Shown piece after piece: positions 1 through 64,000 of a DNA stretch of 64,000 nucleotides (position 1 is the stretch's first letter; each line of letters opens with the position of its first letter). The stretch is taken from NCBI GenBank assembly GCA_025602905.1, contig JAHLKI010000011.1, positions 682,001 to 746,000 of the forward strand, in the 5' to 3' direction. The notes beneath the pieces were generated by a model that saw nothing but the letters and a program-made list of their open reading frames with translations, searched no databases and was not told the origin of the DNA. The stretch is from Phlyctochytrium arcticum (lineage: Eukaryota > Chytridiomycota > Chytridiomycetes > Chytridiales > Chytridiaceae). The position numbers and the translations under genes are program-made.

Positions 1-36
1 CGGAACAAGATCCACGACCGCCATGATCCATTAGGA

Positions 37-561
37 TCAAAACCCTCGGGGTCTACAGAGACAACATAGACCCCATCCAAGCATCAAAAACCCAAGCACA
101 CCCACCACCACCCAATACCCAATCCCTACTCCACTTCCCGACCCCGAATTCATCTCCGGGTCATCATACCCAGGATAGTAATACCCACCAGGCCAAAACC
201 CTCCGGCCCAATACATGCCCCCATATAATCCAGCAGGGTAGTTTGCGGCCGTGTAGTACGTTGCGGGTGGAGGCGGCGTGGCGGGACCTTTGTAGGGTGG
301 TGGCGAGGATTGACGGGGTTGGCCTACGGGCCGTTTGGTGGATGTTGATTTAGTGGGATTGATTATTCCGCCGGGTTTTAGGATTGATGTTCCGATGCTG
401 CTGCTACTACTGCTGCCTTTTCCGATGCTGCTACTGCCTTTGCCGGAGATGGAGACTTTGACGATCGTTGGGCCGACAGGTACGGACGCATCAGGAAGGG
501 GAGTAGCAGCAGCTGCTGCCGCGAGAAAACACATCAAGAGTCCAGGTAGTATTATCCGCAC
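37..561 (-). CDS. Gly/Tyr-rich secreted, membrane-anchored protein 1 (copy 1)
   Basis: Single-exon 174 aa protein of unknown function. It opens with a hydrophobic signal peptide (about residues 1-19, ending in an alanine run). A Ser/Gly/Lys-rich segment follows (about 38-58), then a proline-rich stretch, then a Tyr/Gly/Trp/Pro core containing YWAGGFWPGGYYYPGY. One strongly hydrophobic helix (about 147-168) precedes a short Cys-containing tail. The core is shared with the neighbouring gene at 1482-2069, so the two are tandem paralogues; their 3' flanks also share short matches. The layout fits an extracellular or cell-wall protein tethered by a C-terminal helix. No enzymatic domain is recognisable and the function is unknown. 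The start is the only ATG placed before the signal peptide. Confidence 0.75.
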   Translation of the reverse strand: MRIILPGLLMCFLAAAAAATPLPDASVPVGPTIVKVSISGKGSSSIGKGSSSSSSIGTSILKPGGIINPTKSTSTKRPVGQPRQSSPPPYKGPATPPPPATYYTAANYPAGLYGGMYWAGGFWPGGYYYPGYDDPEMNSGSGSGVGIGYWVVVGVLGFLMLGWGLCCLCRPRGF

Positions 562-1481
562 TTGCTTGTAAAATGTGGGGGTTGTTGTTAAACTTGATGG
601 TTGTTATGGAAAAGCTGGGAAAGGTTGTTGTTGAGCTTGGTGGTGGTATGGAAAAACGAGGAAGAGATGAACAACCTCTTTTATATGTCGAGAAACTTGT
701 TCAAAAGGTCAGATTGATCACGCTGGTCAACTTGGCAGTGTCTTTCAAGTGTCTTCATACGATCATTCTATCTATGATGATAACTTGGCAGAACGTGTAA
801 ACGATTTACTAGCTTTTTTTCATTGCCAAGTCGCTTCAAATCAGACTAATACAGGTTCCGCTGAGCCGTCGCTCATTTCGTCACAACGGACATTTTCTCC
901 CTACTCCCTATAAACTGTAATGACCAGAGATTCACGAGTCCGGTCACGGTTTTCCTAGTTTTAGGCGACTGACTCTAACACGGAGCGTGGGAATTTGTAC
1001 TTCAATACAGAGTTCAACATAAGCGGTTCAGTATTCAGAATTGCCGATGCGCCGATTTCATTGTTTCAAATCATTTTATACAACAAAAACGCTTTGTGTG
1101 TGTGGGTGTGTGTGATTCAGAACTCTATACATTATACATTTGATTTCCCAAAAAAAACAGACGTTTTTGACGTCCAAAAAAATTTACAAAAGTTACAGGT
1201 ACGGACGGGGGACAGAGGTACAGTATATAGAGATGTTTGAAGAAGCGGTCGAGAGAGAGAGAGAGCATTCGGTCGTGGTGGAAGGCCACTTGGGTGCAGA
1301 TTAACGCTTTTTTTCCGGCATGGAGAATGGCTGCACGGTTGGGAGCCCTCCAGAAGTGGGACTCGCCGGTCCAGAACATGAGATCTGGGGTCGGTTGTAG
1401 TATAGTCAAAATATACCGGCTCCATCATCCGAAGGGTCTCCAAAAACGTATATCAAGGATAAATGAATCCATCAACATCAA
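562..1481. other. Intergenic, between the two Gly/Tyr-rich genes
   Basis: This holds the upstream region of the 37-561 gene and the downstream region of the 1482-2069 gene. Apart from the conserved upstream motifs and a short GA run near 1250-1264, I see no gene. Open frames on the minus strand at 1125-1443 have no coding character. The copy at 13421-14340 is identical. Confidence 0.6.
729..831 (-). promoter_or_regulatory. Conserved upstream TTGGC elements of Gly/Tyr-rich gene 1
   Basis: Three copies of an AACTTGGC-type motif lie at 729-738, 782-790 and, inverted (TTGCCAAGT), 823-831. They are 170-270 bp upstream of the 561 start. The same trio, in the same order and orientation, sits upstream of the paralogue at 2138-2243, including the flanking TCTATGA-GATAACTTGGC block. 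This suggests a shared regulator. The binding factor is unknown. Confidence 0.5.
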
Positions 1482-2069
1482 TCATCCAACTACCCAAGTG
1501 ACAATCCCCACCACGACACCTCCCACTAGAGTTCCCATCCCACCTACCCGACTCGCAGAATTCATGTCCGGGTCACTGTACCCCGGATAATAATACCCGC
1601 CGGGCCAGTACCCTCCCGCCCAATAAAAGCCAGAGTATGACCCTGCAGCGTAGGTGCCGGCCGGGTAGTATGTGGCGGGGGGTGCACGACTTCCGGGGGG
1701 ACCTCTGTAAGGGGGTGGAGAAGATTGTTGGGGTTGGCCTATTGGACGAGACGTGCTTCCTCCACCAGAACCGCCTTTTGATCCACCGCCTTTTCCTCCT
1801 CCTCCTCCTTTTCCTCCTCCACCCCCACCCTTTCCGGCAATAGCGAGCTTGACGGCTGTGGGTCGACTTGACTCGACTTCTAGACTCGAAGAATCGCTCG
1901 GGGAAAGGGATACGGCAATAGCGAGGTTGACCTGCTTGACGGCTGTTGGGCGACTTGATTCGACCACCAAACTCCAAGAATCGCTCGGGGGAAGGGATAC
2001 AGAGGCAGCAACCGACGCCGCTGCTGCCCCGAGAGATAATATCAGGAATCCAGAGAGACTTGTTCGCAT
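1482..2069 (-). CDS. Gly/Tyr-rich secreted, membrane-anchored protein 2 (copy 1)
   Basis: Single-exon 195 aa paralogue of the 37-561 product. A signal peptide covers about residues 1-22. Two near-identical repeats follow (about 23-45 and 52-74), each with a PSDS..SL.VESSRPTAVK pattern. Then come a Gly/Lys run (about 79-103), a GQPQQSSPPPYRGP proline motif and the aromatic core YWAGGYWPGGYYYPGY. The C-terminus is hydrophobic (about 173-195) with no polar tail, which resembles a GPI-attachment signal more than a plain transmembrane anchor. That point is inference. An extracellular or wall-surface location is likely; the biochemical role is unknown. It diverges from MRM2 across an about 340 bp shared upstream region. 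Confidence 0.75.
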   Translation of the reverse strand: MRTSLSGFLILSLGAAAASVAASVSLPPSDSWSLVVESSRPTAVKQVNLAIAVSLSPSDSSSLEVESSRPTAVKLAIAGKGGGGGGKGGGGGKGGGSKGGSGGGSTSRPIGQPQQSSPPPYRGPPGSRAPPATYYPAGTYAAGSYSGFYWAGGYWPGGYYYPGYSDPDMNSASRVGGMGTLVGGVVVGIVTWVVG

Positions 2070-2137
2070 TTGCTTGGTAAAAACTTGGGTGGGTGTTGGC
2101 TATTAAACTTGTTTTGCTTGTGGCTCGCTGTCCGGCA

Positions 2138-2243
2138 AACTTGGCAGTAGTTGTCTCGCGTTTGAACTTTTTGATATGTGTTGATCTGTCTATGACGATA
2201 ACTTGGCGGAACGAGACAAACAGGTTTACTTTTCTTGCCAAGT
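2138..2243 (-). promoter_or_regulatory. Conserved upstream TTGGC elements of Gly/Tyr-rich gene 2
   Basis: AACTTGGCAG at 2138-2147, AACTTGGCGG at 2200-2209 and inverted TTGCCAAGT at 2235-2243 repeat the arrangement seen upstream of the paralogue (729-831). They lie between this gene and the divergent MRM2 start, so they could influence either gene. Conservation with the paralogue suggests the Gly/Tyr-rich gene is the target. Confidence 0.5.
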
Positions 2244-2405
2244 CCTAATGTTTCTTTTGAACCGCAGAGGCAGCCAGAGGCAGTGGCAGCAACACAAGAC
2301 TTCACAAGATCAAGCTGTGGCTGTGACGTCCATTGGGCTTTGTCATATATTGCTCGCCAAAAAAATTTCCCAGTTTCCAAAAAAGTGAATTTCAAACAGA
2401 TCCCA

Positions 2406-3260
2406 ATGTCCCGACATAAACTCTTTTGCTCCAGGCTGGTCCGAGCAGTAGCTCCGTCTTCATATCCTTTATACCCACCAAGATCCCATATCCCAAGAAT
2501 CACTCCTCCCATATGCCACTACGCAACCACCACGTACGTTCCCAAAAAAAACACATATATGAACTCCAAAAACCAAAACAACTCACTCAAATATAGCAAT
2601 AAAACCCAATGGCTAACCCGTCAAAAATCCGATCCGTACGTCCGATCCCGCCCACAAGACAATTACCGCTCTCGAGCCGCCTACAAACTCGTTCAAATGT
2701 CGGACAAACATAGACTGTTTCGAGCCGGAATGAGGGTCTTGGATTTGGGCGGGTGTCCGGGTGGATGGGCCCAAGTTGCTGCTGCAAAAGTGGGAGGGAG
2801 GGGACGGGTTGTTTCCGTGGATTTGTTGGAGATGGATACGATTGCGGGGGTTGAGGTTGTTGAAGGGGATATGACGGATCCGGGGGTGCTGGAGGAAGTT
2901 CAGCGGTTGTTCATGGGTGACGACAGTAGTTTACAAGAGTCTAGTACTAGGCGAGTAGTCGATATCGTCATGTCGGATATGGCCCACCCCTTTACAGGCT
3001 CCCGAACGGCCGATGTCGCCCGCGTTCTCAATCTCTGCCGGCTCGCCTTTTCTGTCGCGGCCCACCCGTCCATGCTCAAACTCGGGGGCACATTCGTGTG
3101 CAAGTTTTTTCAAGGGTCGGGTGATGCCGATTTGAAGAGGGACTTGGGTGGATTATTTGATCGGGTACTCTATGAGAAACCGGATGCGAGCCGGAAAGGG
3201 TCGGCGGAGGGATATATTGTTTGTTTGGGGTATAAGGGTGGGATTTTACCACCAGAGTAG
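2406..3260 (+). CDS. MRM2: Mitochondrial rRNA 2'-O-methyltransferase, FtsJ/MRM2 family (copy 1)
   Basis: Single-exon, 284 aa from the ATG at 2406. The frame is open back to 2235, but the 2406 start gives a basic, Ser/Arg-rich N-terminus typical of a mitochondrial presequence, so I prefer it. The Rossmann SAM-binding motif VLDLGGCPGGW is near residue 112. The FtsJ catalytic tetrad is visible as K94, D191, K233 and E268. Mrm2/FTSJ2 proteins methylate a uridine in the peptidyl-transferase loop of the mitochondrial large-subunit rRNA, and the targeting sequence supports that role over cytosolic Trm7 or nucleolar Spb1 roles. Length is close to yeast Mrm2. It is transcribed divergently from the Gly/Tyr-rich gene. 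Confidence 0.9.
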   Translation: MSRHKLFCSRLVRAVAPSSYPLYPPRSHIPRITPPICHYATTTYVPKKNTYMNSKNQNNSLKYSNKTQWLTRQKSDPYVRSRPQDNYRSRAAYKLVQMSDKHRLFRAGMRVLDLGGCPGGWAQVAAAKVGGRGRVVSVDLLEMDTIAGVEVVEGDMTDPGVLEEVQRLFMGDDSSLQESSTRRVVDIVMSDMAHPFTGSRTADVARVLNLCRLAFSVAAHPSMLKLGGTFVCKFFQGSGDADLKRDLGGLFDRVLYEKPDASRKGSAEGYIVCLGYKGGILPPE

Positions 3261-3523
3261 TTAAATCATTAGAGTAGAGATTTAGTTTGTGTTAAGTGAC
3301 ACAATTGTGTGTGTGTGCAATACAGTTCATGCGGCAAAAGTGCTGTTTGTATATGAAGAGAGGGAGTGTATTCAGAAATAGTTTTGGATTAAAAAAAATC
3401 AATCGGATCGACAAGAATGGGAGAATGCGAGAAAGAGAGAGAAGAGAGTACCGAGATGCAAAAAAAAGAAAGAAAACTTTCAATCACAAAACGAAAAAAA
3501 AAACCAAATGACTAGAGAGATCT

Positions 3524-4562
3524 CTATCGTGCAGGAGCCGGAGCATTCTGAGCACGGGCCTGAGCCTCCATATCTCCCCAACGGACAATAGCATCTCTCA
3601 GGGTCGCATAGACCTTCTTCACAGCGGCCGGTAGGACCGGGTGTGCCGCCACCGCATCCGTCTTTGCGCGCAAATCACCAAAGGCCTGTTTAGTTAATGG
3701 GCTCATGACGTTCCGGAAAGCCAGGAATCGGACGTAAAACAGGGCTGTGACGAATGAGGTGGCGCCCCAGAGGATCCCAAAGACGGCCCAGGGGAGGATG
3801 GCAAAGACTTCGGCGTAGGCGACCAGGCGGAGGGCGCGGGACTGGTAGTTGCGGACAAAACGGAGAATCATGTCCTGGATTTTGGGGGTGATGGACGATG
3901 TGGAGGCGGGGAGGAGCGTCGGGAGGAGCTCGGAGCGGAAATAGTTGAGAGAGTGGAAAAGGGAAAAGACGGCGTAAGGGATCAAGGAGACTAAGAAAAT
4001 GTTAAAAAAATTAGTATATCATACGTATAGTCACATTAGACTTGTTTTTTTTTTGCGTACCTCCAAATGGCCGGGTAAACGCCCATATCAGCGCCAATAG
4101 AAAGTACTGAGTGTTTTCATCTCGCAAGACGGCCTGCAAGTACGATGTGTTGATTTGAGGGATCTACACAACCAAAAAAATCACATAAGTCCCCTCGTTT
4201 CTTCACTCAAAATAGACTAATCTCAAACTCACGCCATGGGCCTTGTACATGATGATACCATAACTCAGTAGAGTTCCGTAGTACGCTCTCGCGTATATTT
4301 TGGCCGCGGCACTAGGAGATCCTCGTGCGAAAAAGAGGTACAGAACCGTAGCCGTCACTAAACACAATGATAAGTACAAATATACCGCCAAGATGAAACC
4401 AAGAAAAACTGGACCTGTAGCCAAATGCCCCAAAAACCACAGAAACTGCGCGGTGAGAACGAGTTTGGATACGCGAGCTGTTAATGGGAGAACAACGGCT
4501 TGCTGCTGGGGATGAGCGCCGGCGGATCCAGCCGCTGTAGATTGAGTTGTGGCAGCAGGCAT
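3524..4562 (-). CDS. POM33: Pom33/TMEM33-family endomembrane protein (copy 1)
   Basis: Three exons on the minus strand: 4562-4233, 4163-4061 and 3990-3524. Both introns (69 and 70 bp) have canonical GT-AG ends and keep frame, giving 299 aa. Exon 1 carries two hydrophobic helices. Exons 2-3 join across SLIPYAVFSLFHSLNYF, a signature of the Pom33/Per33/TMEM33 family, followed by another membrane helix and an amphipathic C-terminus. Family members reside in the ER and nuclear envelope and help distribute or assemble nuclear pores. In yeast the C-terminal amphipathic helix targets curved membrane. The length is slightly longer than yeast Pom33. It is divergently arranged with the RING-CH gene. 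Confidence 0.85.
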
Positions 4563-5037
4563 GGCAAACTTTAAGTCAAGCGATTGGGGGTCAAAGGAAG
4601 GAACTTTTAGGAAGTGAGATATATAGGATCCCTTTATGGATGTTTCCCGATCTGGGTGAAACGCAACGGGGTTGAATCAAAGTAGCTGACTATAGCAAAG
4701 AACGTGGTAAGTATATATATATATGTGCTCTGCGAAAATATACTGCAAGGAGTAGATGAGATGATGATGTACCTGCCAATCGTGAAAAAAGCGTTCGAGG
4801 TTTTGCGAGATTTTGCCGAAAGGTTTGAGCGGCGAGCAGCCACGTCACCGACTGTGCCACGCAACGCCCTTTGTCGTGTCGGCTGATTTTGAATTTCGTG
4901 CAGTGTCATAGGCATTAGCTTCAGGAATCTGTGAAAGTGACTACAACGCTCAAAGTAACTATTCCCTGGAGCATCGGAGATATATCTGAATTGGGAGGAA
5001 AGAAACATTTGCACACGGCTTGTGTTTTTAGCAAGAG
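4563..5037. other. Divergent promoter region POM33 / RING-CH gene
   Basis: A 475 bp spacer between two divergent starts. It contains a short TA run at 4714-4724. The 137-codon minus-strand frame across it (4634-5047) has no recognisable domain, and I treat it as chance. Confidence 0.5.
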
Positions 5038-6116
5038 ATGGCTGCAATCAACCACGCGACGACAACAACAACGGAAGATGCATCCACTTACCCCCAGGGC
5101 CTTCGCCATCGCTTTGAAGGTCATCAAGCAGAAGAGTCACCGGCCACCTCTATTCCGGACGAGAATAGCAGTAGCAGCAGCAGCAGCAGCAGTGAAGGCG
5201 AATGGGTCAAAATTGCGGCCGAGTCGAGTAGTGAGGGAATCACGTCAAGAAGAGCAGAATTGACACAGGATGCATCACCTGTTGATAAAACACCCCATGA
5301 AGAAACCCCATATACCCCTGCCCACCAACCCCCCATTCAAGACCCACCCACCGAAGAATGCATCTGCCGAATCTGCTACGGCCCCGCCGACGCCGACCCC
5401 TTCATCTCACCCTGCAAATGCAAAGGCACCATGAAATTCGTGCACGTATCCTGTCTGAACGAATGGCGCAACGTCAGTCGAAACAAGAAGAGTTATGTTG
5501 AGTGTGATCATTGTCGGTATCGGTACCATTTTAGGCGGACTACTTGGGCTAAACTTGTTGTGAATGAAGGTATTGGGGTATTTTTTTTCACTGCTTCGCT
5601 GATATATATATATATATATAAAATTTCAAATTTATAGCTGTCGTGACAGGATTGACTCTACTCCTCTTTCTCTGTTTTGTCATTCTTGCCGGGTTCATGG
5701 CCAAACTCATCATTTACTATTTCTTCCAGCCGTCCCCTGACGACAACAATGACCTCTTACCCGACACGGACCCTTCCGATCCTCATCCATCCGACGACAA
5801 CCTCTTCCTCCTCCCCCCCCAATCCCTCTCGACCCTCCTCAAAATCGACCTCCCACATCTCCTCTCCGGCCTCCTAGTCATCGGCATCCTAGGCTTCTTC
5901 CAGCTCTTCATCACATTCCTCACAGGCCCCTTGGGGAATTTCCCCCGCATCCGAACGACACATCGGGACGGCACGCCCAACCTGATTATCATCCTCCTTA
6001 TTGCGATTGGCGTGGTGCGGACCATGTGGGCTTTGTATAAGGGTGTACGACGCTACTGTCGCGGTCGATTACGGTTTGTGGAGCGGGGTATTTTAGATGT
6101 AGCGGAGGAATCGTGA
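5038..6116 (+). CDS. RING-CH (MARCH-type) membrane E3 ubiquitin ligase (copy 1)
   Basis: Two exons, 5038-5569 and 5638-6116, separated by a 68 bp GT-AG intron containing a TA repeat. The product is 336 aa. The N-terminal about 100 residues are Ser/Thr-rich with a polyserine run. A C4HC3 RING-CH domain follows, starting CICRICYGPADADPFISPC and ending in ECDHC. After splicing the chain continues into three hydrophobic helices separated by an acidic Pro-rich loop. RING-CH domains in membrane proteins recruit E2 enzymes to ubiquitinate membrane substrates (MARCH and Doa10 families). The small size and few helices favour a MARCH-like rather than Doa10 protein. The substrate is unknown. Confidence 0.88.
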
Positions 6117-7261
6117 TTTTCTATAGCCGGTAGCTAACTTTTTAGAGTACCTGTTTTTTTTTGCGTTTCTCTGTATGTACATAAATCACTCTCTTCAAAA
6201 CAACTCATTGAAAATAGTTCTTTTGTGCCGCCAATATCTATTCCTACGCTCAAAGTTCCCACACTCTGTACAATCACAGCAGATATCCTTTGGTGTGTGT
6301 GTGTGTGTGTGTGGGGGGGGGGGGATCTCTCTCATCCTTACATACAAAAAATCATCAGGACGCTTGGGAGATACTTATGTGAAAGAGGGAGGTTCACCTT
6401 TCGTTTTTTTCATGACCACCCCACCACACCAAAATTCACAATGCCCGGTCCCGAGTAAACCCTCTTTTTGGTTCGTCGTTGCGCATCCCAAAAGTCTTTG
6501 GAGGGGGGGGGGATCAATACTACAAACCCCAGGATGACAGTATATAGCAACATTTTGGACCCCTGATATAGGCCCCCACATCCCCAACCCCATAACAATC
6601 CTACCCCGCTGGTGGGGATTTTATTGTGCCGGGGGGTATGATTTATCTGGGTAGAATGGAAGGGATGGATGGGTGGCGGATTCGTTGTTTTTTTTTTTGA
6701 CTTTGAAGAGAGAGATAATGAGACCTGCAAGGATGTCCGCTATACTCAAAGTATTGATTTTACAAAAAAAATACCGAAAACCATCCAAATCATATATTTC
6801 CACTATATACAGTCCCCATTGATCAATATGGAAATAAAGGGAGAGAGATGCTTTTCACATATAACCTCTTTTTTTTTATCAAATCTTAGATATAGTGGTC
6901 TTAAATTCCCACGCTTCGCTGTAGAAATTCAGAGTTGTGGCAAAAGAATGATTTTATTTTTTTTTGCCGTCTCTCCGAATCATATGCTTGGCAGATTCTC
7001 GCGGGAATGGACTTGATTCCGTTATGGCAAACACACTGCATGGCACTCACTCACTTACCCGTTATTTAGACAACCTCTCATCTCTCCCGTATGACTCTGC
7101 ACAGATTTGCAGTCTTTTTTTTGCATGATTCCCGGGCCGAACAGAAAAGTATCCTATATACTCGGATCAACCATTTTAGAGTTTAGCTTTGAATCCAGAG
7201 TTTATGCTGGTTTAGACTCATTTCCCGACATTTGGCAAGTCAATCAAAAAGACATTGTTAG

Positions 7262-7304
<43 letters not shown>

Positions 7305-7510
7305 AGATCCCACCCGCCCCATAATCTGAAAAGAGTTTGAAACTGTCCCTATCCCTTCAATTCAAAACATTTAGCGGAGAGGATACCCCGCCCCCGCCAT
7401 GATTTATTTCAAATAATGAGTCGAGCATTTTACTTTTTTGTCAACGGGCGGAAGGGTTGCTGCCCGCGCGTTGACCGCGTTGCCATGGCCCGGGTCTTCC
7501 CGATCCGGCC
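6117..7510. other. Long intergenic region with simple repeats
   Basis: About 1.4 kb without a gene I can support. It contains a GT run followed by a G homopolymer (about 6295-6324), several short poly-G and poly-T tracts, and the AG microsatellite at 7264-7301. The poly-T near 6870 is one base shorter than in the second copy. Small open frames here change length between the copies because of that indel, which argues against coding. Confidence 0.6.
7264..7301. repeat. AG microsatellite (differs between copies)
   Basis: An uninterrupted GA/AG run. The second copy (from about 20124) is longer by two dinucleotides. Together with one T near 6870, this is the only difference found between the two units. 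Confidence 0.9.
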
Positions 7511-7518
7511 TTATATAT
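7511..7518 (+). promoter_or_regulatory. TATA-like element of the peroxiredoxin gene
   Basis: TTATATAT lies 112 bp upstream of the peroxiredoxin ATG. A pyrimidine-rich CT stretch sits between it and the start, a common fungal core-promoter arrangement. The identical element in copy 2 is at 20375-20382. Confidence 0.5.
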
Positions 7519-7629
7519 CTGAGAGCTGTGAAGTTCCGCGACCTTCTCCCTCGGATCATCTTCTCATCTCACTTCCTTCAAGTGATCAACCTTTTTACCT
7601 TCTTACAACAACAGCACATATACTCAACC

Positions 7630-8632
7630 ATGGGTAAAAGTCCTTATTTTATTTCTGGCATCTGCGGAGATCTCTAACTTGTGAGATGACTCTACAGCAC
7701 CCGTTATTGGACACAAGGCCCCCGAGTTCAAGGGCACATCCGTCTTTGACGGTCAGTTTAAGGACATTAACCTGGACCAGTACAAGGGCAAATACGTTGT
7801 TTTGTTCTTTTACCCCATGGACTGTAAGTATTCCCTGTATATATACATACGTTCGTCGCTTTACTGATTTTTGTTTATTATAGTCACATTTGTCTGCCCC
7901 ACCGAAATCATTGCATTCAGCGACCGTGTCGAAGAATTCCGTAAATTGAACTGTGAAGTCGTTGCCTGTTCTACCGATACGCGATTCTCTCACCTCGCCT
8001 GGGTGCAACAACCCCGCAAGGAAGGCGGTCTGGGCGACATGAAGATTCCCATCCTGGCCGACCCCACCAAAAAGATTGCCACTGATTATGGGGTGTTGAT
8101 TACTGATGGGGAGGATGCGGGTGTTGCCCTTCGTGGAACGTTTATTATTGATCCTGAGCAAAAGTTGCGGATTGCGCACATTAATGATTTGCCGATTGGA
8201 CGGAATGTGTCTGAATACGTGCGTTTGGTTGAGGCTCTTCGATTCAATGCCGAGCATGGTGAAGGTAATGTGACATTGACCTTGGCGATCAACACTTTGT
8301 GACTGAATATCTTGCCCCAAATCTCTTTATAGTCTGCCCCGCTCAATGGGAGAAGGGTGGCAAGACCATCAAGCCTGACCCCAAGGGATCCAAGGAATAC
8401 TTTGGAAAGGTATAAAATCCTCTCTTTACATCTTGGCATTTGCACGTACAAAGGTAATACCCGACCTCATATCTCTCTTGTCTTTCCTCTCGTGTATATC
8501 TGACCTACTATTTCTTCTCGAAAACAACAGCTTGAAGAACAAGTCCCTGGATCAGTCAAACGGTCTCTGGATGATGTTGACGACAACCGCGAGAATGTGG
8601 GGCCTATTGACCACCAGCGCATCAAGCATTGA
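7630..8632 (+). CDS. Typical 2-Cys peroxiredoxin (copy 1)
   Basis: Five exons: 7630-7633, 7698-7823, 7884-8264, 8333-8409 and 8531-8632, with all introns GT-AG. The first coding exon is only four bases (ATGG). Joined, it reads [12 protein letters not shown], a normal peroxiredoxin start. The peroxidatic Cys48 lies in FVCPTE and the resolving Cys172 in VCPAQW. A GGLG motif and a C-terminal EYF are present, the pair linked to sensitivity to hyperoxidation. It reduces H2O2 and organic peroxides using thioredoxin in the cytosol. With the last intron spliced the protein is 229 aa with an acidic 33-residue tail. If that intron is retained, it stops after KEYFGKV at 197 aa, which is the usual family length. 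The Tsa1/PRDX1-4 class is likely. Confidence 0.93.
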
Positions 8633-9227
8633 TTTTTTTTTCATATTTTGCATTGTATTCTCTTCTCTCATTTGTATCTTTTTCTTTTTTAAAAACAACG
8701 TTGATGCTTCTTACTTTTCGGTTTGTGTGTGTGTGTGTGTGTGTCACTGTGTGTGATGCCTGGGTGAGTCGACTTTGGAGTAAGGACCCCGTTGGCGGAA
8801 GCGTTTGCCGGGCGGGGGCGGAGGGATGGGAATGTCCGCTGTGTTGATTCAGCAGTACATTGACCATGGAGTCTACAGCCGGGAATCTTTGACTAGAGCC
8901 CCCAGTGTTTGGAGTCACTTGGAAGCGAGTCGGGTAATAAATGCCGCCGGTTCTTTTATCCAATGACTGTGCCTTTAGTGCCTGAGTGCCTGAGTGTCCC
9001 ACCTCCGCCAAGATTTCCAGTGGCTGTGAGTCAGGTGACATGCCGCGGGTCGGGAAAACCCGTCTGAATCGTGGATGCGCGAGCGATGGGCCCGAGCGAT
9101 GGGCCTGAGCGATGGGCCAGCGAGCGAGCGATGCGCGAGCGATCTGGGTGGATGAGTTCTTGTTTGGGGTTTGGGGCTTCAGTGTCTTTTTGCTGATTAA
9201 TGGTTGCTTTTCGTTTGGCGGGCGGGG
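8633..9227. other. Intergenic upstream of zinc-finger start
   Basis: Holds a GT microsatellite near 8723-8743, a GC-rich segment, and the short minisatellite at 9077-9142. No gene seen. Confidence 0.6.
9077..9142. repeat. GAGCGATGGGCC minisatellite in promoter
   Basis: Short imperfect tandem repeats of GCGAGCGATGGGCC/T lie about 90-150 bp upstream of the TATA box of the zinc-finger gene. They could be repeated factor sites or simple slippage. The identical copy is at 21941-22006. Confidence 0.6.
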
Positions 9228-9234
9228 TATATAA
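9228..9234 (+). promoter_or_regulatory. TATA box of the zinc-finger promoter (copy 1, drives the fusion)
   Basis: TATATAA lies 98 bp upstream of the zinc-finger ATG at 9326. The leader between them contains a CA dinucleotide run (about 9282-9308). In this copy the promoter faces the LIM-binding gene because of the duplication junction. In copy 2 (22092-22098) it drives the intact zinc-finger gene. Confidence 0.6.
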
Positions 9235-9325
9235 GGATTCGCTCGGGACGGGGCACTTTTCCCTATAATACTTTGTACTCAACACACACACACACACACA
9301 CACACACAACTACTTCAAACGACAA

Positions 9326-9526
9326 ATGAGCACTTTCACCCTCCAAAAGACACTCCATGACTTGACCACCACCACCACCACCACTGGAACAACCAAAGAA
9401 CAACAAAACCAGCAACTCTTGCTCCTCCACCAGAAACTGGCCCACGCCCTCTCGTCCTACTCGCCCTATTCTCAGTCTCTGCACTCTCTGTCCCAGTCTC
9501 TGCACTCTCAGACCACTCTGGTTTGA
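9326..9526 (+). pseudogene. 5' fragment of C2H2 zinc-finger gene at duplication junction
   Basis: The first 63 codons are identical to the intact gene at 22190. After base 9516 the sequence switches to that of the LIM-binding locus, and the frame stops at 9526 after 66 codons. All downstream parts, including both zinc fingers, are missing. The fragment would act as an upstream open reading frame in any transcript from this promoter, ending 34 bases before the LIM-binding ATG. Confidence 0.9.
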
Positions 9527-9560
9527 GCACGCTACCAAACGCATACCCAGTGCAACCAGC

Positions 9561-12167
9561 ATGTTTGAAGCGCCCATGCAACAGCAACGAATGTTTGCAA
9601 ACGGTCTGCCCGGAGGAGCGATGATGGTACCAGGCCCTGGAGGCGGACCAGTAGCAGGACCAGCTATGGGGAGTCCGTATGTCGGCGATAACTCGGTTTC
9701 TTTGCAACTGGAACAGCAGCAGCAGCTCCTTCGCCAGCAGCAACACCAGCAGCAGCAACAACAACATCAGCAGCAGCGTCAGCTTCAGTTGCAGCAGATC
9801 CAGCTCATTCAACAGCAGCAACGGCAGCAACAGCAGAACCAGGTCTCTGCCGCCGCCGCCGCCCAGCAGCAGCAACAGCAACAGCAGCACCGTGCCCGAC
9901 CACCTGCTACTCCCAGAAAGCCAACTACTCCGCAGACGCCCGCCCGACCTCGCCCATCACCATCCCCGCTACCAGCTGCCAGGCAGAATAGTTTGCCCAT
10001 TCGCTCGCCAATTCAGCCTCCGACCCCCTCAACCCCGCTGGTCAACAGGCAGCAGCCACCTCATCCGCACATCTACTCCAATCAAGATGTCGCTGGTCAA
10101 AGCAACCCCCAACCCCCACAGTCTCTTCCCAACAACCAACCCCCTACTGTGAGTCCTGCGCATCTCTATCGATCGCAGCAAGGTCAGGCTACTCCTGGTC
10201 CGATTGCTCCGTCCGCCGGTCCGGTTCCGGGGCATCAACCACTTTATCACCCTAACCCGCAAGGGCCCCCCCATCACCCCTCTCAACCACAAATGATTGG
10301 CCAGTTTCGAGTCCCGGATATTCCGGAAGGGTGAGTATACACATCTCTGGCTTGAAAGCAATAATGACTAAATTATTGGGTTATAGTCGACGCGTGTCCC
10401 TTCCGCCGCAACACCCATCTTCTCAAGCTCTTCAACATGCCCAACCCTCGCCAGTTATCCAGCCAGGCACTTTTTACCCGTCAAACCCTCCGCCGGTCTC
10501 GGAGTTCTCCAAGGAATCGTACACCACTCGCCTTCAGGACTTTGTTCGTACATTAGACCCATCTCCGGCCGAGGTAAGCGACTTTCTCTGCAGAGCCACC
10601 CCCGTCATCTTGTCTAACTCTCTTTTAGAAATCCGATCATCGTTACTGGCTCGGAATCCAACATCGTTTTTTCGGCTCCGACGGCAATTTTGAGTTGAAG
10701 TCTGAACTCGCTGATCCCGAAGAACTGTTATCATCTCGTAAGTACCTCTCTCCAATCATTATTCCGTTCCACACGTGTGACTGACAAACATACTTTCATC
10801 ATCAAGTTGTTACCGGTACTGATGTGTCCGGCTTTTTGGTCAAACAGTTTGCGTCTGGATTACAGCGTTGGCAGATTGTCATTGGCGAACATGTCGGTAC
10901 TCCAGTTCTTTCGGGCGGACACGTTCAATGTCATTGGGCCAAGTGCACCTTCATATACACCTACTCCGCGGGAGTGCGGGTAAGTACTTGCTATAACATT
11001 CAAAGGCTCATACGCGAGACTGATGCAACCTGCAGCTTATTCAAGACGGATCCATCCGAATATCATTTGGTCTGGAAACCAAAAAAATCTTCAACTTTTG
11101 CTTTGAGATCGAATCACAAGAAGAGCTTGTGTCCCGACAGTCCCTACTATCATCAGATGCAACAATCGACGGTCTCAAAATGGAGAAAGGGTCCGATATG
11201 ACCGATAATGCCATCTTGCGCAACGTCCGAGTCAAGCTACCAGAGACACCGTTGGGATTAGGCGGTCGATTCGGTCTGACGAAATCAGTCTCGATGTATC
11301 TTGAAGTACGTACACTCTTGCTCAAACATACTCTCTGAATCGTCAAACTCACCTCTCTTGGGTTTTCAGATCACTACAATTATGCAATCTTTCGGCGGTG
11401 TCGTGAATACGAGCATCATGCCAGATTCGGAGGGTCGTCCCCTGGGGCCGTCACGTAAGTATTCATCTTGCTTTCCGCTGGTTGGGAGTTGTCGCTAAAC
11501 AGTTTTGCTCTTCTGATTAATAGGGGCGCTGCAGGTAATGGCCACGGAGACGCTCGCGAACTTCCACGCTTTGGACGGGGCCTACGAGTCTCAGCATTAC
11601 ACCGTCCCCCCTCACCTTGCTCCTGACGTACAACTACCACCAGCGTCGTCTGCCCCCGGTCCAGCTCCCTACCAGCCCAAGCGCGCAGGAACCGTTACTC
11701 CAGTGACGCCGTTTGGTCCTCTTCCCATCCCAACGTCGGCCGCCGCAGCCGCAGACTACGGCGAGCATATGACCTTTGGTGGAGAACAGCAATCATTCCC
11801 CCATCAGGTCAATTCGCGCAAACGGCCCCCTCCAATTGACACCGCAGAGTCTTCCAAAGCTCGAAAGCGGGCGACACCCTCCCCCCGCAAAATGGCCCCC
11901 AAACCTAAGCCAGCAGCTGCGCTGGCGCGGCGGCGAAGCAGTCTCAATCTGGGCACCAGCACCAGCACTACCAACCCCTCTCTCCCCCCTACATCTACTA
12001 CAACCAATACCCATCTCCCCCCACCCGCACCCACATCCATCCCATCATCAGCATCATCATCCGCTCCTTCCCACTCCCAACCGCAGCAGCAGGCTCTTAG
12101 CCTGCCGAACAATGAGGCGGCCCTGGCACAACATGCCAGTGGGACCGCAAGTCCCAGCATCTTGTAA
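9561..12167 (+). CDS. LIM-domain-binding (LDB/PtaA/Adn1-type) transcriptional coregulator
   Basis: Seven exons: 9561-10330, 10387-10573, 10629-10737, 10807-10979, 11036-11305, 11370-11454 and 11524-12167. All introns are GT-AG and in frame, giving 745 aa. The N-terminus is Gln- and Pro-rich with long Q runs. A LIM-binding domain spans about 300-545; it includes DHRYWLGIQHRFF, the LETKKIFNFCFEIESQEELV segment and FGLTKSVSMYLEI. The tail is Pro/Ser-rich with basic clusters that fit nuclear import. Fungal relatives (PtaA/PtaB, Mfg1, Adn1) are nuclear adaptors that pair with Flo8/SomA-type factors to control adhesion and development. The reading frame is also open upstream of 9561 through the junction at 9516 without an ATG, so this copy may lack native N-terminal codons and its own promoter. 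Confidence 0.82.
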
Positions 12168-12859
12168 ATAATTTGTTTTGTAGATAACACAATAGTAACG
12201 GACTCTTTATACAAAATGCTTGTTGGTTTTATTGGGCTTGTTGGGAGATCTCCCCCCTTCTGTGATAAAGCACAGCTTTTACTTTTGCTCTAGAGGATCT
12301 TTTAAGCACCGGTATTGCCAGCTCGTAAAGGATTATAGCTCACAGGCTGTTGGGATAGACGTCCGACAAAAAGTCGTGACGGGCGTTGAAACTGTAGAAT
12401 CGAATATCTCAGCAATCGGTGGTAGGTCGCTGAGTTTTGATGACGAATAGACAAAGATGATTTCTTCAGTGGGGACTCCTAACTGTATGGTGAATACGAT
12501 TCCGAAAGTCAGGGTCGTGATATGATTTTTGAGCTGCACCCGTTACGCAACGCGAGCGTGGGAATTTGGAGGTACTAAATAGTCTTGTCTGATGAAGTAT
12601 AATATGAGATTACAAATTTTGTTCAGCACAATTTGAGAATGCGAACTCTATACACACATTGATTACAAGTTCTTTTCGATCGACTATAAGGCCGAAAAGG
12701 AGTGTGCAAAAAGCGGTAGTAGTGGATGGGGGGTTTTTGGAGGGGTCGGGTTGAAGCTGTGGGCATTCGACCGCAAAATATAGGTGTAGCAGGAGTGGAT
12801 GCAAGAAACTGTGAGGGGTTTGTTTCGAAGGTTTTTCGAGAGACAAAAATGGGCGGTGG
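12168..12859. other. Intergenic after the LIM-binding gene
   Basis: No gene seen. Short stretches near 12541-12570 (GAGCGTGGGAATTTG) and 12645-12665 resemble the 3' flank of the second Gly/Tyr-rich gene (about 985-1135), consistent with the two Gly/Tyr-rich genes having duplicated together with their downstream DNA. Base 12860 corresponds to base 1 of the window. Confidence 0.55.
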
Positions 12860-12895
12860 CGGAACAAGATCCACGACCGCCATGATCCATTAGGA

Positions 12896-13420
12896 TCAAA
12901 ACCCTCGGGGTCTACAGAGACAACATAGACCCCATCCAAGCATCAAAAACCCAAGCACACCCACCACCACCCAATACCCAATCCCTACTCCACTTCCCGA
13001 CCCCGAATTCATCTCCGGGTCATCATACCCAGGATAGTAATACCCACCAGGCCAAAACCCTCCGGCCCAATACATGCCCCCATATAATCCAGCAGGGTAG
13101 TTTGCGGCCGTGTAGTACGTTGCGGGTGGAGGCGGCGTGGCGGGACCTTTGTAGGGTGGTGGCGAGGATTGACGGGGTTGGCCTACGGGCCGTTTGGTGG
13201 ATGTTGATTTAGTGGGATTGATTATTCCGCCGGGTTTTAGGATTGATGTTCCGATGCTGCTGCTACTACTGCTGCCTTTTCCGATGCTGCTACTGCCTTT
13301 GCCGGAGATGGAGACTTTGACGATCGTTGGGCCGACAGGTACGGACGCATCAGGAAGGGGAGTAGCAGCAGCTGCTGCCGCGAGAAAACACATCAAGAGT
13401 CCAGGTAGTATTATCCGCAC
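12896..13420 (-). CDS. Gly/Tyr-rich secreted, membrane-anchored protein 1 (copy 2)
   Basis: Identical in sequence to the 37-561 gene, with its upstream TTGGC elements at 13588-13690. Here its downstream neighbour is the LIM-binding gene, transcribed toward it. The full 3' flank is visible and contains no further exon. Confidence 0.75.
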   Translation of the reverse strand: MRIILPGLLMCFLAAAAAATPLPDASVPVGPTIVKVSISGKGSSSIGKGSSSSSSIGTSILKPGGIINPTKSTSTKRPVGQPRQSSPPPYKGPATPPPPATYYTAANYPAGLYGGMYWAGGFWPGGYYYPGYDDPEMNSGSGSGVGIGYWVVVGVLGFLMLGWGLCCLCRPRGF

Positions 13421-14340
13421 TTGCTTGTAAAATGTGGGGGTTGTTGTTAAACTTGATGGTTGTTATGGAAAAGCTGGGAAAGGTTGTTGTTGAGCTTGGT
13501 GGTGGTATGGAAAAACGAGGAAGAGATGAACAACCTCTTTTATATGTCGAGAAACTTGTTCAAAAGGTCAGATTGATCACGCTGGTCAACTTGGCAGTGT
13601 CTTTCAAGTGTCTTCATACGATCATTCTATCTATGATGATAACTTGGCAGAACGTGTAAACGATTTACTAGCTTTTTTTCATTGCCAAGTCGCTTCAAAT
13701 CAGACTAATACAGGTTCCGCTGAGCCGTCGCTCATTTCGTCACAACGGACATTTTCTCCCTACTCCCTATAAACTGTAATGACCAGAGATTCACGAGTCC
13801 GGTCACGGTTTTCCTAGTTTTAGGCGACTGACTCTAACACGGAGCGTGGGAATTTGTACTTCAATACAGAGTTCAACATAAGCGGTTCAGTATTCAGAAT
13901 TGCCGATGCGCCGATTTCATTGTTTCAAATCATTTTATACAACAAAAACGCTTTGTGTGTGTGGGTGTGTGTGATTCAGAACTCTATACATTATACATTT
14001 GATTTCCCAAAAAAAACAGACGTTTTTGACGTCCAAAAAAATTTACAAAAGTTACAGGTACGGACGGGGGACAGAGGTACAGTATATAGAGATGTTTGAA
14101 GAAGCGGTCGAGAGAGAGAGAGAGCATTCGGTCGTGGTGGAAGGCCACTTGGGTGCAGATTAACGCTTTTTTTCCGGCATGGAGAATGGCTGCACGGTTG
14201 GGAGCCCTCCAGAAGTGGGACTCGCCGGTCCAGAACATGAGATCTGGGGTCGGTTGTAGTATAGTCAAAATATACCGGCTCCATCATCCGAAGGGTCTCC
14301 AAAAACGTATATCAAGGATAAATGAATCCATCAACATCAA

Positions 14341-14928
14341 TCATCCAACTACCCAAGTGACAATCCCCACCACGACACCTCCCACTAGAGTTCCCATCCC
14401 ACCTACCCGACTCGCAGAATTCATGTCCGGGTCACTGTACCCCGGATAATAATACCCGCCGGGCCAGTACCCTCCCGCCCAATAAAAGCCAGAGTATGAC
14501 CCTGCAGCGTAGGTGCCGGCCGGGTAGTATGTGGCGGGGGGTGCACGACTTCCGGGGGGACCTCTGTAAGGGGGTGGAGAAGATTGTTGGGGTTGGCCTA
14601 TTGGACGAGACGTGCTTCCTCCACCAGAACCGCCTTTTGATCCACCGCCTTTTCCTCCTCCTCCTCCTTTTCCTCCTCCACCCCCACCCTTTCCGGCAAT
14701 AGCGAGCTTGACGGCTGTGGGTCGACTTGACTCGACTTCTAGACTCGAAGAATCGCTCGGGGAAAGGGATACGGCAATAGCGAGGTTGACCTGCTTGACG
14801 GCTGTTGGGCGACTTGATTCGACCACCAAACTCCAAGAATCGCTCGGGGGAAGGGATACAGAGGCAGCAACCGACGCCGCTGCTGCCCCGAGAGATAATA
14901 TCAGGAATCCAGAGAGACTTGTTCGCAT
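14341..14928 (-). CDS. Gly/Tyr-rich secreted, membrane-anchored protein 2 (copy 2)
   Basis: Identical to the 1482-2069 gene, with the same internal 23-residue repeat, Gly/Lys run, aromatic core and GPI-like hydrophobic end. The conserved upstream motifs are at 14997-15102. Confidence 0.75.
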   Translation of the reverse strand: MRTSLSGFLILSLGAAAASVAASVSLPPSDSWSLVVESSRPTAVKQVNLAIAVSLSPSDSSSLEVESSRPTAVKLAIAGKGGGGGGKGGGGGKGGGSKGGSGGGSTSRPIGQPQQSSPPPYRGPPGSRAPPATYYPAGTYAAGSYSGFYWAGGYWPGGYYYPGYSDPDMNSASRVGGMGTLVGGVVVGIVTWVVG

Positions 14929-15264
14929 TTGCTTGGTAAAAACTTGGGTGGGTGTTGGCTATTAAACTTGTTTTGCTTGTGGCTCGCTGTCCGGCAAACT
15001 TGGCAGTAGTTGTCTCGCGTTTGAACTTTTTGATATGTGTTGATCTGTCTATGACGATAACTTGGCGGAACGAGACAAACAGGTTTACTTTTCTTGCCAA
15101 GTCCTAATGTTTCTTTTGAACCGCAGAGGCAGCCAGAGGCAGTGGCAGCAACACAAGACTTCACAAGATCAAGCTGTGGCTGTGACGTCCATTGGGCTTT
15201 GTCATATATTGCTCGCCAAAAAAATTTCCCAGTTTCCAAAAAAGTGAATTTCAAACAGATCCCA

Positions 15265-16119
15265 ATGTCCCGACATAAACTCTTTTGCTCCAGGCTGGTC
15301 CGAGCAGTAGCTCCGTCTTCATATCCTTTATACCCACCAAGATCCCATATCCCAAGAATCACTCCTCCCATATGCCACTACGCAACCACCACGTACGTTC
15401 CCAAAAAAAACACATATATGAACTCCAAAAACCAAAACAACTCACTCAAATATAGCAATAAAACCCAATGGCTAACCCGTCAAAAATCCGATCCGTACGT
15501 CCGATCCCGCCCACAAGACAATTACCGCTCTCGAGCCGCCTACAAACTCGTTCAAATGTCGGACAAACATAGACTGTTTCGAGCCGGAATGAGGGTCTTG
15601 GATTTGGGCGGGTGTCCGGGTGGATGGGCCCAAGTTGCTGCTGCAAAAGTGGGAGGGAGGGGACGGGTTGTTTCCGTGGATTTGTTGGAGATGGATACGA
15701 TTGCGGGGGTTGAGGTTGTTGAAGGGGATATGACGGATCCGGGGGTGCTGGAGGAAGTTCAGCGGTTGTTCATGGGTGACGACAGTAGTTTACAAGAGTC
15801 TAGTACTAGGCGAGTAGTCGATATCGTCATGTCGGATATGGCCCACCCCTTTACAGGCTCCCGAACGGCCGATGTCGCCCGCGTTCTCAATCTCTGCCGG
15901 CTCGCCTTTTCTGTCGCGGCCCACCCGTCCATGCTCAAACTCGGGGGCACATTCGTGTGCAAGTTTTTTCAAGGGTCGGGTGATGCCGATTTGAAGAGGG
16001 ACTTGGGTGGATTATTTGATCGGGTACTCTATGAGAAACCGGATGCGAGCCGGAAAGGGTCGGCGGAGGGATATATTGTTTGTTTGGGGTATAAGGGTGG
16101 GATTTTACCACCAGAGTAG
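15265..16119 (+). CDS. MRM2: Mitochondrial rRNA 2'-O-methyltransferase, FtsJ/MRM2 family (copy 2)
   Basis: A 284 aa protein identical to that of 2406-3260, with the K-D-K-E tetrad intact. If the duplication is real, the organism carries two identical MRM2 genes. Confidence 0.9.
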   Translation: MSRHKLFCSRLVRAVAPSSYPLYPPRSHIPRITPPICHYATTTYVPKKNTYMNSKNQNNSLKYSNKTQWLTRQKSDPYVRSRPQDNYRSRAAYKLVQMSDKHRLFRAGMRVLDLGGCPGGWAQVAAAKVGGRGRVVSVDLLEMDTIAGVEVVEGDMTDPGVLEEVQRLFMGDDSSLQESSTRRVVDIVMSDMAHPFTGSRTADVARVLNLCRLAFSVAAHPSMLKLGGTFVCKFFQGSGDADLKRDLGGLFDRVLYEKPDASRKGSAEGYIVCLGYKGGILPPE

Positions 16120-16382
16120 TTAAATCATTAGAGTAGAGATTTAGTTTGTGTTAAGTGACACAATTGTGTGTGTGTGCAATACAGTTCATGCGGCAAAAGT
16201 GCTGTTTGTATATGAAGAGAGGGAGTGTATTCAGAAATAGTTTTGGATTAAAAAAAATCAATCGGATCGACAAGAATGGGAGAATGCGAGAAAGAGAGAG
16301 AAGAGAGTACCGAGATGCAAAAAAAAGAAAGAAAACTTTCAATCACAAAACGAAAAAAAAAACCAAATGACTAGAGAGATCT

Positions 16383-17421
16383 CTATCGTGCAGGAGCCGG
16401 AGCATTCTGAGCACGGGCCTGAGCCTCCATATCTCCCCAACGGACAATAGCATCTCTCAGGGTCGCATAGACCTTCTTCACAGCGGCCGGTAGGACCGGG
16501 TGTGCCGCCACCGCATCCGTCTTTGCGCGCAAATCACCAAAGGCCTGTTTAGTTAATGGGCTCATGACGTTCCGGAAAGCCAGGAATCGGACGTAAAACA
16601 GGGCTGTGACGAATGAGGTGGCGCCCCAGAGGATCCCAAAGACGGCCCAGGGGAGGATGGCAAAGACTTCGGCGTAGGCGACCAGGCGGAGGGCGCGGGA
16701 CTGGTAGTTGCGGACAAAACGGAGAATCATGTCCTGGATTTTGGGGGTGATGGACGATGTGGAGGCGGGGAGGAGCGTCGGGAGGAGCTCGGAGCGGAAA
16801 TAGTTGAGAGAGTGGAAAAGGGAAAAGACGGCGTAAGGGATCAAGGAGACTAAGAAAATGTTAAAAAAATTAGTATATCATACGTATAGTCACATTAGAC
16901 TTGTTTTTTTTTTGCGTACCTCCAAATGGCCGGGTAAACGCCCATATCAGCGCCAATAGAAAGTACTGAGTGTTTTCATCTCGCAAGACGGCCTGCAAGT
17001 ACGATGTGTTGATTTGAGGGATCTACACAACCAAAAAAATCACATAAGTCCCCTCGTTTCTTCACTCAAAATAGACTAATCTCAAACTCACGCCATGGGC
17101 CTTGTACATGATGATACCATAACTCAGTAGAGTTCCGTAGTACGCTCTCGCGTATATTTTGGCCGCGGCACTAGGAGATCCTCGTGCGAAAAAGAGGTAC
17201 AGAACCGTAGCCGTCACTAAACACAATGATAAGTACAAATATACCGCCAAGATGAAACCAAGAAAAACTGGACCTGTAGCCAAATGCCCCAAAAACCACA
17301 GAAACTGCGCGGTGAGAACGAGTTTGGATACGCGAGCTGTTAATGGGAGAACAACGGCTTGCTGCTGGGGATGAGCGCCGGCGGATCCAGCCGCTGTAGA
17401 TTGAGTTGTGGCAGCAGGCAT
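16383..17421 (-). CDS. POM33: Pom33/TMEM33-family endomembrane protein (copy 2)
   Basis: Exons 17421-17092, 17022-16920 and 16849-16383 encode the same 299 aa protein as the first copy. Splice sites are unchanged. Confidence 0.85.
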
Positions 17422-17896
17422 GGCAAACTTTAAGTCAAGCGATTGGGGGTCAAAGGAAGGAACTTTTAGGAAGTGAGATATATAGGATCCCTTTATGGAT
17501 GTTTCCCGATCTGGGTGAAACGCAACGGGGTTGAATCAAAGTAGCTGACTATAGCAAAGAACGTGGTAAGTATATATATATATGTGCTCTGCGAAAATAT
17601 ACTGCAAGGAGTAGATGAGATGATGATGTACCTGCCAATCGTGAAAAAAGCGTTCGAGGTTTTGCGAGATTTTGCCGAAAGGTTTGAGCGGCGAGCAGCC
17701 ACGTCACCGACTGTGCCACGCAACGCCCTTTGTCGTGTCGGCTGATTTTGAATTTCGTGCAGTGTCATAGGCATTAGCTTCAGGAATCTGTGAAAGTGAC
17801 TACAACGCTCAAAGTAACTATTCCCTGGAGCATCGGAGATATATCTGAATTGGGAGGAAAGAAACATTTGCACACGGCTTGTGTTTTTAGCAAGAG

Positions 17897-18975
17897 ATGG
17901 CTGCAATCAACCACGCGACGACAACAACAACGGAAGATGCATCCACTTACCCCCAGGGCCTTCGCCATCGCTTTGAAGGTCATCAAGCAGAAGAGTCACC
18001 GGCCACCTCTATTCCGGACGAGAATAGCAGTAGCAGCAGCAGCAGCAGCAGTGAAGGCGAATGGGTCAAAATTGCGGCCGAGTCGAGTAGTGAGGGAATC
18101 ACGTCAAGAAGAGCAGAATTGACACAGGATGCATCACCTGTTGATAAAACACCCCATGAAGAAACCCCATATACCCCTGCCCACCAACCCCCCATTCAAG
18201 ACCCACCCACCGAAGAATGCATCTGCCGAATCTGCTACGGCCCCGCCGACGCCGACCCCTTCATCTCACCCTGCAAATGCAAAGGCACCATGAAATTCGT
18301 GCACGTATCCTGTCTGAACGAATGGCGCAACGTCAGTCGAAACAAGAAGAGTTATGTTGAGTGTGATCATTGTCGGTATCGGTACCATTTTAGGCGGACT
18401 ACTTGGGCTAAACTTGTTGTGAATGAAGGTATTGGGGTATTTTTTTTCACTGCTTCGCTGATATATATATATATATATAAAATTTCAAATTTATAGCTGT
18501 CGTGACAGGATTGACTCTACTCCTCTTTCTCTGTTTTGTCATTCTTGCCGGGTTCATGGCCAAACTCATCATTTACTATTTCTTCCAGCCGTCCCCTGAC
18601 GACAACAATGACCTCTTACCCGACACGGACCCTTCCGATCCTCATCCATCCGACGACAACCTCTTCCTCCTCCCCCCCCAATCCCTCTCGACCCTCCTCA
18701 AAATCGACCTCCCACATCTCCTCTCCGGCCTCCTAGTCATCGGCATCCTAGGCTTCTTCCAGCTCTTCATCACATTCCTCACAGGCCCCTTGGGGAATTT
18801 CCCCCGCATCCGAACGACACATCGGGACGGCACGCCCAACCTGATTATCATCCTCCTTATTGCGATTGGCGTGGTGCGGACCATGTGGGCTTTGTATAAG
18901 GGTGTACGACGCTACTGTCGCGGTCGATTACGGTTTGTGGAGCGGGGTATTTTAGATGTAGCGGAGGAATCGTGA
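17897..18975 (+). CDS. RING-CH (MARCH-type) membrane E3 ubiquitin ligase (copy 2)
   Basis: Exons 17897-18428 and 18497-18975 give the identical 336 aa RING-CH plus three-helix protein. The TA run in the intron has the same length in both copies. Confidence 0.88.
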
Positions 18976-20121
18976 TTTTCTATAGCCGGTAGCTAACTTT
19001 TTAGAGTACCTGTTTTTTTTTGCGTTTCTCTGTATGTACATAAATCACTCTCTTCAAAACAACTCATTGAAAATAGTTCTTTTGTGCCGCCAATATCTAT
19101 TCCTACGCTCAAAGTTCCCACACTCTGTACAATCACAGCAGATATCCTTTGGTGTGTGTGTGTGTGTGTGTGGGGGGGGGGGGATCTCTCTCATCCTTAC
19201 ATACAAAAAATCATCAGGACGCTTGGGAGATACTTATGTGAAAGAGGGAGGTTCACCTTTCGTTTTTTTCATGACCACCCCACCACACCAAAATTCACAA
19301 TGCCCGGTCCCGAGTAAACCCTCTTTTTGGTTCGTCGTTGCGCATCCCAAAAGTCTTTGGAGGGGGGGGGGATCAATACTACAAACCCCAGGATGACAGT
19401 ATATAGCAACATTTTGGACCCCTGATATAGGCCCCCACATCCCCAACCCCATAACAATCCTACCCCGCTGGTGGGGATTTTATTGTGCCGGGGGGTATGA
19501 TTTATCTGGGTAGAATGGAAGGGATGGATGGGTGGCGGATTCGTTGTTTTTTTTTTTGACTTTGAAGAGAGAGATAATGAGACCTGCAAGGATGTCCGCT
19601 ATACTCAAAGTATTGATTTTACAAAAAAAATACCGAAAACCATCCAAATCATATATTTCCACTATATACAGTCCCCATTGATCAATATGGAAATAAAGGG
19701 AGAGAGATGCTTTTCACATATAACCTCTTTTTTTTTTATCAAATCTTAGATATAGTGGTCTTAAATTCCCACGCTTCGCTGTAGAAATTCAGAGTTGTGG
19801 CAAAAGAATGATTTTATTTTTTTTTGCCGTCTCTCCGAATCATATGCTTGGCAGATTCTCGCGGGAATGGACTTGATTCCGTTATGGCAAACACACTGCA
19901 TGGCACTCACTCACTTACCCGTTATTTAGACAACCTCTCATCTCTCCCGTATGACTCTGCACAGATTTGCAGTCTTTTTTTTGCATGATTCCCGGGCCGA
20001 ACAGAAAAGTATCCTATATACTCGGATCAACCATTTTAGAGTTTAGCTTTGAATCCAGAGTTTATGCTGGTTTAGACTCATTTCCCGACATTTGGCAAGT
20101 CAATCAAAAAGACATTGTTAG

Positions 20122-20168
<47 letters not shown>

Positions 20169-20374
20169 AGATCCCACCCGCCCCATAATCTGAAAAGAGT
20201 TTGAAACTGTCCCTATCCCTTCAATTCAAAACATTTAGCGGAGAGGATACCCCGCCCCCGCCATGATTTATTTCAAATAATGAGTCGAGCATTTTACTTT
20301 TTTGTCAACGGGCGGAAGGGTTGCTGCCCGCGCGTTGACCGCGTTGCCATGGCCCGGGTCTTCCCGATCCGGCC
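18976..20374. other. Intergenic with simple repeats (copy 2)
   Basis: Equivalent of 6117-7510, with one extra T near 19730 and four extra bases in the AG run at about 20124-20165. No gene seen. Confidence 0.6.
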
Positions 20375-20493
20375 TTATATATCTGAGAGCTGTGAAGTTC
20401 CGCGACCTTCTCCCTCGGATCATCTTCTCATCTCACTTCCTTCAAGTGATCAACCTTTTTACCTTCTTACAACAACAGCACATATACTCAACC

Positions 20494-21496
20494 ATGGGTA
20501 AAAGTCCTTATTTTATTTCTGGCATCTGCGGAGATCTCTAACTTGTGAGATGACTCTACAGCACCCGTTATTGGACACAAGGCCCCCGAGTTCAAGGGCA
20601 CATCCGTCTTTGACGGTCAGTTTAAGGACATTAACCTGGACCAGTACAAGGGCAAATACGTTGTTTTGTTCTTTTACCCCATGGACTGTAAGTATTCCCT
20701 GTATATATACATACGTTCGTCGCTTTACTGATTTTTGTTTATTATAGTCACATTTGTCTGCCCCACCGAAATCATTGCATTCAGCGACCGTGTCGAAGAA
20801 TTCCGTAAATTGAACTGTGAAGTCGTTGCCTGTTCTACCGATACGCGATTCTCTCACCTCGCCTGGGTGCAACAACCCCGCAAGGAAGGCGGTCTGGGCG
20901 ACATGAAGATTCCCATCCTGGCCGACCCCACCAAAAAGATTGCCACTGATTATGGGGTGTTGATTACTGATGGGGAGGATGCGGGTGTTGCCCTTCGTGG
21001 AACGTTTATTATTGATCCTGAGCAAAAGTTGCGGATTGCGCACATTAATGATTTGCCGATTGGACGGAATGTGTCTGAATACGTGCGTTTGGTTGAGGCT
21101 CTTCGATTCAATGCCGAGCATGGTGAAGGTAATGTGACATTGACCTTGGCGATCAACACTTTGTGACTGAATATCTTGCCCCAAATCTCTTTATAGTCTG
21201 CCCCGCTCAATGGGAGAAGGGTGGCAAGACCATCAAGCCTGACCCCAAGGGATCCAAGGAATACTTTGGAAAGGTATAAAATCCTCTCTTTACATCTTGG
21301 CATTTGCACGTACAAAGGTAATACCCGACCTCATATCTCTCTTGTCTTTCCTCTCGTGTATATCTGACCTACTATTTCTTCTCGAAAACAACAGCTTGAA
21401 GAACAAGTCCCTGGATCAGTCAAACGGTCTCTGGATGATGTTGACGACAACCGCGAGAATGTGGGGCCTATTGACCACCAGCGCATCAAGCATTGA
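20494..21496 (+). CDS. Typical 2-Cys peroxiredoxin (copy 2)
   Basis: Exons 20494-20497, 20562-20687, 20748-21128, 21197-21273 and 21395-21496 repeat the structure of the first copy exactly, including the four-base first exon and the final intron whose retention would give the shorter C-terminus. Confidence 0.93.
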
Positions 21497-22189
21497 TTTT
21501 TTTTTCATATTTTGCATTGTATTCTCTTCTCTCATTTGTATCTTTTTCTTTTTTAAAAACAACGTTGATGCTTCTTACTTTTCGGTTTGTGTGTGTGTGT
21601 GTGTGTGTCACTGTGTGTGATGCCTGGGTGAGTCGACTTTGGAGTAAGGACCCCGTTGGCGGAAGCGTTTGCCGGGCGGGGGCGGAGGGATGGGAATGTC
21701 CGCTGTGTTGATTCAGCAGTACATTGACCATGGAGTCTACAGCCGGGAATCTTTGACTAGAGCCCCCAGTGTTTGGAGTCACTTGGAAGCGAGTCGGGTA
21801 ATAAATGCCGCCGGTTCTTTTATCCAATGACTGTGCCTTTAGTGCCTGAGTGCCTGAGTGTCCCACCTCCGCCAAGATTTCCAGTGGCTGTGAGTCAGGT
21901 GACATGCCGCGGGTCGGGAAAACCCGTCTGAATCGTGGATGCGCGAGCGATGGGCCCGAGCGATGGGCCTGAGCGATGGGCCAGCGAGCGAGCGATGCGC
22001 GAGCGATCTGGGTGGATGAGTTCTTGTTTGGGGTTTGGGGCTTCAGTGTCTTTTTGCTGATTAATGGTTGCTTTTCGTTTGGCGGGCGGGGTATATAAGG
22101 ATTCGCTCGGGACGGGGCACTTTTCCCTATAATACTTTGTACTCAACACACACACACACACACACACACACAACTACTTCAAACGACAA

Positions 22190-23974
22190 ATGAGCACTTT
22201 CACCCTCCAAAAGACACTCCATGACTTGACCACCACCACCACCACCACTGGAACAACCAAAGAACAACAAAACCAGCAACTCTTGCTCCTCCACCAGAAA
22301 CTGGCCCACGCCCTCTCGTCCTACTCGCCCTATTCTCAGTCTCTGCACTCTCTGTCCCAGTCTCTGCACTCTCAGACCACCACCGAGACCATGCCCCTCT
22401 CAGGAACAGCTCCCGCCCAAGGAAACCAAGGAGCGGCGGCGGCGGCGGCGGCGTCTCAGAACCCACCACCCGCCGCCACGTCATCACTTGTTGCATCACG
22501 GGTCACGGGGTTTGGGGATTCACCAGGCGAGACTCTCACTCCGCTTGCTGCTAAACACTCTGCACCACACTCACGACATGCTCACACTTCAACAACTATG
22601 CCTACTGCAGACACTTCCCCCGCATCGCCATTCTACTACCCACACCCCTTCCACGTCGCGCCTAGTGCAGACTCTGATACCAACGACTTTTACACAGACG
22701 CAGACCCCATGATGATGTTGGATGACTCGGGCAGCACCACTGACAACCTGTGGGGGTACACGGCCGAGCCTACTCCAGGGACAGAAGACCCCCTCCAGGA
22801 ACTACTAACAGCAGAGTTTCCACCCGCTCTCTCCTCGCCCAGTCTCTCCTCCTCCATGTCTACTACTTCAGGCCTCAACTCGGCTCAATCCCTTCTCTTT
22901 GATTCCTTTGGCCCCGTCTCGGCTCACCCCGCCTCCGTCGACAACGACGACGAGGAACCTTTGCTCATTGACCCGCTCATGTCTCTGGGCTCGGAATCCA
23001 ATAACTGGCCCGCCACAAACAACAACAACAACAACAATACGGACGATGTTAATGCCCTGTTTGCGAGTCTCTTGGAACAACAGGAAAATGTGTTTAAACA
23101 AGAAGACTCGGATGAGGCTGCCGCTGACCAGGCCTACTTGGACTCGACCTACTCCTCTGGTCCATCAACACAGCAGACAACAAATCAAACAACTCTAGAC
23201 ATTCCAAGAATTACTCTCTCGCCACTTTCACCCTCGTTATATTCAGACTTTTCCGATGATCAAGAGGACGTGGTCGAGTCAGACCCCGACTATACACCCG
23301 TACACAAAAACAAAAACATCAGGAGAGGAAGCATATCCCACAAACGCCCTCCTGCTCGTCTCAGTGCAGCAGCCTCCCCCACAACCACATCCTCTTCCCT
23401 CCCCTCACCCGCTCCCACATCCATAGGCACATTCTCACCCCGCATCCCCCTCGACCGCGCCCCTCCCAACACCACCACCGGCACCCTCACACCAGGCCCC
23501 ATCATCCTCCCCCAACACCTCAACTTGGCTCACATGTACTCGGGCCAAATCACCCTCCCCCAACTCTTTACCCTCTTCTCGCCTTCCCTCACCAAATCCG
23601 CTCGCACATCCAACATCATCAAACTCCCTGAAGGCCTCGACAAACGCTTCCACTGTCCGTGGCGGGATTGCGCCTCTTCTCATGCGAGACGGTACAATCT
23701 GAAAACACACTATGGCGAAGTCCACGAAGGCTTAAAACCTTTTGCCTGCCCGTGGTGTGAAGAAACATTTGCACGTAAATACGACTGTAATCGACATCGG
23801 ATTAATGCTCATCTGGAGGAAGAACAGAGCCTGCCGGTTCATTTGCAAGCCAAACTCAAAGCGGGCTCCGACATTGATCTCAACTCTCTCACTGTACCCC
23901 TCTCTCCATCTCCCAAACGATCCTCGAGTTCGACATTCTCTTCGGCTTCATCTCCTGCTAAACGTCGGCGATAG
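22190..23974 (+). CDS. C2H2 zinc-finger transcription factor
   Basis: Intact single-exon 594 aa protein. About 480 residues of Ser/Thr/Pro/Gln/Asn-rich, acidic sequence (including a polyalanine run near 82-90 and an Asn run near 280) look like activation or regulatory regions. Two C2H2 fingers lie at about 487-541: the first has CPWRDC with HYGEVH, the second CPWC with HRINAH, joined by a short EGLKPFA linker. The wide Cys spacing of the first finger and close linkage recall fungal Crz1/Msn2-type tandem fingers, but I cannot assign an orthologue. A basic AKRRR ends the protein. The 5' part up to 22380 belongs to the duplicated unit; the rest is unique. It is probably a nuclear DNA-binding regulator. 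Confidence 0.85.
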   Translation: MSTFTLQKTLHDLTTTTTTTGTTKEQQNQQLLLLHQKLAHALSSYSPYSQSLHSLSQSLHSQTTTETMPLSGTAPAQGNQGAAAAAAASQNPPPAATSSLVASRVTGFGDSPGETLTPLAAKHSAPHSRHAHTSTTMPTADTSPASPFYYPHPFHVAPSADSDTNDFYTDADPMMMLDDSGSTTDNLWGYTAEPTPGTEDPLQELLTAEFPPALSSPSLSSSMSTTSGLNSAQSLLFDSFGPVSAHPASVDNDDEEPLLIDPLMSLGSESNNWPATNNNNNNNTDDVNALFASLLEQQENVFKQEDSDEAAADQAYLDSTYSSGPSTQQTTNQTTLDIPRITLSPLSPSLYSDFSDDQEDVVESDPDYTPVHKNKNIRRGSISHKRPPARLSAAASPTTTSSSLPSPAPTSIGTFSPRIPLDRAPPNTTTGTLTPGPIILPQHLNLAHMYSGQITLPQLFTLFSPSLTKSARTSNIIKLPEGLDKRFHCPWRDCASSHARRYNLKTHYGEVHEGLKPFACPWCEETFARKYDCNRHRINAHLEEEQSLPVHLQAKLKAGSDIDLNSLTVPLSPSPKRSSSSTFSSASSPAKRRR

Positions 23975-24452
23975 TATATACCCCCCCTACTCTTTTTTTT
24001 TTTTTTTGTGAAAAAAACATATCCCCCCTCTCTCTTTTCTCGTTTTTGGAAAAATACTTTTTTTGTAATAGTGTTTTGATAAACACTCTCATTCTATATA
24101 CATACACACATATTCATCTTCTTCTTGATCAAAATGAAAAAAAAAAAGTTTTTTGGTATAGATTTTATTCGTTGCTTTTTGTTACGGTTTTTGGAATGTG
24201 GGAATCTTACACACTTTTTGCTAAAGCAAAATTTTTATGATTGTCGCTCTAAACATCCCCTGGACACTTCTTCATCTCACATTCCTCCCCTGCACGATCC
24301 ACCCATAGTTCCGTCTGAGAGGTAAACCATGAACCGACAAAAAAAAAACGTATCTCGACATGTTATATATCCAAAGGTGAGTAATGTAGGGGTTGACCTT
24401 TCCCCCCCCCTAAAACTGAATTGTGCAAACTTTATTTCTTCCATTTTTTTGT

Positions 24453-24485
<33 letters not shown>

Positions 24486-27400
24486 TGTTTTTTTTGCACA
24501 CTGCCGTATCCGTTTTTCGGACAAATTTTTCTGAAATTAAAACTTGAAATGGCAGTCAAGATATATGGGGTGGTTGGATACCCACGCAAGAGGTATTGAC
24601 GGGTGGGGCTTTATGGGTGGCAAAGCCATGTCCTTGAGGGTGTCAAAGAACCTTGAGAGAAAGGGTCTCTCTTCTTATATACTCTTTCCAATGACGTCTC
24701 TTTTGCTTTTTATCACCATTGATTTTTTTTTGTGTGTGTGTGTGTGTGTGTGTGCTCGGGAGAGAGAGAAGGAGTTTGTCAGGTCCGGATGTGTATGGAT
24801 GTGATCTACTGGGGGGGAACCCAACTACGCAAAAAAAAACCTATATTACCTCCTTGTTCGAGACTTGTCGGGATTGCCATAATGGATATCGGAAAGTTGG
24901 ATAAAAGTTTCACAGGGACATGAAAAAGCGGGATTTAACTGACGGGGAATCAACCCCACAAGCTTAAACTCTCTCGGGTCAAGACAACCACACAACCACA
25001 ACAATAATCGCAAAACAAACAAGACCCATACTGTCTTTGTTTTTTTTTGCATTGTGTGTGTGTGTGTGGCACAGGCAAAGAAATATATGTTTTTGGAGGG
25101 GAGGTGTAAAAGCGCACCGGCAAACAAATTACCCACCTCTTTGATGATGCAGAACCAGATTACGGACAATATGCATCAATCAATCAATTCTTCTATGACC
25201 GATAACGATATCATATGACGGTTCAAACACCTTTTTTTTTCAAGGACACTACTACAGGTTTTTAACCACTCACGAACGATATATTGCTATGCGGCAAACA
25301 CGCTATTTGGTCAAGATTTTAAAACAGACGGACATTTTCTTCTTCTGTAGTGGTTAGCGCCGTTCGTAAGCCAATAGACAACCGATTAATGCGTACGGTG
25401 ATTGCCTATGATCCGTCCATAAGATGACGAACAGCTGCTACTGTCTTATGTATCCCGTGCACGGAAAGGAAAAAGTTGATTCTGTTTACAAAAATATTTT
25501 CTCTAACCAGTCATTTTTTTTGATGACCGTTTTGAGGAAAAGGGGTTTTTCGATACACGACTGTGATCGATTTTTACGAATTTTTTTTGGTATCTCAAAG
25601 AAAACTTGACCTGCACTCGCATCATATCCGACAAAATTTATGTACCGGCTACTTGCACGTGGGTATCATGCATGCTGCGCAAACTCCTGCATTTACGGAC
25701 ACGGAAAGGTCGGGCGTCCACCATCGTGTTGCCTCATTTGAAAAAAAAACTCTCGGGTGCAGCGGTCTGAGTTCCCCTTCCATTGTTGGGCTATCTGACA
25801 CCTGAAAGAGGCACGCTCGATTTGCCCGTGTCTTTGATGATGACTTGTTCCGCGGCGCTATGTGGGAAAAAAACTGACAGTGAAGCAAATGTTCAGATCA
25901 GTTGGAATTCCCCTAAACCCATTATACGCAGGAGAGAGCGAGACAACGGCCGTCCAAAACAGATTTTTTGGATCAGAATACCCCCCGGAATCGGGGTTTG
26001 TTCAAGTATATCAAGGGTCACTACGCCTCCCGCCATCTCACGATATACCCACCTCCAAACGCTGTACCCGCACGCGAATCCTGCTCCCGTTGCGGGGGGG
26101 ACGAAAAAGAGGGATCGAGGAGACAAACAAACTGCGAACAGGTGGCTTGCAGGGATGTGAAAAAGAAAAATGTCTGGAATCCGTCCAACAAACCTATCAT
26201 CAACGGGTAGTTCCTGACCTCTTGGAGGTATCGACGTGGCCGTAGCAGATTGACGAGGCTTACTGAAAAAGTAGTTATACAGTTTCTCGCAAAAATGTTT
26301 GCAAACACAGAAAAAAGCCATGTCGGCGACAACGGGACAAAAGAGATTTGAGATACACTTTTTGTTCGGTATCAAGACAGCGAGCGAGTATCTCTCCCGA
26401 ATGGAGAAAAAAATATCTTTTTCCGAGCAGGAACGAAAATGTCTTTTGCGGGAATCTCGGCGGCAAGGTTATTATTGCGGAAACTATTATTCAGTGGGTT
26501 TGCGGGGAATGACTGAACCCTTTCAAAGCCTAGCCATCAAATCATCCAACCAATCGCATTCTTTTTTTGGAAATAAAAGTCTTGTCACGGACGGATTTCG
26601 TGCGGATCGCTTAGCGTTACAGAGTGCTGCGCCTACGGACAAGTTTACCAAACCTGTAAGGAGTTCATTCAATCGATGCTATCAATGTTGATGGCCATTG
26701 TCTACCTCAAACCTGTGGCCGTATTAACCGACGGGATGTGCTACTACTCATCCTGTGATGTGCTCTGTGCTGCAATGCAGGATAGCGGTGCGGCCATTAT
26801 TTTCGGGGGGGGGGGGGGGAAGATTTACAAACCGGAGCCGGCGGGGCCCACAGTACTTGATCATGCAACGGAGAGCTGCCAGAGCTGGCTTCCCACCATT
26901 TTCCAGCCGCTCCCGTTCGTTTGAGATATCACTTGGCAAAGATGAGAACAACAAGACCATTCCGATCCCCGGTACCAGCGGCATGCGGGTCGCTAGGTCG
27001 GCAAGCGGTGAGAATTGGGCCGGGAATGCTGGTAAAATACTGGAAGATGCAGGTGTTAAAGTGGACAAAAGTCATTCGGCAAACAGCAGCCGAATTTGCG
27101 CAAACACAAGGAGCAAGTGTTTCCTCCATTCCAACACATTGCCATGCATCTCAAACAACAGGCTGCGAAAGACGGCCGCTCAAAGCTACAATTTCAGTCA
27201 TCTTTTTGGTGTGCGCTTCCTTACTAACTTTACTATTCCGTTCAATGCAAGCGGTTTTGACCGAATCGAGGTCCGTGATTCAAAGGGGACTCTGATTGTT
27301 GATCAAAAGCTCTCATCATCAGAGTGTGATGAGAGCTCGGGGAGAATTGATTCCTACCAAAAAGCCTGCCTTAGGTTGGGACCGATACAACATCCTTGGA

Positions 27401-28232
27401 TTCAAGGGATCCCAAAAAAATGATGACGACCAAATGTTGTAATAGTAAGCAGCAGCCGGTCAGATTGGTAGTCGAGCTGTGGGAAGATAGTCTTAGATAC
27501 TTTAGCTAAACTAGGTACATTAGCGGCCAGTGGCACAGTAGCGGCCGACTCCCATATACTCCGATTCCAAACCTCTAGTTGAGAGGTCGGACCTACAATA
27601 TATGACTTGCGATCACCAACCTGCGCAACTAGGACAACGTACAACGGTGCTAAGAGTTACGTTACCAAACGATTTATTGTGATGCTTCCAGACGTGAGCG
27701 AGCTTCCGGAGGTTGCAGCCGGAAAATCCATCGCGGATCCTCCAAAGGAAGCACGCGGTTAGGCAAAGTACGGACAGATCTGTCTGACACTACATACGAA
27801 ATGACATTACCGTTCTCCTGAATACAGAAAAAAAAGGGGTATCCAGACGCATAAGGTGAGACATACCCCACGGAACAGCACAAGAAGTGTGGGAACAAAA
27901 TTGCACGCGACCCTGTTAAAATGTCAGTTTGGATGTTAACGCAGTAGGAGATCCGGTGGGAATATCCATCTGAAAGGCCACTTCCATTGGTGGCAAAGCC
28001 ATGCAATCGTAGCTATGCGAGCCTCTGCCCTTTGAAAAACTCAAACGTTGTCGTTGACGCAATGGTCCAACAAAATTTGGGGTTTAAAGTGACTGTCATA
28101 GGGGGGGAAAATGGCATTTTATCCCTCAAGTTCAGAATAATGTTGGGAATTCAAAACGATTGAAGACAAAATCAGTTTTTAGGCGCAAAAATGGTTATAT
28201 TGATGGCAGAACTACAAAGTAGATTTTAAAAC
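23975..28232. other. Gene-poor region with simple repeats
   Basis: About 4.3 kb with no gene I can support. GT microsatellites lie at 24454-24485 and 24730-24753, and many poly-T and poly-A tracts are present. The longest open frame (26755-27423, 222 codons, plus strand) is compositionally mixed and has no recognisable domain or conserved neighbour. The last about 140 bases (28090-28232) resemble the 3' flanks of the other secreted-family copies. Confidence 0.5.
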
Positions 28233-29294
28233 CTAGGCGTACATGGCGTTGAGAGCGGGGAAATTTGTCCGGGAAGTTGCATAATAATCCGGTCTCCATG
28301 CAGACTTGAATACTGTTGGTGCTGCCATGGCTACTAGGCTTCGGCCCTGCGCAGCGCTCATAAAATGGACCAAGTCGCCAATGTTTAGTTGCGACATGTA
28401 CTCTGTGTATTTGCCATTGGTACTCCGCCTGGTGGAATAATGCAAGGAGATTAACTCGTACAATTTGACGTGTGAATCCATATTGTTACCACTTTCCACC
28501 CAGAGGGGGTAGAACCCGTCTCGGAACCAATACATTTTGCTTGCTCCAAACGGCAGATCGTAATATCGGGCGCTCAGCAATGTGTATTCATACGCAGCTG
28601 CATCGACGAGTCCCGTTTTGTTATAGAAGTCGTATGTGCACAGCATTGACCACAATGCGACGTCGGTGGAGGTGTCGGAAAAGGGGGCGTCGCTTATTCC
28701 TTGACTGCCAAATTCGACGGCGCTGCACATGTCCCAGACCATATGTTGTCTGACGTTGGAAGGAAGGTAATTGGCATTCGACCAATCATTCACAGTAGTC
28801 ATTATGACGTTCCGGTTTCCCGGACGGGCCGCACCCCCAGGCTCCTCGAATCGATAATAGCCCTTTTGCCAGTTATTGGTCCCAGCCTTTCCCAGCAGCG
28901 CAACTAAGGGTTTCGGGTATCCGAAATTTTCACAGTTGGGCCCTGCCAATCCAAAGATCTCTCGCGGCACGACGCAGCTCCCATAGGCTTTCTTCATATA
29001 CCTCCAAGCGTTCGTGATGAATGGAACAATCCACTTTGCAGTCGAGCGGGGCAAATTTCGTAAGTCGGTGTCCATATAGATGGCGACATCATCATTGCAG
29101 ACAACACGCATTAACTTTGGGGTTGTGGTTGCCGAATGGAGATACCCATCAAAGTATGCTGGTGCGTCTGAATGGCATTTATAGCATCCAGCATCTGCAG
29201 TGTGGGAGCCCGTGGTTAGCCAATTTCCCAGTAGCGCAGGGGTGAAAAGCGAGCAGATGAGCGCAACAATATTGAGACGTCTTGAAACCGTCAT
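28233..29294 (-). CDS. Secreted Cys-containing protein family, copy A (intact)
   Basis: Single-exon 353 aa protein, the only unbroken member of a five-copy family. The ATG at 29294 is chosen because it precedes a signal peptide (about 1-22, IVALICSLFTPALLG). Conserved blocks shared with the other copies are ADAGCYKCHSDAP, a VVCNDDVAIYMD strand, YGSCVVPREIFG, GPNCENFG, FRDGFYPLWVESGNN and LNIGDLVHFMSAAQG near the C-terminus, with several conserved cysteines. It is probably extracellular. The C-terminal pattern (WFRD, then VHF.S.A.G) reminds me of secreted putative metallopeptidases with an HExxH helix, but the matching position here reads VWDMCSAVE, so catalysis by zinc is doubtful. That link is tentative, and the function is unknown. 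Confidence 0.75.
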   Translation of the reverse strand: MTVSRRLNIVALICSLFTPALLGNWLTTGSHTADAGCYKCHSDAPAYFDGYLHSATTTPKLMRVVCNDDVAIYMDTDLRNLPRSTAKWIVPFITNAWRYMKKAYGSCVVPREIFGLAGPNCENFGYPKPLVALLGKAGTNNWQKGYYRFEEPGGAARPGNRNVIMTTVNDWSNANYLPSNVRQHMVWDMCSAVEFGSQGISDAPFSDTSTDVALWSMLCTYDFYNKTGLVDAAAYEYTLLSARYYDLPFGASKMYWFRDGFYPLWVESGNNMDSHVKLYELISLHYSTRRSTNGKYTEYMSQLNIGDLVHFMSAAQGRSLVAMAAPTVFKSAWRPDYYATSRTNFPALNAMYA

Positions 29295-29893
29295 TTTTGA
29301 TGCATGGGGGACGCGGGGTACATACTGCTGATTTATCCAAAAGATACATTCGTTTACCGAAAGGGGCACAATGTAAGTATGATGAGCCGCGGACAACATC
29401 AGAGCCACAGGCTCTCGCTGTTTCCGGAACATTGAATGATTATGCTGTTCGATTTGTTGGTCTGTTTCCCACTGATCAGCATCCTTCCTGTGTACATTCA
29501 TACTCTGTTCTCTGGTCTAAACCAGAGTCCTAGGGGTCTGGGGTCCGCCAATTTCGTCCGCGTTTCAAGTGTCCCATTTTCGGCGGCATAGTCACCCAAT
29601 GCCATTATTTATTTTGGATTTTCAGTTTTCCTATGTTTACGTCCGAATACCCTTGTTCTAAAACTTTCCCGATCCAATCTTGGTCTCTTCATTAAAATTC
29701 ATCCAAAATCGCCTCTCTTCGTCCGTCACTTTGTTGTCGACCCGATCCGTTCTACTCCTTGTGCTTGTTTGTTGAGGAATTTTCTCCCATTCTTGAAGTT
29801 CCCACTTTCGCAAGCGAAAAATATCATTAGGCAGAAATTTCTATTCCCATCTACATATACTAATCTACTATTATATTCTACTCTACTCCTATT
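29295..29893. other. Conserved leader of copy A and flank
   Basis: 29295-29520 matches the upstream leaders of the other family copies, including TATCTTTTGGATAAA (minus strand, about 29331-29345) and an ATCGAACAG-type block. Beyond 29520 the similarity is lost, and the rest is A/T- and C/T-rich with no gene. Confidence 0.55.
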
Positions 29894-30337
29894 CTACTCT
29901 TTATCCTGCGCTACAACGAAAAGTGATCGGAAATCTTCCCTGACTATGGTCCCTTCAACAAATTTGCACATCTTGGCCTCTGTGATCTTCGCAAGACGTT
30001 CCAGCCGTCGTATCTCGTGAGATAAATCCTCGCTTGGTTGAAAGTACTCCAGATCTGCGCCGGTAAGTGGTTGCAACAATTTGGTCCCATCCGCTCCAGA
30101 CAGAGTAGTACTCCCTCGCGACCAAGCTACGTACATCGTCGTTCGTTGCGGGCCCTTTCGCTCAGGAACCAGCAGTGGCGCAATAATCACCCCGGGCAAC
30201 GTAACACCCTGGCATTTGTCGACGGTCATACTGAAGGCTAAGACGAAGGGCATCTGCTTGACGTGGAATCTGAATTTTCCTATGCGAGGAGGAGAGGCAG
30301 CGGATATGAAGCAGTATGTCGTGAAGTACACGTTCAA
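29894..30337 (-). mobile_element. Helitron/Pif1-type helicase C-terminal remnant
   Basis: A 147-codon open frame carrying helicase motif V (FVLAFSMTVDKCQGVTLPG) and motif VI (YVAWSRG), the C-terminal pair of Pif1-like superfamily 1B helicases as found in Helitron transposons. Walker A and B motifs and the Rep domain are absent, so this is a fragment. Host Pif1 is unlikely because the piece is isolated in repeat-rich DNA between two copies of the secreted family. Confidence 0.7.
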
Positions 30338-30811
30338 ACCGTGTAGTCAAATTTAACGGCCGCCGTATCATTGTGTTCGGTGACCTCAGCCAAATGGATA
30401 TTTGTAATATTACTCAATAGCAAAGGATCTGTATACTATACAATTGATACGCTGTTGCTCTCTTATATGTGTATGTGTGGACTTGGCAGAGGATGTCCAC
30501 TTGGACTTCTCTCACGACCTGCCTTTCATCCCTTATTATGCCTCTTTTCCAATCAGGAAGGCCCATCTCACTGATGACAGCTCATCTGTGATTGACTCTA
30601 TGACATAGTTGACATTGCGACATCTGCTCAAACACAGCTGAGATGAGACGCTGCTTCTGGATGTCGGGGATAATGTGCGGGCCGTGCGGCCAACAAAGGC
30701 ATAACTACGCAACCTTCACGTGCTGGACACTGACACCGTCCCACACCGTCTCCGTAGCGCTGTGCCAATTTTAGACCAGAGCTCTTCCCCGCAGCTGCGC
30801 ACGGGGCTACT
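30338..30811. other. Spacer between helicase remnant and truncated copy B
   Basis: No gene seen. The right boundary at about 30812 is where similarity to the secreted family starts abruptly inside the coding region, so this spacer likely contains the truncation breakpoint. Confidence 0.5.
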
Positions 30812-30982
30812 AATGGAGATACCCATCAAAGTATGCTGGTGCCGTGCTGGTGCGTCCGTATGGCATTTATAGCATCCAGCATCTGCAGTGTGGGAGCCCG
30901 TGGTTAGCCAATTTCCCAGTAACGCAGGGGAGAAAAGCGAGCAGATGAGCGCAACAATATTGGAACGTGGTGGGATCTTCAT
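30812..30982 (-). pseudogene. Secreted family copy B, truncated 5' fragment
   Basis: Starts at ATG 30982 with the family signal peptide and ADAGCYKCH block. It then carries an 11-base insertion (a near-duplicate of the adjacent TGCTGGTG sequence, about 30841-30851) that shifts the frame. Similarity ends near 30812 after about 50 codons, and the remaining about 300 codons are missing. The upstream leader is conserved through about 31450. Confidence 0.8.
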
Positions 30983-31049
30983 TTTGACAAACGGTTATGA
31001 ATGGAGGAGCCGGGGTACGCACTGCGTATCTATCCAAAAGATATCTCAC

Positions 31050-31523
31050 GTCGTTTCCCGATTAAACTTTAACCCAAAGGGACACAATGTAAGTAGCGGA
31101 AAAAATCAGAACCACGGGCTCTGGCTCTGAATAGCTTTCGGAACTTTTGATTGATTATGTTGTTTGATTTGTTTGTGTATTTTCCATCCCACCTCGGTTC
31201 TTGGAGAATCCTTAAATATTTTGTGTTGTTCACAAACAACTTTATTCTACATCCAAGATCTCTTAAGATATGTTCTGTTGACGAAAAATTTCAATGTTTC
31301 CCGCCATTTACCGCATTTTAGAATTCAATATTCAGATTGAAGTTACCATTTTTCCCAAGAAAAGATCCCGGAAAACGATCAGTACATGCTAAATAATCGC
31401 GGAGTACACTCAATACTAGAATCTGACAAATAGAACATACCGTAATAAAAGTTTGCATTTTAATTCTAATACATGGACATTCGTCGGGCATTCATGGGCA
31501 CAACTGCAAATATTTTTCAAATT
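31050..31523. other. Conserved upstream flank of copy B
   Basis: Non-coding, but clearly related to 63160-63500 (upstream of copy E) through blocks such as ACAAACAACTTTATTCT, and to 47230-47300 through GAATGCCCGACGAAT (minus strand here). Confidence 0.6.
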
Positions 31524-31529
31524 TTAGGT

Positions 31530-31760
31530 ACATACTGGCGAATAAATAACCCATAATGGTGTGTGAGACGAAAAGTGTTTTCTTTCTATTCGTCGGACAT
31601 GTACGCCAGATGTAGGGAGTCGGCCGTGCCGCAGGTTGTTGGCGGGGACTCTGGGGAGAAGACCGAAAGGAATGTCTGAACATTTGTAAGTGGGCAAGTA
31701 CATCCAGCCCATAAATCCGCCCCAGATGAATAGACATACTGCACAGAATGACACGAATCC
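31530..31760 (-). pseudogene. Fragment related to 3' end of the DUF1294 gene
   Basis: Minus-strand sequence aligns with the last exon and 3' flank of the gene at 46446-47174. Matches include TTATGGGCTGG...TACTTGCCCACTT, GGTCTTCTCCCC, CACGGCCGA and the downstream TTATTTATTCGCC. It is diverged and out of frame at the end. It lies upstream of truncated copy B in the same relative order as at the 46-48 kb locus. Confidence 0.65.
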
Positions 31761-32220
31761 GTTTCGACAAAAGGCGAGAGAACCTACTGTAGCCATATTT
31801 CTATCAGTCACGACCGGCAGTGTGATGACGGCTGCCACCGTCAATATCCACCGATGTGCTTGCGCTTTGGAATTTTGTTTTGTTTGGATTTGCAAATAAG
31901 GAAAAAATAGCTGAGATCGCAAGGCTTGAAGGTTTGATAATTGATGATAATACCGTGATTGATTCATCACTTGATCTTTGAAAAAAAGAAGCCGAACACT
32001 TACTTCTGTTCCATCATTTCCATAGTTTTTATTTTTGAAAAAAGAACGTTTTGTGTAAATTGGATAAATCACGTAATCCGACCCTGAACTTCCCTTGTCA
32101 TCAATTTTAAGATCTGAGAGAGCCCAAAAAAATTTGAATATAGATTTTTGAAAAGGTGTGTGTAGGATGAGAGTTTAGATGTTTTTACCACGACATTAAT
32201 TGGGATTCTTTCAAGAATCA

Positions 32221-35200
32221 ATGTCGGGGACGGGGACACCTACCCGTCGCGAATCCACCTTGGGATCGACAGAGCGATTGTCCAGGGCTGGATCTACGAC
32301 TCGAGGGATTGCTGCTCCTGAAGATGGAGCCGGATCGGGACGGGGGAGTATGACTGGGCGAGGGAGTAGTGCGAGTAGTGGCGGACAGCAACCGCAACAA
32401 CGGGGATCTATCGGCGAAAATAGTACTTTGGCCCCCGCGGCAGCTCAGCAACATCATAGATACCACCGAGATGACACGGAGGGTGACTCGGATGCGGATT
32501 TGGAGTCTGAAGTTGAGTTGGAGGAAGAAGAGTTGGAGTCTAGTACCGAGACCGCGCGGTCTATTCTGGGTGCGTTGGTTGATCATCATGCGCCCGGAGG
32601 AGCTGCTGCTGCTGGGGGGGATCCTTCGTCGACCGGTACCAACGACGATCCCGCAGTGGCTGCAGCGATAGAGAAGGAGGATGCGAGGGATGAAGCTGGT
32701 GAAGGGGAGGGAGATGGTGATACGTCCATATTGGCGGATATCCAGTCTACGTTGGATTTCCTATCAGCCCAAACCCCGACGGCAGCTCAAGCACCCCAAG
32801 ATCCAACCCTCACCCGCCTTCGAACCGAATACGACAAACTCCACAAGCTCTTTCTCCAATCCCGCAAAAACGAGAAATCTCTCATGACAAAATGCAAATC
32901 TCTTTCGTCCGAATTAAGCTCCAACGCTGCCAAAGTCGCGGCCGCCCTTAAACTCTCGCAGAATGATCGCTCGCAAATCACGGCGCTGAAAAAAGAAGTC
33001 AGAAAGTGCTGGAAGATGGTCGAGATTGGGCAGGAGAAGGAGACTCGGGCAAAAGAGGCGATTGCGCAGTTGAAGGGGGATGTGGAGGGATTGCGCAAGC
33101 AGATGGTGGATGTGGCCGGATCGGTTCCCGGTGGACCGGCCTATGCGAGCTTTGGACGAGATAAGTTGATTGAAATGCAGATTCAGCAAGATGAGTTGAT
33201 CCGGAGCTTGACTGAGGTGAGAACAAAAAATTGGGATTTGTCATTTTTCAAACGTGCGGATGGTTAAACTAGGTTTTATTATAGCAAAGAGAAGCCCTTC
33301 AAAAAGAAACCCTCCAAAAAACTACGGATTTAGCCAACCTCCAACTCCTAACCACGGACCTCGAGTCCCGCGTCGAAAAACTCGTTTCTGAACGCGGCTC
33401 CCTCGACCACGAACTCCTCACCCTCAAAGACCTCCTCGCGACCAAAAAATCCGAATTGGACCGTGAAGCCCGTGCCCGCGAAAAACTCGAAGTCGCACTC
33501 CGGCAATCCATCGATGGAAGCACCAAAAAGGACGAACTGGTCACGGCCAAAATGGTCGAGGTCAAATCGGCCCGGGACGGAATTGTCAAATTGGAAGCAG
33601 TCATCAAAGAAGAACGGGCCAAAGTGGCTGTTTCGGATAAGGAGAAAGAAAATTTGGTTGCCCGGTTGGGCCGGTTGCAGCAAGAGTACGACGAGCAGGT
33701 CCTGACCACGACTCGATTGCTGAGCGAGAACCAGGCGCAGACCGGAGAGATCAAAGGGTGGGAGGAGGAATTGCAAAAGTATAAGGAGGAGGTGCGGAGT
33801 GTCGTACGCGTGCGGGATGCATTGCAGAAGCGGATCAAGCTGGTGGAGGACGGGAAGTTGGAGGCTGAAGTTGAGCGGGATCAGTTGAAGGTTTGTACAA
33901 AAAGTCGTTCTATTTACCAATTGCGCAGCACTCACTCAGTGGAATCTTTCCCTCCTCCCTCTTTGCCCCCTAATCTTACTCCCGCTACTACCACTATGCG
34001 CAACACCAACAGGGCACAACTCACGCACTAAGCCACGACCTCGAAACCGCCCGCCGGTCCCTCGACCAATTCCACAAAAACCTCGACACCCTGACTCGCG
34101 AACGGGACATTGCCCTCAAAAATGTGACAAAAGCCACAGCCCAAACCACAAAACAAGTCACCGTCGTCAAACTCGCGGACCAGACGAAACGCAACCTCGA
34201 GCAGGAAATTGCCGGGTACAAAGATGAAGCGGCCAAAATGCGGAAACTGATTTATACGCTCGAGAAAGATCGGGATCGGTGGATCAACGAAGGGGGCAAA
34301 ATCCGGTTGGAGTTGGCCGCAAAAGAGGAAGAAGGCAAAATTGGAGAAATGTTGTTGTTTGATTGTCGGAAAAAGATTACAGAGCTGGAGAGGAAATTGA
34401 AGGAGCAGCAGGTATATATTCCCTTTCTCGTACATTCCCCCCATTACAACCAATCAAACTCCATCTTTACATTAGTCACTCTACGAAAACGTCCGAGCGG
34501 ACCGTAACCTCTACTCCAAGAATCTGGTCGAGTCCCAGGACGAAATCACTGAAATGCGGCGAAAACTGAAGATCATGACGCACCAAATCGAGCAGCTAAA
34601 AGAAGAGATTGCGAATAAGGAGGGGGCACTGGTCAAAGAGCATTTTGAGCACTCGAAATTGGAAAAAGAGAAGGAGGCACTCAGTGTGCAGATTGGGAAA
34701 TTGCAGTTGCAGTATGAGGAAGCGCAGCAGATGATTCAGAATCAGGTGGGTTTTGGTCGAGAGTGAGATGTACCAAGAAACAGTAACGGGATAATTAAAT
34801 TAACCCCTCCGTCTTTCTCCCACTTATAGCAATCCGAAGAAAATAAACTACGCCATATCATAAGCCAAGCCGACGCCGACCGCCTCCGCCAAAAGAAAGA
34901 CTACGAAACCCTGGTCCAAGAACGCGATATCCTCGGCACCCAACTCATCCGCCGCAACGACGAGCTCTCCCTCCTCTACGAAAAAATCAAAATCCAAACC
35001 TCCACACTCCATAAAGGCGAATGCCAGTACCGGGAGCGACTGGCCGATATCCGGGTCTGTAAACTCGAGATTAAAAAATTGCGTCGGGAAAAGGCGATTT
35101 TGCAGGCCGAGACGCAGCATTTGGGAGGGTTGCGGACCGAGATTTTCCGGTTACAGAGGGACGTGCTCCGTGAACGGACGCGGGTCAAAGTCCTCGAAGA

Positions 35201-35782
35201 GGAACTGGCGTCCCCATTGAATATCCACCGCTGGCGAAAATTGGCCGGCTCCGACCCCTCCACGTTTGAACTCGTCACCAAAATCCAAACTCTCCAAAAA
35301 CGCCTATTGGCCAAAACAGAGCTCTGCGTCGAAAAAGAACTCATCATCCACCAAAAGGAGAAACTGTACAAGGATGTCAAAACGCTGTTGCAACGGACCC
35401 CCGGACCGGAAGTTGTGCAGGAATTGAGGAGTGTCAAGGAAGCGGTTCGCCATAAGAGCACGGAAGCCAAAGCACTGGCGGCCGAACTCAATACGTACCA
35501 TTCGCAAGCGATTGAGTACCAGTATCAATTGGAAAAGTTGAACCGGGAATTGATTGAACTGAAAAAGAAGCATTATGGGCGGATGGTCAAGGAAGCAAGG
35601 AATAAAGAGTCTAACCTGAGGTAGGAGAACTTGCCTTACTCACCTTGCCCGTCACGTTTTAAGTCTTGTCCATTTTGCGTTTTAGGACGATATCGCCCAA
35701 CCCACGTCCACCTTTACCCCTTCGACCTGCTAAACGTGGGCCAGGGCATACAGACCATCCCAGAGCCTATGTGGCGGTCTAA
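32221..35782 (+). CDS. CFAP58: Cilia- and flagella-associated protein 58 (CFAP58) homologue
   Basis: Six exons: 32221-33216, 33285-33890, 34013-34411, 34476-34745, 34830-35620 and 35686-35782, all GT-AG and in frame, giving 1052 aa. The first about 190 residues are low-complexity and acidic. The rest is almost continuous coiled coil. Diagnostic segments include RADRNLYSKNLVESQDEITE in exon 4 and, in exon 5, IHRWRKLAGSDP...KIQTLQKRLLAKTE. Animal CFAP58 is an axoneme and mid-piece protein needed for flagellar assembly, so this gene implies a flagellated life stage. It is about 180 residues longer than the mammalian protein because of the N-terminal extension. The ATG at 32221 is the first in frame. 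It is convergent with CDC24. Confidence 0.88.
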
Positions 35783-36152
35783 TCCTTTCCCCTCCATATC
35801 TATCTCATCTCTCTCTTCTCTGACCCTGTCTCTTGACACCGTCTTTGTGTTTTGTTTTTGTACCATACTGTTATTTAATCGCATAAAGGGAGCGTGCTCT
35901 CTGGATGTACGCCATAGAAAAAGTTTTGATGATTTACAAAATACAAGAGGAAGCTTTTGTTACAATGTACACTTGTTTAGGTTGTGATGGTTTGAGAGGT
36001 TCATACGCCCAAAAAAAAGAAGATGTATAGGATCAAGAAAGAAGAAACAGATACGCCGCCAAAACAATGAGAAGAAGACTGTGTGTTTCAAAAGCAAAAA
36101 CACTGGTAAATAAGCAGCAGTATCATAGAGGGGTTTTTTGTTTGTCTCAGAC
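35783..36152. other. Convergent 3' region CFAP58 / CDC24
   Basis: A 370 bp A/T-rich spacer between two converging genes. It presumably holds both polyadenylation regions. No gene seen. Confidence 0.5.
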
Positions 36153-39100
36153 TCAGTTCCACAAAATCCAGACATTCACTGCACTCCCCCGGGCAGCAGC
36201 GCCTTCAAACGCCATGGCCACATCCGCGTCTCCGCCAAGCACAACGTAATCCCCGTCTTCGTCCTTGTACCGCATTCGCAAGCTTTTGCCTTCGGGTACA
36301 GCCTGCCCGCACAATCGGATTTTGCGTTCCATGCGGGCGGCGAGTTCGTGGAATGAGCAGCGGGGTGGGACGGCAATCAGGAAAATGTCGGTGCCGTAGT
36401 GCATCTTGACTTTTAGGCTGCCAGGGGCGGGGGTAGAGGGTGTCATGGGGATTTTGGGGTTGGCGGAATTAGTAGGTATGGGTGTGGTTGATATGGATGA
36501 GGCCGAGAATTTGGAGGATGCGGATGAGCCATTGGTTGACCGACCGTAAGCTTGCGGTTGTGGGGGTTGCGAGGAAAAACTGGAGTTGGCGGCAGAGGTG
36601 TTTGAGCGAGTTGAGGAGGAGCTGTTGCCTGATGGATTCCGTCCAATATTCTCGGGACGGTAATAACCTTGAGCATCAACCGTTACGCGCTGGATACCTC
36701 CGATGCCGCCAGGGACACTCATCGACGAAGACAGAGGAGGACGGGTGGGTGGAGGAGACAACACTGGAGCGGAATGGTACTGATCGCCTGGACTCATGTA
36801 TGGCGTTGTTTGATTACGCGGCGCCATGGCTGGTCGGTCAGTAGATTTTTGGCTGCGACGGTCGGGCATGGGTGAGTTGGGGATTGAGATAGGTGGAGAG
36901 GGGGGTAGGTCATCACCACGAAAGCGTTGAGATGAGCTGTAGCTTGTGTTGAAGCTCGACTGGTCATAGCTGCTGTCATCAAAGGATTGGTCGTACGCGT
37001 TGCCTCGACTACGGTCACGGTCGCGATCACGATCCGGTTGCCGTGCTCGACGCTGTTGCTCTCGACTTTGGTCATACTGTTGTCGCTGGCGCTCCTGACG
37101 CTGGTCAAAGCGATCGGCTGCCGCCGCTGGCATTCCGCTGTAAATATTGGGGATAGGAGGAGATTGTGGGATTTGGGGGACGGGGGGCGGTGGCGATGCG
37201 TTCCGAGATGATCCACGATGCGAACCGGGTGATGTGCTGCGGGCACGCTGGTACTGCTGCCGATAATCGGTTGGCTCAGTGGCTGGGCTGATGACATTTC
37301 GAGGTTTGGCGGGAGCAGATTTCCGGGCGGTTGGAGGGGAGCCATCTGGCTGATTGGCATAGCGAGGATCAAATGATGGGTCGACGCGATATGGAGATTT
37401 TCCGCGAACGGGTTCTTGCACGTACTTGACACTGCTAGAGTACGGCTTGGATCCGCGAGTCTGTCGGGATTCCCGCCAGTCATCCTCGGCTGCCGCCTCA
37501 ACATAGAACGTGTCATGACGGAGCAATGGTGGGGCAGCTGTCCGTCCGCGATCATCCCCATACTGTCCATCCCCTGATCCCTTGCTTGGTTGCAACCCTC
37601 GAACAATATCTGGATGCAGCTGTGTTGATTTCGAGTATGGGTTTGATTCGCGAAGTGAGATCTTTCGCATTCGCTCAGTCTGAATCAGTGTGTCCAATCG
37701 CCCATTCCACAGCTTCATCTGTTCCACATTTCGACACCGCAGAACAAACGACTCCATATCCATCCCATCGCGCCAAAAGACTTTGAGCTGAAATTTCTGC
37801 GTGACGGGGTTGGATTCGTTGGCAACGCTGTCGATTCGTTCAATGTAGATGTTTCCTTTGAGTGAATAAGTGGTTGTGTCGTCCTTGACTCCTTTCTTGG
37901 ACTTTCGTTTTTTGGTCGTGTCTTTGCAACAGAGTAAAATGCGTTCAAACAAGTAGAGTTCATAGTCTCGCTCGGCCTCGCCAGTCGACATGGGAAACTT
38001 GTCGGACAAGAGTAAATCACCGAATTCGCCAATGTTGAGACCCTTCCAGTCTTCCACTCGATCAATGACATCCTGCTTGACACGTCGGTTCTCTTCTTGC
38101 CGTTTCTGCTCATTAACCAGATCGGTTACGCGCTTGATCGCGGCCAGACCCTCTTGCAACTCATTCATAAAGGGATAAGTTGATTCGTCCGAGTATTTGA
38201 TCAATTCATTCAAGAGAAGGGGGTATTTACAGGCGCGCTGAACAGGTCGAATGAGATAGGATGGGAGCTCTCGCAATGGGTCCATTGTGGTAACGCGTTG
38301 CAACTGAACGGCATTCTCCATAGCGGTTTGCGTGGAAAACTGGTAATTTCCACAGAAGGGAACATATACCGAAAAGGCTTCCTCGTTCTGCATGAACAGT
38401 TGGCCAATGCGCTGCTCCTGAATGGGCAGAGACAGGGTTGCTTCCATCTGGAGCAAAAATCGCCGCTGAAAATCGAGAAGTTCGTCCAGGTTGGCAAACA
38501 AGTGCAATAATGTATCACGGGGAACAATGTTTTGGCTGTTCAATTCACGCTTGTATCGCTGCAGCTTTTCCAAATCTGCCGTATACACGCGCTCGGTATT
38601 CAGTAATTCTGCAATCAACTTTGCTCGATTATCGGACGGCGCGGTTGGGTCTATGGTGGGGGTAGAGAATGGGAGTGGTCGTGGTGGTGGGAACAAGTTG
38701 GCATCTTCGACCTTTTTGACCACAATAGAAACTGTTTTCATCAGCTATGTAGCGATTTCGGAGTAAGTAATATATTCTGTGAGCCTCAGCAAAGTCTATC
38801 TCACCTTAACAAACTCATTCGTGTCATCCTTGTACAGCCCAGATATGGAAAACAACTCCGACTCTTCCATTTGCAACTCTGCTTTGCACGCAACAATAAA
38901 CTCGTACACGGCCTTCTTGCATGAGTTGTTGTAGGGTGGAGCTACGGAAGGCAAATCGGGGACCTGCAAACGCTTCCGCGGACGCAGTTGGTTGTACAGC
39001 TGGCAGAATGGAGCGCCCAGACGGAAACAAGCCCATATTACAGCTACTGGGTCGAGTAACGAAGGATTATCAATCAGAGCATCAACTCCTTGGGGAAAGA

Positions 39101-39218
39101 GGTAGTATTCAAAGTCAGGAAGAGAATAGAGTTTCTCTATGAGAACCATGCATTGCTGATAGAGGGATACGGAGTTGGCACCCGCACTAGCATTGGCCTG
39201 GGGGCGGGCAATCTCCAT
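36153..39218 (-). CDS. CDC24: Cdc24-type guanine nucleotide exchange factor for Cdc42
   Basis: Two exons, 39218-38805 and 38744-36153, with a 60 bp GT-AG intron joining FVK to LMKTVSIVVKK; 1001 aa. An N-terminal calponin-homology-like CDC24 region is at about 15-138 (DPVAVIWACFRLGAPFC, LYKDDTNEFVK). A DH domain is at about 180-355 (LLNTERVY, RPVQRACKYPLLLNELIK) and a PH domain at about 378-490. A 400-residue Pro/Ser/Arg/Gln-rich linker follows, then a PB1 domain at about 915-1000 with the acidic motif YKDEDGDYVVLGGDAD. Cdc24 activates Cdc42 at sites of polarised growth; its PB1 domain docks onto Bem1-type scaffolds. All four domains are in canonical order. Yeast Cdc24 is shorter; the extra length is in the linker. 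Confidence 0.93.
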
Positions 39219-41267
39219 GTTGGAGTGTCAAGAGGCAGAAAATTCTCGCTGTTCTTGTTTTGCCACTGGTTTCGGGGTTGCGTTGCTGGGTTTGTTGGGT
39301 TTCCTCGAGGTTTGTCTCAGATGCTTGAAAGTGTCGTTGAAATTCACAGCGAACCGTCTATCGTAACGAGAAAGAAAATGAGTCCGAAATTCGTCGAGAG
39401 TTTTGTTTGCAAGCAGTTCTCTGCGTTCTCCGTCTGCCAGTATATCCTTTCTCGCCCACATGTACAGCCCGACCGAAGCTGTTACTATTTTAAGGTGTCC
39501 GACGGTCAGGTAAGGGTCACGGCCGCTTGATTGTTTACTGCCGTAACTTGTGGCGGATCATTCCTCGCCGCTCAATGCTGAGGATGTTACTACTCACCTG
39601 TTTGATTCTGATGTTGTGATGAGGCTATTGTCTGGCGTAGTAGTGGTCGCCAGTTCTGCAACTGTGAATGAGGGCGGCGATGGCCAGGCACTCGAGTAGC
39701 TCCGCGAACAAGACGATGGCGGAAGATGTCAATGTGCAAGTGGAGGACCAGGACTACAAGTAGCCAGGTGTTGTGTATCTGCTCTGAAGTTCAGTCCGTG
39801 CAGCGTTCTAGTGGGATCCTGCAAAAAGGATGGTGTTGGAATAGGAGGGTTGGCCAATTGTCGGCCGTTCCTCCGTTCCTATTGCATTCAAACATCACGT
39901 AAGCAGTCAACATCGCCACCCGCTGGAAGGACCCGCGCCGGGGACAAGCAGCGGGACCTACTCGAGTATATCATACCTGGTAATATATGAGCCATACTAA
40001 CTCAATTCAAGTACTGTACGGACTCATATGCCGCGGACTGGGTGGAAAAGAAAGAAGGTCCATCCATGACCCGTCAGTACAACAGTAACCATTGCTTGCG
40101 ACATACTCGGGTATAAGCTGTCAGTACGAGTAAATCTGCGACAAGTCCCTACTACGGTATCTAAATATCATGCTCGACTATGTGATCAAGGCCCATGCAC
40201 ACTGCTTGGAGACTGCTTGGCTGCTTGGACGAGAAACCCACGGTTTTGTACCAGCCTACTAAAATGACAGCAACAGGGCTTTGGGCGGGCTCACCTGAGT
40301 ATGATATACCAGTACAAGCTCACAAAGGGGTTCCCCAGCGAAACCCCACTCACCCGATGCACATTATTTTCTGAATTTTGTCCATCGTTGATTCTTATAG
40401 CTACGAATCTTTGATGCTCGTCTCCATGTTTGGAGAAGCGGGCATTCTTGCAATCCCGGTCCTTATACGTTTTGACCACAACCATGATTATAGTTGAAGA
40501 GATCGAAACCATGTGCCGTCAAGCGTTATTCTTCCTGTCGCCAAGAAGTACTCGTATCAGAAATCGAGTATGGCTGCTCATTGCTGCTCCCTCCGAGCAC
40601 TCCGGCGGTACTGCACTTGTTGGTGCACGAAGCTTGCACAAGCTTATTTTGAGCCTATTTTTAAGCCATTCTAGTCTCGCCCTTGATACATTTTAAATTA
40701 TAGTATAACCCGTGGCGGTTTCCTGCAGGACCACAGATGTTTGACACTGACGGCCCTTGGGTATGATACTTATTCAGTACTGTACTCGTTAAATAGACGG
40801 AGGTGCAAACTCCGCCGGTTGAGGTCGTGTGGGATGGCCATCCCCGGTTTACTGGCGCATCCAGCGCAAATGATCCCAGATTTACAACAAAAAACCCCGC
40901 CCAGATGCATTTCGCCAGAGACAGCGGCCCAAAACCTGAACCGGCGCGTGCGTTAATTTGTATGGATGGAAATAACATAAAGAGGAGGTCCTGCTGCAGC
41001 TTCTCTCTGGGCTAGCTACCTTTTGCATTCGTTTGCCGATACCTCGATACCCCACATCAAAACTTTCCGACCTCATCTGGGACGAGATCCTCCCAACCGC
41101 CATATACAGATCTCATCAATTAAAACAATCCACCAGCAGCCAGCAGCCAGCAGAACAAAAACTCCTTAGCATATCTACACATTTATCCTTAGTCAAGGAT
41201 CCTAGTGCCAACGTCCCCAGCGCGAAAAGGTTTTTTTTAGTCAAGTCTCAAGGTGTGCATTTTGACA
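39219..41267. other. Intergenic between CDC24 and RRM gene
   Basis: About 2 kb with no gene I can support. Short coding-like scraps occur (for example a TMAEDVNVQVEDQDYK frame ending at about 39764) without context. Several GAGTAT/ATACTC-type repeats occur between 39960 and 40310. 40976-41232 is an open frame without an ATG that could be an upstream exon of the RRM gene (a donor at 41233 would join in frame to 41268). Confidence 0.45.
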
Positions 41268-41979
41268 GGACGCCGACGCGGTCAACAAGCTGGCGGGCGA
41301 GATTGGACACGTCGCTGCTGTTGCCGAACCGCTGTTTTCTTCCCAGTGCTTCCCCGACGCCAAGAGTCCCAGGACCGTCGTATTAGGACCAGTAACAGCC
41401 GGGGCAGCAGAAGCTCCTACGGCCTCACCTCTCGAGGGAGAACCACAGTCTCATCCAAAGCATCCCCCGCGTCGCCAGCAGCTCCGCCAGCCTCGCTTTT
41501 CTTTCTCATCCTCGGCCTCAAACAGCAGCAGCAACAGCAAGCCACAAACATCGGCAACAGCCAATTCGTCCTCTGGGCAGCCTCATAGTAATTCTTCTAC
41601 CTCATCGTCGACCGCATCCGGCCACGCTACCACTTCAGCCATCCCAGCTCGCCGAACCAGACGAGCACTCACCGGACCTTCGCTACCTCCGCTCCAGATC
41701 CGCATCAACCGCCCCGCTGCCAACGGGATCAAGGAAAGAAGGAAATCTCTTGCCCTCTCCTATTCAGACTTACAGCACTCGGGTTTCTCGGTATCCGGCC
41801 TTGTACCCGTCCAGTCTCCCATTCACCAGACTCTCGTTTCGCCTACTTTTTCAACTCCGACTGCCAATTTCTCCCCCGCCGCAGAAACAAGTTTCCCCGG
41901 CAACGTCAATAATACCCGCAAGCAAAGCTTTGTTCCTCCCGTTTCCAACCGTCCTTTTGTCATTTTCATCGACGCGACC

Positions 41980-43205
41980 ATGGCCGACGCTCTTGACTCG
42001 TATCCGTCCTTGTTTGTGAGTGGCTTATTGCCCACCATCACTGAACCTGATCTACTCAAAGTCCTCAATGACATGAAGATGGAGACGTAAGTTGATCTCA
42101 AAGTTGGTATCCCTCTGATCTTATGCTGACATGTTGTTCCAGCAAAGTAAACATGCAAGGCGATCCCAACAACCCCAACCCTTTGAGCCGAGTCAAACTC
42201 ATATTCCGATACATGTCCGATGCCGAGCGCTTCTACGCCACTGTCAACGGCAGCATGTTTCTGGGCGCCAGAGTTCACCTCTCATTCAAGGACCCCAACA
42301 TGAACTATACCAATACTTCCGGTGCAAAGGCGATCGTTGTCAAGCACATTCCCCTCGGTACAACATCGCTCGATCTCTACGATGCGGTACGCGAATACGG
42401 TCGGATTATAAACTGCAAAGTGATGCTCGACCGCTCTGGAGTCGAAAGTTATGCATTGGTCCAATTCGAGAATCAGGATCATGCAGAGCGTTGTTTGAGC
42501 ACCATGAACGGAAGCATGTTCCGGGGCATGAATGTGTCTATGGGATGGCAATTCCCCAAAAATACTCCTTATCAATACCCAACCCAGCAACAGCCTCATC
42601 AACACCAACCCCGGGCTTCAGCTGCACATGGTTGGGGCGGTCAACCCACCCCTCCTAACTCGCCTCCTGCCAATAATGCAACAGTCAACGCGTCACAACC
42701 CCGTCCCCGCTGGAGTTCGTACAATTCCAATTCATCCATCACGTCGTCTGCTTCTACTCCCCTTCACGCATGGGATATCGCTGCCACTGAAAAGCCATCT
42801 CCTACTATCACATCAACCAAACCCAGTGTCCATGCTGCCCCCTTCACCCCCTCCGACCTCACCTACATCAGCGCCCATCAACAACTTCCTACCGGTGTCC
42901 TCGACGAGCGCAATCTCTACGTCAAGAATCTAGCTGAAGGGATTGACAACCTCGAGCTATTCCACACCTTTCGCCACTTTGGTCGCATCATTTCTGCCCG
43001 AGTCATGCGTGACGAGGAAATGGGGATCAGCAAAGGATTCGGCTTTGTGAGTTTTGAGGATAAGGCCATGGCAGCTGCTGCTATTGCCGAGATGAATGGA
43101 CGACGGGTGCAGGGAAAGCCACTGGTCGTCAATGTGGCCGAACCAAGAGGATTGAGACATTCGAGATTAGCAGCCTTGCATTCCCCCAAAGCGGCCGACG
43201 AATAG
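41980..43205 (+). CDS. Three-RRM RNA-binding protein
   Basis: Exons 41980-42086 and 42143-43205, GT-AG intron of 56 bp, 389 aa from the ATG at 41980. RRM1 starts at about residue 8 (LFVSGLLPTI) and spans the intron. RRM2 lies near 105-180 (AIVVKHIPLGTTS). A Pro/Ser/Asn-rich spacer follows, then a canonical RRM3 near 300-380 (NLYVKNLAEGI, KGFGFVSFE). The layout resembles fungal poly(A)-binding-like or Pes4/Mip6-type regulators of mRNA; the exact orthologue is unclear. The frame is open for another 237 codons upstream (41268-41979) with Ser/Pro/Arg-rich, coding-like sequence but no ATG, after a possible acceptor at 41267. The native protein may therefore be longer, with its start in an unseen small exon. 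Confidence 0.82.
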
Positions 43206-43698
43206 ATCCATACCTTGTTTCGCGCTCATCAAGTCACCGTTCATCATTTTCTGCCACATTTTCCCGCCTCTGCCACATATTTTCTGTTCTTACTACGACT
43301 CTTAGTTATCCAAACAAAAACAGCACTCCCCGGATTGAAAAAACACGATACAGTACATATATATATACCTTTTTGCATAGATTCCCCCCCTCCCCTGCTC
43401 CTTCCCCTCCAACTCACTTATTTATTTATTATACAGTATTACATGGCAGACAAAGCAGATTCTTACCAACTCGCTATACTTGGATCTTTATCCTCATTCT
43501 TACCGGTGGAAATAAACATTCATGCACAACATATTGTGCGCAATACTGCGCAGATCTCGCCGGGTTTTTGGACGGCGCGTCAAGGAAACCATGGCACAGT
43601 TTTCGTAACTTCAAATCTGAACTTCAAAGACTGCAACTGAGAGGGTCCGCAATTTTCCAGACAGCAATTCCTTGCAAAAAGTCATCCGCAAATCAAAC
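43206..43698. other. Intergenic RRM gene / heme lyase
   Basis: A 490 bp spacer with a TATATATAT run near 43359-43367 and C-rich tracts. No gene seen. Confidence 0.5.
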
Positions 43699-44460
43699 AT
43701 GAGCTGCCCCGTTGACCACACACCGGGCACGGCCAAGCCAGCCAACCACCCACCCTCGCCGTTCCCCTCTCCACCCGCCGAATGCCCCATGCACAAACCG
43801 ACAAACCAACCAGCTCCACCTCCCGGCTGCCCAATGCACAACTCCTCCTCCGAGACCATAAACCCCCTCAACAACATGCCCAATCTATCTAATACTCCCT
43901 CCGCGGCCACCAAACTCCCTACGGAGCGTGAAGCTTCCTCCATTCCCCGCTCATCCAGCTCGCCGTCCGAGACGTGGTCCTACCCCTCCCCCCAACAATT
44001 CTTTAACGCCCTCGCCCGCAAGAACAAGGCGGCGCCCGTCGAAGAAATCGAGACGATGGTCGCTATTCACAATTTCCTGAATGAGGGCACGTGGGATGAG
44101 ATTCGGCGATGGGAGAAGAAGTATCATAATGATTGCTCGGTGCCTCGGTCGCTGAATCAGTTTAGAGGGCGTCCGGATGATCCGTCGCCTAAATCGCTTC
44201 TGTACCGGTTGTTTACGGGGGCGAGGACTTTTGATCGGCATGATTGGTATGTGGATCGGTGCGGGCGGCAGGTGCGATACGTCGTCGATTACTATTCGTC
44301 GCCCGAGGAGGAAGTTGATGGTATGCCGGCATTCAATGTAGATGTGCGGCCCGCAGTAGATTCATTTACGGATGGGTGGGATCGAGTGCGGGAAGGGTGT
44401 GAGAGGATCTGGAGTAGGGCGTTTGGACAAACAGCTACCGAAGCTGCACCCACATCTTGA
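43699..44460 (+). CDS. CYC3: Holocytochrome c synthase (cytochrome c heme lyase)
   Basis: Single exon, 253 aa from the ATG at 43699; an in-frame upstream ATG at 43672 would add nine residues with no family support. Three heme-regulatory Cys-Pro motifs sit in the N-terminal part (SCPVDH, ECPMHK, GCPMHN). The catalytic body includes SYPSPQQFFNALARKN, AIHNFLNEGTW (its His matches the heme-ligand His of the family) and DRHDWYVDRCGRQVRYV. The enzyme attaches heme to the CXXCH motif of apocytochrome c in the mitochondrial intermembrane space. Whether it serves cytochrome c only or also c1 cannot be told. Convergent with RAE1. Confidence 0.93.
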   Translation: MSCPVDHTPGTAKPANHPPSPFPSPPAECPMHKPTNQPAPPPGCPMHNSSSETINPLNNMPNLSNTPSAATKLPTEREASSIPRSSSSPSETWSYPSPQQFFNALARKNKAAPVEEIETMVAIHNFLNEGTWDEIRRWEKKYHNDCSVPRSLNQFRGRPDDPSPKSLLYRLFTGARTFDRHDWYVDRCGRQVRYVVDYYSSPEEEVDGMPAFNVDVRPAVDSFTDGWDRVREGCERIWSRAFGQTATEAAPTS

Positions 44461-44661
44461 GGACTATATCTGATACTCTGCATACTCTGAAACCATCGAT
44501 TTTGTTACATAATTTAATACATCCGTCCGTAGACGTTGATTTGTTTACCATGGTCGAAGCCAAAGCTCATCTCAAGCGATATGAGAAATGTAAAACAAGC
44601 ACGGGATCTAACATGGACGAAAAAACTTTGATGAAATAAAATACAGGGACCCGAACAAAAA

Positions 44662-46027
44662 TCACCGTTTTTTCACTCCCGACGTAGGTTTCGGGGTGAT
44701 ATCCTGTGGATTTACTGAATGCAACATAATCGCCACCCGACTCCCTTGACGATGCTCCGCGTGCCCTTTATGCCAATCATAGCCCAACCCATATGCAAAC
44801 AAACTTCCGTCTGCGTTGAATGCTGTAGTGGTGATGGGTGCTCCAACCGAGGAGAATCCCTTCAAGCGCTGTTTGGAGACCTTGTCCCAGAAATTGAGGA
44901 TGCCGTCGGAGCCAGCGGTGGAAAACGTGCCGTGAATTGGGTGGAAGGAGATAGCGTTGAGAGCGTACACATCGTTGCCGGAACGGTGACATTTGAACGA
45001 GAATGATTGACTACGCGTGTGTTCATCTGATTAGTATCACGGGTAGGAAAATAGACTGGGACGTGTTACTTACACGCTGGGCTTTTCTTCCAAATATTGG
45101 ATTTGACATCTTCCTTCAATGGATCCGACACAGAAACCGGCTACTTCGCTGTTGGCTGGGAAGCATCCCAAACTTCTCGTTTGGAATTTAAGCGGCGATT
45201 CCATTACCTGTGGCAAAAACGAGTCATATTAGCCTCTTGTACTTTTGCGTGAATAGATAAAAATTGTACCCTGAAGGGTTGTGCCGGGTTGGTCATGTTG
45301 AAAATGTGTAACTTTCGATCTGCAGCGCCGATAACGAGTAGTGGACCCGAAGAGTCCATGGCAAAACACCGCTCTTGCAGCTGATAGGTATGTATCGGCG
45401 TTTGTGACCTCAGATCCCAAAACTAGATACCGGTGGTAGAGTCAGCAACTTGGTTAGCTTTTTGAAAAAAAAAGACATACCTTGATAGTTTTATCCCAAC
45501 TCCCTGTGACGGCCAGCTGCTGGTTTCCGGGGCCTTCGACGAACCGACAATTTCGAATTGGTGCGTCATGTCCGGCCACTACCTGTTGCTGCCCAGTTGA
45601 CACATCCATCATGCGACCCATCTTATCACAACCACCCGACAACACTTTTGTTCCATCCTAGCAAAAATAAAAGAACCATTCAAGTCAGTGCTGGGTCAAA
45701 GAAATACCATTTCAACGGGAGAACCTACTGCTGACCAATGTACGCATAATGCTGGAGCTTCGTGCTGAATTGCCGCCTTGGGTGTCGCCATTCCATTCGC
45801 AGCAATTTCCCAGATCCGGGTCTGGTTATCCCATGATGAGGCAGCCAGTAAGTTTGCCTTTGGTGAGAAACAGACTTGTGAGACGGTATCACCTGGTGCG
45901 GGGCCGACCTAACAAAACTCTGCATTTAGTATTGGTTTCTGGCAAGATTGAGCTCCGCCAAAGTAACTACCTCAACATCCTTGGGCTGAGCAGCCGTCAC
46001 AGTCGTGTTTATACTCCGAAAAGCCAT
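44662..46027 (-). CDS. RAE1: mRNA export factor Rae1/Gle2 (WD40)
   Basis: Six exons: 46027-45971, 45908-45729, 45657-45481, 45422-45270, 45207-45074 and 45010-44662, all GT-AG and in frame, 349 aa. WD40 blades read SWDNQTRIWE, GCDKMGRMMD, GSWDKTIKFWDLRS and SDGILNFWDK. The family-specific segments VESPLKF-like (here VMESPLKFQTRS), GSIEGRCQIQYL and NAISFHPIHGTFSTAGSDG identify Rae1 among WD40 proteins. Rae1 binds the GLEBS motif of Nup98/Nup116 at nuclear pores and supports mRNA export and mitotic functions. Length matches the family. It is head-to-head with the DUF1294 gene (418 bp apart). Confidence 0.93.
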
Positions 46028-46445
46028 ATTTGATATCTTCTTGGTCAATCAATCCAAATCTCTACGTTCGACTTTCGATCCACTTGCGCGGACGTCCACC
46101 GTTTCTACGCGCGACCTTTGGAGGTTTGGAGGCGGTGTTCCGTCTGCTTGGGGTCTGTTACGATTTCACCGCCGTGATGATCTGTCTGGCAATCCTGCCT
46201 TGTCGTGGGTTTCTTCCAACACGTTTTCACACTCAATCCCAACTTCAACAAAGCTCCAAAGAGGCAAAGACGTTGGACATGGTTGTATACAGAACTCACG
46301 TGGACAATGAGGCCGTTTGCGGCATTATGAAAAAGTAAGCCAAAGCCAGCCCACCGCGAATTTTTGGACAGTCAACTCAACTGCTGTCGAGGCATCATTC
46401 GAAGTGAAAGACCCAAGCTAATTGTCTACGAGGATACCGGGACAA
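46028..46445. other. Divergent promoter RAE1 / DUF1294 gene
   Basis: A 418 bp spacer. A short plus-strand frame (46030-46338) crosses it and ends with a possible splice donor (AAAAAGTAAGC). I cannot connect it to a downstream exon and treat it as leader. Confidence 0.45.
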
Positions 46446-47174
46446 ATGCTGCGAAGAACCGGACTGTTCCCGTTTGGCAGGGCATCAGCAGGCTGGACGG
46501 CACCTGTACTAAAATGTCACCCACAATCGTCGAAAACTCTGTTTTCTTGCAGCAAGGGATTCACAACGGCGAACCGCCAGATCATCCGTCTCAACTCCTC
46601 ATTTCCCCGAAGACGAACCAACCAGTTCCCTCCCTCGCAACCCCCTCCTCCTGCCGACAACTTTGTCCCACAAAACCCTTTACCAACGCTTCCACCCCCA
46701 CCGAGAACTGTGATAGCCATCATTGCCGGCTACCTCATTACCATCAATGCCATCGCGGCTGGCATGTTCTTCTATGACAAGTATCAGGCGACCAAGCGGG
46801 GCTGGCGAGTACCAGAAAAGCAGTTGCAACTTACTGCCCTGTTGGGCGGTTGGATCGGAGGAGTATGGGCTATGAACCAGGCCAGGCATAAGACCGTCAA
46901 AAAGAGTTTCCGGGATCCCTATTTCGTAAGTTTTGCCTCTTTAGCCGCATTGTCCGTGTGGCCTATAAAGCTGATCTTCAATGATACACCATCTTTTATG
47001 TAGTTTTGTGTTGCAGCTAATGTAGGTATCCTCTCGGGTGGTCTCATGGGCTGGCGGTACTCGCCCACTTTCCGTAATGCTGTGTTTAAGCTGTTTAGAC
47101 AAGGCTTTCAGTCTTCTCCCCACCAACAACCCGTGGCACGGCCGATGCGTACACGACCGACCATTAGAAAGTGA
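46446..47174 (+). CDS. DUF1294 membrane protein, probably mitochondrial
   Basis: Exons 46446-46925 and 47004-47174 with a 78 bp GT-AG intron; 216 aa. The ATG at 46446 begins a basic, Ser-rich, acid-poor N-terminus (MLRRTGLFPFGR...) that looks like a mitochondrial presequence. A hydrophobic helix (IAIIAGYLITINAIAAG) follows, then the DUF1294 signature (YDKYQATKRGWRVPEKQLQ, GGWIGGVWAMNQARHKTVKKSF) and a second hydrophobic stretch encoded by exon 2. DUF1294 proteins are small membrane proteins of unknown function in bacteria and fungi. The 3' end and downstream flank of this gene recur, decayed, at 31530-31760 and about 61172-61250. Confidence 0.82.
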
Positions 47175-47771
47175 ACACTTTACGTCTCACACCCCGTTCT
47201 ATTTATTCGCCAATAGCAGCTTAGTCGCAGTTCAATGCAAAGCATGTGAATTTCAATAATATTTGGAGTTGTGTCAATGAATGCCCGACGAATTTCCACG
47301 TTACGTCAAAGATTCTATTATGTACTCCGCGATTAGCCCTTATTGTTTTTTTTCCTGTCTTTTCTTGAGATCAATGACAGGATCAATGATAACTTCGACA
47401 TGACTATTGAATACCAAAATCCAGTAAATGGCGGGAAAAATTGAAGTTGCTTGTCAACAGAAGTTACAGAACACATCTTCAGGGATTTTGAATGTAGAGT
47501 TTTAAAGTTTTTTGTGAATAACAAAAAGCATTGATCAGACCCATGTATCGAGCTCAGCGGGGGGGAAAAATAAACAAACCGAACAGTATAATCATTCCAT
47601 GCTCCCAAAGTATTGAAAGCCAAAAGCTATCGTGGATTTGGTTTACTCCGCGGCCTATCATACTTACATTGCTCCTTTTTTTAGAAAGCATTAATCGGAA
47701 CGACATGAGATATCTTTTGGATAAATATGCAGTGTGTACACCCGGTCCCCCCTGCAAAACCGTTTGCCAAA
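47175..47771. other. DUF1294 3' flank and leader of secreted copy C
   Basis: Non-coding but duplicated. Blocks here (TTATTCGCC...GTTCAATGCAAAG, GAATGCCCGACGAATTTCC, AACAGTATAATCATT, TATCTTTTGGATAAA) recur in the same order upstream of copies B and D, and partly upstream of A and E. Confidence 0.6.
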
Positions 47772-48824
47772 ATGAAGGTTCCATCACGTTTCAGTATTGT
47801 TGCGCTCAGCTGCTCGCTCATCGACCCTACGCTACTGGGCAATTGGCTAACCATAGGCACCCACACTGCAGATGCTGGATGCTACAAATGCCACAAGGAC
47901 GCACCATTATTTTTTAATGGGTATCTCGATAGAGCACAAACGACCCCAAAGTTTACGCGCGTTGTCTGCAATAAAGATGTCCCCATCTATATGGACCCCG
48001 AGGTGCGGAATGTGGCCCGCTCGACTACAAGATGGCTGATTCCATTCATCACGAACGCTTGGAGGCACATAAAGAAGACCTATGGGAGCTGCGCCGTGCC
48101 GCGAGAGATCTTTGGAGTGCCAGGACCCAATTGTGAGAATTTCGGGGTCCGAAATCCTATATTGTGCAGCTGGGAATGGTTGGGGACGGATTTAACAGAA
48201 ACTCGTACGAGTCCTGGAATCGATTCGAAGAGCCCACCGGTGGACCTCGCCCGGGAAACCGTAACGCAATGAAGGTCACCCACAACAATTGGTCGAACAG
48301 CATTTACGATGTTAGACTACGTATTATCTGGTGCATGTGCTTGGCCGCCGAAACGGGTAGCCAAGGAACTTTCCCTGTCCCTTGCCAATGTATTCGGCAT
48401 CAAAACATTGACAGCTTTGTGCTTATACGACTTGTTCAACAAAACGGGATTCGCCGCGGATGCTGCGTTTGAATACTCGACGCAGAGGGGCCTATCTTAC
48501 GATAGCCCGCCTGGATCAACCGACACGTATTTTTTCCGAGATTGGCTCTACCCTCTCTGGGTAGATAGTGGCAACAACATGGATTCACATGTCAGATTGT
48601 ACGAGTTACTTTCCCTGCATTATCCCACCAAGCGGAGTGCCAATGGCAAACATGCAGAGTACGTTTCGCAACTAAACATTGGCGACTTGGTCCATTTTAT
48701 GAGTGCTGCGCAGGGCCGAAGCCTAGCAGCCATGGCAGCAGCAGCATTCAATACTGGATGGAAACCGACTCAGTACGCAACTTCCCGGACAAAGTTCCCC
48801 GCTCTCAGCGCCATGTACGCCTGA
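47772..48824 (+). pseudogene. Secreted family copy C, two frameshifts
   Basis: Starts MKVPSRF at 47772 with the family signal peptide and ADAGCYKCH block. A one-base deletion near 48147-48152, compared with copies D and E, shifts the frame. The following about 230 bases match the family in a second frame. A further shift near 48375-48395 (about 5 bases missing relative to copy D) returns to the first frame for the C-terminal part, which ends at 48824 with the normal SAMYA terminus. The original frame meets a stop at 48270. Copy A has no intron at these places, so splicing is an unlikely explanation. The 3' flank (48825-48925) is conserved. Confidence 0.8.
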
Positions 48825-50590
48825 TGTACGCCCCTACTTAGGTTAGAAACGTACTTTGTAGTTCTGTCCTTATATACCCATTCATGCACTGGAAGCCAAT
48901 TTTGTCTTTAATCGCCTTGAATATCTACCATTGCAATGAACTTGAGCTCACTAAAGTTGTATGATTATTCCGGCAGTCCGAGTGCAAGTGAAGCCCCTTC
49001 ACCTATCTACACAAAATGCCACAGTCAAAGTACTTTTGAGACTAACTCGGTAGGACCAATGCTTCCCGTATTAAGTTTTTAGATTAAATTAGTATGAGAA
49101 CATCATACACTATTTAGGGATTTGCAAACATCTTCTCTTTTGTACTGTACTTTCTTCTCTGTCTACATTCAGGTCTACATTATCTTGATTCAAATACTAT
49201 ATCTATACTCCTACTTTGCAATCTTGCTAAAGTGTCCTTGTGCCTTGTTTGTTTCGATGCTTTGAACAAAAATATGGTCGTTCTAGCGGGGGTGCGGCAC
49301 GGGGGTTGATTTTGAATTCCCTTGGGAGGAATTTGCACTATATGTATCCCAACTCCCGATCTTACCTGCTTCCGGATTCTTGAGTCGATGAGGAAAAGTA
49401 TCTGGAAATTCGCGATTACTTTGAACGTGCCGACAGGGTATTGGCCAAAGGTCTGCTGGAGGAGTCTTTGAAGAAGGACAGCTAGTGTAAATTAGTTTAG
49501 TTGTCGCAGCGCACGATGCAGACATCCGCTGTGTTGGAATTGTATTGGGGCGTAATGAAATCTGATTTCATGTCATTACAAACCTCAACAGGAGAACCTA
49601 TTGCCCAAAACATAACATTCCGGCGGCATACTTTGCGTATGTCGAGAATTCAAAAGAGGCTACATCAACCAGGTGCGGGATCGCATTGTGTTCATCAGAG
49701 GTCACTGATTTAATGCCACTTCCGGCTAGAGCACTGAAATGTGCGAATGTCGATTGTTGCTGATTCTCTATCGACGAAGAGCTTGATTTTGAGGTAGTGT
49801 ATGAATCTGGTTTCGCTTGGCATCTTCAAGTAGCTCAAGCATAGGCCCGGGGACGGACAAACTGGAGTTCATTCGGCGACGATTTATCGACGTTAATTGT
49901 TCTTACCATTGAATCGGCGTAAGCACAAACCAAATTTTGACATACTAAAACAACTTCATGGACAGGTAAACTGTCAGAATGTATGCCATCTCTTGTTCAA
50001 AAGAGTCATATCTATCATGTTGCCTTTACAATCAATTTTACAACTGTGTCTTTGGTCCATTGGTTTCTGATCGTTAAATAGCATGGAAACCCGACCTGCC
50101 CGACCTCATATACGGTAAATTCTGGACTCGGAATTTACCGGAGGTGCATAAGTGGATTGAGTTTCGCATCCCGGGAATACCCGACGGTCGTAAAAGTCCC
50201 TCGACCCTCAATTGACCTGGGTTTTCATCGGGTTCTTTTTGAATGTTCTTCTGAATCTTTGGAATTTTTTGCAAAGCTGTCCCTATGACATAAGTATCGT
50301 TTTTGAAGTATATTCCGTACTGGCGACGTTGTTTTTCGTTGTATGCCATCTCTTGTTCAAAAGAGTTATGTGTATCTTGTTGCCTGGATTAAAACGCAGT
50401 TTACGCTTTGGCCTCATGGTTTGTGATCATTAAAAAATTCAGTTTTCTATACAAGAACGGTGACCCTTAAGAGTTTTGATCCCGAGGTTTGAGGATTAGG
50501 TACGCCGGAAAATCTAAAACTTTATTTGGTAAAGAGTGTGGAGAGAATTTTTCGTGCAGATTCAGCGAAAACATCTGCAAAGCCAAAACT
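48825..50590. other. Gene-poor spacer with direct repeat
   Basis: 48825-48925 is the conserved 3' flank of copy C (ACTTTGTAGTTCTG...TATACCCATTCATGCAC). The rest holds no supportable gene apart from the pair of direct repeats at 49981 and 50341. Confidence 0.5.
49981..50434. repeat. Pair of about 95 bp direct repeats, 360 bp apart
   Basis: 49981-50079 and 50341-50434 both begin GTATGCCATCTCTTGTTC. They stay alignable through TTGTTGCCT and on to a shared GGTTTSTGATCRTTAA end. The about 260 bp between them contains an imperfect hairpin-like GGAATTTACCGGAGGTGC segment. This could be the flank of a deleted or inserted element. Confidence 0.7.
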
Positions 50591-53114
50591 ATGAGCAATC
50601 AAGAGAGATGCCGCATGGCAGCCATATTCGACTTGATCACGACAGAAAGAGACTATGTCGGTGACTTGAAAGTCATCGTAGATGTTAGTAGTCATCCACC
50701 CTATTCGACATCTTGTCTTCTCTGAACTTTTTTTGCCAACATTTATAGGTCTTCAAAAAACCGATGCTGCAAGAACGAGTCGTGGCACCTGAAGTGGTTA
50801 ATGCCATATTCTCCAATGTAGACGAAATTCTCTCTGTGGCCCAGGTACTCACCACTTTGTACAGCGCACTTTGGCCTGCCAGCTAATGTTGCGATGCTTT
50901 AAGGAATTTTTAGCAAAATTGGACGACATGAATGACAACGATCGATTGCTTGATCGGGTTGGAGAACTCTTTTTGTCAATGGTATGGACCACTCTAAAAC
51001 TCATTTTTCGCTACTTCATTGGCTAAAACATTAGGTCCTTTGCAGATGCGAAAATTTCTGAGCTATACACCCTACTACACCAACCATTATTCCGAATCCA
51101 GGATGGAACAGAACTATCAGTCGGGGTCCAACGTTTTCCAAATCTTTTTGGAGGACGCCGAGTCTAAACCGGAAAGCCGGCATATTAGTATGGCGTTGTT
51201 CTTACTCAAGCCTCTGGAAAGAATTTGCAAGTATCCACTGTTAATACGGGTAAGTTTGCGACAATGGCCTCTATAGCAAACCTCAAGAACCGGTTGCTCA
51301 ATTGTCCTTTCTGTAGGAAATTATTAAACACACCAATGAGACGTCTCCCGACATGGCTCGATTGAAGGAAGCGTCGGAACGGATTGAGTCCATCAAGACA
51401 ATTGCGAAGAAGGCGCTTGGGACGCCAAGGGTAGTAGACATCCAAGAAAGTTTCAGATATGTAAGGCTCAGACTACCACCTCTCCTTTCCGTCATGACTA
51501 ACAACCCCGCCTGCAGAAACTGACCATAGTCACATCCACTCGTCACCTTGTCCGTCGCGATCAAATTTTTTGTACCTATGGAGATGTCAAGAAGCCGCTC
51601 CGCCTGATGCTTTTCAACGATCTCTTGATACTTGGGAAAGAGGGTTGGGATAAGCACCGTCTGGTCGACCAAGTAGCACTGAAGGACTGCGCAGTTGCAG
51701 ATGTACATGACAAGGATGGTGATAATGGTGAGAACTTGATTCAATTCATCATCAAGTTGGGCAAAACTAATTCTACAATGATTGATCAACCACAGCGACA
51801 ATCCCCACGCTATTCATCGAATTGAAAGTCGTCGTGCCAGCTTCAAATCCACCTGAGAAAAAAGTTTACCTACTTTCCATGGCGAACTCTCAAGTAAAAC
51901 AAGAATGGCTCGATGATTACAACACACTCACCTCAATTAGCTCTCCCATTCCGATAAAACAACTCGCAGAAGCAGGTCCAACCAATATTACATTTGTTGA
52001 CGATGAGGACACGATGATGGGCTGGTACCAATGGAAGCGGGTAGAGTCAGACAAGACACCCGAGTCTGAAGAACAAAAACTTGCAGGAAGTGAGAACGCT
52101 CTTCAGGCTGAGCGGTCGACAACGGGTGACGCAGACAAGGCCTTGAAGTCAGAACAAATGAAGCTTGTAGAGTCCGACCGAGCACTTGAAGCAGAACGTG
52201 CTCGCGTGATTGATCTCACCACTCGGCTGGAAGCTGCCGAGAGAAAAGTTATTCAGACGGAATCTCGGGTCATCGATCTCAACACCAAACTCACCGAAAC
52301 AGTTACTGCCAAACTTGCCGTTAAAAAATCTCGTGATGAAGCCTTGGAGAGAATAAGTGCGCAAGAGGCCACGCTGCAAGCAGGCAGCCGACGAATTGTT
52401 AAAGCCGAAGCATCTCTGGAACAAGAGAGGGCTGATCATGAGGCTACAAGGCAAAAGCTTTTGGAAGCGACGGCGGCTCTGGAGAAAGAGAAACTCGACC
52501 ATCAGGCAACGCGGAACAAACTTTCTGCCACTACCACTGACGACAAAGTCGCAGACCCTGCATCAACGATTATGGTTCCCCTGCCTGTACCTGCCCTCAA
52601 CAACAGCTCCGCTACCGTTTTGTGTCCAGCCACCATCATTCCCGACAACTTGCGTGAGCTGGTTCGCGATCCCACAGATGCTGGAAAGATTACAGACACT
52701 GCTGCATGCCCCGAACTTCAAATACTGGCCACCAATTCCAGTAGCACACTCAAACAAGCGGGTGGTGGCGAAGAAGAATTCATTCCTACTGCCAATTCTG
52801 TGCCAACTGAGGCTAAATCAACGACAAGGATCCCCTCGCAACCTGAGAGCGTACCGGGCGACAATCATATTGATTCATGCACCACCATTTCTGTAGATTA
52901 CCCCACGTTTGTTCTGCAAAAGTCTCACGTTGTCAAAGTTCACTCCCATTCCGAATGGAAAAATTCCACTTCTCCAGACCTTGCATCGTTTACCAGTGCC
53001 AGTACCATCGCTGAAAATCTGGTCAACCCTTCCTGCGACTTACCACCGGCGGCGGACCTGGATCATGACCGACGACAAGCAGAATCGGGCCTTACCGATG
53101 AGCAACTTTCCTGA
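50591..53114 (+). CDS. DH-PH guanine nucleotide exchange factor with C-terminal coiled coil
   Basis: Seven exons: 50591-50683, 50749-50844, 50904-50981, 51046-51249, 51317-51460, 51517-51727 and 51796-53114, all GT-AG and in frame, 714 aa. The DH domain fills about residues 8-200: AIFDLITTERDYVGDLKVIV is conserved region 1 and LLKPLERICKYPLLIREI is conserved region 3. A PH domain follows (about 215-315; LRLMLFNDLLILGK, KKVYLLSMANSQVKQEWL). A charged heptad-rich coiled coil is at about 340-480, then a Ser/Thr-rich tail. It should activate a Rho-family GTPase; which one cannot be told. It lacks the CH and PB1 domains of Cdc24. The start is the first in-frame ATG, so an upstream exon is possible. 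Confidence 0.85.
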
Positions 53115-53607
53115 GGGCTGGTTTACGGTTGTTTGATGAACCTATCAACCACTCGGATGTTGCCAATGTCTCTTGGCTCGAACGATATTTGAAAGCAACG
53201 CAATGTCCTTGATACTGGTAGGTTTACTTTGTCTCTTCGAAAATGTATTTCAGAACACATGCTCACTTGCAGATTTTTTCATCTTTTCATAGATTGTGAT
53301 TGGAAACACTTTGATTGCGCCTTTTTTCTCCTTGTTTTTGTCTATAATTTTTATCCCCTTTTCATAAATTTCCCTCGGCAGTCTGAGCCTTGATATATTC
53401 TGAATTATTGTTATTCTGGTAACCTCCTGACATGTCGAATTTTTCAATACCGCAAGAGTCTTCTGTCCTGAACTGCTGCGCAAAATGGACATTCTGACAC
53501 GTCAACAACCACAACCCTGTGGCCCGCGACGGGCCCGTTTTCGCTTGCTTTATAAGCTCCCTCTCCGCGTCCATTTTCCCCCATTCCCCCTCTGCACTCG
53601 AGACCTC
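53115..53607. other. Spacer with core promoter-like element
   Basis: No gene seen. At 53550-53556 TTATAAG is followed by a pyrimidine-rich stretch and an ATG at 53608, which starts eight codons that run directly into a canonical splice donor (CTAAGTAAGT). This looks like a genuine gene start for the decayed locus at 53.6-55 kb. Confidence 0.45.
53550..53556 (+). promoter_or_regulatory. TATA-like element before the module array
   Basis: TTATAAG lies 58 bp upstream of the ATG at 53608 with a CT-rich stretch in between. It is the best candidate promoter for the alternating-module array that follows. Confidence 0.4.
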
Positions 53608-53736
53608 ATGCCAAATCAATACTTTTCTCTAAGTAAGTTATCCGATTCTTCTTATAGTCTTCCCCATATGACGGACAACTCATTCATATCTCCCAATTAT
53701 AGGACCCGTTCCAAATCTCAATAGTACCCTCGAAAT

Positions 53737-54840
53737 TCATTTCCCAAACTGCCTATTCCATTCTCGAGGAGCAGCTTCATGAGATCTTCAGTGAATTCGC
53801 CATACCATTCCTACGAAGCGGAAGTCATATCCACACCAGCGGAAACCCGGCGATACCAATTATGTCAAAAAAACGAGGCCCTGAGCAGATCCTCATTGCT
53901 CAATTTTTGGGTACGGCGGTTGCCCGAAAAGTAGGAAAAGTAGACGCTTGGTCTCAAAGTGCGCAGGCCGGGAAAAAGTTTCATTGCCCAAACTGCCTAT
54001 CCCATAGCTACAGTACACGCGATCTTAAGTGATTTCGCCATACCCAGCGCCAGTCACATCCACAACAAATACCCAGATACGGAGGTCCCCGGAAATCCAG
54101 CTATGTCATTTATGAACAAAAAATGAGCCGGGAGCAAAATTTGATCAATTTTGAACCAAGAGTTTTAACGGAAAGTGGAGGCTTTTTTCCGAATGTGCGC
54201 CGGCGCATTCCCCAAACTGCCTATTCCATAGCTACGCAATCTGAAAGTGATTTCGACGCACCATTCCGACCAAGCGCAAGTCACATCCACAACGAATACC
54301 CAGAGACGGAATTGCCCGGAAACCCAGCTATGTCATTTATGAACAAAAACCGTTTACGCCTTCCACAACGGCAACCCATCAAACTAGCATGGCGCGGTTT
54401 TTGATCAAGCCTCTGCAATGGTTCTGAAGCTTACAGGAGAGGCAATCGCAAGTGTTTGTGACACGACTGCAGCCCAAATTGATGAAGCCATACAAGTCAT
54501 CCGTCAAGAGTATGAAGCCGCTATACAAGCACTGCGGGGTATTTGGGCCGCTGTCCCCGCCCCCAGTCTCGAAAAGCATGGAAAAGAGGCAGCAAATTTG
54601 CGAAAGGAAGCACCCGCACTTGCAAGAGAAACCTCAAAACCAATTTCACACGCATGGGAGACTGTCCACCCCAGCGAGACTAAGAGTCAAACACCTAAGC
54701 ACGCCAAGGTCCGGACGCCTAGCTACCGCAAGCATATCCCAAAATCGAGCCGGGAGCAGCACTTAATTGATAGATTTTGGGAGGGGGGGAGCACAGCGTT
54801 CTCCCGGAAAGTTGACGCTTTCTTTGAGAGTGCGCAGATG
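53737..54840 (+). repeat. Array of two alternating, decayed coding modules
   Basis: Module P (consensus pattern QTAYSI...SHIHN.YP...PGNPAMSFMNKK) occurs at about 53743-53874, 53987-54123 and 54209-54352. Module Q (REQ.LI..F...RKVDA....AQ) follows the first two P modules (about 53878-53970 and 54123-54205) and recurs at about 54745-54840. Within modules the frame is open; at most boundaries it shifts by one base. The second P module ends in a TGA overlapping the ATG of the second Q module. I do not recognise the protein family. Confidence 0.65.
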
Positions 54841-54954
54841 GGGCCGATAGGCACTTTAAATGTGCAGGCCGCCTCGGATAGCGAGATTGTCACGGTCAAG
54901 AATCAGACCTTTAATATTCCGGAGGCGGCGCCGGTTGCCGAACGGAATGTTTGA
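54418..54954 (+). CDS. Hypothetical protein ending the module array
   Basis: A 178-codon frame. The N-terminal half is helical and Ala/Glu/Gln-rich (IDEAIQVIRQEYEAAIQAL). The middle is Lys/Pro/Thr-rich, and module Q (SREQHLIDRFWEGGS...RKVDAFFESAQ) lies near residues 110-141. It is the longest intact frame of this decaying locus, perhaps the 3' part of a longer gene whose upstream modules are broken. No domain is recognised. The ATG at 54418 is not well supported as a true start because the frame is open further upstream. Confidence 0.35.
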   Translation: MVLKLTGEAIASVCDTTAAQIDEAIQVIRQEYEAAIQALRGIWAAVPAPSLEKHGKEAANLRKEAPALARETSKPISHAWETVHPSETKSQTPKHAKVRTPSYRKHIPKSSREQHLIDRFWEGGSTAFSRKVDAFFESAQMGPIGTLNVQAASDSEIVTVKNQTFNIPEAAPVAERNV

Positions 54955-56549
54955 ATTGTGAACCGAGAAGCAGCTGCTTTTACTCTTTACTATTCTGAAC
55001 TCTCTACATTCTTTCTCTTTACTATATATTACATTATCCAACATACTTTGATCATTCGCGCCTTAACCGCCTGTACAGTAGTACCCCAAAAAACGCGGCC
55101 GTCCCGGCAAGTAATTCATAGAAGAGGAGAGGGATGCCGCAAGAAAGCGATCGAGTAATGGCACTATCACTACTCGAAGCAGCACCTGGCTGAGTTGCAA
55201 ACAAACGCCAGGTCGAGACACTCAGCATTACCTTTTAAAAGTGATGAGAACGCAGAGATCGAAGAACATGATATTTGGTTCATCATGCTGCGCAGCGGTC
55301 CTCTTTTCCTTTTCACTATTTCCGCGTGTTGTGCCTCTGTCATCGTGGTGGCCGTATTGATGGAGGACAAATGGATGAGATTGTTTCACTCAATGTCCCA
55401 CCAAACTGAGACCGGTATTCTGCTGTTTTTTTTGATATGGAAGTATATGATTTGGACATGCACACCAAGTGTGGTGAGAAGAGGGGGTACCGATTGAGGG
55501 AAGCACCACCACATCATTATCATCAATCGCCAATTGGGAACCGTGAGCGCTACTTGGTAATTTTTGGGCGAGGTGATCGTTTTCCCACTCCGAGAGCAAG
55601 TCGGATGACTGTGCCTATTAACGCTGCCCAAAGTACTGTGCCTCTCGATCATCTGTCCAAAATTCCAAAGCCCATGACAAATGTCAAATTCAAATCTCGT
55701 TTTCATCGCGGAAGTCGTCGCGGCAGTCGGAAGCAACTTTTTCCAGAGGAGCATTTGAAATACTCGATCGAGTAGGGCGAAGGGATAATCCGCGTCGGAG
55801 GAGATGGAGAAATTGGAGTAGGAGTAGGAGTAATACGATGAATGGTAAACTCCACAGGTAGCCGGGTACCCGGAATGTACAGTAATAACGTGGGGCTGAA
55901 ATCCCTGGGGATCCTTTGTCGCCTGACCTTCCGTCCACTTTGACTTTGTATATAACAGTGACTTGACCTCCAGCTTTTCCCTCCAGCATTACACCATTGC
56001 CATTGCGAGCTTTGCGGGGATTCCACCGGATTTCCACGACGACGACTTCGGACCAAGTCACAGAGCTCGGCGCCACAGATTTGTCCAAGCGTGACCTCAC
56101 CCCAAACACCGCCCGCCGAAACCCAACAACCCCGCGACATTCCACTGAGCATTTCACCACGGGCATTAGCAACATTGCGGAAACTTATACCTTTTCTTCA
56201 AACAAAAGTACACTCGCCGGCACTATCTACATATCCTGTCAGTCACAAAGAGCGAGCGAGCAAGAGACAAAAACTGTGTATCAGGCAAAAAAAACGCGGA
56301 TCAAAGACGTTGACAAACGATCCAGGCTGCAGCTGAAGAATATCTGTCAGCGTTGAGGAAACTCTGAGAGGGCAGAGGATTTCCGGTACAGAAAGAGTGG
56401 ACGACCAGTACTGCGAGTGACAGCCACATTTAACGCAAGACCTACACCAATTTTCCAGGGGGAGAGCGGGATATCCACTTTGCGGCGGGATCTATAGGAG
56501 AGCGAGAGCTGGCACTTTTCAAAGAGTTGGCGTGCATTCAGAGTCAGCC
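54955..56549. other. Spacer with unassigned open frames
   Basis: Overlapping open frames on both strands (55195-55497 plus, with two hydrophobic stretches; 55690-56175 minus, with one) show no recognisable domain, and their starts are mostly not ATG. I do not call genes here. A hexameric-type GGAGTA repeat lies at about 55814-55832. Confidence 0.4.
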
Positions 56550-58242
56550 ATGACTGCTGCTGCCGCCGCCGGGCCCTCAGCAAAGGCCTTGAAACTGAGG
56601 GTGCTGGCCCAGGAACCTTGCTATGCCCATGCCCAGGATGAGTCTTCCGATGACAGTGGTATGTTGACTCTTTCGCATTATGCTCATTCCTGCCAATGAC
56701 TGACAATGAATTTCAGATCGAGACTCCTCTGCTATGCCAATGACTGTAACAACGGCGTCTTCATCATTATCAACATCAGCATATTCTACTCAGACGGGCT
56801 ACTCATACCACGGAAATGTTCCGGCCTCGGCATTTGCAGCTGCTGCCGCGGCCAGCGCATCCCTCCGCTACTATCAACCCCCACCACGGGTCCGCTCACC
56901 CGGCGAATTCCAGCAATGGGTCAAGAGTTGGATCGCTCTCAGTCGCCTATGGTCTTTCAACGGCGTGGACGATGTTGTCCAGCAACAGCATCGACGCAAA
57001 TCTGCTGCCAGTAAGAAACGTCGGCTACTGGTCCTCGTCAATGGCGCTTGGATCAAACGCCGTATAGCACGAGCTCGTCGCAAATCCTTCGCTCTTCCCA
57101 ACGCCAAATTGACCGATCTACCCCTAGAACTCTTGCATCAAATTACATCGTACCTCCCCCCGAAAGACCTTGCTTCCCTCCTCCAAACCCCCTCCCTGCG
57201 TCTCTCCCGTGTCGCTCAAACAGCCATTGCCCGCCGCCGGCACGAAATCACCTCCTTGGCCAACTTACACACCTTCCTCGCCTACGGCGGCCGCATGCCC
57301 CTCTTCTACCGCACCGCAACCATGGTCCTCTTTGGCCGCCACTTTCTCCGCCTCGTCCCCGAAGCCAAGCATTTACTCGGCGTAGGCTACGCCGTCGTCC
57401 TCGCCTGGTTCATGGTCCTCTTCTACACGGGCCCTTTCCTCCTTGTCATTGCCATTTACTGCTCTTTAGACATTGCTACCCTCCTCACCCGCATGACAGC
57501 CTCCCTCCTCCTCCATACATCTCCCTTAGTCACAACCCATCACTTCCCTTCCTTCTTTCGCACCCCCCAGTCGCTCTCTTACACCCATACCGTCCGTGAC
57601 CTCTGCTTCACGGGCACAACCGACCCCCAATCTCCCTCCCGCGGCTTACTAAACCCATGGGCATCCCACCTTTACCTCCTTACCAGTTGCTGCCCGCGCC
57701 TGACCCGCTTACACCTAGTCGGCTGTTCTTTAGCGTGGTGGTTCCGCCTCGCCCGCCTCAAATCCCTCCAAGAATTGGTATTGGAAACCTGCGAATTAGA
57801 CGAAACGGGTCTCGAAATCCTAGCCGAGAGTTGTGGGGATGTCATGACGCGACTCGTCCTTATGGGAGGTGAAGTCCGTGGGGGAGACGTATCTGATGAA
57901 TCCATCGCTGCAGCCGGTGGTGAATCCCTTGCCTCACCTCAACAACCTCCTCATACGCCCCCTTCACCTACCACCTCATCCTCAGCCAAACCTTTACAAC
58001 CAACTGCCATATTCCCATCTTTAACCCACTTGGACATCTACCACTCAACTCTCATCGAACCCGCCGGCCTTAAACTCATCATGGACCGTGCACCCCTTTT
58101 AAACTCCATCACGTTTTCAGAGGCGTGTAAAGGGCTTTCTGGGTCATTCCTTGCGGCATGGGCTGCACCGCTGGATCAGACCTCCTCTTTTCGAATTACG
58201 AATATTGAGGAGCTGGCGAGGAATTGGGTAGGAGCTGCCTGA
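56550..58242 (+). CDS. F-box protein with membrane helices and leucine-rich C-terminus
   Basis: Exons 56550-56658 and 56717-58242 with a 58 bp GT-AG intron; 544 aa. After an Ala/Ser/Tyr-rich N-terminus and a basic segment, an F-box lies at about 168-207 (LTDLPLELLHQITSYLPPKDLASLL). The F-box binds Skp1 in SCF ubiquitin ligases. About residues 255-300 contain two adjacent strongly hydrophobic helices (YAVVLAWFMVLFY, LLVIAIYC). Leucine-rich-repeat-like segments follow (CPRLTRLHLVGCSL, LQELVLETCELDETGLEIL), with a low-complexity insert at about 410-445. Membrane helices between the F-box and LRRs are unusual and suggest an SCF adaptor at a membrane. The substrate is unknown. Confidence 0.75.
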
Positions 58243-58684
58243 ATTGAATTGGGGGTTGCTGTTTTTTACATTTCTTTTTTGCTGCATATCAGTGCCGCTG
58301 TTCATTGTATACCTTTTCCTGTTCTTTTCATTGTAAAATTGTTTGCTTTTCCAAATTCGTAAATACACCCGTGTTTTTCAAAGTTTTAAGCACACGAGCG
58401 TTTATTTCGGCAATGATGGGGATGGTCCCGATGATGTATAACAGACAAGGCCTAAAAAATGCTCAAAAACATACCACCGCAATGGTCGCGGTATGGCGTT
58501 TGTTGAGTAGAGTGTCGGGGGACATAAGCAGCGGCTGCCAAGATGTCTTGTATAATTGATTGTACTGACAATAGTGGTGTCCCCTCCGTGGAGTAAAAGC
58601 AGTGAAAAAAAGGAACGTTGGCCTTTCCAACAATTCCAAGGAACCTCGTTGTGCTAACTCTTTCCTTTATTCGGAATCACAAAT
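58243..58684. other. 3' region of F-box gene
   Basis: A 440 bp spacer, T-rich near the F-box stop. Nothing further seen. Confidence 0.5.
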
Positions 58685-58876
58685 CTATACCTGCGCTGCC
58701 ATCTCTATATATATATCCTGGAAGAACTTGAACTGATCATCTCTCGCGACAGATCCACGCATTTCGTTGATGATTTCACCTTCAATCTCAATACTCAAAC
58801 CGTTGTTCTGAAGCAATGGTTCAACGGACTTGGTCTCAAAAGCTGTGGTGACAATGGCATCTACGTAGCGTGCTAC
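58685..58876 (-). pseudogene. Orphan 3'-terminal exon of an unidentified gene
   Basis: On the minus strand a good acceptor (CTACATGTAG) precedes a 63-codon open frame starting VARYVDAIVTTAFETKSVEP and ending FKFFQDIYIEMAAQV before a TAG. Codon-position pattern and amino-acid composition look like a conserved globular protein, but no upstream exon is present: the next bases carry coding-like sequence on the opposite strand. It is probably a relic of a duplicated or rearranged gene. Confidence 0.5.
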
Positions 58877-58910
58877 CTACATGTAGAAATGCAGATAATT
58901 CTCTGTGGGC

Positions 58911-59002
58911 AACGCCAAGGCCGAGTTCAACGAGAAATTGCGTAAGAAGAAGGAAACCCAAAAACTTCAAGGACGCTATAACAATATCCGGGATACAATT
59001 TT
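58911..59002 (+). pseudogene. Orphan internal exon fragment
   Basis: Plus-strand open stretch NAKAEFNEKLRKKKETQKLQ followed by GRYNNIRDTI. It runs into a canonical donor (TTGTAAGT at 59001-59008) with no downstream partner seen. It lies head-to-head with the minus-strand orphan exon. Family not recognised. Confidence 0.4.
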
Positions 59003-59396
59003 GTAAGTCAAACGAGTTTAACCTAAAAACTTAAACGTTGTTTTAATGTTCGAACTAGTCCCAAAATGACTTTTGGCTGTGGGAACAATGGCGTTTTTTG
59101 CATATAGGTGAAGGGTCTTCCCCTGCATCTAAGACTTCCGATATGCGACTGAATAATTTTTGCACGTCAAGTTCTTTACGGTACAATGGTCGATCTCAAA
59201 ATGACTTTTGGCCGTGGGGACAATGGCATTTTTGTTGCTAGGTAAATTGTCTTCAAGCGTACTCCTTCTAATGTACTACAGATAGGCATATTATTCTTTT
59301 CATAATTTGTGAGTACTATACCTAGATATTCAAGGACAAAATGGGTTTTAGGTGCATATATGTGTATACTAATGACAGAACTACAAAGTAAAACGT
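59003..59396. repeat. Conserved 3' flank of secreted copy D, partly duplicated
   Basis: 59061-59190 and 59196-59300 are two related units (CAAAATGACTTTTGGC.GTGGG.ACAATGGC). The same sequence occurs once in the 3' flank of copy E (about 61805-61940). 59320-59396 matches the immediate 3' flanks of copies A, C and E. Confidence 0.6.
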
Positions 59397-60450
59397 TTAG
59401 GTATACATGGCGCTGACAGCGGGGAACTGTGTCCGGGAAGCTGCATACAGATCCGGTCTCCATCCAGTGTTGAAAACTGTTGCTGCCATGTTCACTAGGC
59501 TTCGGCCCTGGGCAGCGCTCATAAAATGGACCAAATCGCCGATATTTAGTTGCGACATGTACTCTGTGTGCAGGCCATTGGCACTTCGCTTGGTGGGATA
59601 ATGCAAAGAGACTAATTCGTACAATCTGGCGTGCGAGTCCATGTTGTTGCCACTATCTACCCAAAGTGGGTAGAGCCAGTCTCGAAACCAACGCGTGTTG
59701 CTTGCTCCAGGCGGCATATTGTGCGTTTTGGCGGTCCGCACCGTGTGTTCATACGCAGCTTCCGTGGTGAATCCCGTTCTGTTATAAAAGTCGTACATGC
59801 ACAATGATTCAAAGGGTTCGTGGCCGAATGCGAAGTCGCGAAAAGGGGAGAAGGAAATTCCTTGGATACTACGTCCGACAAATAATACACATGGACCAGA
59901 TAATACGTTGCTTAACGTGGTAATTGCTGTTCGACCAATCGATCTCGGTAGCCATAAAGAGGTTACGGTTTCCCGGACGAGCTCCATCCGTGGGCTCCTC
60001 GAATCGAAAATAGTACCGGTACCAGTTCTGGCCCCCGTTAACGTTTCCCAGCTGCGCAACATAGGGTTTTGGAGACCCGAAATTCTCACAATTGGGTCCT
60101 GCGTCTCCAGAGATCTCTCGCGGCACGGCGCAGCTCCCATAGGTTTTCTTCATATGCCTCCAAGCCTTGGTGTAGAATGGAAGGATCCAACTGGTAGTCG
60201 AGCGGGGCAAACCCCTCATCTCGTCGTCCATATAGATGGCGACATCATCATTGCAGACAACACGCATCAACTTCGGTGTCGTTTGTCCGCTTCCGATATA
60301 CCCATCAAAGTATGCTGGTGCGTCCGAGTGACATTTGTAGCATCCAGCATCTGCAGTGTGGGAGCCCGTGGTTAGCCATTTTCCCAGGAGCGCAGGGGTG
60401 ATGAGCGAGCAGATGAGCGCAACAATATTGGAACCTGATGGAACCTTCAT
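59397..60450 (-). pseudogene. Secreted family copy D, one frameshift
   Basis: Begins MKVPSGSNIVALIC at 60450 and follows the family through WSMC. One extra base at about 59875-59890, compared with copy A, then shifts the frame and the first frame stops at 59869. The C-terminal half (from GISFSPFRDF onward) continues in the second frame to the family terminus at 59397. If the shift is real, the N-terminal product is about 193 residues. No plausible intron spans the break. Confidence 0.8.
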
Positions 60451-61171
60451 TCTGACAAACGGTTACGAATGGGGGAGCCGGGATACGCACGGCGTTTTTA
60501 TCCAAAAGATACCTCACGTCGTCCCAATTAAAATTCTCCACAAAAGGGCACAATGTAAGTATGATGAGCCGCAGAGGAAACCAAATCCACGACAGGTTGA
60601 ATGGTTTTTGGAGCATTATATGAGTATACTGTTCGATTTGTTTCTTCTATTTCCCACTGATTCGCCTGCCACCTGGGGTACAAAAAAAATCCTTCAATAC
60701 TTTATTCTACATTCAAGAGAAACGTTGACTTTTTCAGCCGTACTGTATTTGAGTACCTAGTGAATTCGATTCAATATTCATGTTGAAGTTATCATTGTTC
60801 CGCAGAAAGACCCGGAGACCAATCAATATATACAAGCTGCATTCAAGAGTAGGATCCGTGGCATAACAAAGTTTTGCATCTTATCATGCGTGGAAATTCG
60901 TTGGGCATTCAATTCATCCATCATCGCAATTATCGGAATTCGCCGGAGGTGCACCCGGGCTTACCCGGTACCGCATAACCACCCCTTGGCATCCCCGTAC
61001 GATGTTCACCCGTTGATTTTTTCTCTCTTCGAAGGTATAAATGAACTATACTACCGCTGATTCTTTCCCAAACCACCCTCACCTCCCTATTTTTACTTTA
61101 CGTCTTTGCCATATACATACGGTGCCCAAATCCATGATGGCAGAACTGCAAAAAAAAAAAAAATGAATATA
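60451..61171. other. Leader and upstream flank of copy D
   Basis: 60451-60650 is the conserved leader (TATCTTTTGGATAAA on the minus strand, GTTCGATTTGTTTC-type block). GAATGCCCAACGAATTTCC (minus, about 60892-60910) matches the DUF1294 downstream flank. No gene seen. Confidence 0.55.
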
Positions 61172-61250
61172 CTTTGCATTGAACCGCGATTAAAGCACAT
61201 ATTAGCGGATAAATAATCAGAACGGAGTAACCGACTTTCCAATGGTCGAT
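61172..61250 (-). pseudogene. Remnant of DUF1294 3' flank near copy D
   Basis: Minus-strand sequence CGACCATTGGAAAGT...TTATTTATCCGC...GTTCAATGCAAAG aligns with 47155-47245, the stop-codon region and downstream flank of the intact DUF1294 gene. It is more diverged than the remnant at 31530-31760. Confidence 0.55.
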
Positions 61251-61376
61251 ATGTTGCTTAAAAACAATGATTGCCTTCTTGGTGCAGCGAAGTGAGTAAA
61301 ATATTCGCCCCCAGAAGGTAGAAGTACGTTGCACTGAAAGGTGACAGAGAAGACCTGTGCGGGGTGCAAAGTTCAA

Positions 61377-62017
61377 CGCACAGTAGTCTGATGGATTTCG
61401 AATTTGGAAAGTTCTCTCTCATTGGGAGAGTCACGGTCGCCCATCATCCCGGAAGCGAGGAGGGCGATCCATGTTGATGCTGGTGCTACATTCCATGTTC
61501 TGCTTTGTGAATAATTACTTGGGCCAATTGTGTACATGTGCATCGGGATGTTACCTACTGCATGGCGTGGTGGTGTTTCACTAATGATATGCGGAAATGC
61601 AGATGTTCATTGTGGTAATGTAGTAAAAGAGAACTTCAGCCTCAATGACTCTGTAGGATGAAGAGATGACCAACCGAAAGGTCGCAGACGGGTACTTTGG
61701 TACTCGAGTACAATGCAAATCCCCAAATAGGTTATGCTGTTCTTAACAAAAGTCATTTAAAAATCTAAAAACTTAAAACGTTCTCCAGAAGCAATCGTCC
61801 CCCGCTCAAACGCACTTTGGCTGTGGGGAAAATGGCATTTTTGGTATATAGGTGAAGGATCTTCCCATGCACTCCCCCTAATCTAAGACATCCGAAAAGC
61901 GACTGCATAATTTCGATACGTTAAGTTCATAACAAGATTAGATATTCAAGATCAAAATGGGTTCCAAGTGCATAAATGGGTATATCAATGGCAGAACTAC
62001 AAAGTAAGTTTCTAGAT
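61377..62017. other. Spacer and 3' flank of copy E
   Basis: No gene seen. 61805-62017 is the conserved downstream flank shared with copies D, A and C. Confidence 0.5.
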
Positions 62018-63081
62018 CTAAACAGAGGCGTACATGGCGCTGAGAGCGGGGAATCTTGTCCGGGAAGCTGCATATTGATCGAGTCTCCATCCAGTGTTGA
62101 AGACTGCTGCTGCCATGTTCACTAGGCTTCGTCCCTGCGCAGCGCTCATAAAATGGACCAAGTCGCCAATGTTGAGTTGATCCGTGTACTCTGTATGTTT
62201 GCCGTTGCTACTGGGCCTGGTGGGATAATGCAAGGACATTAACTCGTACAATCTGACGTGTGAATCCATGTTGTTGCCGCTTTCTACCCAGAGGGGGTAG
62301 AGCCAGTCTCGGAACCAAAACGTGTTGCTTGCTCCAGGCGGCATATTGAACGATAGAGAGGTCCGGAGCGTGTATTCATACGCAGCTTCCGCTGCGAATC
62401 CAGTTCTGTTAAAAAGGTCGTATACGCACAAAGATGTCAAGGTGTTGTAGCCGAATGCGTAGTTGATAAAGGGGAGTAGTAAGTTCCTTGGGGGCCCCAT
62501 TCGACACCAAAGCACATGGACCAGATAGCTCCTTGTTTGACGTTGTAATAGCTGTTGGACCAATCGCTTCGACTGGTCATCATGAGGTTGCGGTTTTCTG
62601 TACGAGATCCACCAGCGGATGCCTCGAACCGACTAAAGTGCCTATCCCAGCCGTCATAAAACTCCGCGCCGGCCGTTCCCAACTGCGCAACATAGGGTTT
62701 CGGAGCCCCGAAATTCTCACAGGTGGGTCCTGCCAATCCAAAGACCTCTCGCGGTACGACGCAGCTCCCATAGGTCTTCTTCATGTACCTCCAAGCCTTG
62801 GTAAAGAACGGAACAATCCAACTTGTAGTCGAGCGGGGCAAACTCTTCACTCCGGCGTCCATATAGATGGCGACATCATTGTTGCAGGCAACACGTGTAA
62901 AGTTTGGGGTTGTTGACACTCTATCGAGATACCCATTCAAGAATGATGGTGCGTCCGAGTGGCATTTGTAGCATCCAGCATCTGCAGTGTGGGTGCCCGT
63001 GGTTAGCCAGGTTCCCAGGAGCGCAGGGGCGATTAGCGAGCAGAAGAGCGTAACAATATTGGAACGTGATGGAATCTTCAT
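62018..63081 (-). pseudogene. Secreted family copy E, one frameshift
   Basis: Starts at ATG 63081 (MKIPSRSNIV) with signal peptide and ADAGCYKCHSDAP. The first frame runs through WSMCFGVEWGPQGTYYSP and stops at 62437. A one-base deletion in a C/T run at about 62469-62476 (copy D has one more T) accounts for the break. The second frame continues to the C-terminus at 62018. Apart from the shift it is well conserved, so the damage is recent or a sequencing indel. Confidence 0.8.
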
Positions 63082-63795
63082 TTTGGGCAAAAGGTTTATG
63101 TAGGAGGGAGGAAACCGGCATACTCACTGCGTATTTATTCAAAAGATATCTCATGTCGTTTGCTGAGTTAAACTTTTCTAGAAGGGCCGTAAGGTCAGGT
63201 CCGCGAAGTAAATCTTAGTTCTAAAAGCGTTCGGGAGGGCATGGAATCTTTTAGGCTGTTCGAAGAGTTCCGTTTATTTCCCACTGCGGGCCGCCTACAC
63301 GGGTAAAATTCCTAAATACTTTTCTGTTATTTACAAACAACTTTGTTCTTGCATCTGACATAACTAAAATTGACATGGAACTTCAATTTTTCCGTCATTT
63401 CCTTATTTATTTTAGTCTTTTTACTCTTTTATCATTGGAATTAACACCGTTGTCACGCCGAGGCTCCGGTAAACAATCAACAATCAATACAGGCTGATTG
63501 CAGAGTACAAATATTGGTTGTGAGTCGTTCTTCATCACTGGCAGAACTGCGAAGGATATACCGTACATGCAAGGATTTAATTTTTTCCCGCCTACCGCGG
63601 GCGGAACAATCCGGCTTCCCGGCCATTACTCTGCCATGTCCGTGTCAACAAAACAAGTGGAATAAACAAGATGCAAAAATTTGTGCTATTATAATAGAGA
63701 GGCTATGTACATATAAAAAAAGCGTGTGTGTGTGGGATGGCTATATACAACTATCCATATAAAATGCTACATAGAAAGAAGAAGTAGTGTCTTTT
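63082..63795. other. Leader of copy E and spacer to right-edge gene
   Basis: 63082-63500 is related to 31000-31450 (upstream of copy B) throughout, including TATCTTTTGAATAAA and TTTACAAACAACTTTGTTCT. The remainder holds a short GT run and no gene. Confidence 0.55.
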
Positions 63796-64000
63796 TTAAC
63801 GGGTAAATGTCGAATCACTCAAGACTGGCCGCCCATCATCCGATTCCGAAGATTGAGACTCGTACGTCATCCGAAAGGCTTGTTTGTAGGCTGCCGAGAC
63901 TTGGCCTGCGAGAGCTATGCTGGCGGGAACGGGTGTGGTGAGGTCCGGGGCGGGGAGGGACGAGTCGGATCGGAATCGGTTTGGAGATGAGTCGGAGAGG
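63796..64000 (-). CDS. 3' end of an unidentified gene (partial)
   Basis: A minus-strand frame open from the right edge to a TAA at 63796-63798, encoding the last about 67 residues. It is Ser/Pro/Asp-rich with a more ordered stretch (ALAGQVSAAYKQAFRMTYES) and ends in STFTR. GC-rich third positions and the lack of stops support coding. The rest lies outside the window and I cannot identify it. Confidence 0.5.
   Translation of the reverse strand, partial: LSDSSPNRFRSDSSLPAPDLTTPVPASIALAGQVSAAYKQAFRMTYESQSSESDDGRPVLSDSTFTR

Follow-up and report, generated by a model that had tools for sequence, protein, structure and literature searches.

Is the left end of this stretch the site of a tandem duplication that has only just arisen, or was a single segment written twice during assembly? 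The window, i.e., the whole 64,000-nucleotide stretch analyzed here, corresponds to positions 682001 to 746000 of a Phlyctochytrium arcticum contig (C11) in an assembly of 31,481,740 bases and 91 contigs. An earlier note on this DNA had described a near-perfect 12.86-kb head-to-tail duplication and had regarded it as either a very recent amplification of six genes or an uncollapsed assembly overlap.

Extent and identity of the repeated unit

We compared the window with itself and found that positions 1 to 9516 align with 12860 to 22380 over 9,521 columns with 0 mismatches and 2 gaps. A simple tandem model had predicted that the 3.34 kb just left of the window equals 9517 to 12859, and comparison with the left contig sequence gave an exact match: the repeat continues for 3,345 identical bases (3,343 matching 9517 to 12859, plus 2 bases common to both junction ends) and then ends abruptly at C11:678655/691514. 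Thus, the unit is 12,859 bp long (C11:678656-691514) and is repeated at C11:691515-704380. Copy 1 starts 3,345 bases before the window and so lies only partly inside it, at 1 to 9514, whereas copy 2 is complete at 9515 to 22380. The full pair (C11:678656-691516 versus 691515-704380) aligns over 12,866 columns with 0 mismatches, 2 gaps, and 99.96% identity, and both unit limits are sharp, with identity reaching the last base at each. The two copies abut, lie in direct orientation, exceed 1 kb, and are more than 90% identical, as is expected of a direct tandem segmental duplication, and the length and identity of the repeat exclude a chance origin of the match.

The copy number was examined by DNA queries against the genome. 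Queries of 1,501 and 3,001 bases derived from the unit gave two places apiece, both on C11, so that more than two copies are unsupported. The right flank of the unit was single in the genome, as was the left-flank query once the 45 unit-derived bases at its end are set aside. A whole-unit query was left out of this count, since C11 itself was absent from its matches; on other contigs it gave 20 short matches among the matches listed, the best covering 155 query bases at 80%. Furthermore, C11:612001-900308 (288 kb, with no N bases) contains 35 self-matches of 200 bp or longer, and this pair was the sole one that both exceeded 1 kb and was more than 90% identical.

An exact walk along the copies bore out the claim that only two length differences, one T and two AG units, separate them over about 9.5 kb. 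The first is a T run on the forward strand, T9 at 6869 to 6877 in copy 1 and T10 in copy 2, where the run ends at 19737. The second is a GA microsatellite on the forward strand, which at 7264 to 7304 in copy 1 is two units shorter than its counterpart at 20124 to 20168 (the GA run is 36 nt in the left copy and 40 nt in the right) and is the longest of the nine dinucleotide runs of at least 5 units in the unit. Zero substitutions in 12,859 sites place the 95% upper bound of divergence at 2.3e-4 per site, and they disfavor the haplotype pair of a diploid as an explanation.

Zero substitutions alone do not measure age. Tandem direct repeats are known substrates of gene conversion, and an older tandem duplication could have been kept identical by conversion or unequal exchange. 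Conversion tracts usually leave the margins unconverted, whereas the C11 copies match right up to the final base of each limit, and between genes as well, and differ only in two repeat lengths. We therefore regard an older, homogenized duplication as very improbable.

Gene content and the head-to-tail junction

The full unit holds seven recognizable genes and the 5' end of an eighth reading frame, as judged from reading frames and Pfam. Thus, rather than an amplification of six genes, the locus is a two-copy duplication of seven genes and a fragment. Two short frames without a Pfam family lie on the reverse strand: a Pro/Gly/Ser-rich frame of 174 amino acids (37 to 561, again 12896 to 13420) and a related Gly-rich frame of 195 amino acids (1482 to 2069, again 14341 to 14928), both secreted-looking, the former by eye. 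They are followed by an FtsJ/MRM2-like rRNA methyltransferase on the forward strand (2235 to 3260, again 15094 to 16119), a TMEM33/Pom33 exon on the reverse strand (3524 to 3985, again 16383 to 16844), and, on the forward strand, a RING-variant (RINGv) protein (5038 to 6116, again 17897 to 18975), with the domain in the first of two frames and no Pfam match in the second, and a peroxiredoxin (AhpC-TSA) exon (7871 to 8302, again 20735 to 21166). Among named relatives, those closest to the FtsJ protein come from Powellomyces, Spizellomyces, Fimicolochytrium, Geranomyces, and Thoreauomyces (50 to 55% identity); after the window's own protein, the next match in that search was 55% identical. Together with the predicted introns, these relatives suggest a chytrid-like fungus that belongs to the Spizellomycetales or is close to them.

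The seventh gene encodes a LIM-domain-binding protein. Its second-unit copy lies at 9561 to 12167 on the forward strand, in seven predicted exons and without its own upstream sequence, and the other copy starts at C11:678702, left of the window. The introns of this gene were predicted by eye. After the seven exons were joined, the product matched PF01803 with an E value of 4.3e-19, and the only 2 matches to this family in the genome were the two unit copies.

The eighth frame is cut by the junction. Its intact form, 594 amino acids at 22190 to 23974 on the forward strand, extends across the right-hand unit limit at 22380/22381 and is open from the ATG at 22190, the closest upstream in-frame stop being at 22130. 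This frame gave no Pfam match; we call it a zinc-finger frame, C2H2-like by eye, on the basis of a Cys/His pattern that is also present in a Spizellomyces protein. In a search for relatives that scored the 7,990 candidates sharing most words, the N terminus had no counterpart in the one relative listed (P0121, which aligns from residue 151), so that the part cut by the junction may be either coding sequence or leader.

The head-to-tail junction lies at 9513 to 9518 and can be read directly: ...CTCTCAGACC is joined to ACTCTGG..., with no inserted base and no N, and a 2-bp microhomology, AC at 9515 to 9516, is common to both ends. At this point, the 5' end of the zinc-finger frame (9326 to 9526, forward strand) runs for 63 codons to the junction and for three added codons beyond it, 66 in all, and stops at 9524 to 9526; the ATG of the LIM-binding gene follows at 9561 after 34 nt. 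At the original LIM-binding locus, a GTGAGT...ACAG interval upstream of the gene (C11:678506-678577) is likely to be a leader intron, and no ATG occurs between C11:678556 and the gene start at 678702. Taken together, these two features indicate that the junction, 44 to 46 bp before the LIM-binding ATG, most likely falls in the leader of that gene.

We also asked what the two limits have in common. Among 100,000 random position pairs around them, 16% shared at least 2 bp, and so the AC overlap proves nothing. No longer similarity was detected by local alignment, in which windows of 61, 121, and 201 bp at the limits scored no better than random pairs (57%, 17%, and 41% of 2,000 random pairs, respectively, scored as high). 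Unequal exchange mediated by a long repeat, whether NAHR or LTR or transposon mediated, was rejected, the limits having no homologous repeat and only 2 bp in common.

Real duplication or assembly overlap

Two identical copies that differ only by error-like length changes are also what consensus error would make of one segment. The organism may carry a single copy, and the assembly may have strung together two overlapping contig ends or a chimeric read and thereby recorded the overlap a second time; an AC overlap no better than chance accords with such a join. Besides, same-scaffold copies accounted for most of the false duplication in the newer assemblies described in the available part of PMC9516828 (22.2 of 24.1, 4.8 of 5.8, and 3.4 of 5.6 Mbp), and thus the position of both copies within one contig is no proof that they are true. 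According to the same part of that report, an assembly gap stands between most false copies, and stretches unsupported by reads sometimes join them, whereas true duplications lacked these.

Against an artefact, the junction carries neither N nor gap, and a chimeric read arising at random would rarely link two points in the same orientation 12.9 kb apart. The assembly as a whole does not appear to be doubled. We grouped the match rows of three control families into 10 chaperonin, 14 proteasome, and 8 MCM loci, which are the numbers expected of a single-copy set, and among these 32 loci, which were not aligned with each other, no pair had the same scores and spans. General doubling of the assembly was therefore not seen in this set. 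Because 32 loci are a small sample, local redundancy was still possible, and an instance was then found.

This instance is contig C70 (38,483 bp). It was compared with C13:170322-208306 over three stretches (C70:1-5680, 14184-24000, and 32001-38483; 21,980 bases in total), both contig ends included, and matched in each. The pair came to notice through equal scores at two places while an unrelated gene family was being counted. The three stretches held 4, 0, and 17 difference events, respectively, the middle one being identical at 9,817 of 9,817 bases, and the offset between the contigs shifts by 503 bases between C70:5681 and 14000, so that the two are not wholly alike. C70 looks like usual redundancy, either a contained contig or an alternative allele.

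Redundancy that is in part perfectly identical thus exists in the same assembly, and this keeps the artefact in consideration. The two cases differ in form: C70 stands apart as its own contig, and single-base indels make up 18 of the 21 differences in the 12,163 bases of its end stretches, whereas the C11 copies lie on one contig with 2 events in 12.86 kb. Neither of these two events falls within about 2.2 kb of the junction, the nearer being about that far away, whereas the 21 events of C70 lie in its end stretches, although none of them is in the last 1.5 kb. The contrast in indels is a weak one because the middle stretch of C70 is as clean as the C11 pair.

On balance, of the two readings that the earlier note left side by side, the absence of N, the sharp ends, the mere two differences, and the 32 undoubled loci favor a real event, and redundant C70 keeps the overlap alive. 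We consider it quite likely that the duplication is real, be it young or older and homogenized, and we think that it is probably a very young event in which a 12,859-bp segment was duplicated once, in tandem and in direct orientation, with both copies present in the organism's DNA. An assembly artefact is unlikely, though it deserves to be taken seriously; were it the explanation, caution would be needed, as seven genes would have been counted twice.

Possible origin and comparison with known systems

If the young duplication is real, it may have begun close to where the zinc-finger reading frame starts, with a break or a stalled fork. That end would then have been linked to a site 44 to 46 bp ahead of the LIM-binding ATG, or would have resumed copying there; the site could be on the same chromosome or on its sister, and no more than 2 bp of common sequence would have been used. 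Nonhomologous end joining or template switching at short microhomology would be the probable route; end joining of two sister-chromatid breaks and low-homology template switching are both compatible with the junction, whose sequence does not discriminate between them. Either way, the original genes would be kept intact, seven genes would gain a second copy, and the junction would be the sole new sequence.

The dosage of six of these genes would presumably be doubled. The second LIM-binding gene would instead have lost its own upstream region, with the likely leader intron, and would be preceded by the zinc-finger frame's upstream region and its first 63 codons. This copy might be transcribed, if at all, from the zinc-finger gene's promoter, and the 66-codon reading frame ahead of its ATG might make translation inefficient. 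There is a slim prospect that the duplication is both real and favored because it brought one more copy of the sole LIM-binding coregulator gene in the genome under the control region of a neighboring zinc-finger regulator, downstream of a short leader frame, as a nascent regulatory rewiring.

Most likely, the duplication is of a known kind, an ordinary tandem duplication, and its interest is low unless the junction proves real and the rewired LIM-binding copy proves to be used. If it is real, a tandem duplication has been caught in a fungal lineage before any base substitution and with its junction intact; such cases show how duplication sets in where no repeats flank the unit and how new gene arrangements arise at a junction. 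Among the titles listed in one literature text search, we found no dedicated study of segmental duplication in chytrids.

The closest comparison is with budding yeast, in which segmental duplications, some of them direct tandem ones, arise spontaneously (Payen et al. 2008, PMC2518615). In the available part of that report, about half of the junctions lie at dispersed repeats and the rest in low-complexity or microhomologous sequence, and 26 sequenced breakpoints yielded 13 chimeric frames. The C11 pair resembles the events described there in being an intrachromosomal direct block with intact breakpoint genes and a chimeric or truncated frame at the junction. It differs in its 2 nt of microhomology, whereas the mutant strains in that part of the report had 8 to 10 nt (its introduction gives "a few nucleotides" for an earlier screen), and in that the yeast events arose under growth selection, whereas the C11 pair is known from sequence alone. 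Microhomology/microsatellite-induced replication (MMIR) of yeast, which is Pol32 dependent and Rad52 independent, is marked by microhomology or low-complexity sequence where the ends meet; its mark at the C11 junction would be the 2-nt AC, for which the chance expectation is 16%.

Like the false (homotype) duplications in the available part of PMC9516828, the C11 copies are nearly identical, have no heterozygous differences, and, as is often the case there, share one scaffold. Unlike them, the C11 copies have no gap; moreover, read depth is the defining test in that work, whereas our judgment comes from the assembled bases. Finally, the arrangement recalls the promoter-switch rearrangements at SSU1 in wine yeasts, in which, as far as the available parts of PMC8150848 and PMC7830279 describe them, a rearrangement at microhomology puts a gene behind the control region of another. 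Unlike SSU1, the change at C11 is predicted from the DNA, a truncated reading frame stands between the control region and the gene, and it is an extra copy that would be rewired while the original is kept.

A probable small duplication within the large one

Two short Gly/Pro-rich, secreted-looking frames have similar parts at window positions 146-326 and 1558-1741, and these occur again in the second copy of the 12,859-bp tandem unit. In a self-comparison, the two intervals were 76.6% identical over 184 columns. Judged from sequence, the frames look like older tandem paralogues, and thus a small old duplication would be nested inside a large young one.

A multigene family

Four related copies of a multigene family lie in the window (28233-29516, 47563-49126, 59323-60661, and 61939-63160), and the long pairs among them share approximately 73 to 80% DNA identity in the self-comparison. 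By eye, the copies contain Cys residues and appear to be secreted; neither of the two members tested had a Pfam match. With one member as the query, we found 64 matching stretches (not genes) genome-wide, several of them in clusters on contigs C4, C5, C23, and C46.

Probable contig redundancy and the start of C11

All three stretches of contig C70 compared (L028, L030, and L031, within C70:1-38483), which include both of its ends and cover 21,980 of its 38,483 bases, matched the interior of C13 (L029, L032, and L033, within C13:170322-208306), with 4, 0, and 17 difference events per stretch. A 503-base length change between the contigs falls outside these stretches. C70 looks like a redundant contig or an alternative allele in the assembly. 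Besides, the same 18-base motif occurs at positions 1 and 88 of the first 120 bases of C11 (L026, C11:1-120), and therefore this contig may begin in a repeat.

A kinase-like locus beside the duplicated unit

Left of the duplicated unit, two overlapping frames lie on the minus strand (L003:1317-3799). In the scanned part (L003:1317-2414), HATPase_c and response regulator domains were matched, and the HisKA match was below its cut-off. Together, the two frames look like one hybrid histidine kinase.
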